From positions 1 through 49,297 of the forward strand of contig NZ_JAUTDR010000031.1 of assembly GCF_030649675.1 (NCBI RefSeq): DNA of 49,297 nt, in the 5' to 3' direction. Below the pieces are notes generated by a model. The model was given only the letters and a program-made list of their open reading frames with translations, was not told the DNA's origin and did no database searches. A program made the position numbers and the translations under genes. The stretch comes from Haliea sp. E1-2-M8 (lineage in GTDB: Bacteria > Pseudomonadota > Gammaproteobacteria > Pseudomonadales > Halieaceae). Below, in pieces: positions 1 to 49,297 of the stretch; the first letter of the stretch is position 1; each line of letters begins with the position of its first letter.

Positions 1-240
1 TGACCATTCGGAGGGTGCAGCTTGCACAGTTCAGGGCGGCGTTGGCAGGGCGTAGATTATTTTGCGCTTACACTAAATTGCGAGCGCTTTTAGTAATCTA
101 TGCCTAACCAAATTTGTGATAAAGCAGCCGCCCACACAACATCTCTTCGCGTGTGATCGAGGGGCTTTTGGCCCCCGGGCTCGCTTCACGATTTGCACTA
201 CAATCAGTAGCGTCGACTAACTCCTGCACTGGGATTCGCT

Positions 241-482
241 ATGCCAAACTTAACGGACAATCCGCCCGCCAATGTAGCTCTTGAATTGACTCACCTGAAA
301 GCGGCCGTTGATCTGGCCATCCCGATCAAAAAGGTCAGCAAGAACCTGCTAATCGCCACCTGGAATCTCCGTGCCTTTAGCTCACTCACCAGAAAGTGGA
401 CTGCCACTTCGACAGATTCCCCAAAGCGTGATCTTAGAGGTCTTAGGGCGATCTGCGAGATAATCTCGCGATTCGATGTCTC
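241..482 (+). pseudogene. N-terminal stump of an endonuclease/exonuclease/phosphatase-family protein
   Basis: The reading frame opens with ATG and carries the conserved start of the EEP fold: a LLIATWNLRAF strand near residue 37 and a DLRGLRAICEIISRFDV helix and strand near residues 64-80. In intact proteins of this family the next segment holds the metal-binding Gln-Glu motif. Here the homology stops at FDV, and the frame runs about ten unrelated residues to a stop. Over two thirds of the protein, including all catalytic residues, is missing, so this is a dead fragment. Family assignment is from memory of the motif and moderately firm; a small unrelated ORF is the alternative. Confidence 0.55.
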
Positions 483-763
483 ACACACCTCCACTAGGCT
501 ACTGGGTCAAGGTTAACGCCGGAAAGCCGCCAAGAAAGCCAGCCCTAAAGGAGTTCAGCGAACAGTTTATCAATCACGGAAGAGTAAAAGTTAAACAACA
601 AAAGATCAAACGGGACTGGATCAGATTGTAATCACTAAAGGCGGAAATATTTCAACCAATTAATAGAGAGTTCAGTCAGGGCGACGTAGCCTACAATCAA
701 TGCAGGTAAATGAGCCTATTAAAATTCGACCCGAGATCCCGCCTGCTCCGCGCTATTCAATAT
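483..763. other. AT-rich spacer, no recognisable gene
   Basis: No convincing gene was found. A plus-strand frame of about 45 codons ending with TAA at 629-631 is Lys/Arg rich and protein-like, but matches nothing I recognise. It is probably debris from the same deletion that cut the upstream EEP gene. The IS5-type element begins directly after. Confidence 0.4.
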
Positions 764-786
764 TTAGGGATCATCTGATTAATCGA
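764..786 (+). repeat. IS5-family left end: TTAG target duplication plus terminal inverted repeat
   Basis: TTAG occupies 764-767 and is followed by GGATCATCTGATTAATC. The reverse complement of the far end (from 1961) reads GGATGCTCTGATCAAATC, so the two ends form an imperfect inverted repeat of about 16 bp. The same TTAG follows the far end at 1962-1965. A 4-bp duplication of the YTAR type is what IS5-subgroup elements make. Confidence 0.8.
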
Positions 787-1961
787 CAAAATATAAGGAA
801 CCCATGACACGCTACATCTCAATTTTGAAATTCACGACGATTCCGGCTCAAAAAGTCTGTGATGGGTCGTATTTCAGCGGTGCGCATGGGATTTCCTCGC
901 TGGTTTCCACTTTTCAGGCACAACTTGCCTGCAAAGCTGGTTGGCTACGTCTCAGCAGCGTTCGTTTGGCGATCACAAGATTACTCAGCGCACAGGCAAC
1001 GAACAGGCGACGAGCATTTTTATCCAGCCCGCGATATCTCACTTTCGAGAATCCAAACTGACATTTGATGATCCCGAACTGGTGTTCCACTTTGGCCCGC
1101 ACACGCGACTTGTTCCTGTTCCTGGCGCGATTTTCATCCGTCAGCTTTCGGTTGCGACTGCCCTTCGCCTGTGTGAAGTCCTTGGCTCGGGGCGCATTGT
1201 CAGCGATCGTCTGTTTTTTCCCACTGTACGCGGAGTCATCCCAGATTCTGGTTTCTTCGCCGTGGAGCAGGTCGGGCAATACCTGCGAATCGTGGACATT
1301 GGCAGATGTGGCGACAACGGAGTGGATGAGCTTTGTACGACTGTCGACACAGATAAGCGCCTTCATACCGAAGTACCACTGGTTGCGCTTGCGGGTCTGA
1401 TGCATCTGCGGATCGCGCTCCTTCTTTTTGTTCTTGGTGGAACTCGGTGCGCTGATGATACTGGCGTCGACAATAGTGCCCCGGGATACCTTCAGGCCAT
1501 TCTCCTGCAGATACTGATTCACCAGGTGGAACAGCTGATCACCCAGATTGTGCTTTTCCATCAAGTGGCGAAACTTGCAGATCGTGGTTTCGTCCGGCAC
1601 TGGGTCTCGACCGAGGTCGACCCCAACGAACTGGCGGAGCGAGCGAGAGTCGTAGAGGGCTTCCTCGGCGGCCGGATCCGACAGGTTGAACCAGTGCTGA
1701 ATGAAGTGGATCCGCAACATTCGCTCAATACCGATCGGGCGCTAACAGCGCCCTCCGGCTTCGGATAGAAGGGCTCGATAGCAGCGGTCAATTCCTTCCA
1801 GGGGATGATGGTTTCCATCTCCTCCAGAAACTGCTCTTTGCGAGTATTCTTCCGGTATTTCTCGAATCCGGCATCGAAAAAGGAGTCTTGGCGCATCAGG
1901 TTCAACTCGTTCTCGGGACTGGACCCATTATAAATTATCATCGGATTTGATCAGAGCATCC
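768..1961 (-). mobile_element. IS5-family (IS5 subgroup) insertion sequence, about 1194 bp
   Basis: The element is delimited by the inverted repeats at 768-785 and 1944-1961 and flanked on both sides by TTAG. Its length of 1194 bp is close to the usual IS5 size of about 1.2 kb. It encodes one DDE transposase on the minus strand, split by a frameshift. The intact target duplication shows that it arrived by transposition and that the flanks have not recombined since. It lies 47 bp from the glk stump, so it may have been involved in the loss of that gene. A partial copy of its transposase-proximal end is found at 12040-12091. Confidence 0.85.
914..1896 (-). pseudogene. IS5-family DDE transposase, frameshifted
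   Basis: The N-terminal part (from ATG at 1896) contains SFFDAGFEKYRKNTRKEQFL and the IIPWKELTAAIEPFYPK segment typical of IS5 transposases. The catalytic part (914-1720) starts at MLRIHFIQHWFNLSDPAAEE and runs through DETTICKFRHLME, an IVDAS strand with the first Asp, and a C-terminal KVEHQFGIIK region with the DDE Glu. The two parts lie in different frames and join near 1757, where one base appears lost and a TAG precedes RPIGIERM. IS5-subgroup transposases are normally a single frame, and no slippery heptamer is seen, so I read this as inactivation rather than programmed frameshifting. The rest of the catalytic domain looks intact. Confidence 0.85.
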
Positions 1962-1965
1962 TTAG
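1944..1965 (-). repeat. IS5-family right end and second TTAG target duplication
   Basis: Positions 1944-1961 are the inverted copy of the left terminal repeat. TTAG at 1962-1965 matches the duplication at 764-767. Confidence 0.8.
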
Positions 1966-2007
1966 CCCACTCATGTATTAAACAGCCGGGCACCCTTCGC
2001 CGATATC

Positions 2008-2262
2008 TCAAATTGACTCCCGAGGACACCACGAGGCATGTGAAAAACTGACCAAACCAGGGTTGTCCGCCCGCACGATGGCCAAGGGAACTTCTGCGCA
2101 GCTCGCGCTGAATCGCCCATTGCTCTCACAGTTCGCTCTTATCAATGGGCTCTCGATAATATCCAGAATCTCGGGCAGTATACCGCCCGACAGGTAAACC
2201 CCCGACATCGCCTCCATGCTGAGTGCAATATCGTCTGCCACCACACCGTCAAATGCACAACG
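2008..2262 (-). pseudogene. glk: C-terminal stump of glucokinase
   Basis: The minus-strand frame reads VVADDIALSMEAMSGVYLSG followed by GILPEILDIIES. This is the glucokinase C-terminal motif in which a helix (LAL..GA) precedes GGVYLAGGI. It continues through a GRFS segment and an NPGL near the end, so the original C-terminus is nearly reached. Glucokinase is about 320 residues; only about 80 remain, and the N-terminal ATP- and sugar-binding lobe is absent. glk lies next to gap, hexR and edd/eda in many gammaproteobacteria, so its position beside gap here agrees with a once complete Entner-Doudoroff locus. The fragment is non-functional. Confidence 0.75.
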
Positions 2263-2466
2263 TGCGTTTGTGCAGCCTCTGTCAGAAAATAAATAAGGAG
2301 ATGACGGTAGGACTAAGACACCGGAAGTCTCCAGCCTCGTTCAAAGAGCGGTTGTTTAGCGCTATACTCGCTCATGCCGCTGTGACTTGCGATTGTCATT
2401 CGCAGGGGTCGAACGCTAAAAAATTGCCCAGATGTTCGCCAACCAAAACGATACGGATATGACGAA

Positions 2467-3513
2467 TCACGCCGTGCGGGTTCCAGCGTGTTTCCGACCC
2501 CCACTGCCGGCAACAGCCATCAGTGCTTGACAGTTGTCGAGCATGCGGTTGGAGAATGCCCATTCATTGTCGTACCAGGCCATAACTTTCACCATGTAGC
2601 CGTGTACCCGAGTCTGCCTGGCGTCAAAAATGGACGAAGCTGATTGATGATTGAAATCAATCGAGACCAAAGGTTCGTCGTTGTACTGCAATACCCCGGC
2701 CATCGCGCTATTGGCAGCGGTCTTGATCAACGCATTCACTTCGTCAACAGATGTGTCGCGACTGGCCAGGAAATTGAAGTCCACCAGGGACACGTTGATT
2801 GTTGGCACCCGAACGGCCATACCGTCTAGCTTACCCGCCAACTCCGGCAGAACCAGACCCACCGCCTGAGCGGCGCCGGTCTTGGTGGGGATCATGGACT
2901 GTCCGGCTGCGCGGGCACGATAAATATCCGCGTGATAGACGTCGTGCAGGTTCTGGTCATTGGTAAAGGCGTGGATGGTTGTCATCGAACCCTGTTCGAT
3001 CCCCAGACCATCGTTCAGAACCTTGGCGACAGGGGCCAAACAGTTGGTGGTACAAGAGGCACTGGAAATTATTTCGCTGCGATCGGACAGTACCCGGTCG
3101 TTCACCCCGTACACAACGGTCTCATCCACCCCGGAGGCCGGAGCTGAAATGATCACCTTGCGGGCGCCGGCGCCTAGGTGAGCTGCGGCCTTCTCGCGGG
3201 TAGTGAATAGTCCCGTGCATTCGAAAACGACATCAACCCCCAGCTTTCGCCACGGCAACTTGGCCGGATCACGTTCCGCGCAGATGTGGATGCGGTCACC
3301 ATTGACGATCAATGTATCGCCCTCACTCACCACCGATCCGTTAAAGCGTCCGTGTACAGAGTCGTAGCGAGTCAGGTGGGCGTTGACCGAGGTATCCGCA
3401 AGGTCATTGATGGCCACGAGCTCGATATGCTGGTGATAATCCGACTCGTAAAGTGCGCGGAGAATATTCCGGCCGATCCGACCATAACCATTGATTGCCA
3501 CACGAATTTTCAT
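2467..3513 (-). CDS. gap: type I glyceraldehyde-3-phosphate dehydrogenase
   Basis: The product (348 aa) oxidises glyceraldehyde 3-phosphate to 1,3-bisphosphoglycerate with NAD in the cytoplasm. The N-terminal Rossmann motif [10 protein letters not shown] is at residues 8-16, AINDLAD at about 35-41, and YDSVHGRF near 50-57. The catalytic Cys154 lies in [11 protein letters not shown], and the C-terminal [12 protein letters not shown] is present. The last roughly 13 residues extend past the usual end of about 335 aa. It starts at ATG 3513 and is divergent from hexR. Two candidate HexR boxes lie in the 215-bp space between them, so it is probably HexR-controlled. It is intact although glk and eda around it are broken. 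Confidence 0.95.
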
Positions 3514-3534
3514 AGCACCTTCCGACCCAATGAG

Positions 3535-3550
3535 TTATATAATTACATAA
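3535..3550. promoter_or_regulatory. candidate HexR operator 1
   Basis: TTATATAATTACATAA, read on the minus strand as TTATGTAATTATATAA, resembles the HexR consensus TGTAATTAAATTACA known from gammaproteobacteria. It lies 22 bp upstream of the gap start codon, where a repressor would block transcription. Confidence 0.5.
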
Positions 3551-3584
3551 AAAACACGCCGTCTTGGCATCATATCCTATTATG

Positions 3585-3599
3585 TGTAATTTTATTACT
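3585..3599. promoter_or_regulatory. candidate HexR operator 2
   Basis: TGTAATTTTATTACT is a near-palindrome with TGTAAT/ATTAC arms, a close match to the HexR consensus. It lies between the divergent gap and hexR genes and could serve autoregulation as well as gap control. Confidence 0.6.
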
Positions 3600-3728
3600 T
3601 TTTTATGGAAAATCACCTTCCACTATCGTATTGAAAGCAAAGCGGTTTAGGGCAATGCTGCAGATCCTGACGGACGCAGGAAAACTACCGCCACCGCACC
3701 GGGAGACCCTTTGGACCATGGAGCTGTA

Positions 3729-4598
3729 ATGAATATTCTTAGTCAACTGAAATCGCGACGCGATGAGCTAAGCAGGGCGGAGGCCAAAATAGCCGATGTA
3801 ATCCTGGCAGCGCCCGATGATGCAGTGAATATGGCCACCGCAGCACTCGCCAGGCGCGCCGGCGTCAGCGATCCCATGGTGTCGCGTCTCTGCCGCAATC
3901 TCGGCTGTAGTGGTTTTCCCGACTTCAAAGTGCAATTGGCGCGCAGCCTTGCCCACCAGACAAGTTTTATTTCCGAGGCAGTTTCCAAGGGTGACAGTGC
4001 CAAAACCGTCATAGAGAAGCGCATCAGTGCAAACCAGGCGGCACTGGAATACCTTCGCACCCATATCGACGGTGAAACCGTGGATCTGGCAGTCAGCCTG
4101 CTGCACAATGCCCGTCAGATCGTGATCGGCGGAATGGGCGGGGCCGGCGCCATTGCCCAAGACGCACATCACAAGCTTTTCCGACTGGGCGTGCCCACCA
4201 TCGCCTATGACGACCACTTGATGTTGCGCATGGCCGCCGCTGGCGCGACGCCCGAGGACTGCTTCCTCGCCTTCTCGTTCACCGGCAAAACTAGGGCGAT
4301 GATCGAAATTGCGGAATTGGCGAAACAGAGCGGCGCCCGCCTGATCTCCATTACCAACCCCACATCACCCCTGGCTAAACTGGCGGATGTCACCATTACC
4401 TCCGGTGACGAGATCGAAGACACCACTATCTATGTGCCGATGACGACCCGGATCATCATCCTGACCATCATCGACATTCTGGCGACCGGCATGGCCCTGG
4501 CCGGCGGCCCGGAAATCGAGGATCAACTCAAAAAAATCAAGAGCAGCCTGGATGCGACAAAAAAAGGTCAATCCAAACGAAAATTCAAGCGCGATTAG
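3729..4598 (+). CDS. hexR: HexR-type RpiR-family transcriptional regulator
   Basis: The protein (289 aa) has an N-terminal RpiR helix-turn-helix (residues about 1-75, with TAALARRAGVSDPMVSRLCR) and a C-terminal SIS sugar-phosphate-binding domain (about 120-260, with IGGMGGAGAIAQDAHHK and SFTGKTRAMIE). HexR represses glycolytic and Entner-Doudoroff genes and is released by 2-keto-3-deoxy-6-phosphogluconate (KDPG). ATG at 3729 is chosen over the upstream TTG (3711) because GGAG lies 6 bases before it. It is divergent from gap. Its classical neighbours eda and glk are stumps here, so at this locus it keeps only gap and itself as visible targets. The SIS domain supports a phosphosugar ligand; the HexR subtype rests on context and the boxes. 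Confidence 0.88.
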   Translation: MNILSQLKSRRDELSRAEAKIADVILAAPDDAVNMATAALARRAGVSDPMVSRLCRNLGCSGFPDFKVQLARSLAHQTSFISEAVSKGDSAKTVIEKRISANQAALEYLRTHIDGETVDLAVSLLHNARQIVIGGMGGAGAIAQDAHHKLFRLGVPTIAYDDHLMLRMAAAGATPEDCFLAFSFTGKTRAMIEIAELAKQSGARLISITNPTSPLAKLADVTITSGDEIEDTTIYVPMTTRIIILTIIDILATGMALAGGPEIEDQLKKIKSSLDATKKGQSKRKFKRD

Positions 4599-4601
4599 TC
4601 A

Positions 4602-4613
4602 GGCCGAAAGGCC
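4602..4613. terminator. short GNRA hairpin between convergent hexR and eda stump
   Basis: GGCC-GAAA-GGCC forms a 4-bp stem with a GAAA tetraloop directly after the hexR stop. There is no U-run, so termination activity is uncertain. Confidence 0.3.
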
Positions 4614-4625
4614 CGTCGCTTCAAG

Positions 4626-4857
4626 CTACAGGCGCTCTATTTCCTCCCAATCGCCCAAGATGATGGCCTGCGGATCCAGCATCCAGGTACCACTGACACA
4701 GACGACGTCGGGCGGCGCCAGGTAGCGCCGCGCGTTTTGCGAAGTCGCCCCACCGGTCGGCAAAAGCGCAACTGTGGCAAAGGCCTCGCTAGCGACTTCA
4801 AGATTGCCACCTCACGTGCGACTTCGGCCGGGAAAAACTTCAGGTGTCGCAGCCCTG
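4626..4857 (-). pseudogene. eda: C-terminal stump of KDPG aldolase, frameshifted
   Basis: Two adjacent minus-strand frames together give the C-terminal half of Eda. GLRHLKFFPAEVAREVAILK carries the KFFPAE strand of the aldolase barrel. After one missing base near 4755, PTGGATSQNARRYLAPPDVV and then CVSGTWMLDP lead to the natural stop at 4626. The Schiff-base Lys of the family is in the retained KFFPAE segment, but the N-terminal half, with the catalytic Glu, is gone. Eda splits KDPG into pyruvate and glyceraldehyde 3-phosphate. An IS481-family stump begins about 15 bp beyond the break, which points to IS-linked deletion. Confidence 0.8.
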
Positions 4858-4872
4858 CTGCCCTGCTGTAAA

Positions 4873-5222
4873 ATGGCCGATTAGCCGTCCACGACCGATT
4901 GCTGTTGGTGCGTAGAATCATCGAACATGACTTGAGCCCCATCGAAGCTGCCCAGTCCACGGGGGTCAGCGCGCTCACCGCGTACAAGTGGCTTTACCGG
5001 TACAACGTAGAGCGTAAGGCCGGCCTGCTGAACCGTGCGTCCCGCCCCCACCACTGCCCTCACGCCAAACCCCAACAAACCATCAAACATGTGAGCCATT
5101 TCAGGCGTCGACGGCAAACATACCTGCAGATCGCTGAATCGACGCGGGTCAATCGAAGCACGGTCGTCCGCATCCTGTCTCAAGCAGGACTGCCTCGACT
5201 GAGCCAGTTGGAACCTGCCAGA
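4873..5222 (+). pseudogene. N-terminal stump of an IS481-family transposase
   Basis: The frame reads LAVHDRLLLVRRI, then STGVSALTAYKWLYRY (helix-turn-helix) and GLLNRASRPHHCPH, followed by the second DNA-binding part ending LSQAGLPRLSQLEPA. This is the N-terminal third of IS481-family transposases. A TAA sits at the expected N-terminus, and the homology ends before the DDE catalytic core, so the copy is dead at both ends. It abuts the eda break. Confidence 0.75.
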
Positions 5223-5236
5223 TTCGAGGACGGGAT

Positions 5237-5935
5237 TCAACTGACAGGGTTAACCATATTATGACTTACGGATTCGAGGTGCGATTTCATTGCTTGTCGA
5301 AGACCGACTGCATCCCGGCGCGCAAATGCATCAACCATCGCTGCGTGGTCACGTTCATACCTTTCGCGTCGCATGTCGTTCAATGACCGCCGCTTTATTT
5401 CCTTCCACGCCGTCTTATTCCGTGCTAGATGAATGGCTTTATAGATCCTCGTCAGCACAGTATTCCTGGCCGAATTTATGATGGTCAAATGCAACTCAGC
5501 CTCCCAGCGCTCATATTCCTCAACAGACTTGGCAGCGAGCGTATTTTGCAGGCATTTTTGCGCGTGCCGGATCTCCGTTTCTGTTGCTCTTGCTACAACG
5601 ATCTCCGCGGTAGCCGGCTCAAGGATAACCCTCAACTCGTTAATTTCGGAGGGACTCGCATCTCCCTTGATAAACGCTGCGATATCGCTCTCCGGCTCTT
5701 CGTCCTCGCCCCGTACGAAGGTCCCGCGCCCAACATACCGCACAATAATACCTTCTTGCTCTAACTTTCCTAGAGCCTTTCGAACGGTGTTTCTCGCGGC
5801 GGAGAACTGGCTGATCAACGACTTCTCTGTCGGAATCCTGTGCCCATTCGGCCAATCGCCGCTCGAAATACGGTCCAGTATGTAATCCATGATCTCGCCA
5901 GCCGCCCTCTGGGAAGCCTCGCGAACGTTTTCCAT
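5237..5935 (-). CDS. GntR-family regulator, FCD subfamily
   Basis: The protein (232 aa) has a winged helix-turn-helix at residues about 10-78 (RIPTEKSLISQFSAARNTVR, then GIIVRYVGRGTFV) and an all-helical FCD effector domain at about 95-225 (INELRVILEPATAEI; WEAELHLTIINSARN; HAAMVDAFARRDA; MKSHLES). The FCD metal/carboxylate-binding His and Asp residues appear present. FCD regulators usually sense small organic or sugar acids and repress catabolic operons. The nearest intact catabolic operon is the tetronate-type one at 8.7-12 kb, across a dead IS3 element. It resembles the GntR protein at 33463-34170. ATG 5935 has AGAGGA just upstream. The target is inferred. Confidence 0.85.
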   Translation of the reverse strand: MENVREASQRAAGEIMDYILDRISSGDWPNGHRIPTEKSLISQFSAARNTVRKALGKLEQEGIIVRYVGRGTFVRGEDEEPESDIAAFIKGDASPSEINELRVILEPATAEIVVARATETEIRHAQKCLQNTLAAKSVEEYERWEAELHLTIINSARNTVLTRIYKAIHLARNKTAWKEIKRRSLNDMRRERYERDHAAMVDAFARRDAVGLRQAMKSHLESVSHNMVNPVS

Positions 5936-5955
5936 GCTTTCCTCTGCTGCTTTAA

Positions 5956-5970
5956 ACTACACGTTAATAT
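5956..5970. promoter_or_regulatory. ACACGTTA motif upstream of the GntR gene
   Basis: ACTACACGTTAATAT lies 20 bp upstream of the GntR start codon. The core ACACGTTA recurs at 21485-21500 and 30221-30240. It is a candidate regulator site only. Confidence 0.3.
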
Positions 5971-6646
5971 GGGAAGTCACCGCGCGACCCCTAGCGCGAT
6001 CCGAAGTGGTGCATAGTAGATTATACCCTCTTCCGAATGTTAAGCGAACCATTCTCGATTGTCATCGTGCAATGATGCCGGTGACACCAAATCGATGCCG
6101 TCTCGAAACAAATATATCGTAGGGGCCTACCACCGAACGAATAAGCTGCATGAGACAATTGTGTGTTGTTGGCCCCAAGCGGTAGTGTCCCCTCGAGGGG
6201 GAATTTCTGAATCGGGTTGACAAACCACTCTCGTGTGTTTAAAGACATACAGACGATTCGCTTCGAAACAGTCTGTATAATTAAGCAGACCCGTCAATTG
6301 ACTCAAGAGGAGAAAACTCAGCTCCTGGCGCGGATGATCATCCACTAGAATGACTCGGAACGTGCCTTAACTGCACGACTGGGCCAGCGCTGCCCGCCGA
6401 GGGAGAGCGCCCTAGCGGATTTAGCAAAATAGCAGATACCAATTGCTGGAGGTGAATCTGAAGGAGATCCCGTGTCTCCATACATCCCGCACTGCCCTAT
6501 CAGACACTGCGCCACCTACCCGAGCACGACCACAAACCTGCAGAAAGCCAACACACCAGTAACGATAGCACCTTGTGAGGGTCAAGGACTAGGGTCACGA
6601 CTAGCTGGAGGGGGCGTGCTTGTCAACAAAGAGTTGCGTTCATTGA
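5971..6646. other. no recognisable gene
   Basis: About 675 bp without a gene I can support. A plus-strand stretch ending at the TAG near 6349 reads LTQEEKTQLLARMIIH and looks like a C-terminal scrap of some protein. A GTG frame at 6472 has a good ribosome-binding site (GGAG) but a low-complexity, Cys/His-rich product. Both are probably debris next to the IS3 element. Confidence 0.3.
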
Positions 6647-8209
6647 CTATGCAGCCTTTACCAATGATGGTCTCTCAGCGCACAGTTCTTTTTGATTCAG
6701 CCAGACGTCGTCGGTTCTCTCCCAATTTCGTGTCGGCCCAGACCACCGTTGTAGATGTGCGACTTTTGCTGCCTCGTAAACTGCTTGCCGCTGCTGCAGC
6801 AGCTCGGTGTCGAGGCCAGCATGCCGCTGCGCCGGCGTCACGTATTTAATCGCGCTGTGACGATGCTCATTGTTGTACCAGGTAGCGAGCTCGTAGACCC
6901 AAGCGTGCGCTGCTACGATACTCTCGAACGGCTTGTGGGGGTAGGCCGGCGTGTACTTGAGCGTACGGAACAGGCTCTCGGAGTACGGGTTGTCGTCGCT
7001 CACCGATGGCCTGCTGAACGATGGGACGATGCCCAGCCGCTGCAGGGTTGCGAGCATGGTCGCGCCCTTCAAGGGGCTCCCGTTGTCAGCGTGAAGAGCC
7101 AACTGTCCAAGGCGAATACCTTCCGCCATACAGGCCTTGCTGATCAGAGTGCTGGCATGCTCCGCCAATTTCTCCGAGTGGACTTCCCAGCCGACGATCT
7201 TGCGGCTGAAGATGTCCTGCATCATGTACAGGCGGTAGAACTGCCCGCGGATGCTGCTGGCAAGGAAGGTAATATCTCAAGTCCAGACCTGATTGGGCGC
7301 TGTGGCGCAAAAGCCCTGGGGTTTTGCGCCTTGCAGGGTTGCTCCGCAGTACCGCGACGATTGACCTGCCCGGCATCACGCAAGACCCGGTAAAAGCTCG
7401 ACTCCGAGGCGAGATAGCGGCCCGCATCGGGCAGGCGCGGCACAATCTGCATGGGCGACAGGCTGCAGTACTCGCGGAGATTGCACACGCGGATAATCTC
7501 TTCGCGCTCCATTAGCGTCATTGCATTGCCAGACGTACGGGCCTGGGCGGCAGCCTTGCGTTGGTCGCCAAGCACCGCCAGCCTGAGAGCTCGTTTCCAC
7601 CGTTGCAGTGTTCGCACATCAATGTCCGGTATCTCGCAGGCCCTGAAGCAGCGGGCGCGAGCCGCCACCGCTTCCTCAATCAGCTCAATCGCCTCTTGCC
7701 GATCCGCCTCCACAATCAATCGTCCTCGTTGTCCCCCAGATCGCTCGGGCTTTTTTTGGAGCACTAACAGGGCCGCTGCCTCCGCCAGGGCTTTCTCCTT
7801 GCGGTTGAGTTCATTCACCGGCTTGCGGCTCTTCTTCCGTTCCTGCTGCCACTCCCGGCGCTCCACCGCCGTCAGCGGACGGTCCCCATCGGCCCCGGAT
7901 TCAGCTGCTGCCCGCCAGCGCCGCGCCTGGTCGACATACAGCCCTTTTTCCCGACTATGCGGAAAGCTCTTCCTCGTTGAGGGCTGCCGTCTCAATGACG
8001 ATCGCAAGCTTGTTCTTGCCGCTCCAATTCTCTGGATTGGAGGGGTCTGCAGGCACGGGGTTACCTCGATCACGGTATTGGTTACGCCAATTGTACAGGC
8101 TGACATTAGAGACGCCGAGATCCCGACTGACCTGTGCCACGGATTGGGCATTGGGCGGCAGCAGTCGCCTGACCGCCTGCTCTTTGAACTCTCCTTTGTA
8201 TTGTCCCAC
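6647..8209 (-). pseudogene. IS3-family element remnant (orfA and orfB), several inactivating changes
   Basis: orfA (from 8209) begins MGQYKGEFKEQAVRRLL, with the helix-turn-helix SVAQVSRDLGVSNVSLYNWR. orfB contains LQRWKRALR and FYRVLRDAGQ, and then, in another frame, DIFSRKIVGWEV, LALHADNGSP, SRPSVSDDNPYSESLFRTLK and WYNNEHRHSAI, which are the DDE core and C-terminus of IS3-family transposases. The defects are TAG plus a one-base loss at the orfA end (about 7957), another frame change near 7310, and TGA in place of Trp in the QVWTWDIT motif (about 7270). This is more than programmed orfA/orfB frameshifting explains, so the element is dead. I could not identify terminal repeats. Confidence 0.85.
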
Positions 8210-8229
8210 GCTGGCCTCACTGACCGCAC

Positions 8230-8571
8230 CCTCCTTGAGATTTAGAGTGAAAAATGGGCGCGAGAACTATGCTGACAGAGGGAGGGACTCTATTCACCTT
8301 GTTGGGACAATTCGTCTGGTTCGCTACGACCCCAATAGGGCCATCGGAAAACAATACCATTAGTCAAAGCTCACCGCGAGGAGGTGAGAAAAACGCTGCA
8401 TAACCATCTTCGCGGGACACTACCCTGCCCCTCCTTTCAAAATCAAGAAGAGAGCAAATAAACAAAGATGTCAAAAACCGACGAATTCGGCTTGCTACCA
8501 TCGAGGAATTTTGCGATCATAACTACATCTTTAGAACATTACGCCTCTTTTGATTCCGTTTTATGATCCGA
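8230..8571. other. intergenic, AT-richer, no gene seen
   Basis: No coding signal was found. The part nearest 8230 may still be IS3 end sequence. The distal part leads into the promoter of the tetronate-type operon. Confidence 0.4.
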
Positions 8572-8601
8572 TTAACAGGCAACGCCTCGCTTACCTATTA
8601 C
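8572..8601 (+). promoter_or_regulatory. candidate sigma70 promoter of the tetronate-type operon
   Basis: TTAACA (8572-8577), an 18-bp spacer, then TATTAC (8596-8601). Each hexamer is near consensus. A perfect palindrome sits at the expected transcription start. Confidence 0.45.
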
Positions 8602-8605
8602 TGAA

Positions 8606-8619
8606 TAGACCATGGTCTA
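8606..8619. promoter_or_regulatory. 14-bp perfect palindrome, candidate operator
   Basis: TAGACCATGGTCTA is a perfect inverted repeat just downstream of the candidate -10 box and 56 bp before the first gene of the operon. The string AATAGACCAT that contains its left arm also occurs at 33350-33359 upstream of the second GntR gene. That makes a GntR-family protein the likeliest binder. Confidence 0.5.
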
Positions 8620-8674
8620 GAATGCGATATTTACCTGCAGTGCAACTGATAACACGATAGTAGGAGACATCAGA

Positions 8675-9577
8675 ATGAGTAAAACGAAAATCGGCTTCAT
8701 CGGGTTGGGAACAATGGGCATAGTGATGGCACGTCGACTGATGGACGCTGGCTACCCGCTTACAGTCTGGAATAGAACCAAGGCCAGCGGGGAACCGCTC
8801 ATCACTGAGGGTGCAACATGGGCGGATTCACCAGGTGAAGTAGCAGCTATCTCCGATGTAGTATTTACCATAGTTTCCGATGCCGCCGCGTCCGAAGCAG
8901 TGATTTGCGGCCCCGGAGGTATTCTGGAGGGTGCGGCACCGGGTCTAATCGTCATTGATTCAGCGAGCATTGCCCCTGAAGCGTCACGGGCTCACGCCGA
9001 GCGGGCAAGGTCCAAAGACGTGTATATCCTAGACGCACCGGTTTCGGGCGGACCGAAGGTCGCCGAGAAGGGCGCACTAGGGATTATGGTAGGGGGCTCG
9101 AAGGAGGCATTCGACACATGCGAGCCAATACTCAAAGAATTGGGTAGTATGGTTCTTTACGCAGGAGACAGCGGTAACGGCACAACTCTAAAAGTCATCG
9201 CCAATCTCGTCATGGGAGTCGCTATACAGGCTTCCGCCGAAGCGCTTGTACTGGCCGCCAAAGCGGGTATTGACCCGCAGGTTGTCATAGACATTACATC
9301 ATTGCCAGGCACGGGACCGCAAACCGGCGCAATGGCTACGCGTGGCCCACGGATGATCAGTCGTAGCTTTTTTCCGCCGCACTTTTCTGCGAACAACATG
9401 TACAAGGATCTATCGGGCGCGATGCATCTTGCGGAGCAATTGGGAGTGTCATTACCGACCGTAAGTGCCGCGCGGGAATTGCTTCGAGCTGTAATTGCAC
9501 AAGGAAAAGGCAAACACGATTCGAGTGAGGTAGTGACCATACTCGAAGCGATGGCAGCAACCTCTGTTGGGAAATAA
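8675..9577 (+). CDS. 6-phosphogluconate/3-hydroxyisobutyrate dehydrogenase-family oxidoreductase, probably tetronate dehydrogenase
   Basis: The protein (300 aa) has an N-terminal NAD-binding motif GFIGLGTMG (residues 7-15), the substrate-binding DAPVSGGP segment near 125, and the catalytic Lys in GNGTTLKVIAN near 173-183. This is the beta-hydroxyacid dehydrogenase fold that includes L-threonate dehydrogenase (LtnD), GlxR and MmsB. With an OtnK-like kinase and an OtnC-like decarboxylase downstream, oxidation of L-threonate or D-erythronate at C2 is the best guess. It is the first gene of a four-gene operon, with TAGGAGA before ATG 8675. The exact substrate is inferred from neighbours; a GlxR-type tartronate semialdehyde reductase is the alternative. 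Confidence 0.85.
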   Translation: MSKTKIGFIGLGTMGIVMARRLMDAGYPLTVWNRTKASGEPLITEGATWADSPGEVAAISDVVFTIVSDAAASEAVICGPGGILEGAAPGLIVIDSASIAPEASRAHAERARSKDVYILDAPVSGGPKVAEKGALGIMVGGSKEAFDTCEPILKELGSMVLYAGDSGNGTTLKVIANLVMGVAIQASAEALVLAAKAGIDPQVVIDITSLPGTGPQTGAMATRGPRMISRSFFPPHFSANNMYKDLSGAMHLAEQLGVSLPTVSAARELLRAVIAQGKGKHDSSEVVTILEAMAATSVGK

Positions 9578-9637
9578 ACCCGAGGGGATTTAGCAGTATA
9601 CTTACTGCGTTCAACAACAAGCACGGGAGATTAAGAA

Positions 9638-10021
9638 ATGGCAAAGAAGATATTGAAACCGAAAAATTGGATTCCAGCAGGTCCGTTTAGTCTGGGCACG
9701 CAGGTCGGAAATCTCGCGTTCTTGGCCGGTCAAATTCCAGTAGAAAATGATGGGAGTACGATTGGTGTTGGAGACGTGAAGGCTCAAACCGAGGTAGTCA
9801 TCGATAAAATCGAAGAAATTCTTGCCGAGGCGGGAATGGGGTTACCGGATGTCGTGTCTACCACTGTATACCTGCAATCGCTCAGTGATTATGCAGCGAT
9901 GAACGAAGTCTACTCTAAGCGATTCGGGGGTGATTTTCCCGCTCGAGCAACGATCAGAGCTGACCTCGCTGGTGAAGGATTGCTGGTGGAAATATCCGCC
10001 ATCGCAGCGCTCAGCAATTAG
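9638..10021 (+). CDS. Rid-family (YjgF/YER057c) protein lacking the deaminase Arg
   Basis: The protein (127 aa) has the Rid fold: LGTQVGNLAFLAGQIPV near residues 21-37, EILAEAGMGLPDVV near 66-80, and a C-terminal VEISAIAAL strand. RidA proteins hydrolyse reactive 2-aminoacrylate-type imines using a conserved Arg (Arg105 of E. coli RidA). Aligning PARATIRADLAG with the E. coli PARSCVEVARLP segment without gaps puts Leu at that Arg position. This protein therefore looks like the Arg-less Rid subfamilies, whose activity is not imine hydrolysis. It sits between the dehydrogenase and the kinase genes, where an OtnI isomerase would be expected. GGGAGA precedes ATG 9638. Confidence 0.85.
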   Translation: MAKKILKPKNWIPAGPFSLGTQVGNLAFLAGQIPVENDGSTIGVGDVKAQTEVVIDKIEEILAEAGMGLPDVVSTTVYLQSLSDYAAMNEVYSKRFGGDFPARATIRADLAGEGLLVEISAIAALSN

Positions 10022-10060
10022 GCAAAAAGATAGGATCCGTTGTGCAGGATTTTAGCTAAT

Positions 10061-11326
10061 ATGGCAGTTTTGCTTGGAGCAATCGCGGACGACTTTACCG
10101 GCGCAACGGACCTATCTAATACGCTGATCAGCAGCGGAATGCATGTAATTCAAACTATCGGCGTTCCGAAGAAATCTGTCGACATCAGTAAAGCAGATGC
10201 TGTGGTTGTGGCTCTGAAATCAAGAACCGCTCCAGTCGACCGGGCAGTTTCAGACTCTATCGCAGCACTTCGCTGGCTTCGGCGACTTGGTGTACAACAA
10301 TTTTTTTTCAAGTATTGCTCCACTTTTGACTCTACTCATGAAGGAAACATTGGACCTGTTGCCGATGCCTTACTTACAGAGTTGGAGGAAAATTTTGCGC
10401 TGGTCTGTCCAGCATTTCCAGCAAACTCAAGAACCGTTTACATGGGGCATCTGTTCATCGGTCATAAACTACTTTCAGAGACGCCAATGAAAGATCACCC
10501 ACTCACTCCAATGCAAGATGCAAATCTAATACGGTTGATGAGCACTCAGTCAAACCGTCGAGTAGGTCTAGTTCCATACAATGTAGTAACAACTGGTAGC
10601 GAAGCAACGGAGAAAGCCTTCGAATCACTGCGCCTAGAAGGGATTTCGTATGGCGTGACAGATGCCCTTTCCAATAAACATCTTGCAACTATCGGCGCTG
10701 CCGCTAGGATGCATCGCCTAATTACCGGCGGGTCAGCGGTAGCTCAGGGTCTTGCTGAGAACTTTCGCCATGCTGGCCTACTAGGTCCACCACAGAAGCC
10801 TCGGCTGCCTGAGGTTGCTGGAACGGCTGCGATTCTGGCCGGCAGTTGCTCGCAAACAACTCGCAAACAGATAGCCTGCTGGCAGCAAAATCAGTACCCA
10901 TTGCTCAAACTGGATGTCAGCCGAATAGCCTGCGGGGAAGCGGACCTCGAAGAAATACTCGCCTGGGCCGAAAACCATAACGATCAACCGATACTTATCT
11001 ATTCCTCTGATGACCCCGCTGATGTTCAGGCAGTTCAGGAGCAATATGGCCGTGAGCAAGTGTCAGCCTTGATCGAGGACACAATGGGAAAAATCGCGAT
11101 TGGCCTTGTTGGCATGGGTAGGCGCAAGCTGATTCTAGCCGGCGGAGAAACAGCAGGCGCAGTTGTCTCGGCACTCGGTATCGATGGCCTCAGGATCGGC
11201 CCCGAAATAGATCCCGGCGTACCTTGGACCGAAACTATAAAGAAACCACGCATTGCTCTGGCACTGAAGTCTGGCAATTTTGGAAGTGACGATTTCTTTA
11301 TGAAGGCTTTCAGGATGCTCCCATGA
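10061..11326 (+). CDS. otnK: four-carbon acid sugar kinase, OtnK-like (DUF1537)
   Basis: The protein (421 aa) matches 3-oxo-tetronate kinases, which phosphorylate 3-oxo-tetronate at O4 with ATP. Visible motifs are LGAIADDFTGATDLSNTL at residues 4-21, a FKYCSTFDST sugar-binding region, PANSRTVYMGHLFIG near 125, AGSCSQTTRKQ near 265, the C-terminal nucleotide-binding LAGGETAGAVVSALG, and ALKSGNFG near the end. ATG 10061 is preferred over TTG 10040, because family members start directly with the ADDFTGA strand and AGGA lies about 10 bases before it. It overlaps the next gene by 4 bp (ATGA), so translation is probably coupled. Confidence 0.88.
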   Translation: MAVLLGAIADDFTGATDLSNTLISSGMHVIQTIGVPKKSVDISKADAVVVALKSRTAPVDRAVSDSIAALRWLRRLGVQQFFFKYCSTFDSTHEGNIGPVADALLTELEENFALVCPAFPANSRTVYMGHLFIGHKLLSETPMKDHPLTPMQDANLIRLMSTQSNRRVGLVPYNVVTTGSEATEKAFESLRLEGISYGVTDALSNKHLATIGAAARMHRLITGGSAVAQGLAENFRHAGLLGPPQKPRLPEVAGTAAILAGSCSQTTRKQIACWQQNQYPLLKLDVSRIACGEADLEEILAWAENHNDQPILIYSSDDPADVQAVQEQYGREQVSALIEDTMGKIAIGLVGMGRRKLILAGGETAGAVVSALGIDGLRIGPEIDPGVPWTETIKKPRIALALKSGNFGSDDFFMKAFRMLP

Positions 11327-11961
11327 ATGAATCGCGATTACGAGAACGAATTTCAATACTATCCCAATCTTTGTACGAACGAGGTTTAACGTTCGGCTCT
11401 ACAGGCAACATAAGTGCCCGTGTTGATGGGGGCTGGCTCATGACTCCAACAGGTGCTTCTCTAGGCGAAATCGATCCTGAGCGAATCTCGCTCCTAGATG
11501 AGCAGGGCAACTGGGTCGATGGAGATAAACCAACCAAAGAAGCCTTTCTCCACTTGTCAATGTATCAGCAGCGTCCTAAGGCCGGTGCTGTAGTACACCT
11601 GCATTCAACCCATTCAGTTGCAGTCAGCTGTCTGGCCGACATTAATTCTGATGATGTACTACCGCCGCTAACTGCCTACTACGTCATGCGAATAGGTACC
11701 TTACCACTTGTTCCCTATTTTCCTCCGGGCGATCGCAACCTGGCCAGAGTCGTAGCCGGTTTGGCTTCAAAGCATCACGCAGTTCTACTTGCGAATCATG
11801 GTCCAGTTGTTGCTGGAAAATCTGTGGAGGAAGCCGTCTTTGCAATTGAAGAACTCGAAGAGACAGCTAAGCTTTTCTTGTTGCTGGGAACTTCCAGACT
11901 GAAACTTCTGTCCCCCGAGCAGATTGCTGAATTAAAGAATCGATTTCCCACAGATATCTGA
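11323..11961 (+). CDS. otnC: class II aldolase-family 3-oxo-tetronate 4-phosphate decarboxylase, OtnC-like
   Basis: The protein (212 aa) belongs to the class II aldolase/adducin fold. FGSTGNISARV (residues 24-34) is the phosphate-binding loop, VVHLHSTHSVAVSCL (about 88-102) gives two zinc His and a catalytic residue, and LLANHGPVVAG (about 153-163) carries the third zinc His. In tetronate pathways OtnC decarboxylates 3-oxo-tetronate 4-phosphate to dihydroxyacetone phosphate. It is the last gene of the operon, overlapping the kinase by ATGA and followed by a stem-loop. The assignment follows from the OtnK partner; L-fuculose-phosphate aldolase-like activity would be the generic alternative. 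Confidence 0.85.
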   Translation: MNESRLRERISILSQSLYERGLTFGSTGNISARVDGGWLMTPTGASLGEIDPERISLLDEQGNWVDGDKPTKEAFLHLSMYQQRPKAGAVVHLHSTHSVAVSCLADINSDDVLPPLTAYYVMRIGTLPLVPYFPPGDRNLARVVAGLASKHHAVLLANHGPVVAGKSVEEAVFAIEELEETAKLFLLLGTSRLKLLSPEQIAELKNRFPTDI

Positions 11962-11977
11962 CGCTGAAAATCAGCGT
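11961..11977 (+). terminator. stem-loop after otnC
   Basis: ACGCTGA-AAA-TCAGCGT is a perfect 7-bp stem with a 3-base loop that begins at the last base of the otnC stop codon. No U-run follows, so it may act with Rho or protect the 3' end. Confidence 0.4.
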
Positions 11978-11985
11978 TCACACAA

Positions 11986-12039
11986 ACCTACGCCGTCGCC
12001 GAGTCCTTCTTCAGCAGCCTTAAAAAGGAGCGAATCTAG
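11986..12039 (+). pseudogene. terminal scrap of an IS3-family orfB
   Basis: The eighteen codons read TYAVAESFFSSLKKERI and then TAG. This matches the NAxAESFFSSLKKER motif around the last catalytic Glu of IS3-family transposases. It belongs to a different IS3 lineage from the element at 6647-8209. It is fused to the IS5 scrap that follows. Confidence 0.7.
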
Positions 12040-12091
12040 TTCTCGGGAATGGACCAATTATAAATGAACATCGGAATTGATCAGAGTAGCC
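12040..12091. mobile_element. solo end of an IS5-family element
   Basis: TTCTCGGGAATGGACCAATT and the following bases match the outer end of the IS5-type element (1911-1961) with about ten differences in 52 bp. The sequence stops at the same terminal CC, followed by the same TTAG (12092-12095). It is a remnant of a second, related copy. Confidence 0.7.
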
Positions 12092-12246
12092 TTAGTCATT
12101 GAATCCGCCAAGTCACTCGGGAGTATATCCGGCACCAAGAACAGGAAGACAAACGGATAGATCAGTTGAAGTTGATGTAGCAGTGGCGGCCCCCTCAAGG
12201 GAACATAAGTAGCCGAAGGCTCCGTAATTTTCGCTTTGGGCGACTC
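12092..12246. other. short spacer with IS debris
   Basis: A plus-strand frame (12107-12184) reads VTREYIRHQEQEDKRIDQLK. It has the look of a ribbon-helix-helix antitoxin tail such as ParD, but is too short to assign. Confidence 0.2.
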
Positions 12247-12269
12247 ACAAAACTAAAGCCGCCAGCTTT
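12247..12269 (-). terminator. candidate terminator of the kinase/enolase-like operon
   Basis: On the minus strand AAAGC-TGGCG-GCTTT is followed by AGTTTTG, a short stem with a modest U-rich tail, 13 bp past the kinase stop codon. Confidence 0.4.
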
Positions 12270-12281
12270 GCCGGAGGGTAT

Positions 12282-13298
12282 TTACTCAATCACTGTCCAA
12301 CCGGGTGGATCCAGATCCTCCGACCATGCTGTGACAAAGTCATCAAGGGTATCAGCTGGATGTATCAACAGATCCCTCGCAAATGTTCGCACACCGGAAC
12401 CTTGGACGTTCGAAAGATAATCCACGGGCGACTTGCCATCAACTCGTGCTAGTAAAAGTGCAGGCAAGAGTTTCACAATACGCTTCTCCAGCTGACAACT
12501 CGACTCCCAGTTCACATGACCCTTGTACTCAGTCCAGATTCGATCAAAAACGAGTAGCAGCTCATCGCGTTGATCCGGCAGCAGTACCGATTTTAGTAGC
12601 ATGTGATTCAGCAGGAATGCGACGTCAAACGCCGGATCGCTGAAGCAAGCACATTCTGCGTCCAGAAATATTGCCCCTTCTGGGCCGAGAAATATATTTT
12701 TAGGGCTCACATCACCGTGCACCAGGGCCAGCCGGTGCTTTTGTACAGACTGGACGATATCTATCAGCTCCTCCGCCAGATCTGGGTTCTGCTTTGCGGC
12801 TTCGATAAGATAAGGTTCCAGCCGCAGAAGATAGAAATTGTCTTTTTTCGAAAATTGCTTCTCAGAGTTCCGGTCGCCGGCTGTCGCGGCATGCAAACGA
12901 CCCAACACTGACGCAACCTGTCGCCCGGAATCAGCCTCGACAATTCCACTTACGAGTAAAGTCTTCCAATTGTGGTGGGACTCCGTGCTCAGGAACTCCA
13001 TCACGAAGGCGCCGGCGCGCCGGTCGACGCCGAGCACCCGAGGCGCATGGCCGGGAACGATACGATCGGCGGCATGCAACCACGCAATTTCGGAAAATAC
13101 TCGATCGGTCGGCACCGACCAGTCCTTTTCAACTTTCAGTTTCGGCAGCGCTTGTTTGATACAGTAAATGCCCGAGCCTACGGTCACCTTGAGTATCTCA
13201 GAGGACACGCCACCGCTTAGCGCCTCAATCACCGGATTTTCGCCGTGCTCGGCAAAACCCAATTCATGCAACAGGCCCGAGATGAATTCCGGTGTCAT
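12282..13298 (-). CDS. aminoglycoside phosphotransferase-fold small-molecule kinase
   Basis: The protein (338 aa) has the APH fold. LSGGVSSEIL (about 27-36) is the glycine-rich loop, Lys48 in YCIKQA is the ATP-anchoring Lys, the HGDVSPKN catalytic loop is at 194-201 (catalytic Asp196), and FLDAECACFSDPAFD (about 211-225) has the metal-binding Asp213. Proteins of this fold phosphorylate hydroxyl groups of sugars, choline, homoserine or methylthioribose as well as drugs. It follows the enolase-like gene by 27 bp on the same strand, so the two form one operon. A catabolic hydroxy-compound kinase feeding the enolase-like enzyme is more likely than drug resistance. The substrate is unknown. Confidence 0.8.
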   Translation of the reverse strand: MTPEFISGLLHELGFAEHGENPVIEALSGGVSSEILKVTVGSGIYCIKQALPKLKVEKDWSVPTDRVFSEIAWLHAADRIVPGHAPRVLGVDRRAGAFVMEFLSTESHHNWKTLLVSGIVEADSGRQVASVLGRLHAATAGDRNSEKQFSKKDNFYLLRLEPYLIEAAKQNPDLAEELIDIVQSVQKHRLALVHGDVSPKNIFLGPEGAIFLDAECACFSDPAFDVAFLLNHMLLKSVLLPDQRDELLLVFDRIWTEYKGHVNWESSCQLEKRIVKLLPALLLARVDGKSPVDYLSNVQGSGVRTFARDLLIHPADTLDDFVTAWSEDLDPPGWTVIE

Positions 13299-13325
13299 GG
13301 CAAGTCCCGGAGACAGGCTGCGATA

Positions 13326-14660
13326 CTATCGCGCAACACGGCTTCTGCGCCCAGACGCCTGAGCATCTTCTTGTCCCGCTCTCACTTTGATCGGCAGTGC
13401 ACCAAGACCGGAAAATGCTTTCGTCGCTGCACCACCACGTTCAATTCGCAATGCCTCATTCCATTTTGCCATCCTTTCTGAGCGCGAAAATGAACCGACT
13501 TTAAGCTGGCCCGCATTCCAGCCGATGGCGAGGTGAGTAATGGTTACATCTTCGGACTCGCCAGAGCGGGCAGAAATAACTGTGCCCCAACCTGCGTCCC
13601 TGGCACGATCAAGTGTTGCCTTGGCCTCAGTTATTGTACCCACTTGGTTAGGTTTGATAAGCACGGCATTGCAGCAGCCGTCAGTGATGGCTTGGGAGAC
13701 CCGATCAACATTGGTCACCAGGTAATCATCACCAATGATCTGTATTTTATCGCCGAGCACATCTGTAAACTTGCGCATGCCTAGGACATCGTCCTCAGCT
13801 ACGGGATCTTCGATCGACAGAATTGGATATTTCGCAACCCATGAGCAAACGAGATCCAGCCAGGCATCGGAGTCAAACTGACGATCCTCCATAGCCAATC
13901 GATAGTAGCCATCTTTGTATAATCCGGATGCCGCTATGTCCAGGGAAATCATCGCTTCGCCATTCCCGTAACCAGCCCTCTCAATTGCGCCTGTGAGCAC
14001 CTGAAGTGCTTCCTCGTTAGACGAAAAATTCGGCCACCACCCGCCTTCGTCAGCGACACCCATTCTGCCGCCACGAGCCTCCATGCACTCGCCTGCGATG
14101 CGGTAAATGTCTGCGCAAATACACAGCGCCTCATCAAATGTGGAGGCACCGACAGGCATCACCAGAAAATCCTGAACATCGACGCGCCGTCCGGCATGGG
14201 CACCACCACCGAAAATCTGCACCTCAGGAAGCGGCATGCTGATCGCACGGCCTTCAGCCAGGTGACTCCAAAGTGGCTTGCCGGTGGTTTCGGCGGCTGC
14301 ATGCAAAACGGCCATCGATGTGGCAATAAGCGCGTTTCCACCAACCTTGTCTCGAGTTGAACTTGCATCAAGTTCAATCAGTCGCGCGTCGACACTTGCC
14401 TGGCACATGGCATCCAGACCGACGAGCGCGGGGGAAATCAGGTGTGCGACATTTTCCAGTGCACGCGCGACACCATAACCGCCATAGCTTGCACCGCCAT
14501 CGCGCAAGTCCACTGCTTCGTTGGAACCACATGATGCACCAGAGGGAGCAATTCCCCGCCCTGTTATGCCGCTTTCCAGGACCAACTCGACCTCGACGGT
14601 CGGTCGTCCTCTGGAGTCCCACACGCGAAAGCCGTTCACGGCCCTGATCGATGTTTTCAT
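13326..14660 (-). CDS. enolase-superfamily paralogue of phosphopyruvate hydratase with altered active site
   Basis: The protein (444 aa) aligns along its length with enolase: APSGASCGSNEA (38-49), GGGAHAGRRVDVQDF (151-165), ADEGGWWPNF (203-212), SLDIAASG (239-246), SIEDP (282-286), GDDYLVTN (310-317), LIKPNQVGT (334-342), VISARSGESED (361-371), GQLKVGS (384-390). Retained are the equivalents of His159, Glu211, the three metal acids (Asp241, Glu284, Asp311 here), Lys345 (336) and Lys396 (387), by yeast numbering. The His373 equivalent is Ala364, and the Glu168 equivalent is Asp164. It is therefore unlikely to be the housekeeping enolase. ATG 14660 is chosen over TTG 14678. It shares an operon with an APH-fold kinase, so its substrate may be made by that kinase. 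Confidence 0.85.
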   Translation of the reverse strand: MKTSIRAVNGFRVWDSRGRPTVEVELVLESGITGRGIAPSGASCGSNEAVDLRDGGASYGGYGVARALENVAHLISPALVGLDAMCQASVDARLIELDASSTRDKVGGNALIATSMAVLHAAAETTGKPLWSHLAEGRAISMPLPEVQIFGGGAHAGRRVDVQDFLVMPVGASTFDEALCICADIYRIAGECMEARGGRMGVADEGGWWPNFSSNEEALQVLTGAIERAGYGNGEAMISLDIAASGLYKDGYYRLAMEDRQFDSDAWLDLVCSWVAKYPILSIEDPVAEDDVLGMRKFTDVLGDKIQIIGDDYLVTNVDRVSQAITDGCCNAVLIKPNQVGTITEAKATLDRARDAGWGTVISARSGESEDVTITHLAIGWNAGQLKVGSFSRSERMAKWNEALRIERGGAATKAFSGLGALPIKVRAGQEDAQASGRRSRVAR

Positions 14661-14745
14661 TATTGAATCCCAAATCAACGAGAATGCGGCAGCCGCTCCA
14701 GCCAGTGGCTAGATACGCGTGGTTCATCGTCTAAGGTACAATAAG

Positions 14746-14758
14746 TGGAAACGTGTGC
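14746..14758 (+). promoter_or_regulatory. candidate LacI-family operator, copy 1
   Basis: TGGAAACGTGTGC has a central CpG as LacI-family operators do. The same motif, inverted, is at 14926-14938. The LacI-family gene at 19536-20549 ends the operon that starts here. Confidence 0.45.
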
Positions 14759-14925
14759 GCAAGTCGCAACTCGAACCCTTAGCTCCCGTTCAAGGGTTTG
14801 CATCGCGGAACTGGAACGACACGATAGGCGCAATCCGTTGGGTGATCTGGCATATCGCCAAGTGACGAAATCGCAGTTATACCTCAACAGATTTCGGCAG
14901 CCAGGATTTGAGGAGTCGAACGCTT

Positions 14926-14938
14926 GCACACGTGTCCA
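14926..14938 (-). promoter_or_regulatory. candidate LacI-family operator, copy 2
   Basis: On the minus strand TGGACACGTGTGC differs from copy 1 at one position of 13. It lies 66 bp before the DUF1636 start codon. Two spaced operators would allow DNA looping. Confidence 0.45.
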
Positions 14939-15003
14939 TTCCTCGGGTAGAGTATAGGTAAATCTAAAATAGTCTTTATAGGTATCAGCAGGAATTGCGC
15001 TTG

Positions 15004-15357
15004 ATGCACACAATAGCAATCTGCCGTACGTGTCCGCGGGATACGCCGCAAAGTGGCACCTTCGGATTGGAGCTACGGGCCGAATTGCGCACCAGGCTGG
15101 CTGACGACGGGCCAAGCATAATGATGGTGCAGTGCCTGGGGAGTTGCCGGAAACCATGCGGAGTCGCATTTGATGCACCCAACAAGGCACGTATTCGCTT
15201 ATCCGACATTGCTGTACAGGACGCGGGCCTGCTGACACAGGCCGCGCGCAACTACGTGCATTTTGGCACCGCACTGTCCAGCCTCAATGTCTTTCCGATG
15301 GCACTTCGATCTAGAATTAGTGCCATAGCACCGAAACATGCCATGGTAGGAAAATGA
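15004..15357 (+). CDS. DUF1636-family cysteine-rich metal-binding protein
   Basis: The protein (117 aa) has Cys7 and Cys10 (ICRTC) and Cys44, Cys48 and Cys52 (QCLGSCRKPCGVAF), followed by a KARIRLSDI strand and a QAARNYVHFG helix. This pattern is typical of DUF1636, predicted to bind a metal or an iron-sulfur cluster; its function is unknown. The arrangement resembles the thioredoxin-like ferredoxin fold. ATG 15004 is preferred over TTG 14995, with AGGA about 10 bases upstream. It overlaps the next gene by ATGA, so it is translationally coupled to the hydrolase. A redox or metal-delivery role for the operon is possible but is inference. Confidence 0.75.
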   Translation: MHTIAICRTCPRDTPQSGTFGLELRAELRTRLADDGPSIMMVQCLGSCRKPCGVAFDAPNKARIRLSDIAVQDAGLLTQAARNYVHFGTALSSLNVFPMALRSRISAIAPKHAMVGK

Positions 15358-16235
15358 ACGACCAGATCGTCTACGCGAATTTTACTCAGGCTGAACTCGA
15401 CGCTCAGTACAACAATAGAGCGCGCTTTCCCGACTACGAGACTCATTTCGCCAGCTGGACGAAGTGGAGTGCAGCGACACGCGATAAGCTGCCCTGTAAT
15501 CTTGACGTTTCCGTTGGCGAAACACCGTTTGAACGCATCGATATTTTCCCGTCGCCTGCGAAATTGGCGCCGATTTATGTGTTTATAAAAGGTGGGTATT
15601 GGTATTCCCTTGATAAAAGTCACTACAGCTACGTGGCCGAGGGGATGCGACCACACGGGATTACTACGGTTACCAACAATTTCGGTTTGGCGCCCGTTCA
15701 CGACATGGACACGATCGTGGAACACAATCGATCAGCGCTGGCGTGGCTTTGGCGGCATGCAGATGAGATAGGCGCCGATCGCAATCGAATCTACATCGGC
15801 GGGCATTCGGCAGGCGGCCATCTCGGCATGATTTTATTGGGTACTGACTGGCCATCGGTCGATCCTTCCCTGCCACAGAACCTTGTCAAAGGGGTCTGTT
15901 CAATTGGGGGATTGCACGATCTGGAGCCAATCCGAAAATCACTCATTAATCAGAAGTTGCACCTCACAGAAGAGCAGGCCAAGCGTCACAGCCCGGTAAA
16001 TCTCGAATTTCCGATCTCCGCGCCATTGTTGCTCGTGACTGCGGTCGATGAGTCGCCGGAACTCCACCGCCAATCCCTAATCATGAAAGAAGTCTGGGAG
16101 AAATATGGCTATCCCGTAGAGATGATAGAGCCGCCAGGCCTCGATCACTTCAGTGTCGTGAACAACCTTGGCGATCCCGATTCCCTGCTGGTTCTACGCC
16201 AACTCGAGCAGATGCGCTATGCATTCTCCATTTAG
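15354..16235 (+). CDS. alpha/beta hydrolase of the esterase/kynurenine formamidase type
   Basis: The protein (293 aa) has an oxyanion motif KGGYWYSLDKS at residues 79-89, the nucleophile elbow GGHSAGGH with Ser152, an acid at VDES (Asp232 or Glu233), and His265 in GLDHFSV. The GGYW..LDKS block is characteristic of arylformamidases and related amide or ester hydrolases. The usual first His of HGG is Lys79 here, which may change oxyanion geometry or substrate charge preference. It is the second gene of the plus-strand operon, overlapping DUF1636 by 4 bp. Hydrolysis of an aryl formamide, ester or lactone in the pathway is plausible; the substrate is unknown. Confidence 0.8.
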   Translation: MNDQIVYANFTQAELDAQYNNRARFPDYETHFASWTKWSAATRDKLPCNLDVSVGETPFERIDIFPSPAKLAPIYVFIKGGYWYSLDKSHYSYVAEGMRPHGITTVTNNFGLAPVHDMDTIVEHNRSALAWLWRHADEIGADRNRIYIGGHSAGGHLGMILLGTDWPSVDPSLPQNLVKGVCSIGGLHDLEPIRKSLINQKLHLTEEQAKRHSPVNLEFPISAPLLLVTAVDESPELHRQSLIMKEVWEKYGYPVEMIEPPGLDHFSVVNNLGDPDSLLVLRQLEQMRYAFSI

Positions 16236-16295
16236 GCGGGAATTAATCGCCGTAGCGCATGCAATCCGCACCCAACCATCGGGAATGTTATCACA

Positions 16296-17099
16296 ATGAA
16301 TAGCAACGACATGCAACATCTGAGTGAAGACCGTGATCACATAGCCGCGAAACTGCGAATAGCCGTGCGCGATCGAGCATTGATTGAGCCGGTACGCAAT
16401 GAGATCAGTGACCCATCCGACGCACTGGCAAAATCAATCCAACGCGCGAACATAGATTTTTGGGTTAAAGAAGGACGGCGGATTGTTGGCAGCAAAGTCG
16501 GTATTACATCCCGCGCGGCTCAGGAGCAATTCGGTATTGACTCACCCGCTTACGGCACTCTTTTCGCAGATATGGTCGAAACGGATGGCGCATCTATCGA
16601 TGCAAATGTTGTCTCGCAGTTGCGAGTAGAAGCTGAAATCGCTTTTGTTCTTAACTCCGATATCGACAACCCCAATACAACTATAGTCGACGTAATTAGC
16701 GCTATCGACTATGGGTTGCCGGCAATAGAGCTTGTCAGCTCGCGCATTCGGGACTGGGACTTAAAGTTGTTCGACTTTATCGCAGATAATGCAGCGGCCA
16801 GTATGATCGTGCTGGGGGAGACACCTTTCGATATTCAATCCTGCGATGTACGCACGCTGGGTACAGTTACGACCATCAATGGCAATCATCGATCTTTTGG
16901 TAGTGGCGGAGCGTATTTGGGAAGTCCATTGCAATCGCTACTTTGGCTCGCGCGCGAACGAGTCACCGATGGCAACCCTCTCCGTCGTGGAGAAGTCGTC
17001 ATGACCGGCGCACTGGGACCCATTATATCGTCAGGCAAAGGTGCATTCATTGATGTCCGCATCGGCCATCTGCCACCGGTGATAGTTGAGATCACTTGA
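16296..17099 (+). CDS. 2-keto-4-pentenoate hydratase-like protein (MhpD type, FAH superfamily)
   Basis: The protein (267 aa) matches the MhpD/2-oxo-hept-3-ene-1,7-dioate hydratase group. GSKVGITS near residue 66 and the metal-site RVEAEIAFVL near 110 lead the fold. Then come AIDYGLPAIELVSSRI near 140, IADNAAASMIVLG near 165, the GGAYLGSPLQSLLWLA segment near 205, and VMTGALG near 235. These enzymes add water to, or cleave, 2-hydroxydienoates and 2-oxo acids made in meta-cleavage pathways. It lies between the alpha/beta hydrolase and the amidohydrolase on the plus strand. The real substrate here is unknown, and no ring-cleavage dioxygenase is in the window. Confidence 0.85.
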   Translation: MNSNDMQHLSEDRDHIAAKLRIAVRDRALIEPVRNEISDPSDALAKSIQRANIDFWVKEGRRIVGSKVGITSRAAQEQFGIDSPAYGTLFADMVETDGASIDANVVSQLRVEAEIAFVLNSDIDNPNTTIVDVISAIDYGLPAIELVSSRIRDWDLKLFDFIADNAAASMIVLGETPFDIQSCDVRTLGTVTTINGNHRSFGSGGAYLGSPLQSLLWLARERVTDGNPLRRGEVVMTGALGPIISSGKGAFIDVRIGHLPPVIVEIT

Positions 17100-17138
17100 G
17101 GCATCGGGATTTTTCGACCTATTTTTAGGAGAGACTTC

Positions 17139-18440
17139 ATGAATCCACAATTGTTCACGAACATCCAGATTTTTGATGGAACTGGCAGTGATTGCTTTCC
17201 AGGGGAAGTTCTTGTCGAAGGCAACCGGGTCACTGCCGTCAGTCATGGCAGCAACATGCTCGGCCGAGACCCGGGTATCGACGTTATCGATGGCCGGGGG
17301 ATGACGCTGATGCCCGGGTTAGTCGAAGCGCATGCGCATGTTACCTACAGCAATATGGTGCACCTGAAAGAGATGGGTGAGATTCCGATTGAGGAGCATA
17401 CGATACTCGGGTTGGAGAACATGAAACTGATGCTAGATTCGGGCTTTACAAGCCTGTATTCGGCCGCGTCGTCGAAAATGCGCCTTGAGGTGTCACTCCG
17501 AAACGCAGTCGATGCCGGTAGATTTGCTGGCCCGAGAATGCGCGCTGCAAGTCCAGAGATAGTAGCAACGGGTGGCCTGGGTGACGACAATCAGTTGCAT
17601 ATGCATCATCAGGGCATCGAAGTGGTCGCTGACGGAGCCGATGAGATCCGGAAGATGGTACGCTTGCTCATCCGCGAGGGCGTCGACACGATCAAACTCA
17701 ACATATCGGGCGACAATTTCAAGCGTAAGGACTTTGGTCGTCAATTGTCCTATACAGAAGAGGAAGTAGCCGCCGCCGCCGAAGTCGCACATGAGCGCGG
17801 GGCCTGGCTGTCATGCCATGCTCGCGCCGATGCAGCCGTGAGGCTCGCGTTGAAATACAACTTCCGTTGCATCTACCACCTCGACTTTATCGAAGGAGAG
17901 ACATTTGACCTGCTCGAAGAAAAGCGAGATTCCATTTTTCTTGCACCGGCCATAGGCATAATATATACGACCGCATATGAAGCCGGGCCCTGGGGTATCA
18001 CTGAAGAAGTAGCGCACCACATGGATATGTTCGGGATGCTGGAAACCGCCCCGCAAGTATATGCCGAACTAAAAAAACGAGGGATGCGAATACTGCCGGG
18101 GGGTGACTATGGCTTCGCGTGGAATCCAATGGGAACAAATGCACGCGACCTGGAACACTTCGTAAATATACTCGGCTTCACACCCAACGAAGCGCTTATG
18201 GCCGCGACCAAGTGGGGCGGAGAGATTATGGATATCCCCAACCTCGGTCTGGTAAAGGAGGGCTACCTGGCAGACCTGATTATGGTTGATGGCAACCCCG
18301 TTGAAAATATTAAGCTTTTTCAGGATCGGGATAATATACGAATGGTGATGAAGGACGGCGTGTATTACAAGCGAGACTCGGGAGAGCAGATAGCGACCGT
18401 AACCGTTGCCGCCTCCACCAAATCGGTCTGGGAACCCTGA
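17139..18440 (+). CDS. metal-dependent amidohydrolase, paralogue 1 (COG1228 type)
   Basis: The protein (433 aa) is an amidohydrolase-superfamily TIM barrel with an N-terminal beta-sandwich part. Metal ligands are visible: His65 and His67 (EAHAHVTY), Lys186 (DTIKLNISGD, probably carboxylated), His227 (LSCHARAD), His247 (IYHLDF) and Asp323 (GGDYGFAWNP). This binuclear Zn set is that of imidazolonepropionase-like enzymes, Xaa-Lys/Arg carboxypeptidase-type prolidases and ochratoxinase, which cut C-N amide bonds. GDYGFAWNPMGTNARDLE is shared, with small changes, by the paralogues at 26038 and 30537. AGGAGA precedes ATG 17139. No signal peptide is seen, so it is cytoplasmic. The bond cleaved is unknown. 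Confidence 0.88.
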   Translation: MNPQLFTNIQIFDGTGSDCFPGEVLVEGNRVTAVSHGSNMLGRDPGIDVIDGRGMTLMPGLVEAHAHVTYSNMVHLKEMGEIPIEEHTILGLENMKLMLDSGFTSLYSAASSKMRLEVSLRNAVDAGRFAGPRMRAASPEIVATGGLGDDNQLHMHHQGIEVVADGADEIRKMVRLLIREGVDTIKLNISGDNFKRKDFGRQLSYTEEEVAAAAEVAHERGAWLSCHARADAAVRLALKYNFRCIYHLDFIEGETFDLLEEKRDSIFLAPAIGIIYTTAYEAGPWGITEEVAHHMDMFGMLETAPQVYAELKKRGMRILPGGDYGFAWNPMGTNARDLEHFVNILGFTPNEALMAATKWGGEIMDIPNLGLVKEGYLADLIMVDGNPVENIKLFQDRDNIRMVMKDGVYYKRDSGEQIATVTVAASTKSVWEP

Positions 18441-18460
18441 TCTGCCGTGAAGGAACGAAA

Positions 18461-18514
18461 ATGAAACTCGGAAATGCAGACTATGCCAGCGCGCATCCAG
18501 GCGAGGTTACTTGA
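18461..18514 (+). CDS. possible 17-residue minicistron
   Basis: ATG at 18461 follows AAGGAACGAAA, a strong ribosome-binding site, and opens MKLGNADYASAHPGEVT ending at TGA 18512-18514, two bases before the ATG of the next gene. It could be a leader peptide that couples translation of the dehydrogenase, or the truncated start of a lost gene. It is too short to judge by codon use. Confidence 0.35.
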   Translation: MKLGNADYASAHPGEVT

Positions 18515-18516
18515 CA

Positions 18517-19464
18517 ATGAAAGCTCTTCTGCACTTTCGTGCGAGCGATTTTTTAGCTCGGCGGATGCGACAAAGAATGCCGTCGTGGCTGGAACTGGCG
18601 ATTGTCGACCCCGAGGACGAGGCAGGCATAAAGGAGCAACTTTTAGACACGGACGTCCTGTTTCACGTATTGGCGCCCGCTGACCGAGCCCTGATGTCGC
18701 TGGCGCCGAATCTCAAGTTGATTCAGAAAATCGGCGTCGGAATCAATACCATTGATCTTGATGAGGCGCATCGCAGGGGTATTCTGGTTGCCAACATGCC
18801 GGGCACCAACAGCCAGGCAGTGGCTGAAATGACTCTCGGCTTGATGCTGACTGCCATGCGCAAGATCGTGACCTTCGATCAGGCGACCCGAAACGGGCAA
18901 GGGTGGAGCTTGTCGCCAGAGACCATGGACGACGTCGGAGAAATAGGTGGAAAGGTGGTCGGGCTGATTGGATTTGGCGCCGTTCCTCAACGCCTCGCAC
19001 CAGCCTTGACGGCATTGGGCGCGAAGGTCATTTATTGCGACCGCCGAGCGTCAGCCAGCCCAAATGGCGAGCGCGTTCCAATGGACGATCTCATTCGTCG
19101 AGCCGATATCATATCGTTGCATGTTCCGTTGACGCTTGAAACGCAAGCCATGATCGGCCACGTGCAGCTTGAAAAGATGAAAAAGGGTGTCATACTCGTA
19201 AACACGGCGCGAGGCGAGCTGATTGATGAACAAGCTCTCTACGGCAATCTCGTATCAAGACATGTTCGTTGCGTAGGTCTCGACGTATTGAATACAGAGC
19301 CTGCATGTAGTGACAATCCATTATTCACACTCCCGAATGTCATTGTCACACCACACGTATCTTGGCTTACTTTGGAAACAATCGAGCGAAGCCTCACGGT
19401 CGCGGTGGAGAACTGTCAATTGCTCCTGAACGGATCCCCCCTCATCCATCAGGTGCCTACTTGA
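18517..19464 (+). CDS. D-isomer-specific 2-hydroxyacid dehydrogenase
   Basis: The protein (315 aa) has the split catalytic domain of the family around a Rossmann domain: GLIGFGAVPQRLAPAL near residues 152-167, an NAD-binding CDRR at about 179, the catalytic Arg in NTARGELIDE near 230, Glu in DVLNTEPA near 260, and His in VTPHVSWLT near 285. These enzymes interconvert 2-oxo and D-2-hydroxy acids with NAD(H). Asp in CDRR argues for NAD over NADP. ATG 18517 is chosen because GAGG lies about 10 bases upstream. It is fifth in the plus-strand operon, before lacI, and may reduce or oxidise the 2-oxo acid formed by the FAH-fold step. Confidence 0.88.
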   Translation: MKALLHFRASDFLARRMRQRMPSWLELAIVDPEDEAGIKEQLLDTDVLFHVLAPADRALMSLAPNLKLIQKIGVGINTIDLDEAHRRGILVANMPGTNSQAVAEMTLGLMLTAMRKIVTFDQATRNGQGWSLSPETMDDVGEIGGKVVGLIGFGAVPQRLAPALTALGAKVIYCDRRASASPNGERVPMDDLIRRADIISLHVPLTLETQAMIGHVQLEKMKKGVILVNTARGELIDEQALYGNLVSRHVRCVGLDVLNTEPACSDNPLFTLPNVIVTPHVSWLTLETIERSLTVAVENCQLLLNGSPLIHQVPT

Positions 19465-19535
19465 GCACAGTGGCGGAAAATGGACAATATGCACCCATAT
19501 TTGCTTACCACCACTGAAACCGACCGTTTATTGCC

Positions 19536-20549
19536 ATGACTCCGCGCAACAGCCCGGCTGCGATAACAATAAAGGATATCGCGAAGGAGCTTGGTCTCGC
19601 CCATACCACGGTTTCGCGAGCCTTGAACGACCACCCCAGGATCAGTGCTGCCACCAAGAACAGAGTTCGAAAGGCGGCACGGGACCTAGGATACATTGCT
19701 AATCTCGGCGCACGAACCATGCGACGCGGCACTGCGAAAGTGGTCGGGCTTATCGTCCCCGATATACAGAACGAATTTTACAGTGCCGCTGCGCGAGCAA
19801 TGGCCCAGCAGTGCTCCGCCTCTGGCTACCATCTAATTCTGGGAATTTCGGAGGACGATCCGGAAAAAGAGGAACAACACGTAAGAACCCTGCGGGAAAA
19901 TCTGGTTGCAGGTGTACTTATCTCGCCGTCGCCAGATCCGACTGAAGCAACCATAGAACTGTTGGATAGCGTTCCCACCGTACAGATACTTCGCTTCGAC
20001 ACGCGACTTGGCTCTCTTGTCGTCAGGGCAGACGACCGTCGCTCAATCATCACTTGCACAGAACATTTGATTGATTCGGGCCATCGACGCATCGGCTTTA
20101 TCGGGCCGCCGACTCAACTTAGTACCGGCCGCCAGCGTTATGCTGGATTCCGATACGCCATGCAGGCAGCGGGTCTTGAGTTGGACAAAAATTTGCTTGT
20201 ATTCGTTACGCCCCGTCCCGAATGCGGAGAATCCGCGTTTGATAGGATTCATTCACACTCTCCCGCTCCTACGGCGATCGTCGTCGCCAGCTCGCGCCTG
20301 GTACTCGGGATGCTGCGTGCTGCGAATCGCCTCCAAATCAACATTCCCGAATCTCTGTCACTGGTCGCTTACGGCGATGCAGACTGGTTCAGTATTTGCA
20401 CACCACGCATTACGGCTGCCGCGCTGCCCATCCAGGAAATGAGCGAAATGGCTACCAAAATGCTTTTTGATTCCCTTTTGCCCGAGCTATCGCGACGAAT
20501 ACGCCGAAAAAGAGTGGTATTTTCCACTAAGTTGATGATTCGTAATTAG
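19536..20549 (+). CDS. LacI-family transcriptional regulator
   Basis: The protein (337 aa) starts with a LacI helix-turn-helix (TIKDIAKELGLAHTTVSRAL at residues about 11-30, hinge helix to about 60) and a periplasmic-binding-protein-like effector domain (VGLIVPDIQNEFYSAA; GVLISPSPDP; HRRIGFIGPP; RYAGFRYAM; VAYGDADW). Ligands of this fold are usually sugars or small metabolites. It ends the plus-strand operon and is convergent with the FAH gene. Likely targets are the CpG-centred motifs at 14746 and 14926, and perhaps the ACACGTTA motif at 21485. The start codon has only a weak ribosome-binding site. Confidence 0.9.
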   Translation: MTPRNSPAAITIKDIAKELGLAHTTVSRALNDHPRISAATKNRVRKAARDLGYIANLGARTMRRGTAKVVGLIVPDIQNEFYSAAARAMAQQCSASGYHLILGISEDDPEKEEQHVRTLRENLVAGVLISPSPDPTEATIELLDSVPTVQILRFDTRLGSLVVRADDRRSIITCTEHLIDSGHRRIGFIGPPTQLSTGRQRYAGFRYAMQAAGLELDKNLLVFVTPRPECGESAFDRIHSHSPAPTAIVVASSRLVLGMLRAANRLQINIPESLSLVAYGDADWFSICTPRITAAALPIQEMSEMATKMLFDSLLPELSRRIRRKRVVFSTKLMIRN

Positions 20550-20595
20550 CCCCTCAAATCTTCGTTCGCCGCGGCTCATCCAATAAATCGGCACA

Positions 20596-21429
20596 CTACT
20601 CCACGCGGTTTCGTAAAACTCCTATACCGTCTATTTCGGCTTCCACGAGGTCGCCGCGCTGCAGAAACCGACCCGAACCAAGGCCAACGCCTGTTGGTGT
20701 ACCCGTAAAAATTATATCTCCCGCTTCAAGGCTCGATCGCTGATCAGAAAATCGGAGCAGTTCGGCAATAGTCCACGTCATTTCTCCTGTGTTCCCATCT
20801 TGTCGGATGTCTCCATTCACACTCAGTTTCATCCGGAATTTCGGCTGCCCTTCCGAAAATTCGTCAGTCGTAACGATCCACGGCCCAACGCCACAGGTAC
20901 GATCTTGGCTTTTCGCTCCCAAAAGATCCATGCTGATGTCTCTCGGACCGAGCATCTGCAGATCGCGTGCACTAACGTCGTTACCCACAGCATAGCCGAG
21001 CACACAAGAGAGCGGATCAGCATGATCAATACGATGCGAACCCACAACGACCACCAGTTCAACCTCGTAGTCTAATTGTGTCGTCAGCGGTGGATAGCGA
21101 ATCGGATCATTGGCCCCAATAAGCGCACCGTAGGCTTTCAGGAAAACTACCGGCTGCTCAGAGGCTCTTAGATCAATTTCTGCAAGATGTTGCGCATAGT
21201 TTCCACCCACGACCTCCACCTTACTAGTTTTCTCTACGGGCGGCAGCAGCCGAACGTCTGCCAGCGACAACTCACTATCGTCCAGTTCTAGAACTTTGAC
21301 ATCCTTTCCGTGCGTGAATTTGGGAGCCCAGGAAGAAAAGTTCCCACGAATTTCACGCAAAGTCCTGCGTTCAATATCAACTGACGCCCAAAATATTCTG
21401 TCTCCTTCACTACATCGAGCAATACGCAT
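20596..21429 (-). CDS. fumarylacetoacetate hydrolase-family protein 1
   Basis: The protein (277 aa) has the FAH fold. VVGGNYAQHLAE near residue 73 replaces the common VGLNY..HA motif. DYEVELVVVVG near 117 supplies Glu metal ligands, and GNDVSARDLQ near 145 the Asp-containing loop. GDIIFTGTPTGVGLG near 245 and GDLVEAEIDGIGVLRN end the domain. Members are C-C hydrolases, decarboxylases, isomerases or lyases of 2-oxo acids. ATG 21429 is preferred to TTG 21438. It is the promoter-distal gene after the MFS gene (98 bp gap) and has the TAAACACGTTAGTTTA motif upstream, so it may also have its own promoter. Confidence 0.88.
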   Translation of the reverse strand: MRIARCSEGDRIFWASVDIERRTLREIRGNFSSWAPKFTHGKDVKVLELDDSELSLADVRLLPPVEKTSKVEVVGGNYAQHLAEIDLRASEQPVVFLKAYGALIGANDPIRYPPLTTQLDYEVELVVVVGSHRIDHADPLSCVLGYAVGNDVSARDLQMLGPRDISMDLLGAKSQDRTCGVGPWIVTTDEFSEGQPKFRMKLSVNGDIRQDGNTGEMTWTIAELLRFSDQRSSLEAGDIIFTGTPTGVGLGSGRFLQRGDLVEAEIDGIGVLRNRVE

Positions 21430-21484
21430 ACCAGGCAACCCTATGAGACAAAGAAAACATAGTTAATTTTTCTTCGTTATTATA

Positions 21485-21500
21485 TAAACACGTTAGTTTA
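21485..21500. promoter_or_regulatory. candidate operator upstream of FAH gene 1
   Basis: TAAACACGTTAGTTTA has perfect 5-bp outer arms (TAAAC/GTTTA) and a central ACGT. It lies 56 bp upstream of the FAH start codon. The core recurs at 5956-5970 and 30221-30240 and resembles the LacI-type motif at 14926. Confidence 0.45.
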
Positions 21501-21526
21501 TTTCTATACACCGAAAATCCAGCACA

Positions 21527-22756
21527 TCAACGGTGCTTTACGGCAGGATTGAACGTGATCGCGAAAATAATCAGCACAACAATGGAAAAGATCGAAGGCA
21601 ACATCCAAAAAATACGGAATTGTTCACCAGTCAATGCTGCTGCGTCCCCGAGGAATAGATTATAGACAGAGCCTGCAACCTGTGCTCCAACAAGCATTCC
21701 CAATCCATAGGTTGCAAAGACAAAAAGACTCTGCGCCTGCGCACGGAACATCGGTGAAGCGTGACGTTCGACGTATATTTGACCGGCGACAAAGAGAAAA
21801 TCGTAGCAAATCCCGTGCAACAGAATTCCAGTTATTATCAGTAAAAGCAGCCCATCCGGCGCTCCAATAGAAAACAGCATGTAACGCAACGCCCACGCAC
21901 CCATGCCAATGGCCAGCACCCACTTGACACCAAGTCGCCGGAAACAAAGCGGAAGGAGTAACATGAAAAATGCTTCCGACATCTGGCCGAGACTCTGCAT
22001 CGCGGCAATGTTTCGGAACCCCCGTGTCTCAAGAAATATCTGTGTGAAGTTGTAGTATGCTGCTAACGGAATACAGATCAGGATCGAACTGAAAAGAAAT
22101 ACATAAAATGATGGACTTCCGAGAGACCTCAGTGCGTCCCAACCCAGTATGCCACCAATCGATAGCGGCATTCCTTTTGCGGACGGCGGAGTCGCGGGCA
22201 ACGTGAAACTGAAGAACCCAAGGATCAATGCCGCTACTCCCGACAGATACAGCGGTAGCGGCGTTCGTTCAGGGATAACATCTGCAGTAAACCAAACAAG
22301 GACAAAACTAATTATCAACCCCGCAACAATCCAGCCCAAAGTTCCGAACACCCGGATGAGCGGAAACTGTTTCTCCGGTTCCGCAGTGTGAAAAAAAACC
22401 AGCGAGTTCGCAAGTGCGAGTGTCGGCATAAAACAAAGATTGAACACAAATAGAAGACTGATGAAAACTATTGGGGTTCCTGAGGCCTGCGGCGTTAACA
22501 GCATGAAGACGCCTGCCATCAAGAGTAGTACGCCAAGCATCTTTTGTGTCTGAAATAAGCGGTCCGCAAACAGCCCGAGAAAAAGAGGGCTAGCCATTGC
22601 AGCAATCGGCGTAACGGTGTACGGCCAGTGCGTTAGATTTTCCATCCCATGATTGCGCATGTACACTGCAACCGTCGTATACCAGGCACCCCATATGAAA
22701 TATTGCAAGAACATCAGAATACGCAGCTTAATTACGATAGTAATCGACAGGGGCAT
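21527..22756 (-). CDS. MFS transporter of the nucleoside:H+ symporter (NHS) type
   Basis: The protein (409 aa) is very hydrophobic, with about 12 membrane segments. The N-terminal LRILMFLQYFIWGAWYTTVA and SPLFLGLFADRLFQTQKMLG (loop 2-3) are characteristic of NupG/XapB-like symporters, as is LIRVFGTLGWIVAGLI. It sits in the inner membrane and should import the pathway substrate or an intermediate. NHS-family proteins known in E. coli carry nucleosides; in island settings like this one the substrate could be another ring-bearing polar compound. ATG 22756 follows AGAGGA. It is downstream of the TauE/SafE gene by 39 bp. Confidence 0.85.
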   Translation of the reverse strand: MPLSITIVIKLRILMFLQYFIWGAWYTTVAVYMRNHGMENLTHWPYTVTPIAAMASPLFLGLFADRLFQTQKMLGVLLLMAGVFMLLTPQASGTPIVFISLLFVFNLCFMPTLALANSLVFFHTAEPEKQFPLIRVFGTLGWIVAGLIISFVLVWFTADVIPERTPLPLYLSGVAALILGFFSFTLPATPPSAKGMPLSIGGILGWDALRSLGSPSFYVFLFSSILICIPLAAYYNFTQIFLETRGFRNIAAMQSLGQMSEAFFMLLLPLCFRRLGVKWVLAIGMGAWALRYMLFSIGAPDGLLLLIITGILLHGICYDFLFVAGQIYVERHASPMFRAQAQSLFVFATYGLGMLVGAQVAGSVYNLFLGDAAALTGEQFRIFWMLPSIFSIVVLIIFAITFNPAVKHR

Positions 22757-22795
22757 TTCTATCAATCCTCTGATAATATCTTGCAGTGGCTTATC

Positions 22796-23608
22796 TTAGG
22801 CTATTGCTTTATAGAACAGGCGAATCGACGCGACAATTGAAATTGCGCCAAAAAGTATACTTAGCTTCCTTTCCGAAAATTCGTGCGCAATTCTCACGCC
22901 AAGGGGTGCAGCAATCACTGTAGACGGAGCAATCAGCAGAAAACCGATTAAGCTTACATAGCCCAAGCTTCCTGGTGGTACACGTACATCGTCGAGACCA
23001 GCGAGGATAAATCCCACAGAGCCCGGCACCGCGATTATGAGACCAAACAAAGCAGCAGTACCAACAGCACGATGAATTGGATGATTGAACAATGTAAGGG
23101 CAATTACTGAAAAGGTGCCTCCGCCGACGCCCATCATACTGGAAAAATTGCCTATTACTGCGGGGATAACTGGAACCCATGCGCCTCGGGGTACAGACTG
23201 CGTGAAATTACGGCTCTCTGGGAACAGAATCAACTTCACCGCTGTTGCAAGCGCCAATGATGCAAATATAAAAGCAAGCGTGCGGCTATGCACCATAGAA
23301 GCGATCCAAGCCCCTATGAGCGCGCCAGCAAATAAAAAAGCAGCCCATCGCCTCACTATTTCAAGATCAACGGATCCACGGCGATGGTGCGCATACGCTG
23401 ATGTGAGCGACGTCGGAATAATGATAGCCAACGAGGTCGCAACAGCAACGTGCATACGTATAGCGGAATCAATACCAAGATAGCTGAGGGCGGCTTCCAG
23501 AGCTGGTACGGTAATGATCCCTCCTCCAATGCCAAACATTCCAGCAAGCACACCGGCTATTAGGCCTACGGCTACCAAAGCGACAACGACAACTAACCAA
23601 TCTTCCAT
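22796..23608 (-). CDS. TauE/SafE-family membrane transporter
   Basis: The protein (270 aa) has eight or so hydrophobic segments and the two family repeats. GVLAGMFGIGGGIITVPALE near residues 19-38 and FSSMMGVGGGTFSVIALTL near 155-173 are the paired Gly-rich motifs. Known members export sulfite, sulfoacetate or other small organic anions. It lies between the amidase gene (20 bp) and the MFS gene (39 bp) on the same strand, so it is part of the minus-strand operon. A role in exporting an acid end product or importing a carboxylate is inference; no sulfur-metabolism gene is nearby. Confidence 0.88.
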   Translation of the reverse strand: MEDWLVVVVALVAVGLIAGVLAGMFGIGGGIITVPALEAALSYLGIDSAIRMHVAVATSLAIIIPTSLTSAYAHHRRGSVDLEIVRRWAAFLFAGALIGAWIASMVHSRTLAFIFASLALATAVKLILFPESRNFTQSVPRGAWVPVIPAVIGNFSSMMGVGGGTFSVIALTLFNHPIHRAVGTAALFGLIIAVPGSVGFILAGLDDVRVPPGSLGYVSLIGFLLIAPSTVIAAPLGVRIAHEFSERKLSILFGAISIVASIRLFYKAIA

Positions 23609-23628
23609 GTTGGATCTCAGTGATATTA

Positions 23629-25113
23629 CTAAAGAATCTGTCTGGAACGGCAGATGCTATAGTGGTCCTGCCATGGTCGTAGACGTTCAAAGGTAGCGCT
23701 TGCTGCTAGAACATCACTATCGGCGTAGCGTTTGCCTATTATTTGCATACCCACAGGTAGCCCATTTACGAGTCCCGCCGGTATCGACGCGGCAGGATGG
23801 CCTGTGAAATTTATCAGGTAGGTTAGACACCACCCGATCAAGGGATCAACGGGTTCACCATTAATTTCGCTGGGACCCAGCGTATTGCCGTCGTTCGCAT
23901 TATCCACTGGCATACATCCCAGTGTTGGCGTAATCAAAAGATCATAATTATTTAATACGCCCTGAATTGCATCGTAGATTTCCGTACGAATCGACTGGTC
24001 GTTGGCGATGTCCAACATTTTCATATCAGGCCCCGCATCGATCCATCGCAGATACTCGGGCGGGAAATCTTCGCGGTGATCTCTCAGTAAATCAAGGCCG
24101 GCAGCCTTGAACCCTTCTAGTCCCTGTACATTCAACGGCGTAATAAGCCGGCACCACAAGTCGCAGAGTTCAGTTTGCGGCCGCTTTATGCCAACCTTTA
24201 CCTGTTCAACAATTGCACCGGCTTCTTCGAAGGCCCTCACAGCCTTAGCCACCGTATCTGCCACGCGGCTATCAACCGGGTAAACATCGAAATCCGGACT
24301 GTAGGCAATCTTCCATCCCCGAATCGACCGTCGTGTCGACTCAGTAAAGTCGATCTCTTCATCGATACTAAAAGGATCGGCTGGGTCATAGCCGGACAGG
24401 ACGTTCAATGCAAGCGCAGCGTCTTCCACAGTGCGGGTGATCGGTCCTTCGTGCACAAACGGGTTTGTCGCAGCGAATGCGTTTGGTCGCATATGCACCG
24501 GGGTTCGCCCGTATGACGCTTTGTACCCGACCAGATTGCACCAGGCAGCAGGAATACGTATTGAGCCTCCTGCATCGGAACCCTCGGCAAACGGAACTAG
24601 GCCGTCAGCGACAGCGGCTGCACTACCACCCGACGAGCCACCGGTATTCTTTTTTGTGTCGAACGGATTACGCGTCGGCCCGAAAAGGTAGTTGTCACAT
24701 GTCCCGCGAAAGCCCATTACAGGGCTGTTAGTCTTGCCAACAAGAATTCCGCCCGCAGCTTCGATTCGTGCAGCAAAGGCGCAATGAAAGTCGGTAATAT
24801 TATTTTTCAACGCACGGATTCCGCCCAATGTTGCAGGCCAGCCTGGCTTGAAGTCGAACAGGTCCTTTATCGCCACCGGCACACCGTGCAGCGGCCCAAG
24901 CGCTTCACCAGACATCAATTCCTTCTCAGCTTGCTTTGCGCTCTTCCTAGCGTCGTCGAATCCGAGAAAGACGAACGCATTCAGACTTGGGTTCCTCTTT
25001 TCGATTCTCGCTATAAAGGCGTCAACAACCTCTACCGGCGAAAAATCCCGCCGACGAATACGAAGGGCAAGTTCCGTCGCGCTCAAATAAGCAAGATCAT
25101 CTGATAAAGCCAC
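23629..25113 (-). CDS. amidase-signature family amidohydrolase
   Basis: The protein (494 aa) has the Ser-cisSer-Lys triad: Lys83 in VAIKDLFDF, the GGSSGG loop at 158-163 and the nucleophile Ser184 in GSDAGGSIRIP. Length and motifs fit aryl-acylamidase or 6-aminohexanoate-cyclic-dimer-hydrolase-like enzymes. The chemistry is hydrolysis of a linear or cyclic amide to acid and amine. The start is GTG 25113, six bases after GGGAG. It is 81 bp downstream of the alpha/beta hydrolase. With three metal amidohydrolases in the island it makes four C-N hydrolases, implying a substrate with more than one amide bond, or several related amides. Confidence 0.92.
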   Translation of the reverse strand: MALSDDLAYLSATELALRIRRRDFSPVEVVDAFIARIEKRNPSLNAFVFLGFDDARKSAKQAEKELMSGEALGPLHGVPVAIKDLFDFKPGWPATLGGIRALKNNITDFHCAFAARIEAAGGILVGKTNSPVMGFRGTCDNYLFGPTRNPFDTKKNTGGSSGGSAAAVADGLVPFAEGSDAGGSIRIPAAWCNLVGYKASYGRTPVHMRPNAFAATNPFVHEGPITRTVEDAALALNVLSGYDPADPFSIDEEIDFTESTRRSIRGWKIAYSPDFDVYPVDSRVADTVAKAVRAFEEAGAIVEQVKVGIKRPQTELCDLWCRLITPLNVQGLEGFKAAGLDLLRDHREDFPPEYLRWIDAGPDMKMLDIANDQSIRTEIYDAIQGVLNNYDLLITPTLGCMPVDNANDGNTLGPSEINGEPVDPLIGWCLTYLINFTGHPAASIPAGLVNGLPVGMQIIGKRYADSDVLAASATFERLRPWQDHYSICRSRQIL

Positions 25114-25194
25114 AATTATCTCCCATGATAGCCGCAGCAGCGCATGCGGCTGCGTAGCTGAAGCAACCGTACTGTTGGTGGTAACTCACGCCGC

Positions 25195-25986
25195 TCAATT
25201 CGATAATCTGTCCGCCGATCCGCCAAAATAAAAATTGAGCATCGCTTGATTGACTTCGAACGGCCTTTCAATTGGGGTCCAATGGCCAGTACGGCTGAAA
25301 ACCAGCGCACTCGAATCAGGAATCCGCCTAGCAAGTTCTTGTGTATTGACAGGCGGCCCAACCGGATCTTCGTCACCGGTTAATAGAAGCGTTGGACACC
25401 GCACGCGCTCGACTTCAGCGGCCTTCGCCCCCGCTAACGCCTCGCATGTCCTAGCATATCCCTCTGCGCTCTGGCGCATCAGAATCTCTCGAACCATGGC
25501 AGCTACTGTCGGCTGATTTGCTCGCGTATCTTCTGAAATAGACACGCCGACCATTGCGTCTGCAATGGGCACCATACCTTCGTTTCGAGCCAGTACAGCA
25601 CGGTCAGCTAAGGCCTTGCGCGCAGGTGGCGGAGGTTCAGCCAAAGGGCCCATGAGCAGCATACTGCGCACCCGAGTGCTGTGCGAAACCGCCAGATGCT
25701 GGCATACGATAGTTCCCATAGAATGGCCGACCAGGTGCGCGGATTCGATATCCAGTGCATCAAGTAGTGCCACCATATCCTCCACGAACCCATCTATCGA
25801 TGGTGTTCCGTTCAGTGGAGATCGCGCGGACCCGTTCAGATCAGGGCAAATGACATTGAAATTTCTGGCAAGCATGCGACACTGGCCGAACCAGGTGTTA
25901 CTTGAGCCGCCCAGGCCATGAATCATGAGGACGGCTTCGCCTTCGCCATGCTGCTCGACAGCGAGCTCCTTTCCGTTTACTTTCAT
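25195..25986 (-). CDS. alpha/beta hydrolase (enol-lactonase or esterase-like)
   Basis: The protein (263 aa) has the oxyanion HGLGGSSNTW at residues 23-32, the nucleophile elbow GHSMG with Ser89, an acid in LTGDEDPVGP near 210, and the catalytic His in SRTGHWTPIERP near 238. It resembles 3-oxoadipate enol-lactonases and meta-cleavage-product hydrolases. ATG 25986 is chosen over 26031 because GAGGAA precedes it. It is 51 bp after the amidohydrolase gene in the minus-strand operon. It may open a lactone or cleave an ester or C-C bond of the same compound. Confidence 0.88.
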   Translation of the reverse strand: MKVNGKELAVEQHGEGEAVLMIHGLGGSSNTWFGQCRMLARNFNVICPDLNGSARSPLNGTPSIDGFVEDMVALLDALDIESAHLVGHSMGTIVCQHLAVSHSTRVRSMLLMGPLAEPPPPARKALADRAVLARNEGMVPIADAMVGVSISEDTRANQPTVAAMVREILMRQSAEGYARTCEALAGAKAAEVERVRCPTLLLTGDEDPVGPPVNTQELARRIPDSSALVFSRTGHWTPIERPFEVNQAMLNFYFGGSADRLSN

Positions 25987-26037
25987 GGTTAAACATTCCT
26001 CGAGAAATCCGCAGGGTGTCGCTTGTGGCACAAGGAC

Positions 26038-27297
26038 TCATTTGTTGACGTGTGGTTGTCCCGGTTTTTTCCAGAATTCTCCATCCTTCATAACCATCAT
26101 CAGGTTGTCCTTATTCTGCAGAATCGTGATATCCTTGAGCGGATCTCCATTCACCAGCAACAGGTCAGCCAGAAAGCCCTTTTTAACAAGACCGAGATCA
26201 GGGATTTCCATGATTTCCCCGCCGAGCTTGGTAGCTGCACTGAGGGTTTCCGCCGGAGTATACCCGAGCAGCGTAACAAAAAGCTCAAGGTCCCTGGCAT
26301 TGGTTCCTATTGGATTCCAGGCGAAACCGTAATCACCCCCCGGCAGCACGCGGATTCCGCCGTGCTTGCGAATCTTCTCGTACGTCTTTACGGTCATTTC
26401 AACCGTGCGTTTCGCATCCATTTTCTCAACGACCTCGGGTGTGAAACCCCACGGCTCTCCATGATAGGCCAATCGATAGTTTGCGCCGATCGCCGGCGCC
26501 AAGAATATCTTGTCGGATTTTTTTGCCAACAGATCCAGTGTTTCGTCGCGAATAAGTTCGCAATGGTAAAGTACCTTGAAGTCGTACTTCAATGCGAGCC
26601 GAACTGCTTTGTCCGCTCGGCAGTGAGTGGAAAGCCATACCCCTCGCTCATGTGCCTCTTCTGAAGCAGCACGGACTTCCGCCTCCGAATATGTACAGAC
26701 GCCGTCCTGGCCTGCATGTACAAAGTTATCGCCGGAAATATTTACCTTGATCGTATCAACGCCTTCTCGTATGCACAGGCGAACTTTTCGTGTGATGTCG
26801 TCGACACCGTCGGCGACTATCTCGATACCCTGTTTGTCCCAGTGCAGCTGTCGGCCATCGCCCAAGCCACCCGTAGATACAAATTCCGGCGAAGCCGCGC
26901 GGAATCGCGGGCCCTTGATACGGCCAGCGTTGATTTCGTTGCGAACGACGACTTCGGTACGGATCTTTGAAGACGCGGCTGAATACAAACTCGTGAATCC
27001 CGCATCGAGCATTTTGTGGGCATTGTGCATGCACACAAAGACGTGCTCTTCTGGCGGTACCGCCGCAAGCTCATCGAGCGTAGCCATGTTGGGATAGGTG
27101 ATATGGGCATGCGCTTCACACATCCCCGGCATCAGGGTTGCACCCTTGCCGTCGATGACTTCAGCACCTTCTCCCTTGATCTTTCCCGAGCCCTTCGCTA
27201 CCGCGGTTATGCGCTGGCCTTCGACCATAACTTCACCAGGAAACAATGCTGATCCGCTACCGTCAAATATAGAAACGTTTTTAAAAAGTACAGGCAT
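26038..27297 (-). CDS. metal-dependent amidohydrolase, paralogue 2 (COG1228 type)
   Basis: The protein (419 aa) is closely related to the enzyme at 17139. His63 and His65 are in EAHAHITYPN, the carboxylated-Lys candidate in DTIKVNISGDNF, His in LSTHCRADKAV and YHCELI, and Asp in GGDYGFAWNPIGTNARDLE. The run AGFTSLYSAASSK is identical in both. ATG 27297 is preferred because AGGAGGGA lies just upstream; the longer frame from 27330 lacks this. It follows the TonB receptor gene by 75 bp and precedes the alpha/beta hydrolase. The metal set predicts C-N bond hydrolysis; it carries no export signal. Confidence 0.88.
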   Translation of the reverse strand: MPVLFKNVSIFDGSGSALFPGEVMVEGQRITAVAKGSGKIKGEGAEVIDGKGATLMPGMCEAHAHITYPNMATLDELAAVPPEEHVFVCMHNAHKMLDAGFTSLYSAASSKIRTEVVVRNEINAGRIKGPRFRAASPEFVSTGGLGDGRQLHWDKQGIEIVADGVDDITRKVRLCIREGVDTIKVNISGDNFVHAGQDGVCTYSEAEVRAASEEAHERGVWLSTHCRADKAVRLALKYDFKVLYHCELIRDETLDLLAKKSDKIFLAPAIGANYRLAYHGEPWGFTPEVVEKMDAKRTVEMTVKTYEKIRKHGGIRVLPGGDYGFAWNPIGTNARDLELFVTLLGYTPAETLSAATKLGGEIMEIPDLGLVKKGFLADLLLVNGDPLKDITILQNKDNLMMVMKDGEFWKKPGQPHVNK

Positions 27298-27372
27298 ATC
27301 ACATCCCTCCTGATTTGTAAGGTAAAGCAAAATCGCTTCTGGCGTTTTCTTCGCTCATTATCAAAGCCCCAG

Positions 27373-29679
27373 TCAAAAATCGTAACTTACAGTAATCCCG
27401 TAGGTCCTTGGATCACTATACCTTGGTCCGAAGGAGGCATTAGTAACTTCGGGATTGGTGCCAATTGTCGGCCCATAGACGGAGAACCAGAAATCCTGAC
27501 CATAGAGAACGACATCCTCGTCTCGCAGGTTCTTGCCCCAAATCTGCAAGCCCCAGCCGTTGTTGAAGTTGAGTCCCATGTTTGCATTGAGCATCCCCTC
27601 AACTTCGCTTCGAAACTGCGGTATGGAGTTATCCATAAACTCGAGGCTGTACTCGTCCTTCACAAGATAGTCGACATGAAAATAGAGTTCACCGAACGCC
27701 AAGTCAGTGACATAGTCTGCACTGAAGATGTAGCTGTTGGGGACAGTGCCCTGTGGTGGTGTACCCTCTGGAATCTCTGCCTCGGGTGGGATATCCTTGG
27801 AATCCCCTTCTTGGTGACTGTAGGAAAAGTTGAGGGTCAATGCATCTGTCGCTGCCCAGGTCAATTCGACTTCCACACCCTGCACTGTAGCCTCGCCAGC
27901 ATTTGTCGTGGCGGAGGCCCCACCGGCTCCAATTGCGTTCACATAAAACTGCAGGTCTTCATAAGTGGTGTCGAATACTGCGACATTGAACTGCACGCGG
28001 TTGGAAGCGAAGCGCGACTTGAAGCCGACTTCAAGATTGGTGACCGTTTCCGGATCCACGGGCAAATCGATAAGATCTCCATCCGACTGGGTCATGTCGT
28101 AGGCGCCACTCCGGAATCCAGTTGAAACAGAACCATATAACAGGATATTGTCAGTTGGTTTGTAGTCGAGTGCGGCGCGCCAAGTGACTTCTCCCCAGTC
28201 AGCTGAATTGCGGAAGCTCTCTCCCGGCCGTGGGTTCCATGACCAGTCATACTCATCCGTTGTCGTTCCGCGCAGCTTTTTCTCATCGTGGGTATAGCGT
28301 GCACCTAGAGTCAGCGATAGATCAGTATCAAAATCATAGGTTCCCTGAGCGTATACTGAGTAACTGGTAGTCTTGACATTCTCGACAGTATTGAAATTGT
28401 TCTCGTCGAACAGACCAGGGTGGCTGATCAGGCAGGAAGGGGTAACCACGAAGTTCTCGAAATCTTCCAGCGTCTGAGTCGGGCATCCAGAAATTGCTGA
28501 GAATGCGCCTGCGGCAGTGGAATCGTCCCATCGCGTGGTCACTTCAAGAAATCGGGTGTCATCGTTGTGCAGTAGATACACACCACCCTGCCAATTGAAC
28601 GCGGAATCATAGTCCGAAATTAGACGGAACTCCTGAGTGAACGACTTGATGTCCCGCTCATCAGCGATCGCAAAAATCGGGGTTGGCAGTCCGCCAAGAT
28701 TCTCTGGCTCCTGCTCAACATCGAAGAGACGGCCGGTAGTAATTGACTCTAGCGTCAAGTTGTTGTTGAGCTGCTTCGCAACATGCAAAGTCCCTACCCA
28801 CTGCTCGCTCACGTACCGGCCGTCCGTGTGCATTTGCACCGTTCGAGTGTCACCGTCGATCCTGAAGTCCTGATCCGCCAGCACGGCAAGGTCAACGAAA
28901 TCAACCGGTGAGGTTGCATCCCGCGCACTTCCGGTCTCGTCTTTGGCGCTATGGCTCAGGCCTAATTTGACTTCAAGAGTGTCCGATAGATCCCAGACCA
29001 GCTTCCCCCGGAAAACCGAAGAGTTCTTGGTGTCAACATCGTTATCGGTCACGCTGTTATAAGACGTCCCATTACGATCCACGGACGACATAGCAATGGA
29101 TCCGGCAAGGTTTGAAGTAATCGGACCGCTGATATAGGCACCAAACCGGTTCAAATTATAGTTGCCCAGAGAGGCCCTGACGCGCCCTTCAAACTCTTCG
29201 CCCGGGTCCTTGGTGACTACATTAATAAGGCCTCCGGTTGTATTCCGACCGAACAAGGTTCCCTGCGGACCGCGCAAAACTTCGATCCGCTCCACGTCAA
29301 ATACGTCTATCTCAAAATCCCCTGCGCCGCCAAAATAGACGTCGTCAATGAACAGGCCGACAGCGTTCTCGGCGCCCGCCGATGCCAGTGACGACGACCC
29401 ACCCCGGAGAGCAGGGTTATTGCGAGATTTAGAGAATGAATTAATGCTGAATCCCGTAATCTGGGAAGCGAGGTCCTGAAAATTTTCGATCTTTAAAGAT
29501 TCTATCCTTTGATTCGTGAACGCCGTCACCGCTATCGGCACATCTTGCAACGACTCCTGCCTGCGTTCGGCGGTCACGATGACTTCCTCAAGCTGCGCCA
29601 ATGCCGGATTGACCACCAGCATCGCAGTGAAAAAAAACGCACCACTAGCTGCGTAACGCTTACCGGTTAATGTATCCAT
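27373..29679 (-). CDS. TonB-dependent outer-membrane receptor
   Basis: The protein (768 aa) has a signal peptide (hydrophobic FFFTAMLVVNP then ALAQ, cleavage near residue 28). A TonB-box-like EEVIVTAERR follows, then the plug domain (about 45-160, with GLFIDDVYFGGAGDFEIDVF and VLRGPQGTLFGRNTTGGLIN), a 22-strand barrel, and the terminal aromatic in GITVSYDF. It belongs to the large receptor type frequent in marine and sphingomonad-like bacteria, which takes up complex organic molecules rather than only siderophores. It heads the minus-strand operon, with GGGGAAG before ATG 29679. Its presence implies a substrate too large or too rare for porins. Confidence 0.92.
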   Translation of the reverse strand: MDTLTGKRYAASGAFFFTAMLVVNPALAQLEEVIVTAERRQESLQDVPIAVTAFTNQRIESLKIENFQDLASQITGFSINSFSKSRNNPALRGGSSSLASAGAENAVGLFIDDVYFGGAGDFEIDVFDVERIEVLRGPQGTLFGRNTTGGLINVVTKDPGEEFEGRVRASLGNYNLNRFGAYISGPITSNLAGSIAMSSVDRNGTSYNSVTDNDVDTKNSSVFRGKLVWDLSDTLEVKLGLSHSAKDETGSARDATSPVDFVDLAVLADQDFRIDGDTRTVQMHTDGRYVSEQWVGTLHVAKQLNNNLTLESITTGRLFDVEQEPENLGGLPTPIFAIADERDIKSFTQEFRLISDYDSAFNWQGGVYLLHNDDTRFLEVTTRWDDSTAAGAFSAISGCPTQTLEDFENFVVTPSCLISHPGLFDENNFNTVENVKTTSYSVYAQGTYDFDTDLSLTLGARYTHDEKKLRGTTTDEYDWSWNPRPGESFRNSADWGEVTWRAALDYKPTDNILLYGSVSTGFRSGAYDMTQSDGDLIDLPVDPETVTNLEVGFKSRFASNRVQFNVAVFDTTYEDLQFYVNAIGAGGASATTNAGEATVQGVEVELTWAATDALTLNFSYSHQEGDSKDIPPEAEIPEGTPPQGTVPNSYIFSADYVTDLAFGELYFHVDYLVKDEYSLEFMDNSIPQFRSEVEGMLNANMGLNFNNGWGLQIWGKNLRDEDVVLYGQDFWFSVYGPTIGTNPEVTNASFGPRYSDPRTYGITVSYDF

Positions 29680-30078
29680 AATCGCTTCCCCTCACAGTTG
29701 GACCTCGATTTAATACCGCTTTTATTAGCTACGTTCTACTGCCATTCAAGGCACCTAAACCACCAACTCGCAGGCTTGGGCTATTCTCTAGAGCCCTCTG
29801 CTCACCCGGTTGTCAGCTGACAGTTCACAATGCACTGAGCTTCTATGTCGGTTCATGTGTTAATGAACCGCCGTTGGTAATTCTTGCCGCTGCTCTAGAT
29901 TTGCAACTGACATAACGAGATCTCTGTAAGGTAGTCTCAATGCCACCATACACTTCAGCTGAAATAAGGGCTGAAGCAAAACTTCAGTGCCCGATTTCAG
30001 GCTTTCAACCCTGCACGGCCTATGGCGGCACCGTTCATCATTTCCAAATATTATTGTGCATTGGTTCGGCATAGGGTC

Positions 30079-30108
30079 AGTTTAGGTACTGTATATATCT
30101 GTTGTCAA
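30079..30108 (-). promoter_or_regulatory. candidate sigma70 promoter reading toward the TonB operon
   Basis: On the minus strand TTGACA (30108-30103), an 18-bp spacer, then TAAACT (30084-30079). The -35 box is perfect, the -10 box 4 of 6. Confidence 0.4.
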
Positions 30109-30220
30109 GAAAATACCTACTTGGTCGACTTTGATTCTGATACGAGTTAAGCCAAACAACAGATACGAGGCTAACCTACTGTTTTTATGGTAGTTCTCGA
30201 AGAGTAAAGCCGACCGCTTT

Positions 30221-30240
30221 ATAAGAACACGTTAATTATT
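30221..30240. promoter_or_regulatory. ACACGTTA motif upstream of the TonB operon promoter
   Basis: GAACACGTTAATT lies about 115 bp upstream of the candidate -35 box. It shares ACACGTTA with the sites at 5956-5970 and 21485-21500. Confidence 0.35.
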
Positions 30241-30536
30241 ATTGAATCTGGTGTAGGAGAACCAGTGTCGAATGGTTTGGAAAACTTTTTCGGTCCCTTC
30301 GCTACAAGCCCAACGAAACAAGCTTCTTCCCCTGGCACATTCTCGGCTCTGCTAGCAATGTGTTATTCCCGCCAATCTGGCACCTGAAAATCACCATCCC
30401 CTGCCGATTTAACTATTATGAACCAGATCTATTGATTGCCGTTTACAAGAAGCCCAAAATTTGAGCTGCGTTCAACACGCTATCTTTGTCGCGCAGCCCA
30501 TAACCTGGTGGTTTTTTGCTTCTCGTGCTTCCTTAC

Positions 30537-31805
30537 CTACTGGGGAAACTTATGAAACTGGCCATCTTTCATGATTCCATTGATATTCTGTTTCTGCTGT
30601 AGTATCCGCACATCTTTGCTTGGGTCCCCATCTACCAACAACAGGTCCGCGAGATATCCCTCCTTAACTCGACCGAGGCTATCGCCCATACCCATCATCT
30701 CCGCTCCAACTGATGTCGCCGCCACCAACGCTTCAAGCGGCGAGAAGTCAAGCAGCTCAACAAAGTACTGCAGATCGGTGGCATTCGTCCCCATAGGGGT
30801 CCACGCAAACCCGTAATCGCCACCAATCGCGATTCTTACCCCGCGCTTATGCATAGACTTCATCGAAGTGATTGCGGCTCCAAGCTCACACTCATACATT
30901 TTCGCCAGCGCAGTATCTGGCGTCAGTCCAAACTGAGATGCACCACGTGCTGTTTGGTAAAGCCAGGCCAAGCCCGGAGCTACAAAATGTTTTTCTTTTG
31001 CCGCCTCAAGCATGTCCAATGCCTCATCATCTGCATAGGACGCATGGTAGATATTGCGAATACCATGACGTATACATTGCTTAATAGAATCTGCCGAGCG
31101 GGCATGGGCACTCACCATTTTTTTACGCTTTAATGCCTCGTCGCATGCTGCAGCGACTTCCTCGTCTGTAAAAGGAGTTGCTTCCGCCGGGGTTGGTGTA
31201 AGATCTTCTCCCGAAAGGTTTAACTTGATGACGTCGTTGCCGTATTTGATCATGCGTCGCACGCCGGCACGCATTTCATCGGTCCCTGTAACGATCGTCC
31301 CAAAGGTCAGCGCGTCTAGCTCAATATGAGGCGGCGAAGTGTCACCGAGTCCACCGATAGTAGTGAACTCTGGCGATGCAGCCAAATAGCGCGGACCGGG
31401 AATTGCGCCACTATTGATTGCGTCTCGAATAACAACATCCAATCTTGGTTTTGCAGCAGCTGCTCCAAGCCCAGATGTAAAGCCTGCATCAAGTACAATT
31501 TTGGCCGACGCTATACATGACAGGACATGTTCTTCAACGGGCATCCACATGATCGCTTCCAAGGATGAAGCGTTGTTCCACGACAAGTGGAGGTGCGCGT
31601 CAATCATACCCGGCATTAGGGTGCGGCCACAGCCGTCAATAGCTATTGTTCCCGTTGGAATCGGCACGTCTTCACGCATCACTTTGCTGATTCGGTTTCC
31701 CTCAACGAGCACAGAACCTGCAAAAAGATCCGCGCCACTTCCATCGAAGATATTGACGTTTTTAAACACGACCCCATTTGCATTTTTATTCCTATTTTCG
31801 TCCAT
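30537..31805 (-). CDS. metal-dependent amidohydrolase, paralogue 3 (COG1228 type)
   Basis: The protein (422 aa) has the same layout as the other two but is more divergent. His71 and His73 are in DAHLHLSW, the Lys candidate in DVIKLNLSGEDL, His in VSAHARSADSI and YHASYADDE, and Asp in GGDYGFAWTPMGTNATDLQ. The SAASSK segment of the others is AAAAK here, so specificity probably differs. ATG 31805 is chosen because GGAG lies seven bases upstream, inside the longer frame that begins at 31817. It lies 530 bp downstream of FAH gene 2 on the same strand and may share a transcript with it. Confidence 0.87.
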   Translation of the reverse strand: MDENRNKNANGVVFKNVNIFDGSGADLFAGSVLVEGNRISKVMREDVPIPTGTIAIDGCGRTLMPGMIDAHLHLSWNNASSLEAIMWMPVEEHVLSCIASAKIVLDAGFTSGLGAAAAKPRLDVVIRDAINSGAIPGPRYLAASPEFTTIGGLGDTSPPHIELDALTFGTIVTGTDEMRAGVRRMIKYGNDVIKLNLSGEDLTPTPAEATPFTDEEVAAACDEALKRKKMVSAHARSADSIKQCIRHGIRNIYHASYADDEALDMLEAAKEKHFVAPGLAWLYQTARGASQFGLTPDTALAKMYECELGAAITSMKSMHKRGVRIAIGGDYGFAWTPMGTNATDLQYFVELLDFSPLEALVAATSVGAEMMGMGDSLGRVKEGYLADLLLVDGDPSKDVRILQQKQNINGIMKDGQFHKFPQ

Positions 31806-32090
31806 ACATAGCTCCATCAGAATCTTAGCAAAGAGTTTTTATTTCTGGCAGTTTAGTGCGTTCATGGAAATTTATAGAAGCTTCTTGATCTTGCTTTTTG
31901 AGTACACATACGCCTTCCGACTCTCGGTCAGTATCCACATTTCTCAATGGCACCTGCAATCTTCGTCACCGCGCTATCTACGATTATGTCTGCAAGCTAT
32001 CCCGCGCAACTCCCGGATATCCTTTAAGCACCCCAAACAAGCTCATGGTCAGGGTACGATTTGATTTCCTTTTAGCCATACGCTGTATGA
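31806..32090. other. spacer between small ORF and amidohydrolase 3
   Basis: No gene is supported. A plus-strand frame at about 31940-32110 reads AIYDYVCKLSRATPGYP and has a protein-like look, but I could not assign it; it may be a decayed fragment. Confidence 0.3.
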
Positions 32091-32339
32091 TCATAATTGA
32101 CCTATCATGAGAATGCGATCCATATGCTGTTCTTTGAAATTAGACTCGACTAGGTAGGCAGGGCCACTATTACCGGGAAATACAGAACCTAGAATGCCCA
32201 CAATCCGATGCTGCCTGTATTTGAGTTTTCTGACTGGAAAGACGTTGTCGCTTGAGTAACCGAATCCATTAATAACAAGCATGGCGTCATGCCTACCACG
32301 TACTCTAATTGAGCAGCCGACTTTTTCGTATCGCGTCAA
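32091..32339 (-). CDS. possible small protein coupled to FAH gene 2
   Basis: A TTG-initiated 82-codon frame overlaps the FAH stop codon in a TTGA arrangement, which would allow translational coupling. The product is basic, with CSIRVRGRHDAMLVINGFGY and a GSVFPGNSGPAYLVESNF segment, and has no signal peptide or membrane span. I recognise no family. It could equally be the decayed C-terminus of a lost gene, or chance. Confidence 0.3.
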   Translation of the reverse strand: MTRYEKVGCSIRVRGRHDAMLVINGFGYSSDNVFPVRKLKYRQHRIVGILGSVFPGNSGPAYLVESNFKEQHMDRILMIGQL

Positions 32340-33220
32340 GACAGCCGCTCCTCTGAAGATACAAACATGTTTTCCAGTACACCAATGCCCTCTATCTCCA
32401 CCCTGACCACATCTCCAGATTGAAGATAGCGCGGTGGACTGAAGCCGATACCCACCCCTGCCGGCGTACCTGTAGCAATAAGATCGCCCGGATAAAGTGT
32501 GATTCCTCGCGATATTGTCGAAATAAGTTCAGGCACGTCGAATATGAGCGCGGATGTATTAGATGATTGCCTAAGGTCGTTGTTTACCCAGCAACGCACG
32601 GCGGTGTCACCAAGATCGAGCTCATCGCGCGTCACGGCAATAGGACCCATTGGACAAAAACTGTCCTGTGATTTGCCTATTAGCCACTGACTATGTAGCT
32701 TCTGCAGATCTCTGGCAGTCACGTCGTTCACGATAGTGTAGCCCCAGACGTGATCAAGGGCTGATGCCCGACTAATCCCTCGCCCGCCTTTACCGATAAT
32801 CACACAAAGCTCAGCCTCATAATCGATTGCCTTGCTGACGGTCGGATCGATGATTACATTATCACCGTGTGCGACGACCGTTTCTGGAAGTTTTGAGAAT
32901 ACGATGGGCGCGCTAGGGATGGCACCCTGAGCAGCACCAGAATCGAATCCGGAGCCAGAAAACTCATGGGCATGTTCAACGTAGTTCTTGCCAACGCAGA
33001 TGATATTCCGGCGCGGGCGAGGAATGGGGGCGAGTAAGGTAACGGCACCCAATTCGACATGAACACCAGTAGGCTCAGGGGCCTTGGTCGACTCGATCAG
33101 ATTGACGATACCCAGCTCAGGATCGCCATCGAATTGCGACAAGACCGTGATAGTGGAATTCTCACCGTTTACTATTCCGATGCTGATTTTTTCGCCTTGG
33201 CGGAAAGTGACGTACCTCAT
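32336..33220 (-). CDS. fumarylacetoacetate hydrolase-family protein 2
   Basis: The protein (294 aa) has ICVGKNYVEHAHEF near residue 74 (the canonical VGLNY..HA position). DYEAELCVIIGKGGRGI near 123 supplies the Glu ligands, VNDVTARDLQ near 150 the Asp, and PGDLIATGTPAGVGIGF near 245. This is closer than FAH 1 to ureidoglycolate lyase/acylpyruvase-like members. ATG 33220 is preferred because GGGGAG is just before it inside the frame from 33232. It is divergent from the GntR gene at 33463, with operator-like repeats between them. It should act on a 2-oxo acid or beta-diketone intermediate. Confidence 0.88.
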   Translation of the reverse strand: MRYVTFRQGEKISIGIVNGENSTITVLSQFDGDPELGIVNLIESTKAPEPTGVHVELGAVTLLAPIPRPRRNIICVGKNYVEHAHEFSGSGFDSGAAQGAIPSAPIVFSKLPETVVAHGDNVIIDPTVSKAIDYEAELCVIIGKGGRGISRASALDHVWGYTIVNDVTARDLQKLHSQWLIGKSQDSFCPMGPIAVTRDELDLGDTAVRCWVNNDLRQSSNTSALIFDVPELISTISRGITLYPGDLIATGTPAGVGIGFSPPRYLQSGDVVRVEIEGIGVLENMFVSSEERLS

Positions 33221-33237
33221 CTTGCTCCCCATGGATC

Positions 33238-33250
33238 AATATTTTGGTTC
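33238..33250. repeat. AATATTTTGGTTC repeat, copy 1
   Basis: A 13-bp string directly upstream of the FAH start codon, repeated exactly at 33361-33373. It ends in TGGT, the half-site common in GntR/FCD operators. Confidence 0.45.
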
Positions 33251-33303
33251 ATTTTTTCAGAAACTTAAACCATTACTGGCAATTCAGTGCGCTTACGGTA
33301 TCT

Positions 33304-33331
33304 ATACTAGCCTTTAACCCATTCTTGTCAA
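33304..33331 (-). promoter_or_regulatory. candidate sigma70 promoter of FAH gene 2
   Basis: On the minus strand TTGACA (33331-33326), a 16-bp spacer, then TAGTAT (33309-33304). Transcription would start near 33297, between the two AATATTTTGGTTC repeats. Confidence 0.5.
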
Positions 33332-33343
33332 CATATAAAAAGC

Positions 33344-33373
33344 ACCATAAATAGACCATAAATATTTTGGTTC
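33344..33373. promoter_or_regulatory. candidate GntR operator cluster
   Basis: ACCATAAATA occurs at 33344-33353 and again at 33355-33364, 11 bp apart (one helical turn), and runs into TTTTGGTTC. ACCA...TGGT therefore forms an imperfect palindrome at 33355-33371. It lies between the divergent FAH and GntR genes, next to the candidate FAH promoter, as expected for an autoregulated repressor. Confidence 0.55.
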
Positions 33374-33462
33374 CTATATACGGCAATCTGCTATCATCGC
33401 CGTCAGTGAAACACAAACTATGGTAATCAAAACGCCAGACTGTAATCAGGATTTAGGTGCCG

Positions 33463-34170
33463 ATGGTGTCTTATGTAAAAGTGAAGGAGCAAATGATTAG
33501 CCGAATTACAGACCAAACTTGGGTCGCGGGCAGCAAAATTCCTTCCGAGCGCTCACTCGCCAACGAGATTGGTGCTTCGCGAAACACAATTCGCAAGGCC
33601 ATTAAGGCCTTGGCCGTTGATTCATACCTCCAGATTGTGGAAAACTCTCGGCCTATCGTTGCCTTCAAGCAAGAATCTGGTTTTGCCGAGCGGCCGGCGC
33701 AGAGAGATGACACGGTCAAGCCGAATACTGAGCTAAGCGAGCAATACATTCTGGATTCAAGCCCTCTCGAAGTCCTTGAGTCGCGCCTCGTAATTGAACC
33801 TGAGGTTGCTGCACTGGCCACCCTTCGAGCACGGAAGGAGAACATAGAGGAAATCAAGGCCGCGCTCGACCAAACACTCTCGGCAAAAAACCTGGCTGAT
33901 TTCGAATACTGGGATGGGCACTTGCATGGGGCCATATTCCGCGCCACCCGCAATACAGCGCTAATTGGCCACTATCACGCCTTAAATCAGATTCGCAATC
34001 AGGCTAGCTGGATCGAGCTGAAAAGAAAGTCGGTGACAGAGGAGCGACGCAAGCTATACGACCAACAGCATACGGCCATCGTAGATGCGATCATTCAACG
34101 CTTGCCGAACGATGCTAAGCTGGCGATGAAGGCGCACCTTGAGAGCGTGCGCAATGCCATGATGCCATGA
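33463..34170 (+). CDS. GntR-family regulator, FCD subfamily, second copy
   Basis: The protein (235 aa) has a winged helix-turn-helix (IPSERSLANEIGASRNTIRK near residues 27-46) and an FCD effector domain (LEVLESRLVIEPEVAAL near 102-118; FEYWDGHLHGAIFRATRNT; DQQHTAIVDAI; MKAHLESVRNAMM). The wing region after the helix-turn-helix is atypical, lacking the usual GRGTFV. It resembles the regulator at 5237-5935 in the FCD part, for example KAHLESV against KSHLESV. It is divergent from FAH gene 2 and probably controls it and amidohydrolase 3. ATG 33463 is used; GTG 33457 is an alternative. Confidence 0.87.
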   Translation: MVSYVKVKEQMISRITDQTWVAGSKIPSERSLANEIGASRNTIRKAIKALAVDSYLQIVENSRPIVAFKQESGFAERPAQRDDTVKPNTELSEQYILDSSPLEVLESRLVIEPEVAALATLRARKENIEEIKAALDQTLSAKNLADFEYWDGHLHGAIFRATRNTALIGHYHALNQIRNQASWIELKRKSVTEERRKLYDQQHTAIVDAIIQRLPNDAKLAMKAHLESVRNAMMP

Positions 34171-34438
34171 GAGGAATGGAATCGCAGAATCGAACAGCGG
34201 TCACTGGTCGACCAGAACTATAACTTCATTGCATCGGAAACCGTGTTAACCGTGTAGTAATCCCTCACGCTGTGCAACCGAAGGAGCCCAACTCTTTGCC
34301 CCCGGGCAGGCCATCATCGATTAATTCTAGAGTCTCCCCAAAGTCTGCCCGCGGATTTTTGTTGCGGAGCATCCGGCAGACACACCCATCTGATACAGTT
34401 ACGGGTCCAGATGAGCCGCTCTCTCCCGTTTGTTGGTC
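34171..34438. other. boundary spacer between island and formate dehydrogenase operon
   Basis: No gene is seen. Base composition changes across this spacer: the island to the left is clearly less G+C-rich than the fds genes to the right. No inverted repeat or att-like duplication was found. Confidence 0.45.
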
Positions 34439-34467
34439 TTAACATTATTTTCGATACACAATAAAAT
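34439..34467 (+). promoter_or_regulatory. candidate sigma70 promoter of the fds operon
   Basis: TTAACA (34439-34444), a 17-bp spacer, TAAAAT (34462-34467). The spacing is ideal, and the -10 box matches 5 of 6. It lies 21 bp before the fdsG start. Confidence 0.6.
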
Positions 34468-34488
34468 TTTGCTCAATAGGTACTCCCT

Positions 34489-34983
34489 ATGGATCTGCAT
34501 CCCGATTTCACTCCAAACCCGGTGCAGGCCGCGATAGCAGCCTGGCGGTCCCAGCCCGGCGCCCTACTGCCGGTGCTGCACGCCGTGCAGGACAGTCTCG
34601 GCTATATTCCGCGCGATGCGATTGTTGTGATGGCCGAGGCGCTGGGGCTAACCCGTGCGGAAGTGTCAGGCGTGATCAGCTTTTACCACCATTTCCGGAC
34701 CACGCCACCCGGGCAGCATATCGTCGAGATTTGCCGGGCTGAGGCCTGCCAGGCGGTGGGGGCGCGGCAGCTGGAAGCGCATGCCAAATCCCGGCTTGGG
34801 CTCAACTACCACCAGACCCGGGCCGATGGGCAGTTCAGCCTTGAGCCGGTCTACTGCCTGGGCAACTGCGCCTGCGGTCCCTCCATTCGCATCGGCGACG
34901 TGGTCCATGGCCGGGTATCGGAGGCGCGTTTCGATGACCTTCTGGCTGGCCTGGCTATACAAGCGGTGGAGTTGCCGGGATGA
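34489..34983 (+). CDS. fdsG: NAD-dependent formate dehydrogenase gamma subunit
   Basis: The protein (164 aa) is the NuoE-like thioredoxin-fold subunit that carries one [2Fe-2S] cluster. The four Cys ligands are visible as EICRAEACQAVG near residues 82-93 and CLGNCACGPS near 123-132 (first and later Cys of each motif). HAVQDSLGYIPRDAIVVMAE near 30-50 is the conserved N-terminal helical part. It passes electrons between the FdsB flavin site and the soluble complex. It is the first gene of fdsGBA-fdhD-fdsD and overlaps fdsB by ATGA. Confidence 0.93.
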   Translation: MDLHPDFTPNPVQAAIAAWRSQPGALLPVLHAVQDSLGYIPRDAIVVMAEALGLTRAEVSGVISFYHHFRTTPPGQHIVEICRAEACQAVGARQLEAHAKSRLGLNYHQTRADGQFSLEPVYCLGNCACGPSIRIGDVVHGRVSEARFDDLLAGLAIQAVELPG

Positions 34984-36533
34984 CCGTGCGCGTATTTGTG
35001 CCCAACGACACCACGGCGTTGGCCATGGGTGGCGATGCTCTGGCGCAGGAACTGGCGGCGGTGGCGACGCAGCGTGGCCTGGATCTCGAGCTGATCCGCA
35101 ATGGCAGCCGTGGCCTCTGTTGGCTTGAACCCCTGGTCGAGGTGGAAACTGCCCGCGGCCGGGTCGCCTACGGACCGGTCAGCGTCGCGGACCTGCCCGC
35201 GCTGCTGGATGCCGGTTTGCTGGAGGGCGCGACCTCACACCCATTGTGCCAAGGGCTCACCGAGGAGATTCCCTACCTGGCGCGCCAGCACCGGCTGACC
35301 TTTGCCCGCATCGGCGTGATCGATCCGCTGTCCATCGAGCAGTACTGCGACCACCAAGGCTTTCGCGGCCTGGAGCGGGCGCTACAGATGGCGCCGGCCG
35401 CCATCGTCGGGGAGATAAAATCTTCGGGCCTGCGCGGGCGCGGCGGCGCGGCCTTTCCCACCGGCATCAAGTGGGAGACGGTGCTAAACGCTGACCCGGG
35501 CCAGAAGTACATTGTCTGCAATGCCGACGAGGGTGACTCCGGTACCTTTGCCGACCGCCTGGTGATGGAGTGCGATCCCTATATGCTGATTGAGGGCATG
35601 GTCATCGCGGGCCTGGCGGTGGGCGCGACCCGCGGCTATATCTACCTGCGCTCGGAGTACCCGCTGGCGCGGCGTATTCTCGATACCGCGATCGAACGGG
35701 CGCTCGCCGCCGGCTACCTGGGCGATTCCGTGCTGGGCAGTGGCCGTGCGTTCCAGTTGGAAGTGCGGCTGGGTGCCGGCGCCTATATCTGTGGCGAGGA
35801 AACCGCCCTGCTGGAGAGCCTGGAAGGCCGCCGCGGCATGGTGCGGCCCAAGCCGCCGCTGCCGGCGCTCAAGGGCCTGTTTGGCCGGCCCACAGTGGTG
35901 AACAACGTCCTCTCACTGGCGGCGGTGCCCTTTATTCTCGACCGCGGAGCCCAGGCCTATGCGGACTGTGGGGTGGGACGCTCTCGCGGTACGCTGCCGG
36001 TACAGCTGGCAGGTAATGTGCAGCGTGGTGGTCTTGTGGAGCTGGCGTTTGGCATCACCCTGCGGGAGCTTATCGAGGATTTCGGTGGCGGTACCCTCAG
36101 CGGCCGGCCCCTGCGGGCGGTGCAGGTGGGCGGCCCGTTGGGCGCCTATCTACCAGCCACACAATGGGATACGCCGCTGGACTACGAGGCGTTCGCGGCT
36201 GTAGGGGCGGTGCTTGGGCATGGCGGCGTGGTGCTGTTCGATGACACGGTGGACATGGGCGAGCAGGCCCGTTTTGCCATGGAGTTCTGCGCCGTGGAAT
36301 CCTGCGGCAAGTGCACGCCCTGCCGTATCGGTTCCACCCGCGGGGTGGAGGTCATCGACCGCATCCGGGCCGGCGACCGGCCTGAAGCCAACCTGTCGCT
36401 GCTCAATGACTTATCCTCTACCATGGTGGACGGCTCCCTCTGCGCGATGGGCAGCATGACGCCGATCCCGGTGCGGAGCGTGCTGCAGCATTTTTCCGAG
36501 GACCTGCGGCCTACTGACAATCGGAGGCGCTGA
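34980..36533 (+). CDS. fdsB: NAD-dependent formate dehydrogenase beta subunit
   Basis: The protein (517 aa) is NuoF-like, with an extra N-terminal thioredoxin-like part of about 110 residues. GLRGRGGAAFPTGIKWE near 149-165 binds FMN, CNADEGDSGTFADR near 180-193 and GEETALLESLEGRRG near 277-291 bind NAD and flavin, and ESCGKCTPCRIGSTRG near 439-454 with a distal Cys near 486 ligate the [4Fe-4S] cluster. It reduces NAD with electrons from formate. One base separates its stop from the fdsA ATG. Confidence 0.95.
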   Translation: MTVRVFVPNDTTALAMGGDALAQELAAVATQRGLDLELIRNGSRGLCWLEPLVEVETARGRVAYGPVSVADLPALLDAGLLEGATSHPLCQGLTEEIPYLARQHRLTFARIGVIDPLSIEQYCDHQGFRGLERALQMAPAAIVGEIKSSGLRGRGGAAFPTGIKWETVLNADPGQKYIVCNADEGDSGTFADRLVMECDPYMLIEGMVIAGLAVGATRGYIYLRSEYPLARRILDTAIERALAAGYLGDSVLGSGRAFQLEVRLGAGAYICGEETALLESLEGRRGMVRPKPPLPALKGLFGRPTVVNNVLSLAAVPFILDRGAQAYADCGVGRSRGTLPVQLAGNVQRGGLVELAFGITLRELIEDFGGGTLSGRPLRAVQVGGPLGAYLPATQWDTPLDYEAFAAVGAVLGHGGVVLFDDTVDMGEQARFAMEFCAVESCGKCTPCRIGSTRGVEVIDRIRAGDRPEANLSLLNDLSSTMVDGSLCAMGSMTPIPVRSVLQHFSEDLRPTDNRRR

Positions 36534-36534
36534 G

Positions 36535-39408
36535 ATGTTGCACTACCACGAACCGGACCGGGACTATGGGACACCGGCTCCTGCGGCGACCGCCAACACG
36601 GTCAGTCTGGTGGTCGATGCGGTCGCCGTGAGCGTGCCCGAGGGCACCTCGGTATTGCGGGCGGCGGCACTGGCGGGCATCAATATCCCCAAGCTCTGTG
36701 CGTCAGATAATCTGGAGGCGTTTGGCTCCTGCCGCCTGTGCGCCGTCCAGATCGAAGGCAAGCGCGGTTATCCCGCCTCCTGCACCACTCCGGTGGAGGA
36801 TGGCATGCAGGTCTCCACTCAGACCGAGCCGGTGGCCAGGCTGCGGCGCAACATCATGGAACTGTATATCTCCGACCATCCGCTGGACTGCCTCACCTGT
36901 CCCGCCAACGGCGACTGTGAATTGCAGGACATGGCCGGCGTGGTGGGCCTGCGTGAGGTACGCTACGGCTTCGAGGGCGCCAACCACCTGCAGGCGGAGA
37001 AGGACGAATCCAACCCCTACTTCACCTTCGATTCCAGCAAGTGCATTGTCTGCTCCCGCTGCGTGCGGGCCTGCGAGGAAGTGCAGGGTACCTTTGCCCT
37101 GACCATCGATGGCCGTGGCTTCGACTCCAAAGTGGCGGCCGGGGACAATGAGTCCTTTATGGATTCCGAGTGTGTGTCCTGCGGGGCCTGCGTGCAGACC
37201 TGCCCAACGGCCACGCTGATGGAAAAGAGCGTGATCGACGCCGGCCAGCCGGAGCACAGCGTGGTCACCACCTGCGCCTATTGCGGGGTGGGCTGCTCCT
37301 TTGAGGCCCAGATGCAGGGGGACCAGGTGGTGCGCATGGTGCCCTACAAGGGCGGTGCCGCCAACCACGGTCATTCCTGCGTAAAAGGACGCTTCGCCTT
37401 CGGCTACGCCACCCACCGGGACCGCCTGCGCACGCCCATGATCCGCGAGGCCATCGACCAGCCCTGGCAGGCGGTAAGTTGGGAAGAGGCCATCGCCTTT
37501 GCCGCCGACCGCCTGCGAGCGATCCAGCAGCGCCATGGCCGGGAAAGCATCGGCGGTATCACCTCCTCCCGCTGCACCAACGAAGAGACCTACCTGGTGC
37601 AGAAGCTGGTGCGGGCGGCCTTTGGCAACAACAACACCGATACCTGTGCCCGGGTCTGCCACTCCCCTACGGGTTACGGCCTGAAGGCCACCCTGGGCGA
37701 ATCCGCCGGTACCCAGACCTTTGACTCGGTGATGCAGGCGGACGTGATCGTGGTGATCGGCGCCAACCCCACGGATGCGCACCCGGTCTTTGCCTCTCAG
37801 CTGCGACGCCGCCTGCGGCAGGGGGCGGAGCTGATTGTGATCGACCCGCGGCGCATTGACCTCCTGCACACGCCCCACCGCCACAAGGCCCTGCACCTGC
37901 CCCTGCGCCCGGGCACCAATGTGGCGATGATCAATGCCCTGGCGCACGTGGTGGTGAACGAGGGTCTGGAAGATAGCGCGTTCATTGCCAGCCGGTGCGA
38001 GACCGAGGCGTACCAGCGCTGGCGCGCGTTTATCTCCGAGCCGTGCCACTCGCCGGAGGCATTGGAAAGTGCGACCGGTGTTGCGGCCGATGCCGTGCGC
38101 GAGGCCGCCCGCGCCTATGGCCGGGCCCGCAACGGTGCGATCTACTACGGCCTTGGCGTGACCGAGCACAGCCAGGGCTCCACCATGGTCATGGGCATCG
38201 CCAACCTGGCCCTGGCCACCGGCAATATCGGCCGTGAAGGTGTGGGGGTAAACCCGTTGCGCGGCCAGAACAACGTGCAGGGTTCTTGTGACATGGGCTC
38301 CTTCCCCCATGAACTGCCTGGTTACCAACATGTGTCCGACGCCACCGCCCGCGGCCGCTTTGAAGCCGATTGGGGCGTAAAGATCGACGACGAGCCAGGC
38401 CTGCGGATCCCGAACATGTTCGACGCGGCCATCAGCGGCAGTTTCAAGGGCCTGTACGTGCAGGGTGAGGACATCGCCCAGTCCGACCCCAACACCTCAC
38501 ATGTGGAGGCTGCGCTGGGGGCTCTGGAGTGCCTGATCGTGCAGGATATTTTTCTCAACGAAACCGCCAAGTATGCCCATGTGCTGCTGCCCGGGTCCAC
38601 CTTCCTGGAGAAAAACGGCACCTTCACCAATGCCGAGCGACGCATCAACCGCGTGCGCAAGGTGATGGCGCCGCTGGCGGGCAAGGAGGACTGGGAAGTA
38701 ACCGTGGATCTGGCCAACGCCCTGGGTTACCCCATGGATTACAGCCACCCCGCGGAGATCATGGACGAGATCGCCCGGCTGACGCCGAGTTTCGCCGGCG
38801 TGAGTTACGCCAAGCTTGATAACCTGGGCAGCATCCAGTGGCCCTGCAACGACGCCTACCCGGAAGGCATGCCGATCATGCACGAACGGGAGTTCCCGAT
38901 CGGGCTGGGCAAGTTCGCCATCACCGAATATGTCGCCACCAGCGAGCGGACCAACCGCAAGTACCCGCTGCTGCTGACCACCGGCCGGATCCTGTCCCAG
39001 TACAACGTGGGCGCCCAGACCCGGCGCACCGCCAACCAGACCTGGCACGATGAAGACGTGATCGAACTGCATCCGCACGATGCCGAAACGCGCGGGGTCA
39101 AGGACGGTGACTGGCTGGGCATCAGCAGCCGGGCGGGCCATACGGTACTGCGCGCCCGGGTCAACGACCGCATGCTGCCGGGGGTGGTCTACACCACCTT
39201 CCACCATCCGGGCAGCGGTGCCAATGTCATTACCACCGACAGCTCCGATTGGGCGACCAACTGCCCGGAGTACAAGGTCACCGCGGTGCAGGTGGAAAAG
39301 GTGAGCCAGCCCTCCAGTTGGCAGCAGAAGTTCAAGGCCTTCGACCGACAGCAGACTACCCTGTTGCAGAAGGGCAGGCGGCCCGCACCCGAGGTCAGCG
39401 AGGGATGA
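36535..39408 (+). CDS. fdsA: NAD-dependent formate dehydrogenase alpha (catalytic molybdenum/tungsten) subunit
   Basis: The protein (957 aa) oxidises formate to CO2. It has an N-terminal NuoG-like region: a [2Fe-2S] plant-type motif (SCRLCAVQIEG near 62-72), the HPLDCLTCPANGDCELQ His/Cys cluster near 116-132, and two 4Fe-4S ferredoxin motifs (CIVCSRCVRACEE; CVSCGACVQTCPT). The [4Fe-4S] proximal motif CAYCGVGC is near 246, followed by the bis-MGD domain. The metal-ligand Cys, in place of selenocysteine, is in TCARVCHSPT near residue 374. GQNNVQGSCDMG and ATGNIGREGVG are cofactor-binding. It overlaps fdhD by ATGA. Confidence 0.96.
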   Translation: MLHYHEPDRDYGTPAPAATANTVSLVVDAVAVSVPEGTSVLRAAALAGINIPKLCASDNLEAFGSCRLCAVQIEGKRGYPASCTTPVEDGMQVSTQTEPVARLRRNIMELYISDHPLDCLTCPANGDCELQDMAGVVGLREVRYGFEGANHLQAEKDESNPYFTFDSSKCIVCSRCVRACEEVQGTFALTIDGRGFDSKVAAGDNESFMDSECVSCGACVQTCPTATLMEKSVIDAGQPEHSVVTTCAYCGVGCSFEAQMQGDQVVRMVPYKGGAANHGHSCVKGRFAFGYATHRDRLRTPMIREAIDQPWQAVSWEEAIAFAADRLRAIQQRHGRESIGGITSSRCTNEETYLVQKLVRAAFGNNNTDTCARVCHSPTGYGLKATLGESAGTQTFDSVMQADVIVVIGANPTDAHPVFASQLRRRLRQGAELIVIDPRRIDLLHTPHRHKALHLPLRPGTNVAMINALAHVVVNEGLEDSAFIASRCETEAYQRWRAFISEPCHSPEALESATGVAADAVREAARAYGRARNGAIYYGLGVTEHSQGSTMVMGIANLALATGNIGREGVGVNPLRGQNNVQGSCDMGSFPHELPGYQHVSDATARGRFEADWGVKIDDEPGLRIPNMFDAAISGSFKGLYVQGEDIAQSDPNTSHVEAALGALECLIVQDIFLNETAKYAHVLLPGSTFLEKNGTFTNAERRINRVRKVMAPLAGKEDWEVTVDLANALGYPMDYSHPAEIMDEIARLTPSFAGVSYAKLDNLGSIQWPCNDAYPEGMPIMHEREFPIGLGKFAITEYVATSERTNRKYPLLLTTGRILSQYNVGAQTRRTANQTWHDEDVIELHPHDAETRGVKDGDWLGISSRAGHTVLRARVNDRMLPGVVYTTFHHPGSGANVITTDSSDWATNCPEYKVTAVQVEKVSQPSSWQQKFKAFDRQQTTLLQKGRRPAPEVSEG

Positions 39409-40259
39409 CTGGGGAGTGTGACGGCACGCGGGAGGGGGCCAGCGACACAGCCACGGTCGACGTGCGGCGAACGGGCGAGGCCGACCGTGTTACTGGCGAC
39501 AGTATTGCCCAGGAAATACCGGTAGCGCTGGTGTACAACGGGCTGTCACACGCGGTGATGATGGCGACCCCGGCGGACCTGGAGGACTTTGCCCTGGGGT
39601 TCAGCCTGACCGAGGGCATCCTGGCCCACCCGGGGGAGCTGTATGGCCTGGATGTGGTTGCGGGTGAGGAGGGTATCTCCATCAACATGGAGATCTTCAC
39701 CCAGCGCTGGGTGGAACTGAAGCAGCACCGCCGGAATCTGGTCGGGCGTACCGGCTGCGGCCTGTGTGGCACCGAATCCCTGGCCCAGGCTATTCGCCCC
39801 GTCGCGTCGGTGGTTGCACCCGATTTACATGATGCCGCCATCCAGCGCGCGCTGGCAGCCCTGCCCTGCCACCAACCCCTGCAGGCCAGTACCGGTGCCA
39901 GCCACGGCGCCGCCTGGTGCAGCGCACAGGGTGAGATACTGCTGGTGCGAGAGGATGTTGGCCGCCACAACGCTCTGGACAAACTCATCGGCGCCCTGCG
40001 GCGCCGGGGTGAGCAGCTGGCGACCGGTTTTGTGCTGGTCTCCAGCCGGGCCAGCTATGAAATGGTCCACAAGAGCTGCGCGGTTGGCATTGGTGCCCTG
40101 GTGGCCATATCGGCGCCCACCTCACTGGCCATCGACCGGGCGCGGCATGCGGGCCAGCTGCTGGTGGGCTTTGCCCGGCCCGGTCGACACGTGATCTACC
40201 ACAGGCCTGGCCCGGCCGGGGATCCGGAGAGGCAACAGGTGCAGGAGCAGCGGGGATGA
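39405..40259 (+). CDS. fdhD: formate dehydrogenase accessory sulfurtransferase FdhD
   Basis: The protein (284 aa) transfers sulfur to the molybdenum cofactor of formate dehydrogenase. RTGCGLCGTESL near residues 114-125 holds the Cys pair of the active loop. IPVALVYNG near 40, PADLEDFALGFSLTEGI near 57, and LVREDVGRHNALDKLIG near 180 are conserved. The true start is ATG 39405, which overlaps the fdsA stop codon; the frame is open further upstream inside fdsA, but that part is shadow. Its position between fdsA and fdsD is common for soluble fds operons. Confidence 0.93.
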   Translation: MTGECDGTREGASDTATVDVRRTGEADRVTGDSIAQEIPVALVYNGLSHAVMMATPADLEDFALGFSLTEGILAHPGELYGLDVVAGEEGISINMEIFTQRWVELKQHRRNLVGRTGCGLCGTESLAQAIRPVASVVAPDLHDAAIQRALAALPCHQPLQASTGASHGAAWCSAQGEILLVREDVGRHNALDKLIGALRRRGEQLATGFVLVSSRASYEMVHKSCAVGIGALVAISAPTSLAIDRARHAGQLLVGFARPGRHVIYHRPGPAGDPERQQVQEQRG

Positions 40260-40522
40260 ACGGTGAGCTGCAGCATCTGATTGCCATGGCCAACCAGATA
40301 GCAGCCAACCTGCGCCCTGCCGCAGCCGATGATGCCGCGGCGGCGGAGCTGGTGGCGAAGCACATCCGGCTGTTCTGGGCGCGGAGCATGAAGGCCCAGA
40401 TTATAGACTATGTGCAAACGGATGGAACGGAGTTGAATCAGGTGGTGAAGCTTGCGGTGGTGCGTGTTGGCATTGGGTCTCTGACCGATCTCACCAATTT
40501 GGAGGCAACATGTCAGAAATGA
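40256..40522 (+). CDS. fdsD: formate dehydrogenase delta subunit
   Basis: The protein (88 aa) matches FdsD: LIAMANQIAANLRP near residues 8-21, VAKHIRLFWARSMKAQIIDYV near 34-54. FdsD is a small protein required for a fully active FdsABG enzyme. The C-terminal 20 or so residues (after QVVKLAVVRV) do not look like the usual end. An IS1380 stump starts about 30 bp downstream, so the original tail may have been replaced. It overlaps fdhD by ATGA. Confidence 0.85.
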   Translation: MNGELQHLIAMANQIAANLRPAAADDAAAAELVAKHIRLFWARSMKAQIIDYVQTDGTELNQVVKLAVVRVGIGSLTDLTNLEATCQK

Positions 40523-40552
40523 TTGGGCAGTTTCAATGACAAAGAGTCAGGC

Positions 40553-40969
40553 TCAGGGTGAGAGGGAGTCCCTTTTGTCAAAATGCAACGCCTGCTCAAA
40601 GCGAGACGTAACATTGACCACCTGGTTGCGCTCTAGCCCGCTTCGCTCACCGATTTTCATGATGGGTCCATTTTTGCGTGTTTCACCGCAATTTTGGTGG
40701 CCAATCGGGCGACCGTAACGCACGGTGCTGACGGAAGTACCATTCTGCAACCACTTCAACCGGATGGTCGTGCATTGGGCCTTCGCATGCCGGGTGCCTT
40801 GCAGGCCGAGCCGCCGCAGGCCATGCAGCAGGACATAGGCGAAGGAAGAGAAGTAGAGTCGTAGCTGATTAGCACGCATCGTTGCCGTGCTCGTGCGGTC
40901 GGCGAACAATCCCAGTTGCTGCTCCTTGATGCGATTCTCCATTTCGCCGCGCACACAATAGGCTAGAAA
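40553..40969 (-). pseudogene. C-terminal stump of an IS1380-family transposase
   Basis: The frame reads YCVRGEMENRIKEQQLGLFA then DRTSTATMRANQLRLYFSSF and HGLRRLGL..TRHAKAQCTTIRLK, the C-terminal region of IS1380-family transposases (RGEMENRIKEQQ, TSTATMRANQ). Homology fades after about LKWLQNG, and the last 60 codons read into unrelated sequence. Everything upstream, including the DD of the catalytic triad, is absent. Confidence 0.75.
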
Positions 40970-41217
40970 TCTCCATGAACCAGGGGAAGTCCAGTCAACG
41001 ATATTTATGTAATGATTGAGTTTATCTCAATCCGCGCCTGACCATTGCAAAGTTACCGCTTGTGAAATATTAGTCCCGCACTGATACAGTAGGAGACAAT
41101 AATTTATGGGTCGAACTTCATCCTGCCAGATTGGCAACAATGATCAAAGCGCCATCAATCTCGGCTTAATAACGAACACTCTTAACACCTACACAGGGGC
41201 ACGACTCACAACCGAGG
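40970..41217. other. spacer, no gene seen
   Basis: An AT-rich stretch. A plus-strand frame from 41106 with AGGAGACAATAATTT before its ATG runs into glcF antisense and has no family features. Confidence 0.35.
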
Positions 41218-42423
41218 TCAGCCGTCAAGCAGCTCAATCCAGTGGCGCACAGGAATATTCGCTTTTCCCGCCAAATGCATCTGGCAACCGATGTTGGCAG
41301 TGACAATCTGTCTTGGCCCGTCGATAGTCAACGCAGCGAGTTTGTTATCCAATAACTGCTGACTGATTCTAGGCTGCAAAATCGAGTAAGTACCCGCTGA
41401 ACCGCAGCACAGATGATTGTCTTTGCTTGCAGCCAACTCCACTCCAACACGGCTCAAAACAGCCTCCACCACGCCACTGAGCTTGAGGGCGTGTTGCAGG
41501 GTACAGGGGCAGTGAACCGCGGTCCTGGGCTGTGCTGCGGGTGCCAGCTGATCCAGGTTCTCCGCCAACAGGACCTCTGAAAGATCCTTGGCTACCTTAC
41601 TGATTCGAGCCGCCTTCTGTGCATACTCCGGATCGTGACGCAGGAGGTGGCCGTACTCCTTTACTGTGGCCCCGCAGCCCGAGGCGCTGATAACGATAGC
41701 CTCAGTCCCGCTCTCGATGGCGGGCCACCAGGCATCGATATTGCGGCGCATGAAGTCCAGACCCTCCCCGTGGGCCGCCAGGTGGTAACTCACCGCTCCG
41801 CAACAACCCGCAGCGGGCGCTTGCGATAGGGTGATACCTAACTTGTCCAACACCCGCGCCGCAGCTGCATTCGTGTTCGGTGTTACAGCGGATTGCACAC
41901 AACCGGCCAGCGCCAGCATGCGCCTGGGATGCGATTGAACCGGCCACGGCAACGAGTGCTGCTTCCGCGGGATGCTGGCTTTAAGGCCAGCGGGCAACAC
42001 TGGCCGCAACCACTGCCCGAGCAACAGCAGGGGCCTGAATCTGGCGGGAAACGGCAACAGCTTGCGCAACGCCCAGCGCGTGAGGCGCGCCCGCAATGGC
42101 CTGGGCAACTGCTGCTCCATGATGCCGCGACCAATGTCAGCCAGGGCACCATAGCGCACTCCGGAAGGGCAGGTTGTCTCGCAACTACGGCAGGTCAAAC
42201 AACGGTCCAGATGGGTTTGTGATGCCTCCGAAATGTCCCCGGTTTCAAGTAACTGTTTAATCAGGTAAATTCGTCCTCGAGGGCCGTCACGCTCGTCGCC
42301 GAGTTCCAGATAGGTTGGACAGGTGGCCGTGCAGAAGCCGCAATGCACACAGGCACGCAGAATTTCTTCTGCCTCCGCAACATCTGCGCGCCCGTGATAT
42401 TTGGGATGGACAATGGTCTGCAT
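41218..42423 (-). CDS. glcF: glycolate oxidase iron-sulfur subunit
   Basis: The protein (401 aa) has two 4Fe-4S ferredoxin motifs, CVHCGFCTATCPTY near residues 23-36 and CLTCRSCETTCPSG near 73-86, and two cysteine-rich CCG domains (GCCGAVSYHLAAHGEG near 215-230; CCGSAGTYS near 345). It is the electron-transfer subunit of GlcDEF, which oxidises glycolate to glyoxylate at the membrane. ATG 42423 is set because family proteins begin MQT; the open frame upstream is antisense of glcE. It is 13 bp after glcE. Confidence 0.95.
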   Translation of the reverse strand: MQTIVHPKYHGRADVAEAEEILRACVHCGFCTATCPTYLELGDERDGPRGRIYLIKQLLETGDISEASQTHLDRCLTCRSCETTCPSGVRYGALADIGRGIMEQQLPRPLRARLTRWALRKLLPFPARFRPLLLLGQWLRPVLPAGLKASIPRKQHSLPWPVQSHPRRMLALAGCVQSAVTPNTNAAAARVLDKLGITLSQAPAAGCCGAVSYHLAAHGEGLDFMRRNIDAWWPAIESGTEAIVISASGCGATVKEYGHLLRHDPEYAQKAARISKVAKDLSEVLLAENLDQLAPAAQPRTAVHCPCTLQHALKLSGVVEAVLSRVGVELAASKDNHLCCGSAGTYSILQPRISQQLLDNKLAALTIDGPRQIVTANIGCQMHLAGKANIPVRHWIELLDG

Positions 42424-42436
42424 GGCTACGCTCCGC

Positions 42437-43504
42437 TTACATCCAGCTGTAAAGCCGCCCTGGATTGAAAATCCGCATCGGATCGAAGGCCTCCTTGAGC
42501 CGTCGATGCAGCGTTTGCAGGGCTGCCGACTGGGTGGAGAATACTTCACCGGCCCTGTCCCCGCCGCGGAACAGAGTGACCTGCCCACCAGCTCGCCCTG
42601 CTTCCCGCTCAAGTTCCGCGCGCTGGAAAGCTCCTCGTAACCAGCGCTGTGCTCCGCCCCAATCGAACCGCCAATCGGCTCCATCTCGCCAGTGGGGCGC
42701 CGCGGGATTGACCGAGAAGCGCCACAGGGGCTCTCCGTCAACAAAGAAGGGCTGCCGCTGATCCCTCAGGTCGCGCCAAAAATTACTTTCGTGCTGCAGC
42801 ACTTCCCCGCCCCAGCGGCTAGCGGTGCCTGCCACGGCGGCCTGCACACCCGCCAGCCGCAGGTACAACTGGCCATCCTGCCAGCATGCCCCTGCAAGTG
42901 GCCGGGGCCGACCAGCCAAGGTGTTCATCTCAACAATTGCCCGGGCAGCATCCATTTCCTTTACCAGCGTCATGCTGGCAGCGGGCCTCGGCATGACTTT
43001 CAGGCTGATTTCGGTGATGATACCCAAGCTGCCGAGGGCGCCCGCCTGAGCGCGCGAGACGTCGTAGCCAGCCACGTTCTTCATGACCTGGCCACCAAAG
43101 CGCAGATGCTCTCCCCGGCCATTGACCAGACGAATTCCCAACACAGCATCCCGCACCGAGCCATTCCAAGGGCGCGCCGGCCCTGACTGGTTGCAGGCCA
43201 GTGTGCCGCCCAAGGTGGCGCCGCCGGCGAAATGCGGTGGGTCAAAGGCCAGCATCTGGCCCTGCTGCGCCAGAGTGTCCTCAATCTCCTGCAGCGGTGT
43301 ACCAGCGCGGGCGGTAAGCACCAGCTCCACGGGTTCATAGCTGACGATGCCCCGGTGCCGGCCTGCATCAATACGCGCATCGGCTGCTGCCTCCCTGCCG
43401 ATAAACCGCTTGCTGCCGCCACCGACGATCTCCAGAGTGCTGCCGTCGGTGCGGGCACAGTTGACCTGTTCGATCAACTCCTGCGTGACATCATGCTTGC
43501 TCAT
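42437..43504 (-). CDS. glcE: glycolate oxidase FAD-binding subunit GlcE
   Basis: The protein (355 aa) has an FAD-binding PCMH fold: EIVGGGSKRFIG near residues 26-37, EYTLTAR-like VLTARAGTPLQEIE near 64-77, GATLGGTLACNQSGPARPWN near 97-116, and DVSRAQAGALGSLGIITEIS near 150-170. The second FAD/substrate domain is shorter than in GlcD, as usual. ATG 43504 lies within the end of glcD (14-bp overlap) with GGAGGG directly upstream; 43531 is a possible longer start. Confidence 0.93.
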   Translation of the reverse strand: MSKHDVTQELIEQVNCARTDGSTLEIVGGGSKRFIGREAAADARIDAGRHRGIVSYEPVELVLTARAGTPLQEIEDTLAQQGQMLAFDPPHFAGGATLGGTLACNQSGPARPWNGSVRDAVLGIRLVNGRGEHLRFGGQVMKNVAGYDVSRAQAGALGSLGIITEISLKVMPRPAASMTLVKEMDAARAIVEMNTLAGRPRPLAGACWQDGQLYLRLAGVQAAVAGTASRWGGEVLQHESNFWRDLRDQRQPFFVDGEPLWRFSVNPAAPHWRDGADWRFDWGGAQRWLRGAFQRAELEREAGRAGGQVTLFRGGDRAGEVFSTQSAALQTLHRRLKEAFDPMRIFNPGRLYSWM

Positions 43505-44975
43505 ATCCCTCCGGATGCTGGCGGGCAACATGGCCTCGGCCCGGATCGAGGGCGCGATATTCCTGACAATTTTTTAGTACCGGAATGCCCTTACCCGGGT
43601 TGAGCGTGCCGGCGGGGTCGAATGCGGCCTTGACCCCGTGAAACTGGGCGATCTCCAGCGGGCTGAACTGCACGCTCATCTGGGGTAGCTTCTCGACACC
43701 CACCCCGTGTTCACCGGTGATGCAGCCGCCCACCGCCACACACAGCTCTAGAATCCTGCCGCCAAACTCCTCGGCCTTGTCAAATTCCCCAGGTTTGCTG
43801 GCGTCGAAAAGAATCAGCGGATGCAAATTGCCGTCTCCGGCGTGGAAGACGTTGGCCACCCGCAGGCCGTAATGCTCAGACATGTGCTGCATTTCGGTAA
43901 GCACGTGAGCAAGCTCGCCGCGGGGAATGGTACCGTCCATGCAGTAATAATCTGGAGAGATACGCCCGACCGCCGGGAACGCAGACTTACGCCCTTTCCA
44001 CAGCAGTGCCCGTTCATCCTCGTCGCGGGAAACCCGCGTCAGGGTCGCTCCCAGGGACAGGAACAGCTGCTCGATACGCGTAATGTGGTCTGCCACCTCC
44101 TCCACTGTGCCATCCACCTCGCAGAGCAGCAAGGCCTGGGCATCGATGGGGTAGCCCGCCTTGGCAAACGCCTCCGCAGCTACGATGGCGTGACTGTCCA
44201 TCATTTCCAGGCCGGCGGGAATTACGCCTTGGGCAATGACCGCGCTGACCGCGTCACCCGCCGCCTTCACGCTGTCAAAAGCCGCCATCACCACCCGCGC
44301 CTGTTCGGGCACTGGCAACAGGCGCACGGTAACCTCGGTGATTACCCCGAGTAGGCCTTCGGAGCCGGTAATCAGAGCCATCAGGTCGATGCCCGCGCAA
44401 TCCAGTCCCTCTGAGCCCAACCTGACAAGCTCGCCTTCCACAGTGACCAACTCGACACTCAGCAGGTTATGCACTGTGAGGCCGTATTTAAGGCAGTGCA
44501 CACCACCGGAATTCTCCGCCACGTTGCCGCCGATCGTGCAAGCGATCTGGGAAGACGGATCTGGCCCGTAATAGAGCCCGTACTGGGCCGCCGCCTCGCT
44601 GATGGCCAGGTTGCGTACACCAGGCTGCAACCGAGCCGTACGTGCCAGTGGGTCGATATCCAGAACGTGTTTGAACTTGGCCAGGGAAAGCACGACGGCA
44701 TCCTCGCGCGGCATGGCGCCGGCGGAAAGACCGGTACCGGCTCCTCGCGGGATCACCGGCACGCCCCGTTGGTGGCAGATCTGCATCGCCCGCTGTACTT
44801 GCGCAACCGTTTCCGGCAGTAACACAATGAGAGGCATCGCGCAGTACATGGACAAGCCATCGCATTCGTAGGGTCGCTGGGTTTCAGCATCGACAATGAC
44901 GTATTCGGGATCGATGAATGCACGAAATTCCTTGGTAAGTTCTTCAGCCAGTACAAAGTAATGAGAGGCAACCAT
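43491..44975 (-). CDS. glcD: glycolate oxidase subunit GlcD (FAD-linked)
   Basis: The protein (494 aa) is the FAD-linked catalytic subunit. VIPRGAGTGLSAGAMP near residues 78-93, IGGNVAENSGGVHCLKYG near 146-163, GSEGLLGVITEVTVRLLP near 205-222, and HAGDGNLHP near 380 followed by GEHGVGVEK near 428 are FAD and substrate-site motifs of the GlcD/D-lactate dehydrogenase group. It converts glycolate to glyoxylate together with GlcE and GlcF. ATG 44975 is chosen; the frame remains open upstream through the broken glcG-like gene. Confidence 0.95.
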   Translation of the reverse strand: MVASHYFVLAEELTKEFRAFIDPEYVIVDAETQRPYECDGLSMYCAMPLIVLLPETVAQVQRAMQICHQRGVPVIPRGAGTGLSAGAMPREDAVVLSLAKFKHVLDIDPLARTARLQPGVRNLAISEAAAQYGLYYGPDPSSQIACTIGGNVAENSGGVHCLKYGLTVHNLLSVELVTVEGELVRLGSEGLDCAGIDLMALITGSEGLLGVITEVTVRLLPVPEQARVVMAAFDSVKAAGDAVSAVIAQGVIPAGLEMMDSHAIVAAEAFAKAGYPIDAQALLLCEVDGTVEEVADHITRIEQLFLSLGATLTRVSRDEDERALLWKGRKSAFPAVGRISPDYYCMDGTIPRGELAHVLTEMQHMSEHYGLRVANVFHAGDGNLHPLILFDASKPGEFDKAEEFGGRILELCVAVGGCITGEHGVGVEKLPQMSVQFSPLEIAQFHGVKAAFDPAGTLNPGKGIPVLKNCQEYRALDPGRGHVARQHPEGYEQA

Positions 44976-44998
44976 GATCGCGAATCCCCGCCGGCAAT

Positions 44999-45381
44999 TC
45001 AGTAAAGCTGTACCACAAAGAGATCGACACCCTCCAGGACGCATTCCACGTCCCGGACCGACGCACCAGATTTCAAGCCGAACCTCCAGCCACTCCGCCG
45101 CCAATCACCACTGGCCGGCCCCCAAAAACGGTACCGATGCGGCCATACACATCGGTATGAATGCTAAATGCCAGGGTCCCGTGCACACAGTCCGTATTGC
45201 CGCCATGGGTAGCTTTGCGTGCAACGGCACCGGTAAACACCTTGTCGTTGGCCATGGTGATTCTGGTCACTTTGTGAACATCGATGCGATCTAGAGCAAC
45301 CAAATCACCCAGTGCATAGGCGATGGAAATACGTAGGGGCTCCCCAATCTCGACGGACTTACGCCGCGCGCCTTCGATCAT
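44999..45381 (-). pseudogene. GlcG/DUF336-like heme-binding protein gene, frameshifted
   Basis: From ATG 45381 the frame reads MIEGARRKSVEIGEPLRISI, then LVALDRIDVHKVTRITMAND, HGTLAFSIHTDVYGRIGTVF and GGRPVVIGGGVAGGSA before a stop near 45076. One base out of frame the expected C-terminal helix follows (KSGASVRDVECVLEGVDLF and a stop at 44999). Together they make a DUF336 protein of normal length. This family (GlcG/HbpS) usually accompanies glycolate operons and binds heme or degrades it. The single frame change could be real inactivation or a base-call error; the flanking genes are intact. Confidence 0.7.
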
Positions 45382-45439
45382 AATCCTGAATTCAGCATTG
45401 AATCACGTTCTAACTCTTTGGGAGAATAAACATTCGAAA

Positions 45440-47611
45440 TCATGCCTTCATTTCACGGCGTCGGGCGTGCAGCACAGGTTCGGTGTAGCCATTGGGTTGC
45501 TCGCAGCCCTTGAAAACCAGGTCACAGGCTGCCTGGAAGGCGACACCGTCATAAGCTGGCGCCATCGGATTGTAGGCTGGGTCACCCACATTTTGGGCGT
45601 CTACCACGCGCGCCATAGACTTGAGGGTGTCCATCATCTGCGCCTCGGTACAAATGCCGTGGCGCAACCAGTTTGCCAGGTGCTGGGACGAGATGCGGAG
45701 CGTAGCGCGATCCTCCATAAGCCCCGTATTGTTGATGTCCAGCACCTTTGAGCAACCGATTCCTTGATCAATCCAGTGCACCACGTAGCCCAGCAAGCCC
45801 TGGGCGTTATTATCTAGCTCCGCCTGAATTTGCTCCGCCGATAGCGTGCTTTCCAGCAGCAGCGGCGGCGTCAATATGGCGTCGATACTGGCTCGCTGAC
45901 GTGATTGGAGTGCCTCCTGCCGCCCGACCACTGCGACGGTGTGATAATGGGTGGCGTGCAGCACCGCCGCCGTGGGTGAAGGTACCCAGGCGCAACTAGC
46001 ACCTGCCTGCGGATGACCCTGCTTGATCGCCAGCATTTGCGCCATTTCATCGGGCATGGCCCACATTCCCTTGCCTATCTGGGCTTTGCCCTGCAAACCG
46101 CAGGCAAGGCCAATATCCACATTCCAATCCTCGTAGGCCAGAATCCAGGGATGACGCTTGATTTGCTCCTTCGGTAGAAAGGGCCCGGCTTCCATGCTGG
46201 TGTGGATTTCGTCTCCGGTACGATCGAGGAAACCGGTATTGATAAACACCAGACGCTCACTTACGGCGCGGATACACTCTTTTAGGTTCACCGTGGTGCG
46301 GCGCTCTTCATCCATCACACCCACCTTGATGGTATTTCGCGCTAGCCCCAGGGCATCCTCAACCCTACCAAACAAGGTGTTAGTGAATGCCACCTCATCG
46401 GGACCATGCATTTTGGGTTTAACAATGTAGAGACTACCGGTGCGGCTGTTGACTGACTTGTCGTTACCCTTCAAGTCGTGTAGGGCGGCCAGCGTCGTCA
46501 CCACTGCATCCATGATACCCTCCGGAATTTCCTTGCCATCCCGATCGAGAACTGCTTCGGTCGTCATCAGGTGGCCTACGTTGCGTACCAGCAGCAGACT
46601 TCGGCCATGAAGAGTCACTTCCTCACCATCGACAGACGTGTAATAACGATCCCCGTTGAGGACGCGAGTCATCTCCTTTCCATCCTTGACAAAGGTATCG
46701 CTCAAAGTACCTTTCATCAGACCCAGCCAGTTGCGGTAAACCTGCACTTTGTCTTGAGCATCGACAGCGGCTACCGAATCCTCACAATCCTGGATGGTGG
46801 ACACGGCGGCTTCGAGAATCACATCCTTGACTCCTGCCAAGGCGAGTTTACCGATAGGGTGATCCCTATTGATCTGCAACTCGATATGCAAACCGTTATT
46901 CACCAGCAACAAACTGTCTGGACTTTCGTCCCCAACATAGCCAACCAACTGCGCCGGATTCTGCAGACCGGTGTTGCCACGCTCGCCCAGAGATACAACC
47001 ATCGTCTTGCGACCGTTTACATCGTCCAGCGAATAAGCTGTGACCTCAGAGTGGCTACCATCTTTCAGAGGAATTGCCTGATCCAAGAAGGCCTGTGTCC
47101 AGGCAATCACCTGCAGGCCACGTCTGGTGTTGAATGTATCGCCCCGCTCGCAACCATCGTTCTCAGCTATCGCATCGGTTCCGTAGAGCGCATCGTAAAG
47201 GCTGCCCCATCGCGCATTGGCCGCGTTCAGTGCAAATCGAGCATTGCTGACAGGTACCACCAACTGTGGACCAGCTATCCGGCAGATTTCCGCGTCCACA
47301 TTCTCGGTAGCAAGCGTAAAATCCGTCCCTTCCGGCACTAGGTATCCAATCGATTCAAGCATCTCACGATACACCGTCATATCCAGCGGACGCTGGGGGT
47401 GTGCGCGGTACCATTGGTCCATCTGCGCCTGGATTTTGTCCCGCTTAAGTAGTAGCTCCTGGTTGACAGGTGCGAGCTCGTGCACGATGCCAGCAAACTG
47501 ACGCCAGAATTGTTCGGGCTCAATAGCCGTGCCCGGCAGCATCTCCTCCTCAATCATCCTGGCTAGGCTCTCCACAACCTGCAGGCCGCCGCGGTTCACT
47601 CGGGTATTCAT
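45440..47611 (-). CDS. glcB: malate synthase G
   Basis: The protein (723 aa) condenses glyoxylate with acetyl-CoA to give malate. The long single-chain G isoform is indicated by length and by conserved blocks: [13 protein letters not shown] near 118-130, [12 protein letters not shown] near 300, [15 protein letters not shown] near 335, [18 protein letters not shown] near 365-382, and [17 protein letters not shown] near 525 with the Cys that is oxidised in some homologues. ATG 47611 is chosen because family proteins begin near NTRV..GGLQV. It is first in the minus-strand glc operon and divergent from glcC. Confidence 0.95.
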
Positions 47612-47681
47612 AACACTCGACTCTCCATTATGCATTCTTGACTGAAGGTCATGTCTTGCCTGCGCCGATCATCTCGCTAAA

Positions 47682-47693
47682 ACTGGTAACAGT
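47682..47693. promoter_or_regulatory. candidate GlcC operator, partial copy
   Basis: ACTGGTAACAGT repeats the left arm of the perfect palindrome at 47708-47722 and has a degenerate right arm. Confidence 0.4.
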
Positions 47694-47707
47694 CGAGCGA
47701 CAAACAC

Positions 47708-47722
47708 ACTGGTACTACCAGT
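47708..47722. promoter_or_regulatory. candidate GlcC operator
   Basis: ACTGGTA-C-TACCAGT is a perfect 7-bp inverted repeat with one central base, in the 202-bp space between glcB and glcC. The TGGTA/TACCA arms are those of GntR/FCD operators. Confidence 0.65.
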
Positions 47723-47813
47723 TTACTGTGATTAATTATGTTTTTGCTTTCTAAAAAACTTCTATATCAATGAGTTATGATAACGTAAATTCCGCCTCTC
47801 AACAGAGATCAAA

Positions 47814-48593
47814 ATGGTAGAACCAGCTAGAACAGCGCCATCGAAACCCGCCTCGCTGTCCGAGTCGCTGACGCGGCGACTGGAAGATCTGATCCTCGAC
47901 GGAACCCTCAAGCCTGGTGGAAAAGTCCCCTCCGAGAGGCAGCTCTCGGAGCGGCTGGGGGTGTCACGCAATAGTCTCCGCGAAGCGCTCAAGATGCTGC
48001 GCGGGCGCGGGCTGATCGAAACCCGCCATGGCCAGGGCTCGGTAGTCACCGGATTGGTGCCGCGATTACACCAAGAGGGCCCACTGATGCTACTCTACCA
48101 AGAGCATCCCCGCATTCTGTACGACTTGCTCGAAGTCCGCGAACTCCTTGAAGGCCGCGCCGCCTTCCTGGCAGCTGAGCGGGCAAGAGAGATAGATTTA
48201 AACCGAATTGCCCACGCTTTCCGGGCCCTCGAGGCCCCCCCTCACGACACTGATCCGGAAGAGGTCGCGCGCTGCGATCACGCCTTTCACCAGTCCATCT
48301 ACGAGGCATCCAACAATCCGGTACTAATACACACACTGGAAAGCCTGCTTCAACCGATGCGCCAGTCGGTGGTGGCTTCCGTCAAGAACCTATACCACCG
48401 CACCGCTTCCAAAAAACAGATTGACCGCCACCACCGACAAATTTACCACGCCATTGTAGGCCGCCAACCAGAGTGGGCCGAGAAGGCCGCCAGAGCACAC
48501 ATACGCGATATACGTTCACGCCTGCAGGAAATTGAAAAAGAGGAACAGCGGCTGGATCGCTCAACCAGTTGGGAGCGCATGATCGGCTCATGA
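47814..48593 (+). CDS. glcC: GntR-family (FCD) regulator of the glycolate operon
   Basis: The protein (259 aa) has a winged helix-turn-helix (KVPSERQLSERLGVSRNSLREALKML-type segment, residues about 38-63; RGLIETRHGQGSVV) and an FCD domain (LLEVRELLEGRAAFLAAERA; DHAFHQSIYEASNNPVLIH; HHRQIYHAIVGRQPEWAEKA). GlcC activates glc genes in response to glycolate. Here it is divergent from glcB with a palindromic operator between. The C-terminal tail is charged. Related PdhR/LldR regulators are the alternative, but context favours GlcC. Confidence 0.85.
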   Translation: MVEPARTAPSKPASLSESLTRRLEDLILDGTLKPGGKVPSERQLSERLGVSRNSLREALKMLRGRGLIETRHGQGSVVTGLVPRLHQEGPLMLLYQEHPRILYDLLEVRELLEGRAAFLAAERAREIDLNRIAHAFRALEAPPHDTDPEEVARCDHAFHQSIYEASNNPVLIHTLESLLQPMRQSVVASVKNLYHRTASKKQIDRHHRQIYHAIVGRQPEWAEKAARAHIRDIRSRLQEIEKEEQRLDRSTSWERMIGS

Positions 48594-48796
48594 ACTTTTC
48601 GCCAAAGCGAGGGTACATGCTACTGTTTTATCAACGAGGGACCTCCCTACACACAAGCGTAACAGGCAGTGCGAACGACCGAAGGTCGAAGCGGGAAAAG
48701 CCGAGGCCGCAAACCAATAAAGAGGTAAACGAAAATTGCTTTTCACCGCCAGCATAGCAAATGATAGTGACGCCGGAATCCCGTCCCTCTGTCCTT
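48594..48796. other. spacer, no gene seen
   Basis: No coding signal. The part around 48690-48720 may already be IS30 5' end sequence. Confidence 0.3.
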
Positions 48797-49238
48797 TGTA
48801 TCACTTGCACGCGCGGATCTTGTACACCTTACTCGCCGTCTTGGACGAAGTCCGTCGACAATTTCACGGGGGCGGACTCGTAACGCTGCAACTCGTGCCG
48901 GCCGGCTCAAGTATCGCGCTTCAGTTGCGCAGTGGAAAGCGGAACTGATTGCCAAAAGACTGAAGCCGGCGAAACTGGTGACTAACCCGCAATTGCGCGA
49001 ATACGTACAATAGCGCTGGGGGGGTAAGGTTCAGGACGCAGATGGCCGTGAGATTGTCGGGCCTCGGCAGGCACCGTTCAAAGGTCGAAGCAAACCCCAT
49101 CGCGGCGACCGTAAATGGGTCAATGGCTGGTCGTCTGAGCAGATTTCCAATCGACTGCAGATATATTTCCCAGATGACGAATCCATGGGCATCTCTCACG
49201 AAAGCATATACCAAGCTCTCTATATTCAGGAGCTATAA
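48797..49238 (+). pseudogene. IS30-family transposase fragment with internal stop
   Basis: One frame gives LTRRLGRSPSTISRGRTRNA (the IS30 helix-turn-helix), YRASVAQWKAELIAKRLKPA, then TAG after REYVQ near 49011-49013, then KPHRGDRKWVNGWSSEQISN and DESMGISHESIYQALYIQ. The homology ends there at TAA 49236-49238, before the DDE core. The Glu of the usual STISRE motif is Gly. The fragment is dead through both truncation and the nonsense codon. Confidence 0.8.
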
Positions 49239-49297
49239 CCAAAAGTGGTGTTTGAGGGTTTGAAAAAAGGCGGCGTATCTGGTTGATTTGTTATCGC

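What the first reader, a model, noticed from the sequence alone, without database searches (positions are those of the whole stretch)
15004..33220. Three amidohydrolase plus FAH-fold pairs in one island: a candidate undescribed catabolic system
Seen: three paralogous COG1228-type amidohydrolases (17139, 26038, 30537) share the GGDYGFAW block, and each sits in a set with a different FAH-superfamily gene (16296, 20596, 32336). Added are a Ser-Ser-Lys amidase, two alpha/beta hydrolases, a TonB receptor, an NHS-type MFS transporter, a TauE/SafE transporter and a hydroxyacid dehydrogenase. Known: these amidohydrolases cut C-N bonds, and FAH enzymes act on 2-oxo acids. Inference: one pathway imports a multi-amide or lactam-like compound and processes three variants or three successive positions by the same two-step logic. 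I know no described pathway with this gene set.
Basis: partly seen in the sequence, partly recalled or inferred. Interest (0 to 1): 0.85.

Follow-up and report, generated by a model that had tools for sequence, protein, structure and literature searches.

The report
Mobile amidohydrolase-FAH catabolic operon, expanded threefold
This stretch is an acquired island for breaking down an unknown small molecule, built around a compact set of three hydrolase-type genes that recurs, often on plasmids, in distantly related bacteria and whose substrate is not known.

Summary
Three intact paralogous amidohydrolases with GGDYGFAW each sit in an operon-like set with a different FAH-fold gene. The pairing is not chance: around family members, FAH genes are about eight times denser within 4 kb than beyond 5.5 kb. 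The amidohydrolases closest to AH30537 (52.8% identity or more; cut chosen after seeing the data) have a FAH and an alpha/beta hydrolase within 4 kb in 21 of 21 cases, order FAH-abh-AH in 18 of 19 loci, GntR regulator near in 14. These 19 are Pseudomonadota; the trio recurs in Actinomycetes at 46-53% and, looser, in Bacillota. The window's copy has a decayed alpha/beta hydrolase between FAH32336 and AH30537. The proteins keep all six metal ligands but lack the GGH histidine of solved relatives. The two amidohydrolase types were not found together in another locus, so 'one pathway, three variants' is unproven. The described kpi genes (4-hydroxypyridine) use the same four protein families; orthology could not be tested. 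Left of the finding lies a second recurrent unit: an APH-fold kinase with an enolase paralogue altered at two active-site residues (13 of 13 distinct sequences).

The parts
17139..18440 (+). AH17, GGDYGFAW-family amidohydrolase-fold protein (clade II)
26038..27330 (-). AH26, GGDYGFAW-family protein (clade II)
30537..31817 (-). AH30, GGDYGFAW-family protein (clade I, the FAH-abh-AH module type)
32336..33232 (-). FAH32, FAH-fold enzyme of the clade I module
31990..32312 (-). decayed alpha/beta hydrolase between FAH32 and AH30: two colinear pieces (about 32199-32312 and 31990-32103) in different frames
   Evidence: 12.9 bits against a best of 8.6 in 1000 shuffles, second piece 7.7 bits; coordinates worked out by hand
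33457..34170 (+). GntR33, FCD/GntR regulator divergent from FAH32
25195..26031 (-). abh25, intact module-type alpha/beta hydrolase (55% to that of Azospirillum argentinense)
23629..25113 (-). amidase-signature enzyme
   Evidence: PF01425 323 bits
22796..23608 (-). TauE/SafE transporter
21527..22765 (-). nucleoside-H+-symporter-type MFS transporter
20596..21438 (-). FAH20, last gene of the AH26 set
27373..29679 (-). TonB-dependent receptor, first gene of the AH26 set
15354..16235 (+). abh15, HSL/BD-FAE-type esterase
   Evidence: 67% in L009
16296..17099 (+). FAHh16, hydratase-class FAH-fold gene
18511..19464 (+). DHD18, D-2-hydroxyacid dehydrogenase
   Evidence: 48-49% next to enolase paralogues in L178 and L179
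19536..20549 (+). LacI-type regulator
12282..13298 (-). APH12, APH-fold kinase, partner of the enolase paralogue
13326..14678 (-). Eno13, enolase paralogue with Ala and Asp at two active-site positions

Best explanation
The window carries an acquired catabolic island in which one enzyme logic is present three times. Shown: the AH30 set is a copy of a recurrent gene block (often FCD/GntR regulator, then FAH, alpha/beta hydrolase, GGDYGFAW amidohydrolase); its own alpha/beta hydrolase is decayed, and an intact one of the same kind (abh25) sits in the neighbouring AH26 set. Inferred: a compound imported by the TonB receptor and MFS carrier is opened at an amide, ester or ring bond by the amidohydrolase-fold metalloenzyme, the alpha/beta hydrolase takes off an acyl or formyl group or opens a lactone, and the FAH enzyme cleaves or decarboxylates the resulting 2,4-dioxo or beta-keto acid to pyruvate plus a small acid, much as KpiC, KpiB and KpiD are proposed to act on 4-hydroxypyridine. 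The AH17 set probably hands a 2-oxo acid to DHD18, APH12 and Eno13 (reduction, phosphorylation, dehydration to a PEP-type product).
For: Plasmids: of the 17 records with at least 44.8% identity to AH30, 13 were examined and 12 have FAH, alpha/beta hydrolase and amidohydrolase together; the miss is Rhodococcus opacus. 21 of 21 amidohydrolases of at least 52.8% identity have both partners within 4 kb (L134 was reached through its FAH). Sampled genomes: 3 of 3 at 59-61% in 398 Pseudomonadota, and the three best genomes of 394 Actinomycetes (one of the three, G038, was the chosen centre). Decayed abh at the expected place. All six metal ligands in 99 of 99. Six of 8 APH12 relatives adjacent to an enolase paralogue, the other two within 8 kb of one and beside a hydroxyacid dehydrogenase and PEP carboxylase. 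Same four families in kpi. Island GC 0.48-0.54 against 0.61-0.67 in eight 4 kb stretches of the genome, seven around other amidohydrolases and one around its other enolase.
Against: No substrate is known; transporters beside the module differ (branched-chain-type ABC, sugar-type ABC, MFS), so the compound may differ too. 5 of 6 loci selected by FAH32 similarity lack the amidohydrolase and abh25-type gene in the stretch held, among them L132, the best FAH32 plasmid match at 62.5%. KpiC was not held, and the A1 profile reaches enamidase, the nearest characterised relative of KpiC in that paper, only at E 0.005 over the N-terminus, which argues against close kinship. abh25 is only 23% identical to the PydB-like hydrolase of Rhizobium CB3060. 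The sets were not found together elsewhere. FAHh16 has no counterpart in the closest AH17 locus L009.
Confidence: 0.5

Rival explanations
1. kpi-type ring opening: the GGDYGFAW proteins are metal-dependent ring-cleaving enzymes of hydroxypyridone-like compounds, as reported for KpiC; abh deformylates, FAH cleaves formylpyruvate to pyruvate and formate.
For: Same four protein families and FadR regulator in kpi; Rhizobium CB3060 from Leucaena has GntR, extradiol dioxygenase, alpha/beta hydrolase, ABC and a FAH 48% identical to FAH32; GGH histidine lost; formate dehydrogenase genes follow at 34489.
Against: KpiC orthology untested; no flavin monooxygenase or NCS1 permease among the 30 window proteins scanned with Pfam; PydB-like hydrolase only 23% like abh25; all six metal ligands kept, as in hydrolases; the formate dehydrogenase DNA has high GC, with a second copy elsewhere, and looks separate.
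Confidence: 0.2
2. Ordinary peptide scavenging: the amidohydrolases are prolidase/carboxypeptidase relatives cutting N-acyl amino acids or dipeptides, and FAH genes only tidy oxaloacetate-like by-products.
For: Best solved relatives include a prolidase, Xaa-Pro dipeptidase, arginine carboxypeptidases and ochratoxinase; best NCBIfam model Xaa-Pro dipeptidase; FAH32's best solved relative is 8sky, recalled to be YisK.
Against: Score 212-223 bits against a cut-off of 500; GGH histidine replaced and the residue two after the third His is Arg in 96 of 99; tight association with an alpha/beta hydrolase and FAH.
Confidence: 0.2
3. Three unrelated catabolic operons gathered by mobile elements; the shared amidohydrolase family reflects a generally useful enzyme, not one pathway.
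For: Types not joined in other loci; transposase and integrase-core genes at 914 and 6647; the AH17 set resembles a separate Baikal locus with APH, enolase, two alpha/beta hydrolases and DHD.
Against: AH17 and AH26 are 60% identical; abh25 is module-type while the AH30 set has lost its own, which suggests dependence between sets.
Confidence: 0.3

Closest known systems
kpi cluster of Arthrobacter sp. IN13 (4-hydroxypyridine; PMC7356986: abstract, sections 17, 19, 20 and passages read)
   Same: FadR-type regulator, amidohydrolase_1 protein (KpiC), alpha/beta hydrolase (KpiB), FAH (KpiD)
   Different: kpi adds a flavin monooxygenase and a purine/cytosine-type permease; KpiC is 475 aa and nearest to enamidase; sequence not held, orthology untested
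Locus of Rhizobium sp. CB3060 from Leucaena (L130); that it is the mimosine (pyd) locus is inferred
   Same: GntR, ring-opening enzyme, alpha/beta hydrolase, ABC importer, FAH 48% identical to FAH32
   Different: ring opener annotated as extradiol dioxygenase, not amidohydrolase; hydrolase 23% identical
COG1228-type prolidases, carboxypeptidases and ochratoxinase (3mkv, 3feq, 3mtw, 4c5y)
   Same: sequence relatives; six metal ligands conserved in the family (that these are the ligands is recalled)
   Different: GGH histidine (in 3mkv, 3mtw and two others aligned) replaced by Leu, Arg in place of Tyr/His two after the third His, longer loop around GGDYGFAW, operon with FAH
YisK/FAHD-type FAH enzymes
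   Same: FAH32's best solved relative by sequence is 8sky, 245 bits; that 8sky is YisK is recalled
   Different: operon context; FAH32 activity untested
Canonical enolase
   Same: Eno13 passes TIGR01060 (461 against 300 bits)
   Different: Ala for the His of SHRSGE and Asp for the Glu of QEF in 13 of 13 distinct sequences; a second, canonical enolase lies elsewhere in the genome

Membership tests
kpi-type 4-hydroxypyridine module | FadR regulator + amidohydrolase_1 + alpha/beta hydrolase + FAH together | tested here: met
   at the level of protein families; in the window the AH30 set's own alpha/beta hydrolase is decayed and abh25 is 4.5 kb away
kpi-type 4-hydroxypyridine module | flavin monooxygenase KpiA and purine/cytosine-type permease KpiP | tested here: not met
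   none among the 30 window proteins scanned with Pfam; genes elsewhere in the genome were not searched
kpi-type 4-hydroxypyridine module | amidohydrolase orthologous to KpiC | not testable with these tools
   record MT469879 not held; indirect: A1 profile hits enamidase at E 0.005 only
COG1228 prolidase/carboxypeptidase | six metal ligands HxH, K, H, H, D | tested here: met
   99 of 99
COG1228 prolidase/carboxypeptidase | histidine of GGH (its role as a substrate-analogue contact is recalled) | tested here: not met
   Leu in 92 of 99, the other 7 Phe, Val, Ala, Met, Glu, Asn or gap; GGH in the four aligned structures
COG1228 prolidase/carboxypeptidase | NCBIfam Xaa-Pro dipeptidase cut-off | tested here: not met
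   212-223 bits against 500
FAH superfamily, hydrolase/decarboxylase branch (FAH20, FAH32) | FAA_hydrolase domain over cut-off | tested here: met
   197 and 237 bits
GGDYGFAW clade I module (defined here) | FAH and alpha/beta hydrolase within 4 kb on the same strand | tested here: met
   21 of 21 relatives at 52.8% identity or more; below that 6 of 100 have both. In the window: FAH32 intact, own alpha/beta hydrolase decayed, abh25 in the next set
canonical enolase (Eno13) | His of SHRSGE and Glu of QEF | tested here: not met
   Ala and Asp in 13 of 13 distinct paralogues, window's own included; own canonical copy has His and Glu
four-carbon acid sugar pathway (OtnK, OtnC) | NCBIfam cut-offs | tested here: met
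   OtnK 590/350 and OtnC 320/250 bits for 10040 and 11323; not tied to the amidohydrolase sets

The most novel reading that the evidence does not exclude
The GGDYGFAW proteins are a functionally new branch of the amidohydrolase fold that starts a widespread, mobile three-enzyme degradation route for a still unknown natural compound; and the neighbouring kinase-enolase pair is a phosphorylative dehydratase acting on a 2-hydroxy acid other than 2-phosphoglycerate, which would be an enolase of shifted substrate.
Probability: 0.3. Interest if true: 0.75.

Novelty: new variant of a known kind. Interest (0 to 1): 0.55.

Why it matters
A compact set of genes that keeps its composition from Azospirillum to Corynebacterium plasmids probably does one defined job. 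Two paper searches with all terms found nothing; of the listings I opened two papers, and nothing I saw names a function for this amidohydrolase type. Its isolation on a small plasmid stretch (for example Paraburkholderia caledonica) makes a clean growth and enzyme test possible. If the kpi analogy holds, some proteins annotated as amidohydrolases may be ring-opening enzymes. The enolase paralogues bear on whether the enolase group has only one reaction.

Tried and rejected
Riboflavin/lumichrome catabolism (PMC12746152, passages read): that cluster has an unassigned FAH and metallohydrolase but no matching set in what I saw; dropped. Orthology to the PydB-like hydrolase of CB3060: 23% identity, rejected. 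GntR33 or GntR5 as orthologue of the CB3060 regulator: E 2e-4 and 2e-7 only. A kpi-like locus in Actinomycetes: 14 loci were fetched of the 116 genomes with a match, and the flavin monooxygenase query matched none of them. A gene in the 857 bp between AH30 and the TonB receptor: the abh profile gives 0.8 bits (shuffles were made of the other gap only), and held ORFs match at E 0.003 or worse. TonB receptor as conserved partner: only 25-28% matches. Sigma-70 and terminator scans gave no more than chance. FAH20's nearest plasmid relatives (58% and 56%, Massilia putida and Caulobacter) lie near shorter amidohydrolases in other degradation clusters; not pursued. Paper searches gave none with all terms for enolase with APH kinase.
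Full report
CHECK. The window is a whole contig (G000:C25) of a 4.84 Mb genome in 94 contigs. From the gaps they form three sets: (i) abh15-FAHh16-AH17-DHD18-LacI19 on +; (ii) TBDR27-AH26-abh25-amidase-TauE-NHS-FAH20 on -; (iii) FAH32 and AH30 on -, with the FCD/GntR gene 33457 divergent. FAHh16 is nearest the hydratase class; FAH20 and FAH32 are classical FAH proteins, 38% identical. GC of the region is 0.48-0.54 against 0.61-0.67 in eight 4 kb stretches around other amidohydrolases and the other enolase. None of seven same-genus genomes has a close copy (best E 4.4e-37). Transposase-type genes lie at 914 and 6647. This fits acquisition.

THE FAMILY. In a quick tree of 99 sequences AH30 groups with 15 others (one, L091, on a very long branch and from a locus too short to show neighbours), and AH17 and AH26 lie in another part of the tree. 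All 99 keep HxH, K, H, H, D. The GGH of the four aligned solved relatives is GGL in the window proteins; Leu is found in 92 of 99, and Arg stands two after the third His in 96 of 99. Relatives below 250 bits are mixed at the first place (His 15, Ile 13, Leu 9 of 52, some counted twice), so the change marks this family and its cousins. That the His contacts a substrate analogue in the prolidase Sgx9260c is recalled, not read (one search failed).

THE RECURRENT MODULE. Plasmid records with AH30 relatives show FAH, alpha/beta hydrolase and amidohydrolase in one block, most with an FCD/GntR gene: Azospirillum argentinense (two strains), A. brasilense, Cupriavidus metallidurans pMOL30, Paraburkholderia sprentiae and caledonica, Variovorax paradoxus, Pseudomonas oryzihabitans, Pantoea agglomerans, Caballeronia, Cupriavidus P-10 and Corynebacterium occultum. 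Of the 17 records with at least 44.8% identity, 13 were examined; 12 have the block, Rhodococcus opacus does not; four (two C. metallidurans, two Caballeronia) were not opened. Of the nine weaker records (42% or less) six were opened: Alicyclobacillus dauci and Priestia megaterium have FAH, GntR and alpha/beta hydrolase close by, Peteryoungia has a FAH and a hydrolase 7-9 kb on, two Sphingobium have a FAH, Massilia no FAH in the stretch. Over all held loci of 5.5 kb or more, outside the own genome, 21 of 21 amidohydrolases of at least 52.8% identity to AH30 have FAH and alpha/beta hydrolase within 4 kb on the same strand, in 19 loci; order FAH-abh-AH in 18 of 19, GntR within 2.5 kb of the FAH in 14 of 19. 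The cut was set after seeing the table, some strains are near-identical, and L134 was reached through its FAH. Below the cut, 6 of 100 have both and 23 of 100 have a FAH (contig ends cut some). Sampling without regard to context: 6 of 398 Pseudomonadota genomes, own included, pass E 1e-100; the three at 59-61% have the trio, the two at 44-46% do not, though one has a FAH. In 394 Actinomycetes, 116 pass 1e-30; 14 loci were fetched; the three best (46-52%, one in the centre genome itself) have the trio, the other 11 lack the alpha/beta hydrolase and three of those have a FAH. Control for FAH proximity in 77 loci: 2.92 per 100 kb near against 0.37 far. Seen from the FAH side the tie is looser: of six loci taken by FAH32 similarity only L134 has the amidohydrolase, so this FAH type serves other blocks too.

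A DECAYED PART. In the module the alpha/beta hydrolase usually lies between FAH and amidohydrolase. In the window that place, 31818-32335, holds no gene, but a profile of 26 module hydrolases finds a piece of 12.9 bits there, above the best of 1000 shuffles (8.6), and a second of 7.7 bits, same strand and in order. The piece scores are weak alone (E 0.098 in that search); the shuffle test and the position carry the claim. The intact module-type hydrolase abh25 (55% to that of A. argentinense) is in the AH26 set, so the sets may depend on each other; this is inference.

WHAT IT RESEMBLES. Arthrobacter IN13 kpi uses a FadR regulator, FAH, alpha/beta hydrolase and an amidohydrolase_1 protein that converted 3,4-dihydroxypyridine to a product 32 Da heavier, read by its authors as extradiol cleavage; the FAH step was proposed, not shown. 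A plasmid of a Rhizobium from Leucaena has GntR, extradiol dioxygenase, alpha/beta hydrolase, ABC and a FAH 48% like FAH32. These show a way such a trio can work; they do not show membership, since the alpha/beta hydrolase is only 23% alike and KpiC could not be compared. Some FAH enzymes of the FAHD kind act on oxaloacetate (PMC10825186, passages read: tautomerase, little decarboxylase). Formate dehydrogenase genes start at 34489, next to GntR33; formate is a proposed kpi product, but that DNA is GC-rich, has a second copy in the genome and a relative in only 1 of 7 same-genus genomes, so the link is circumstantial.

SECOND UNIT. APH12 and Eno13 lie just left of the finding. Nine of 398 Pseudomonadota genomes, own included, have an APH12 relative at E 1e-50; in 6 of the 8 others an Eno13-like gene is adjacent and in 2, of one genus, it is within 8 kb, there beside a hydroxyacid dehydrogenase and PEP carboxylase. 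Paracoccus seriniphilus has LacI (divergent), APH, eno, FAH, Methylobacterium nodulans eno-APH, the Baikal locus L009 APH-eno with two alpha/beta hydrolases, an AH17 type and DHD. DHD18 relatives (48-49%) adjoin the enolase in L178 and L179. The neighbourhood suggests hydroxypyruvate to glycerate to phosphoglycerate to PEP. Against a plain enolase: 13 of 13 distinct paralogues have Ala and Asp where the own canonical copy has His and Glu (for one, L045, no APH gene lies in the stretch held); that these are catalytic residues (yeast His373, Glu168) is recalled.

VERDICT. A real, recurrent and, in the searches made, functionally unnamed module, tripled in an acquired island; the chemistry is open.

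Noticed in passing
12282-14678: APH-fold kinase and enolase paralogue pair recurs in other genomes with FAH, LacI or hydroxyacid dehydrogenase genes; two active-site residues changed.
   Followed up: partly
8675-11961: LtnD/GarR-like dehydrogenase, OtnK and OtnC: four-carbon acid sugar genes left of the island.
   Followed up: no
2467-4598: A glyceraldehyde-3-phosphate-dehydrogenase-type gene beside an RpiR regulator.
   Followed up: no
34489-47635: High-GC block with formate dehydrogenase, GlcD-type and malate synthase G genes; a second formate dehydrogenase copy (72% DNA identity) is at C1:89341 and 1 of 7 same-genus genomes has a match.
   Followed up: partly
914-1720 and 6647-7225: Transposase and integrase-core genes of insertion elements.
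   Followed up: no
L115 9729-13284 and L088: Two module-type amidohydrolases in one block in Variovorax paradoxus and a Burkholderiales genome.
   Followed up: no
L115, L167, L169: The module can be followed or preceded by a branched-chain-type ABC importer, UPF0261 (ABC-fused in L167 and L169), flotillin and, in L115, PEP-hydrolase-like genes.
   Followed up: partly
L130 1-16876: Rhizobium sp. CB3060 plasmid with a likely mimosine/hydroxypyridone degradation locus.
   Followed up: partly
L132, L135 and L133: FAH32-like genes (56-62%) with an FCD/FadR regulator and TRAP transporter but no amidohydrolase, in Paracoccus, Sagittula and Skermanella plasmids.
   Followed up: no
L127 9989-14912: Sphingobium RAC03 plasmid: amidohydrolase relative with MhpA-like monooxygenase, heme-binding protein, VOC protein and FAH.
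   Followed up: no
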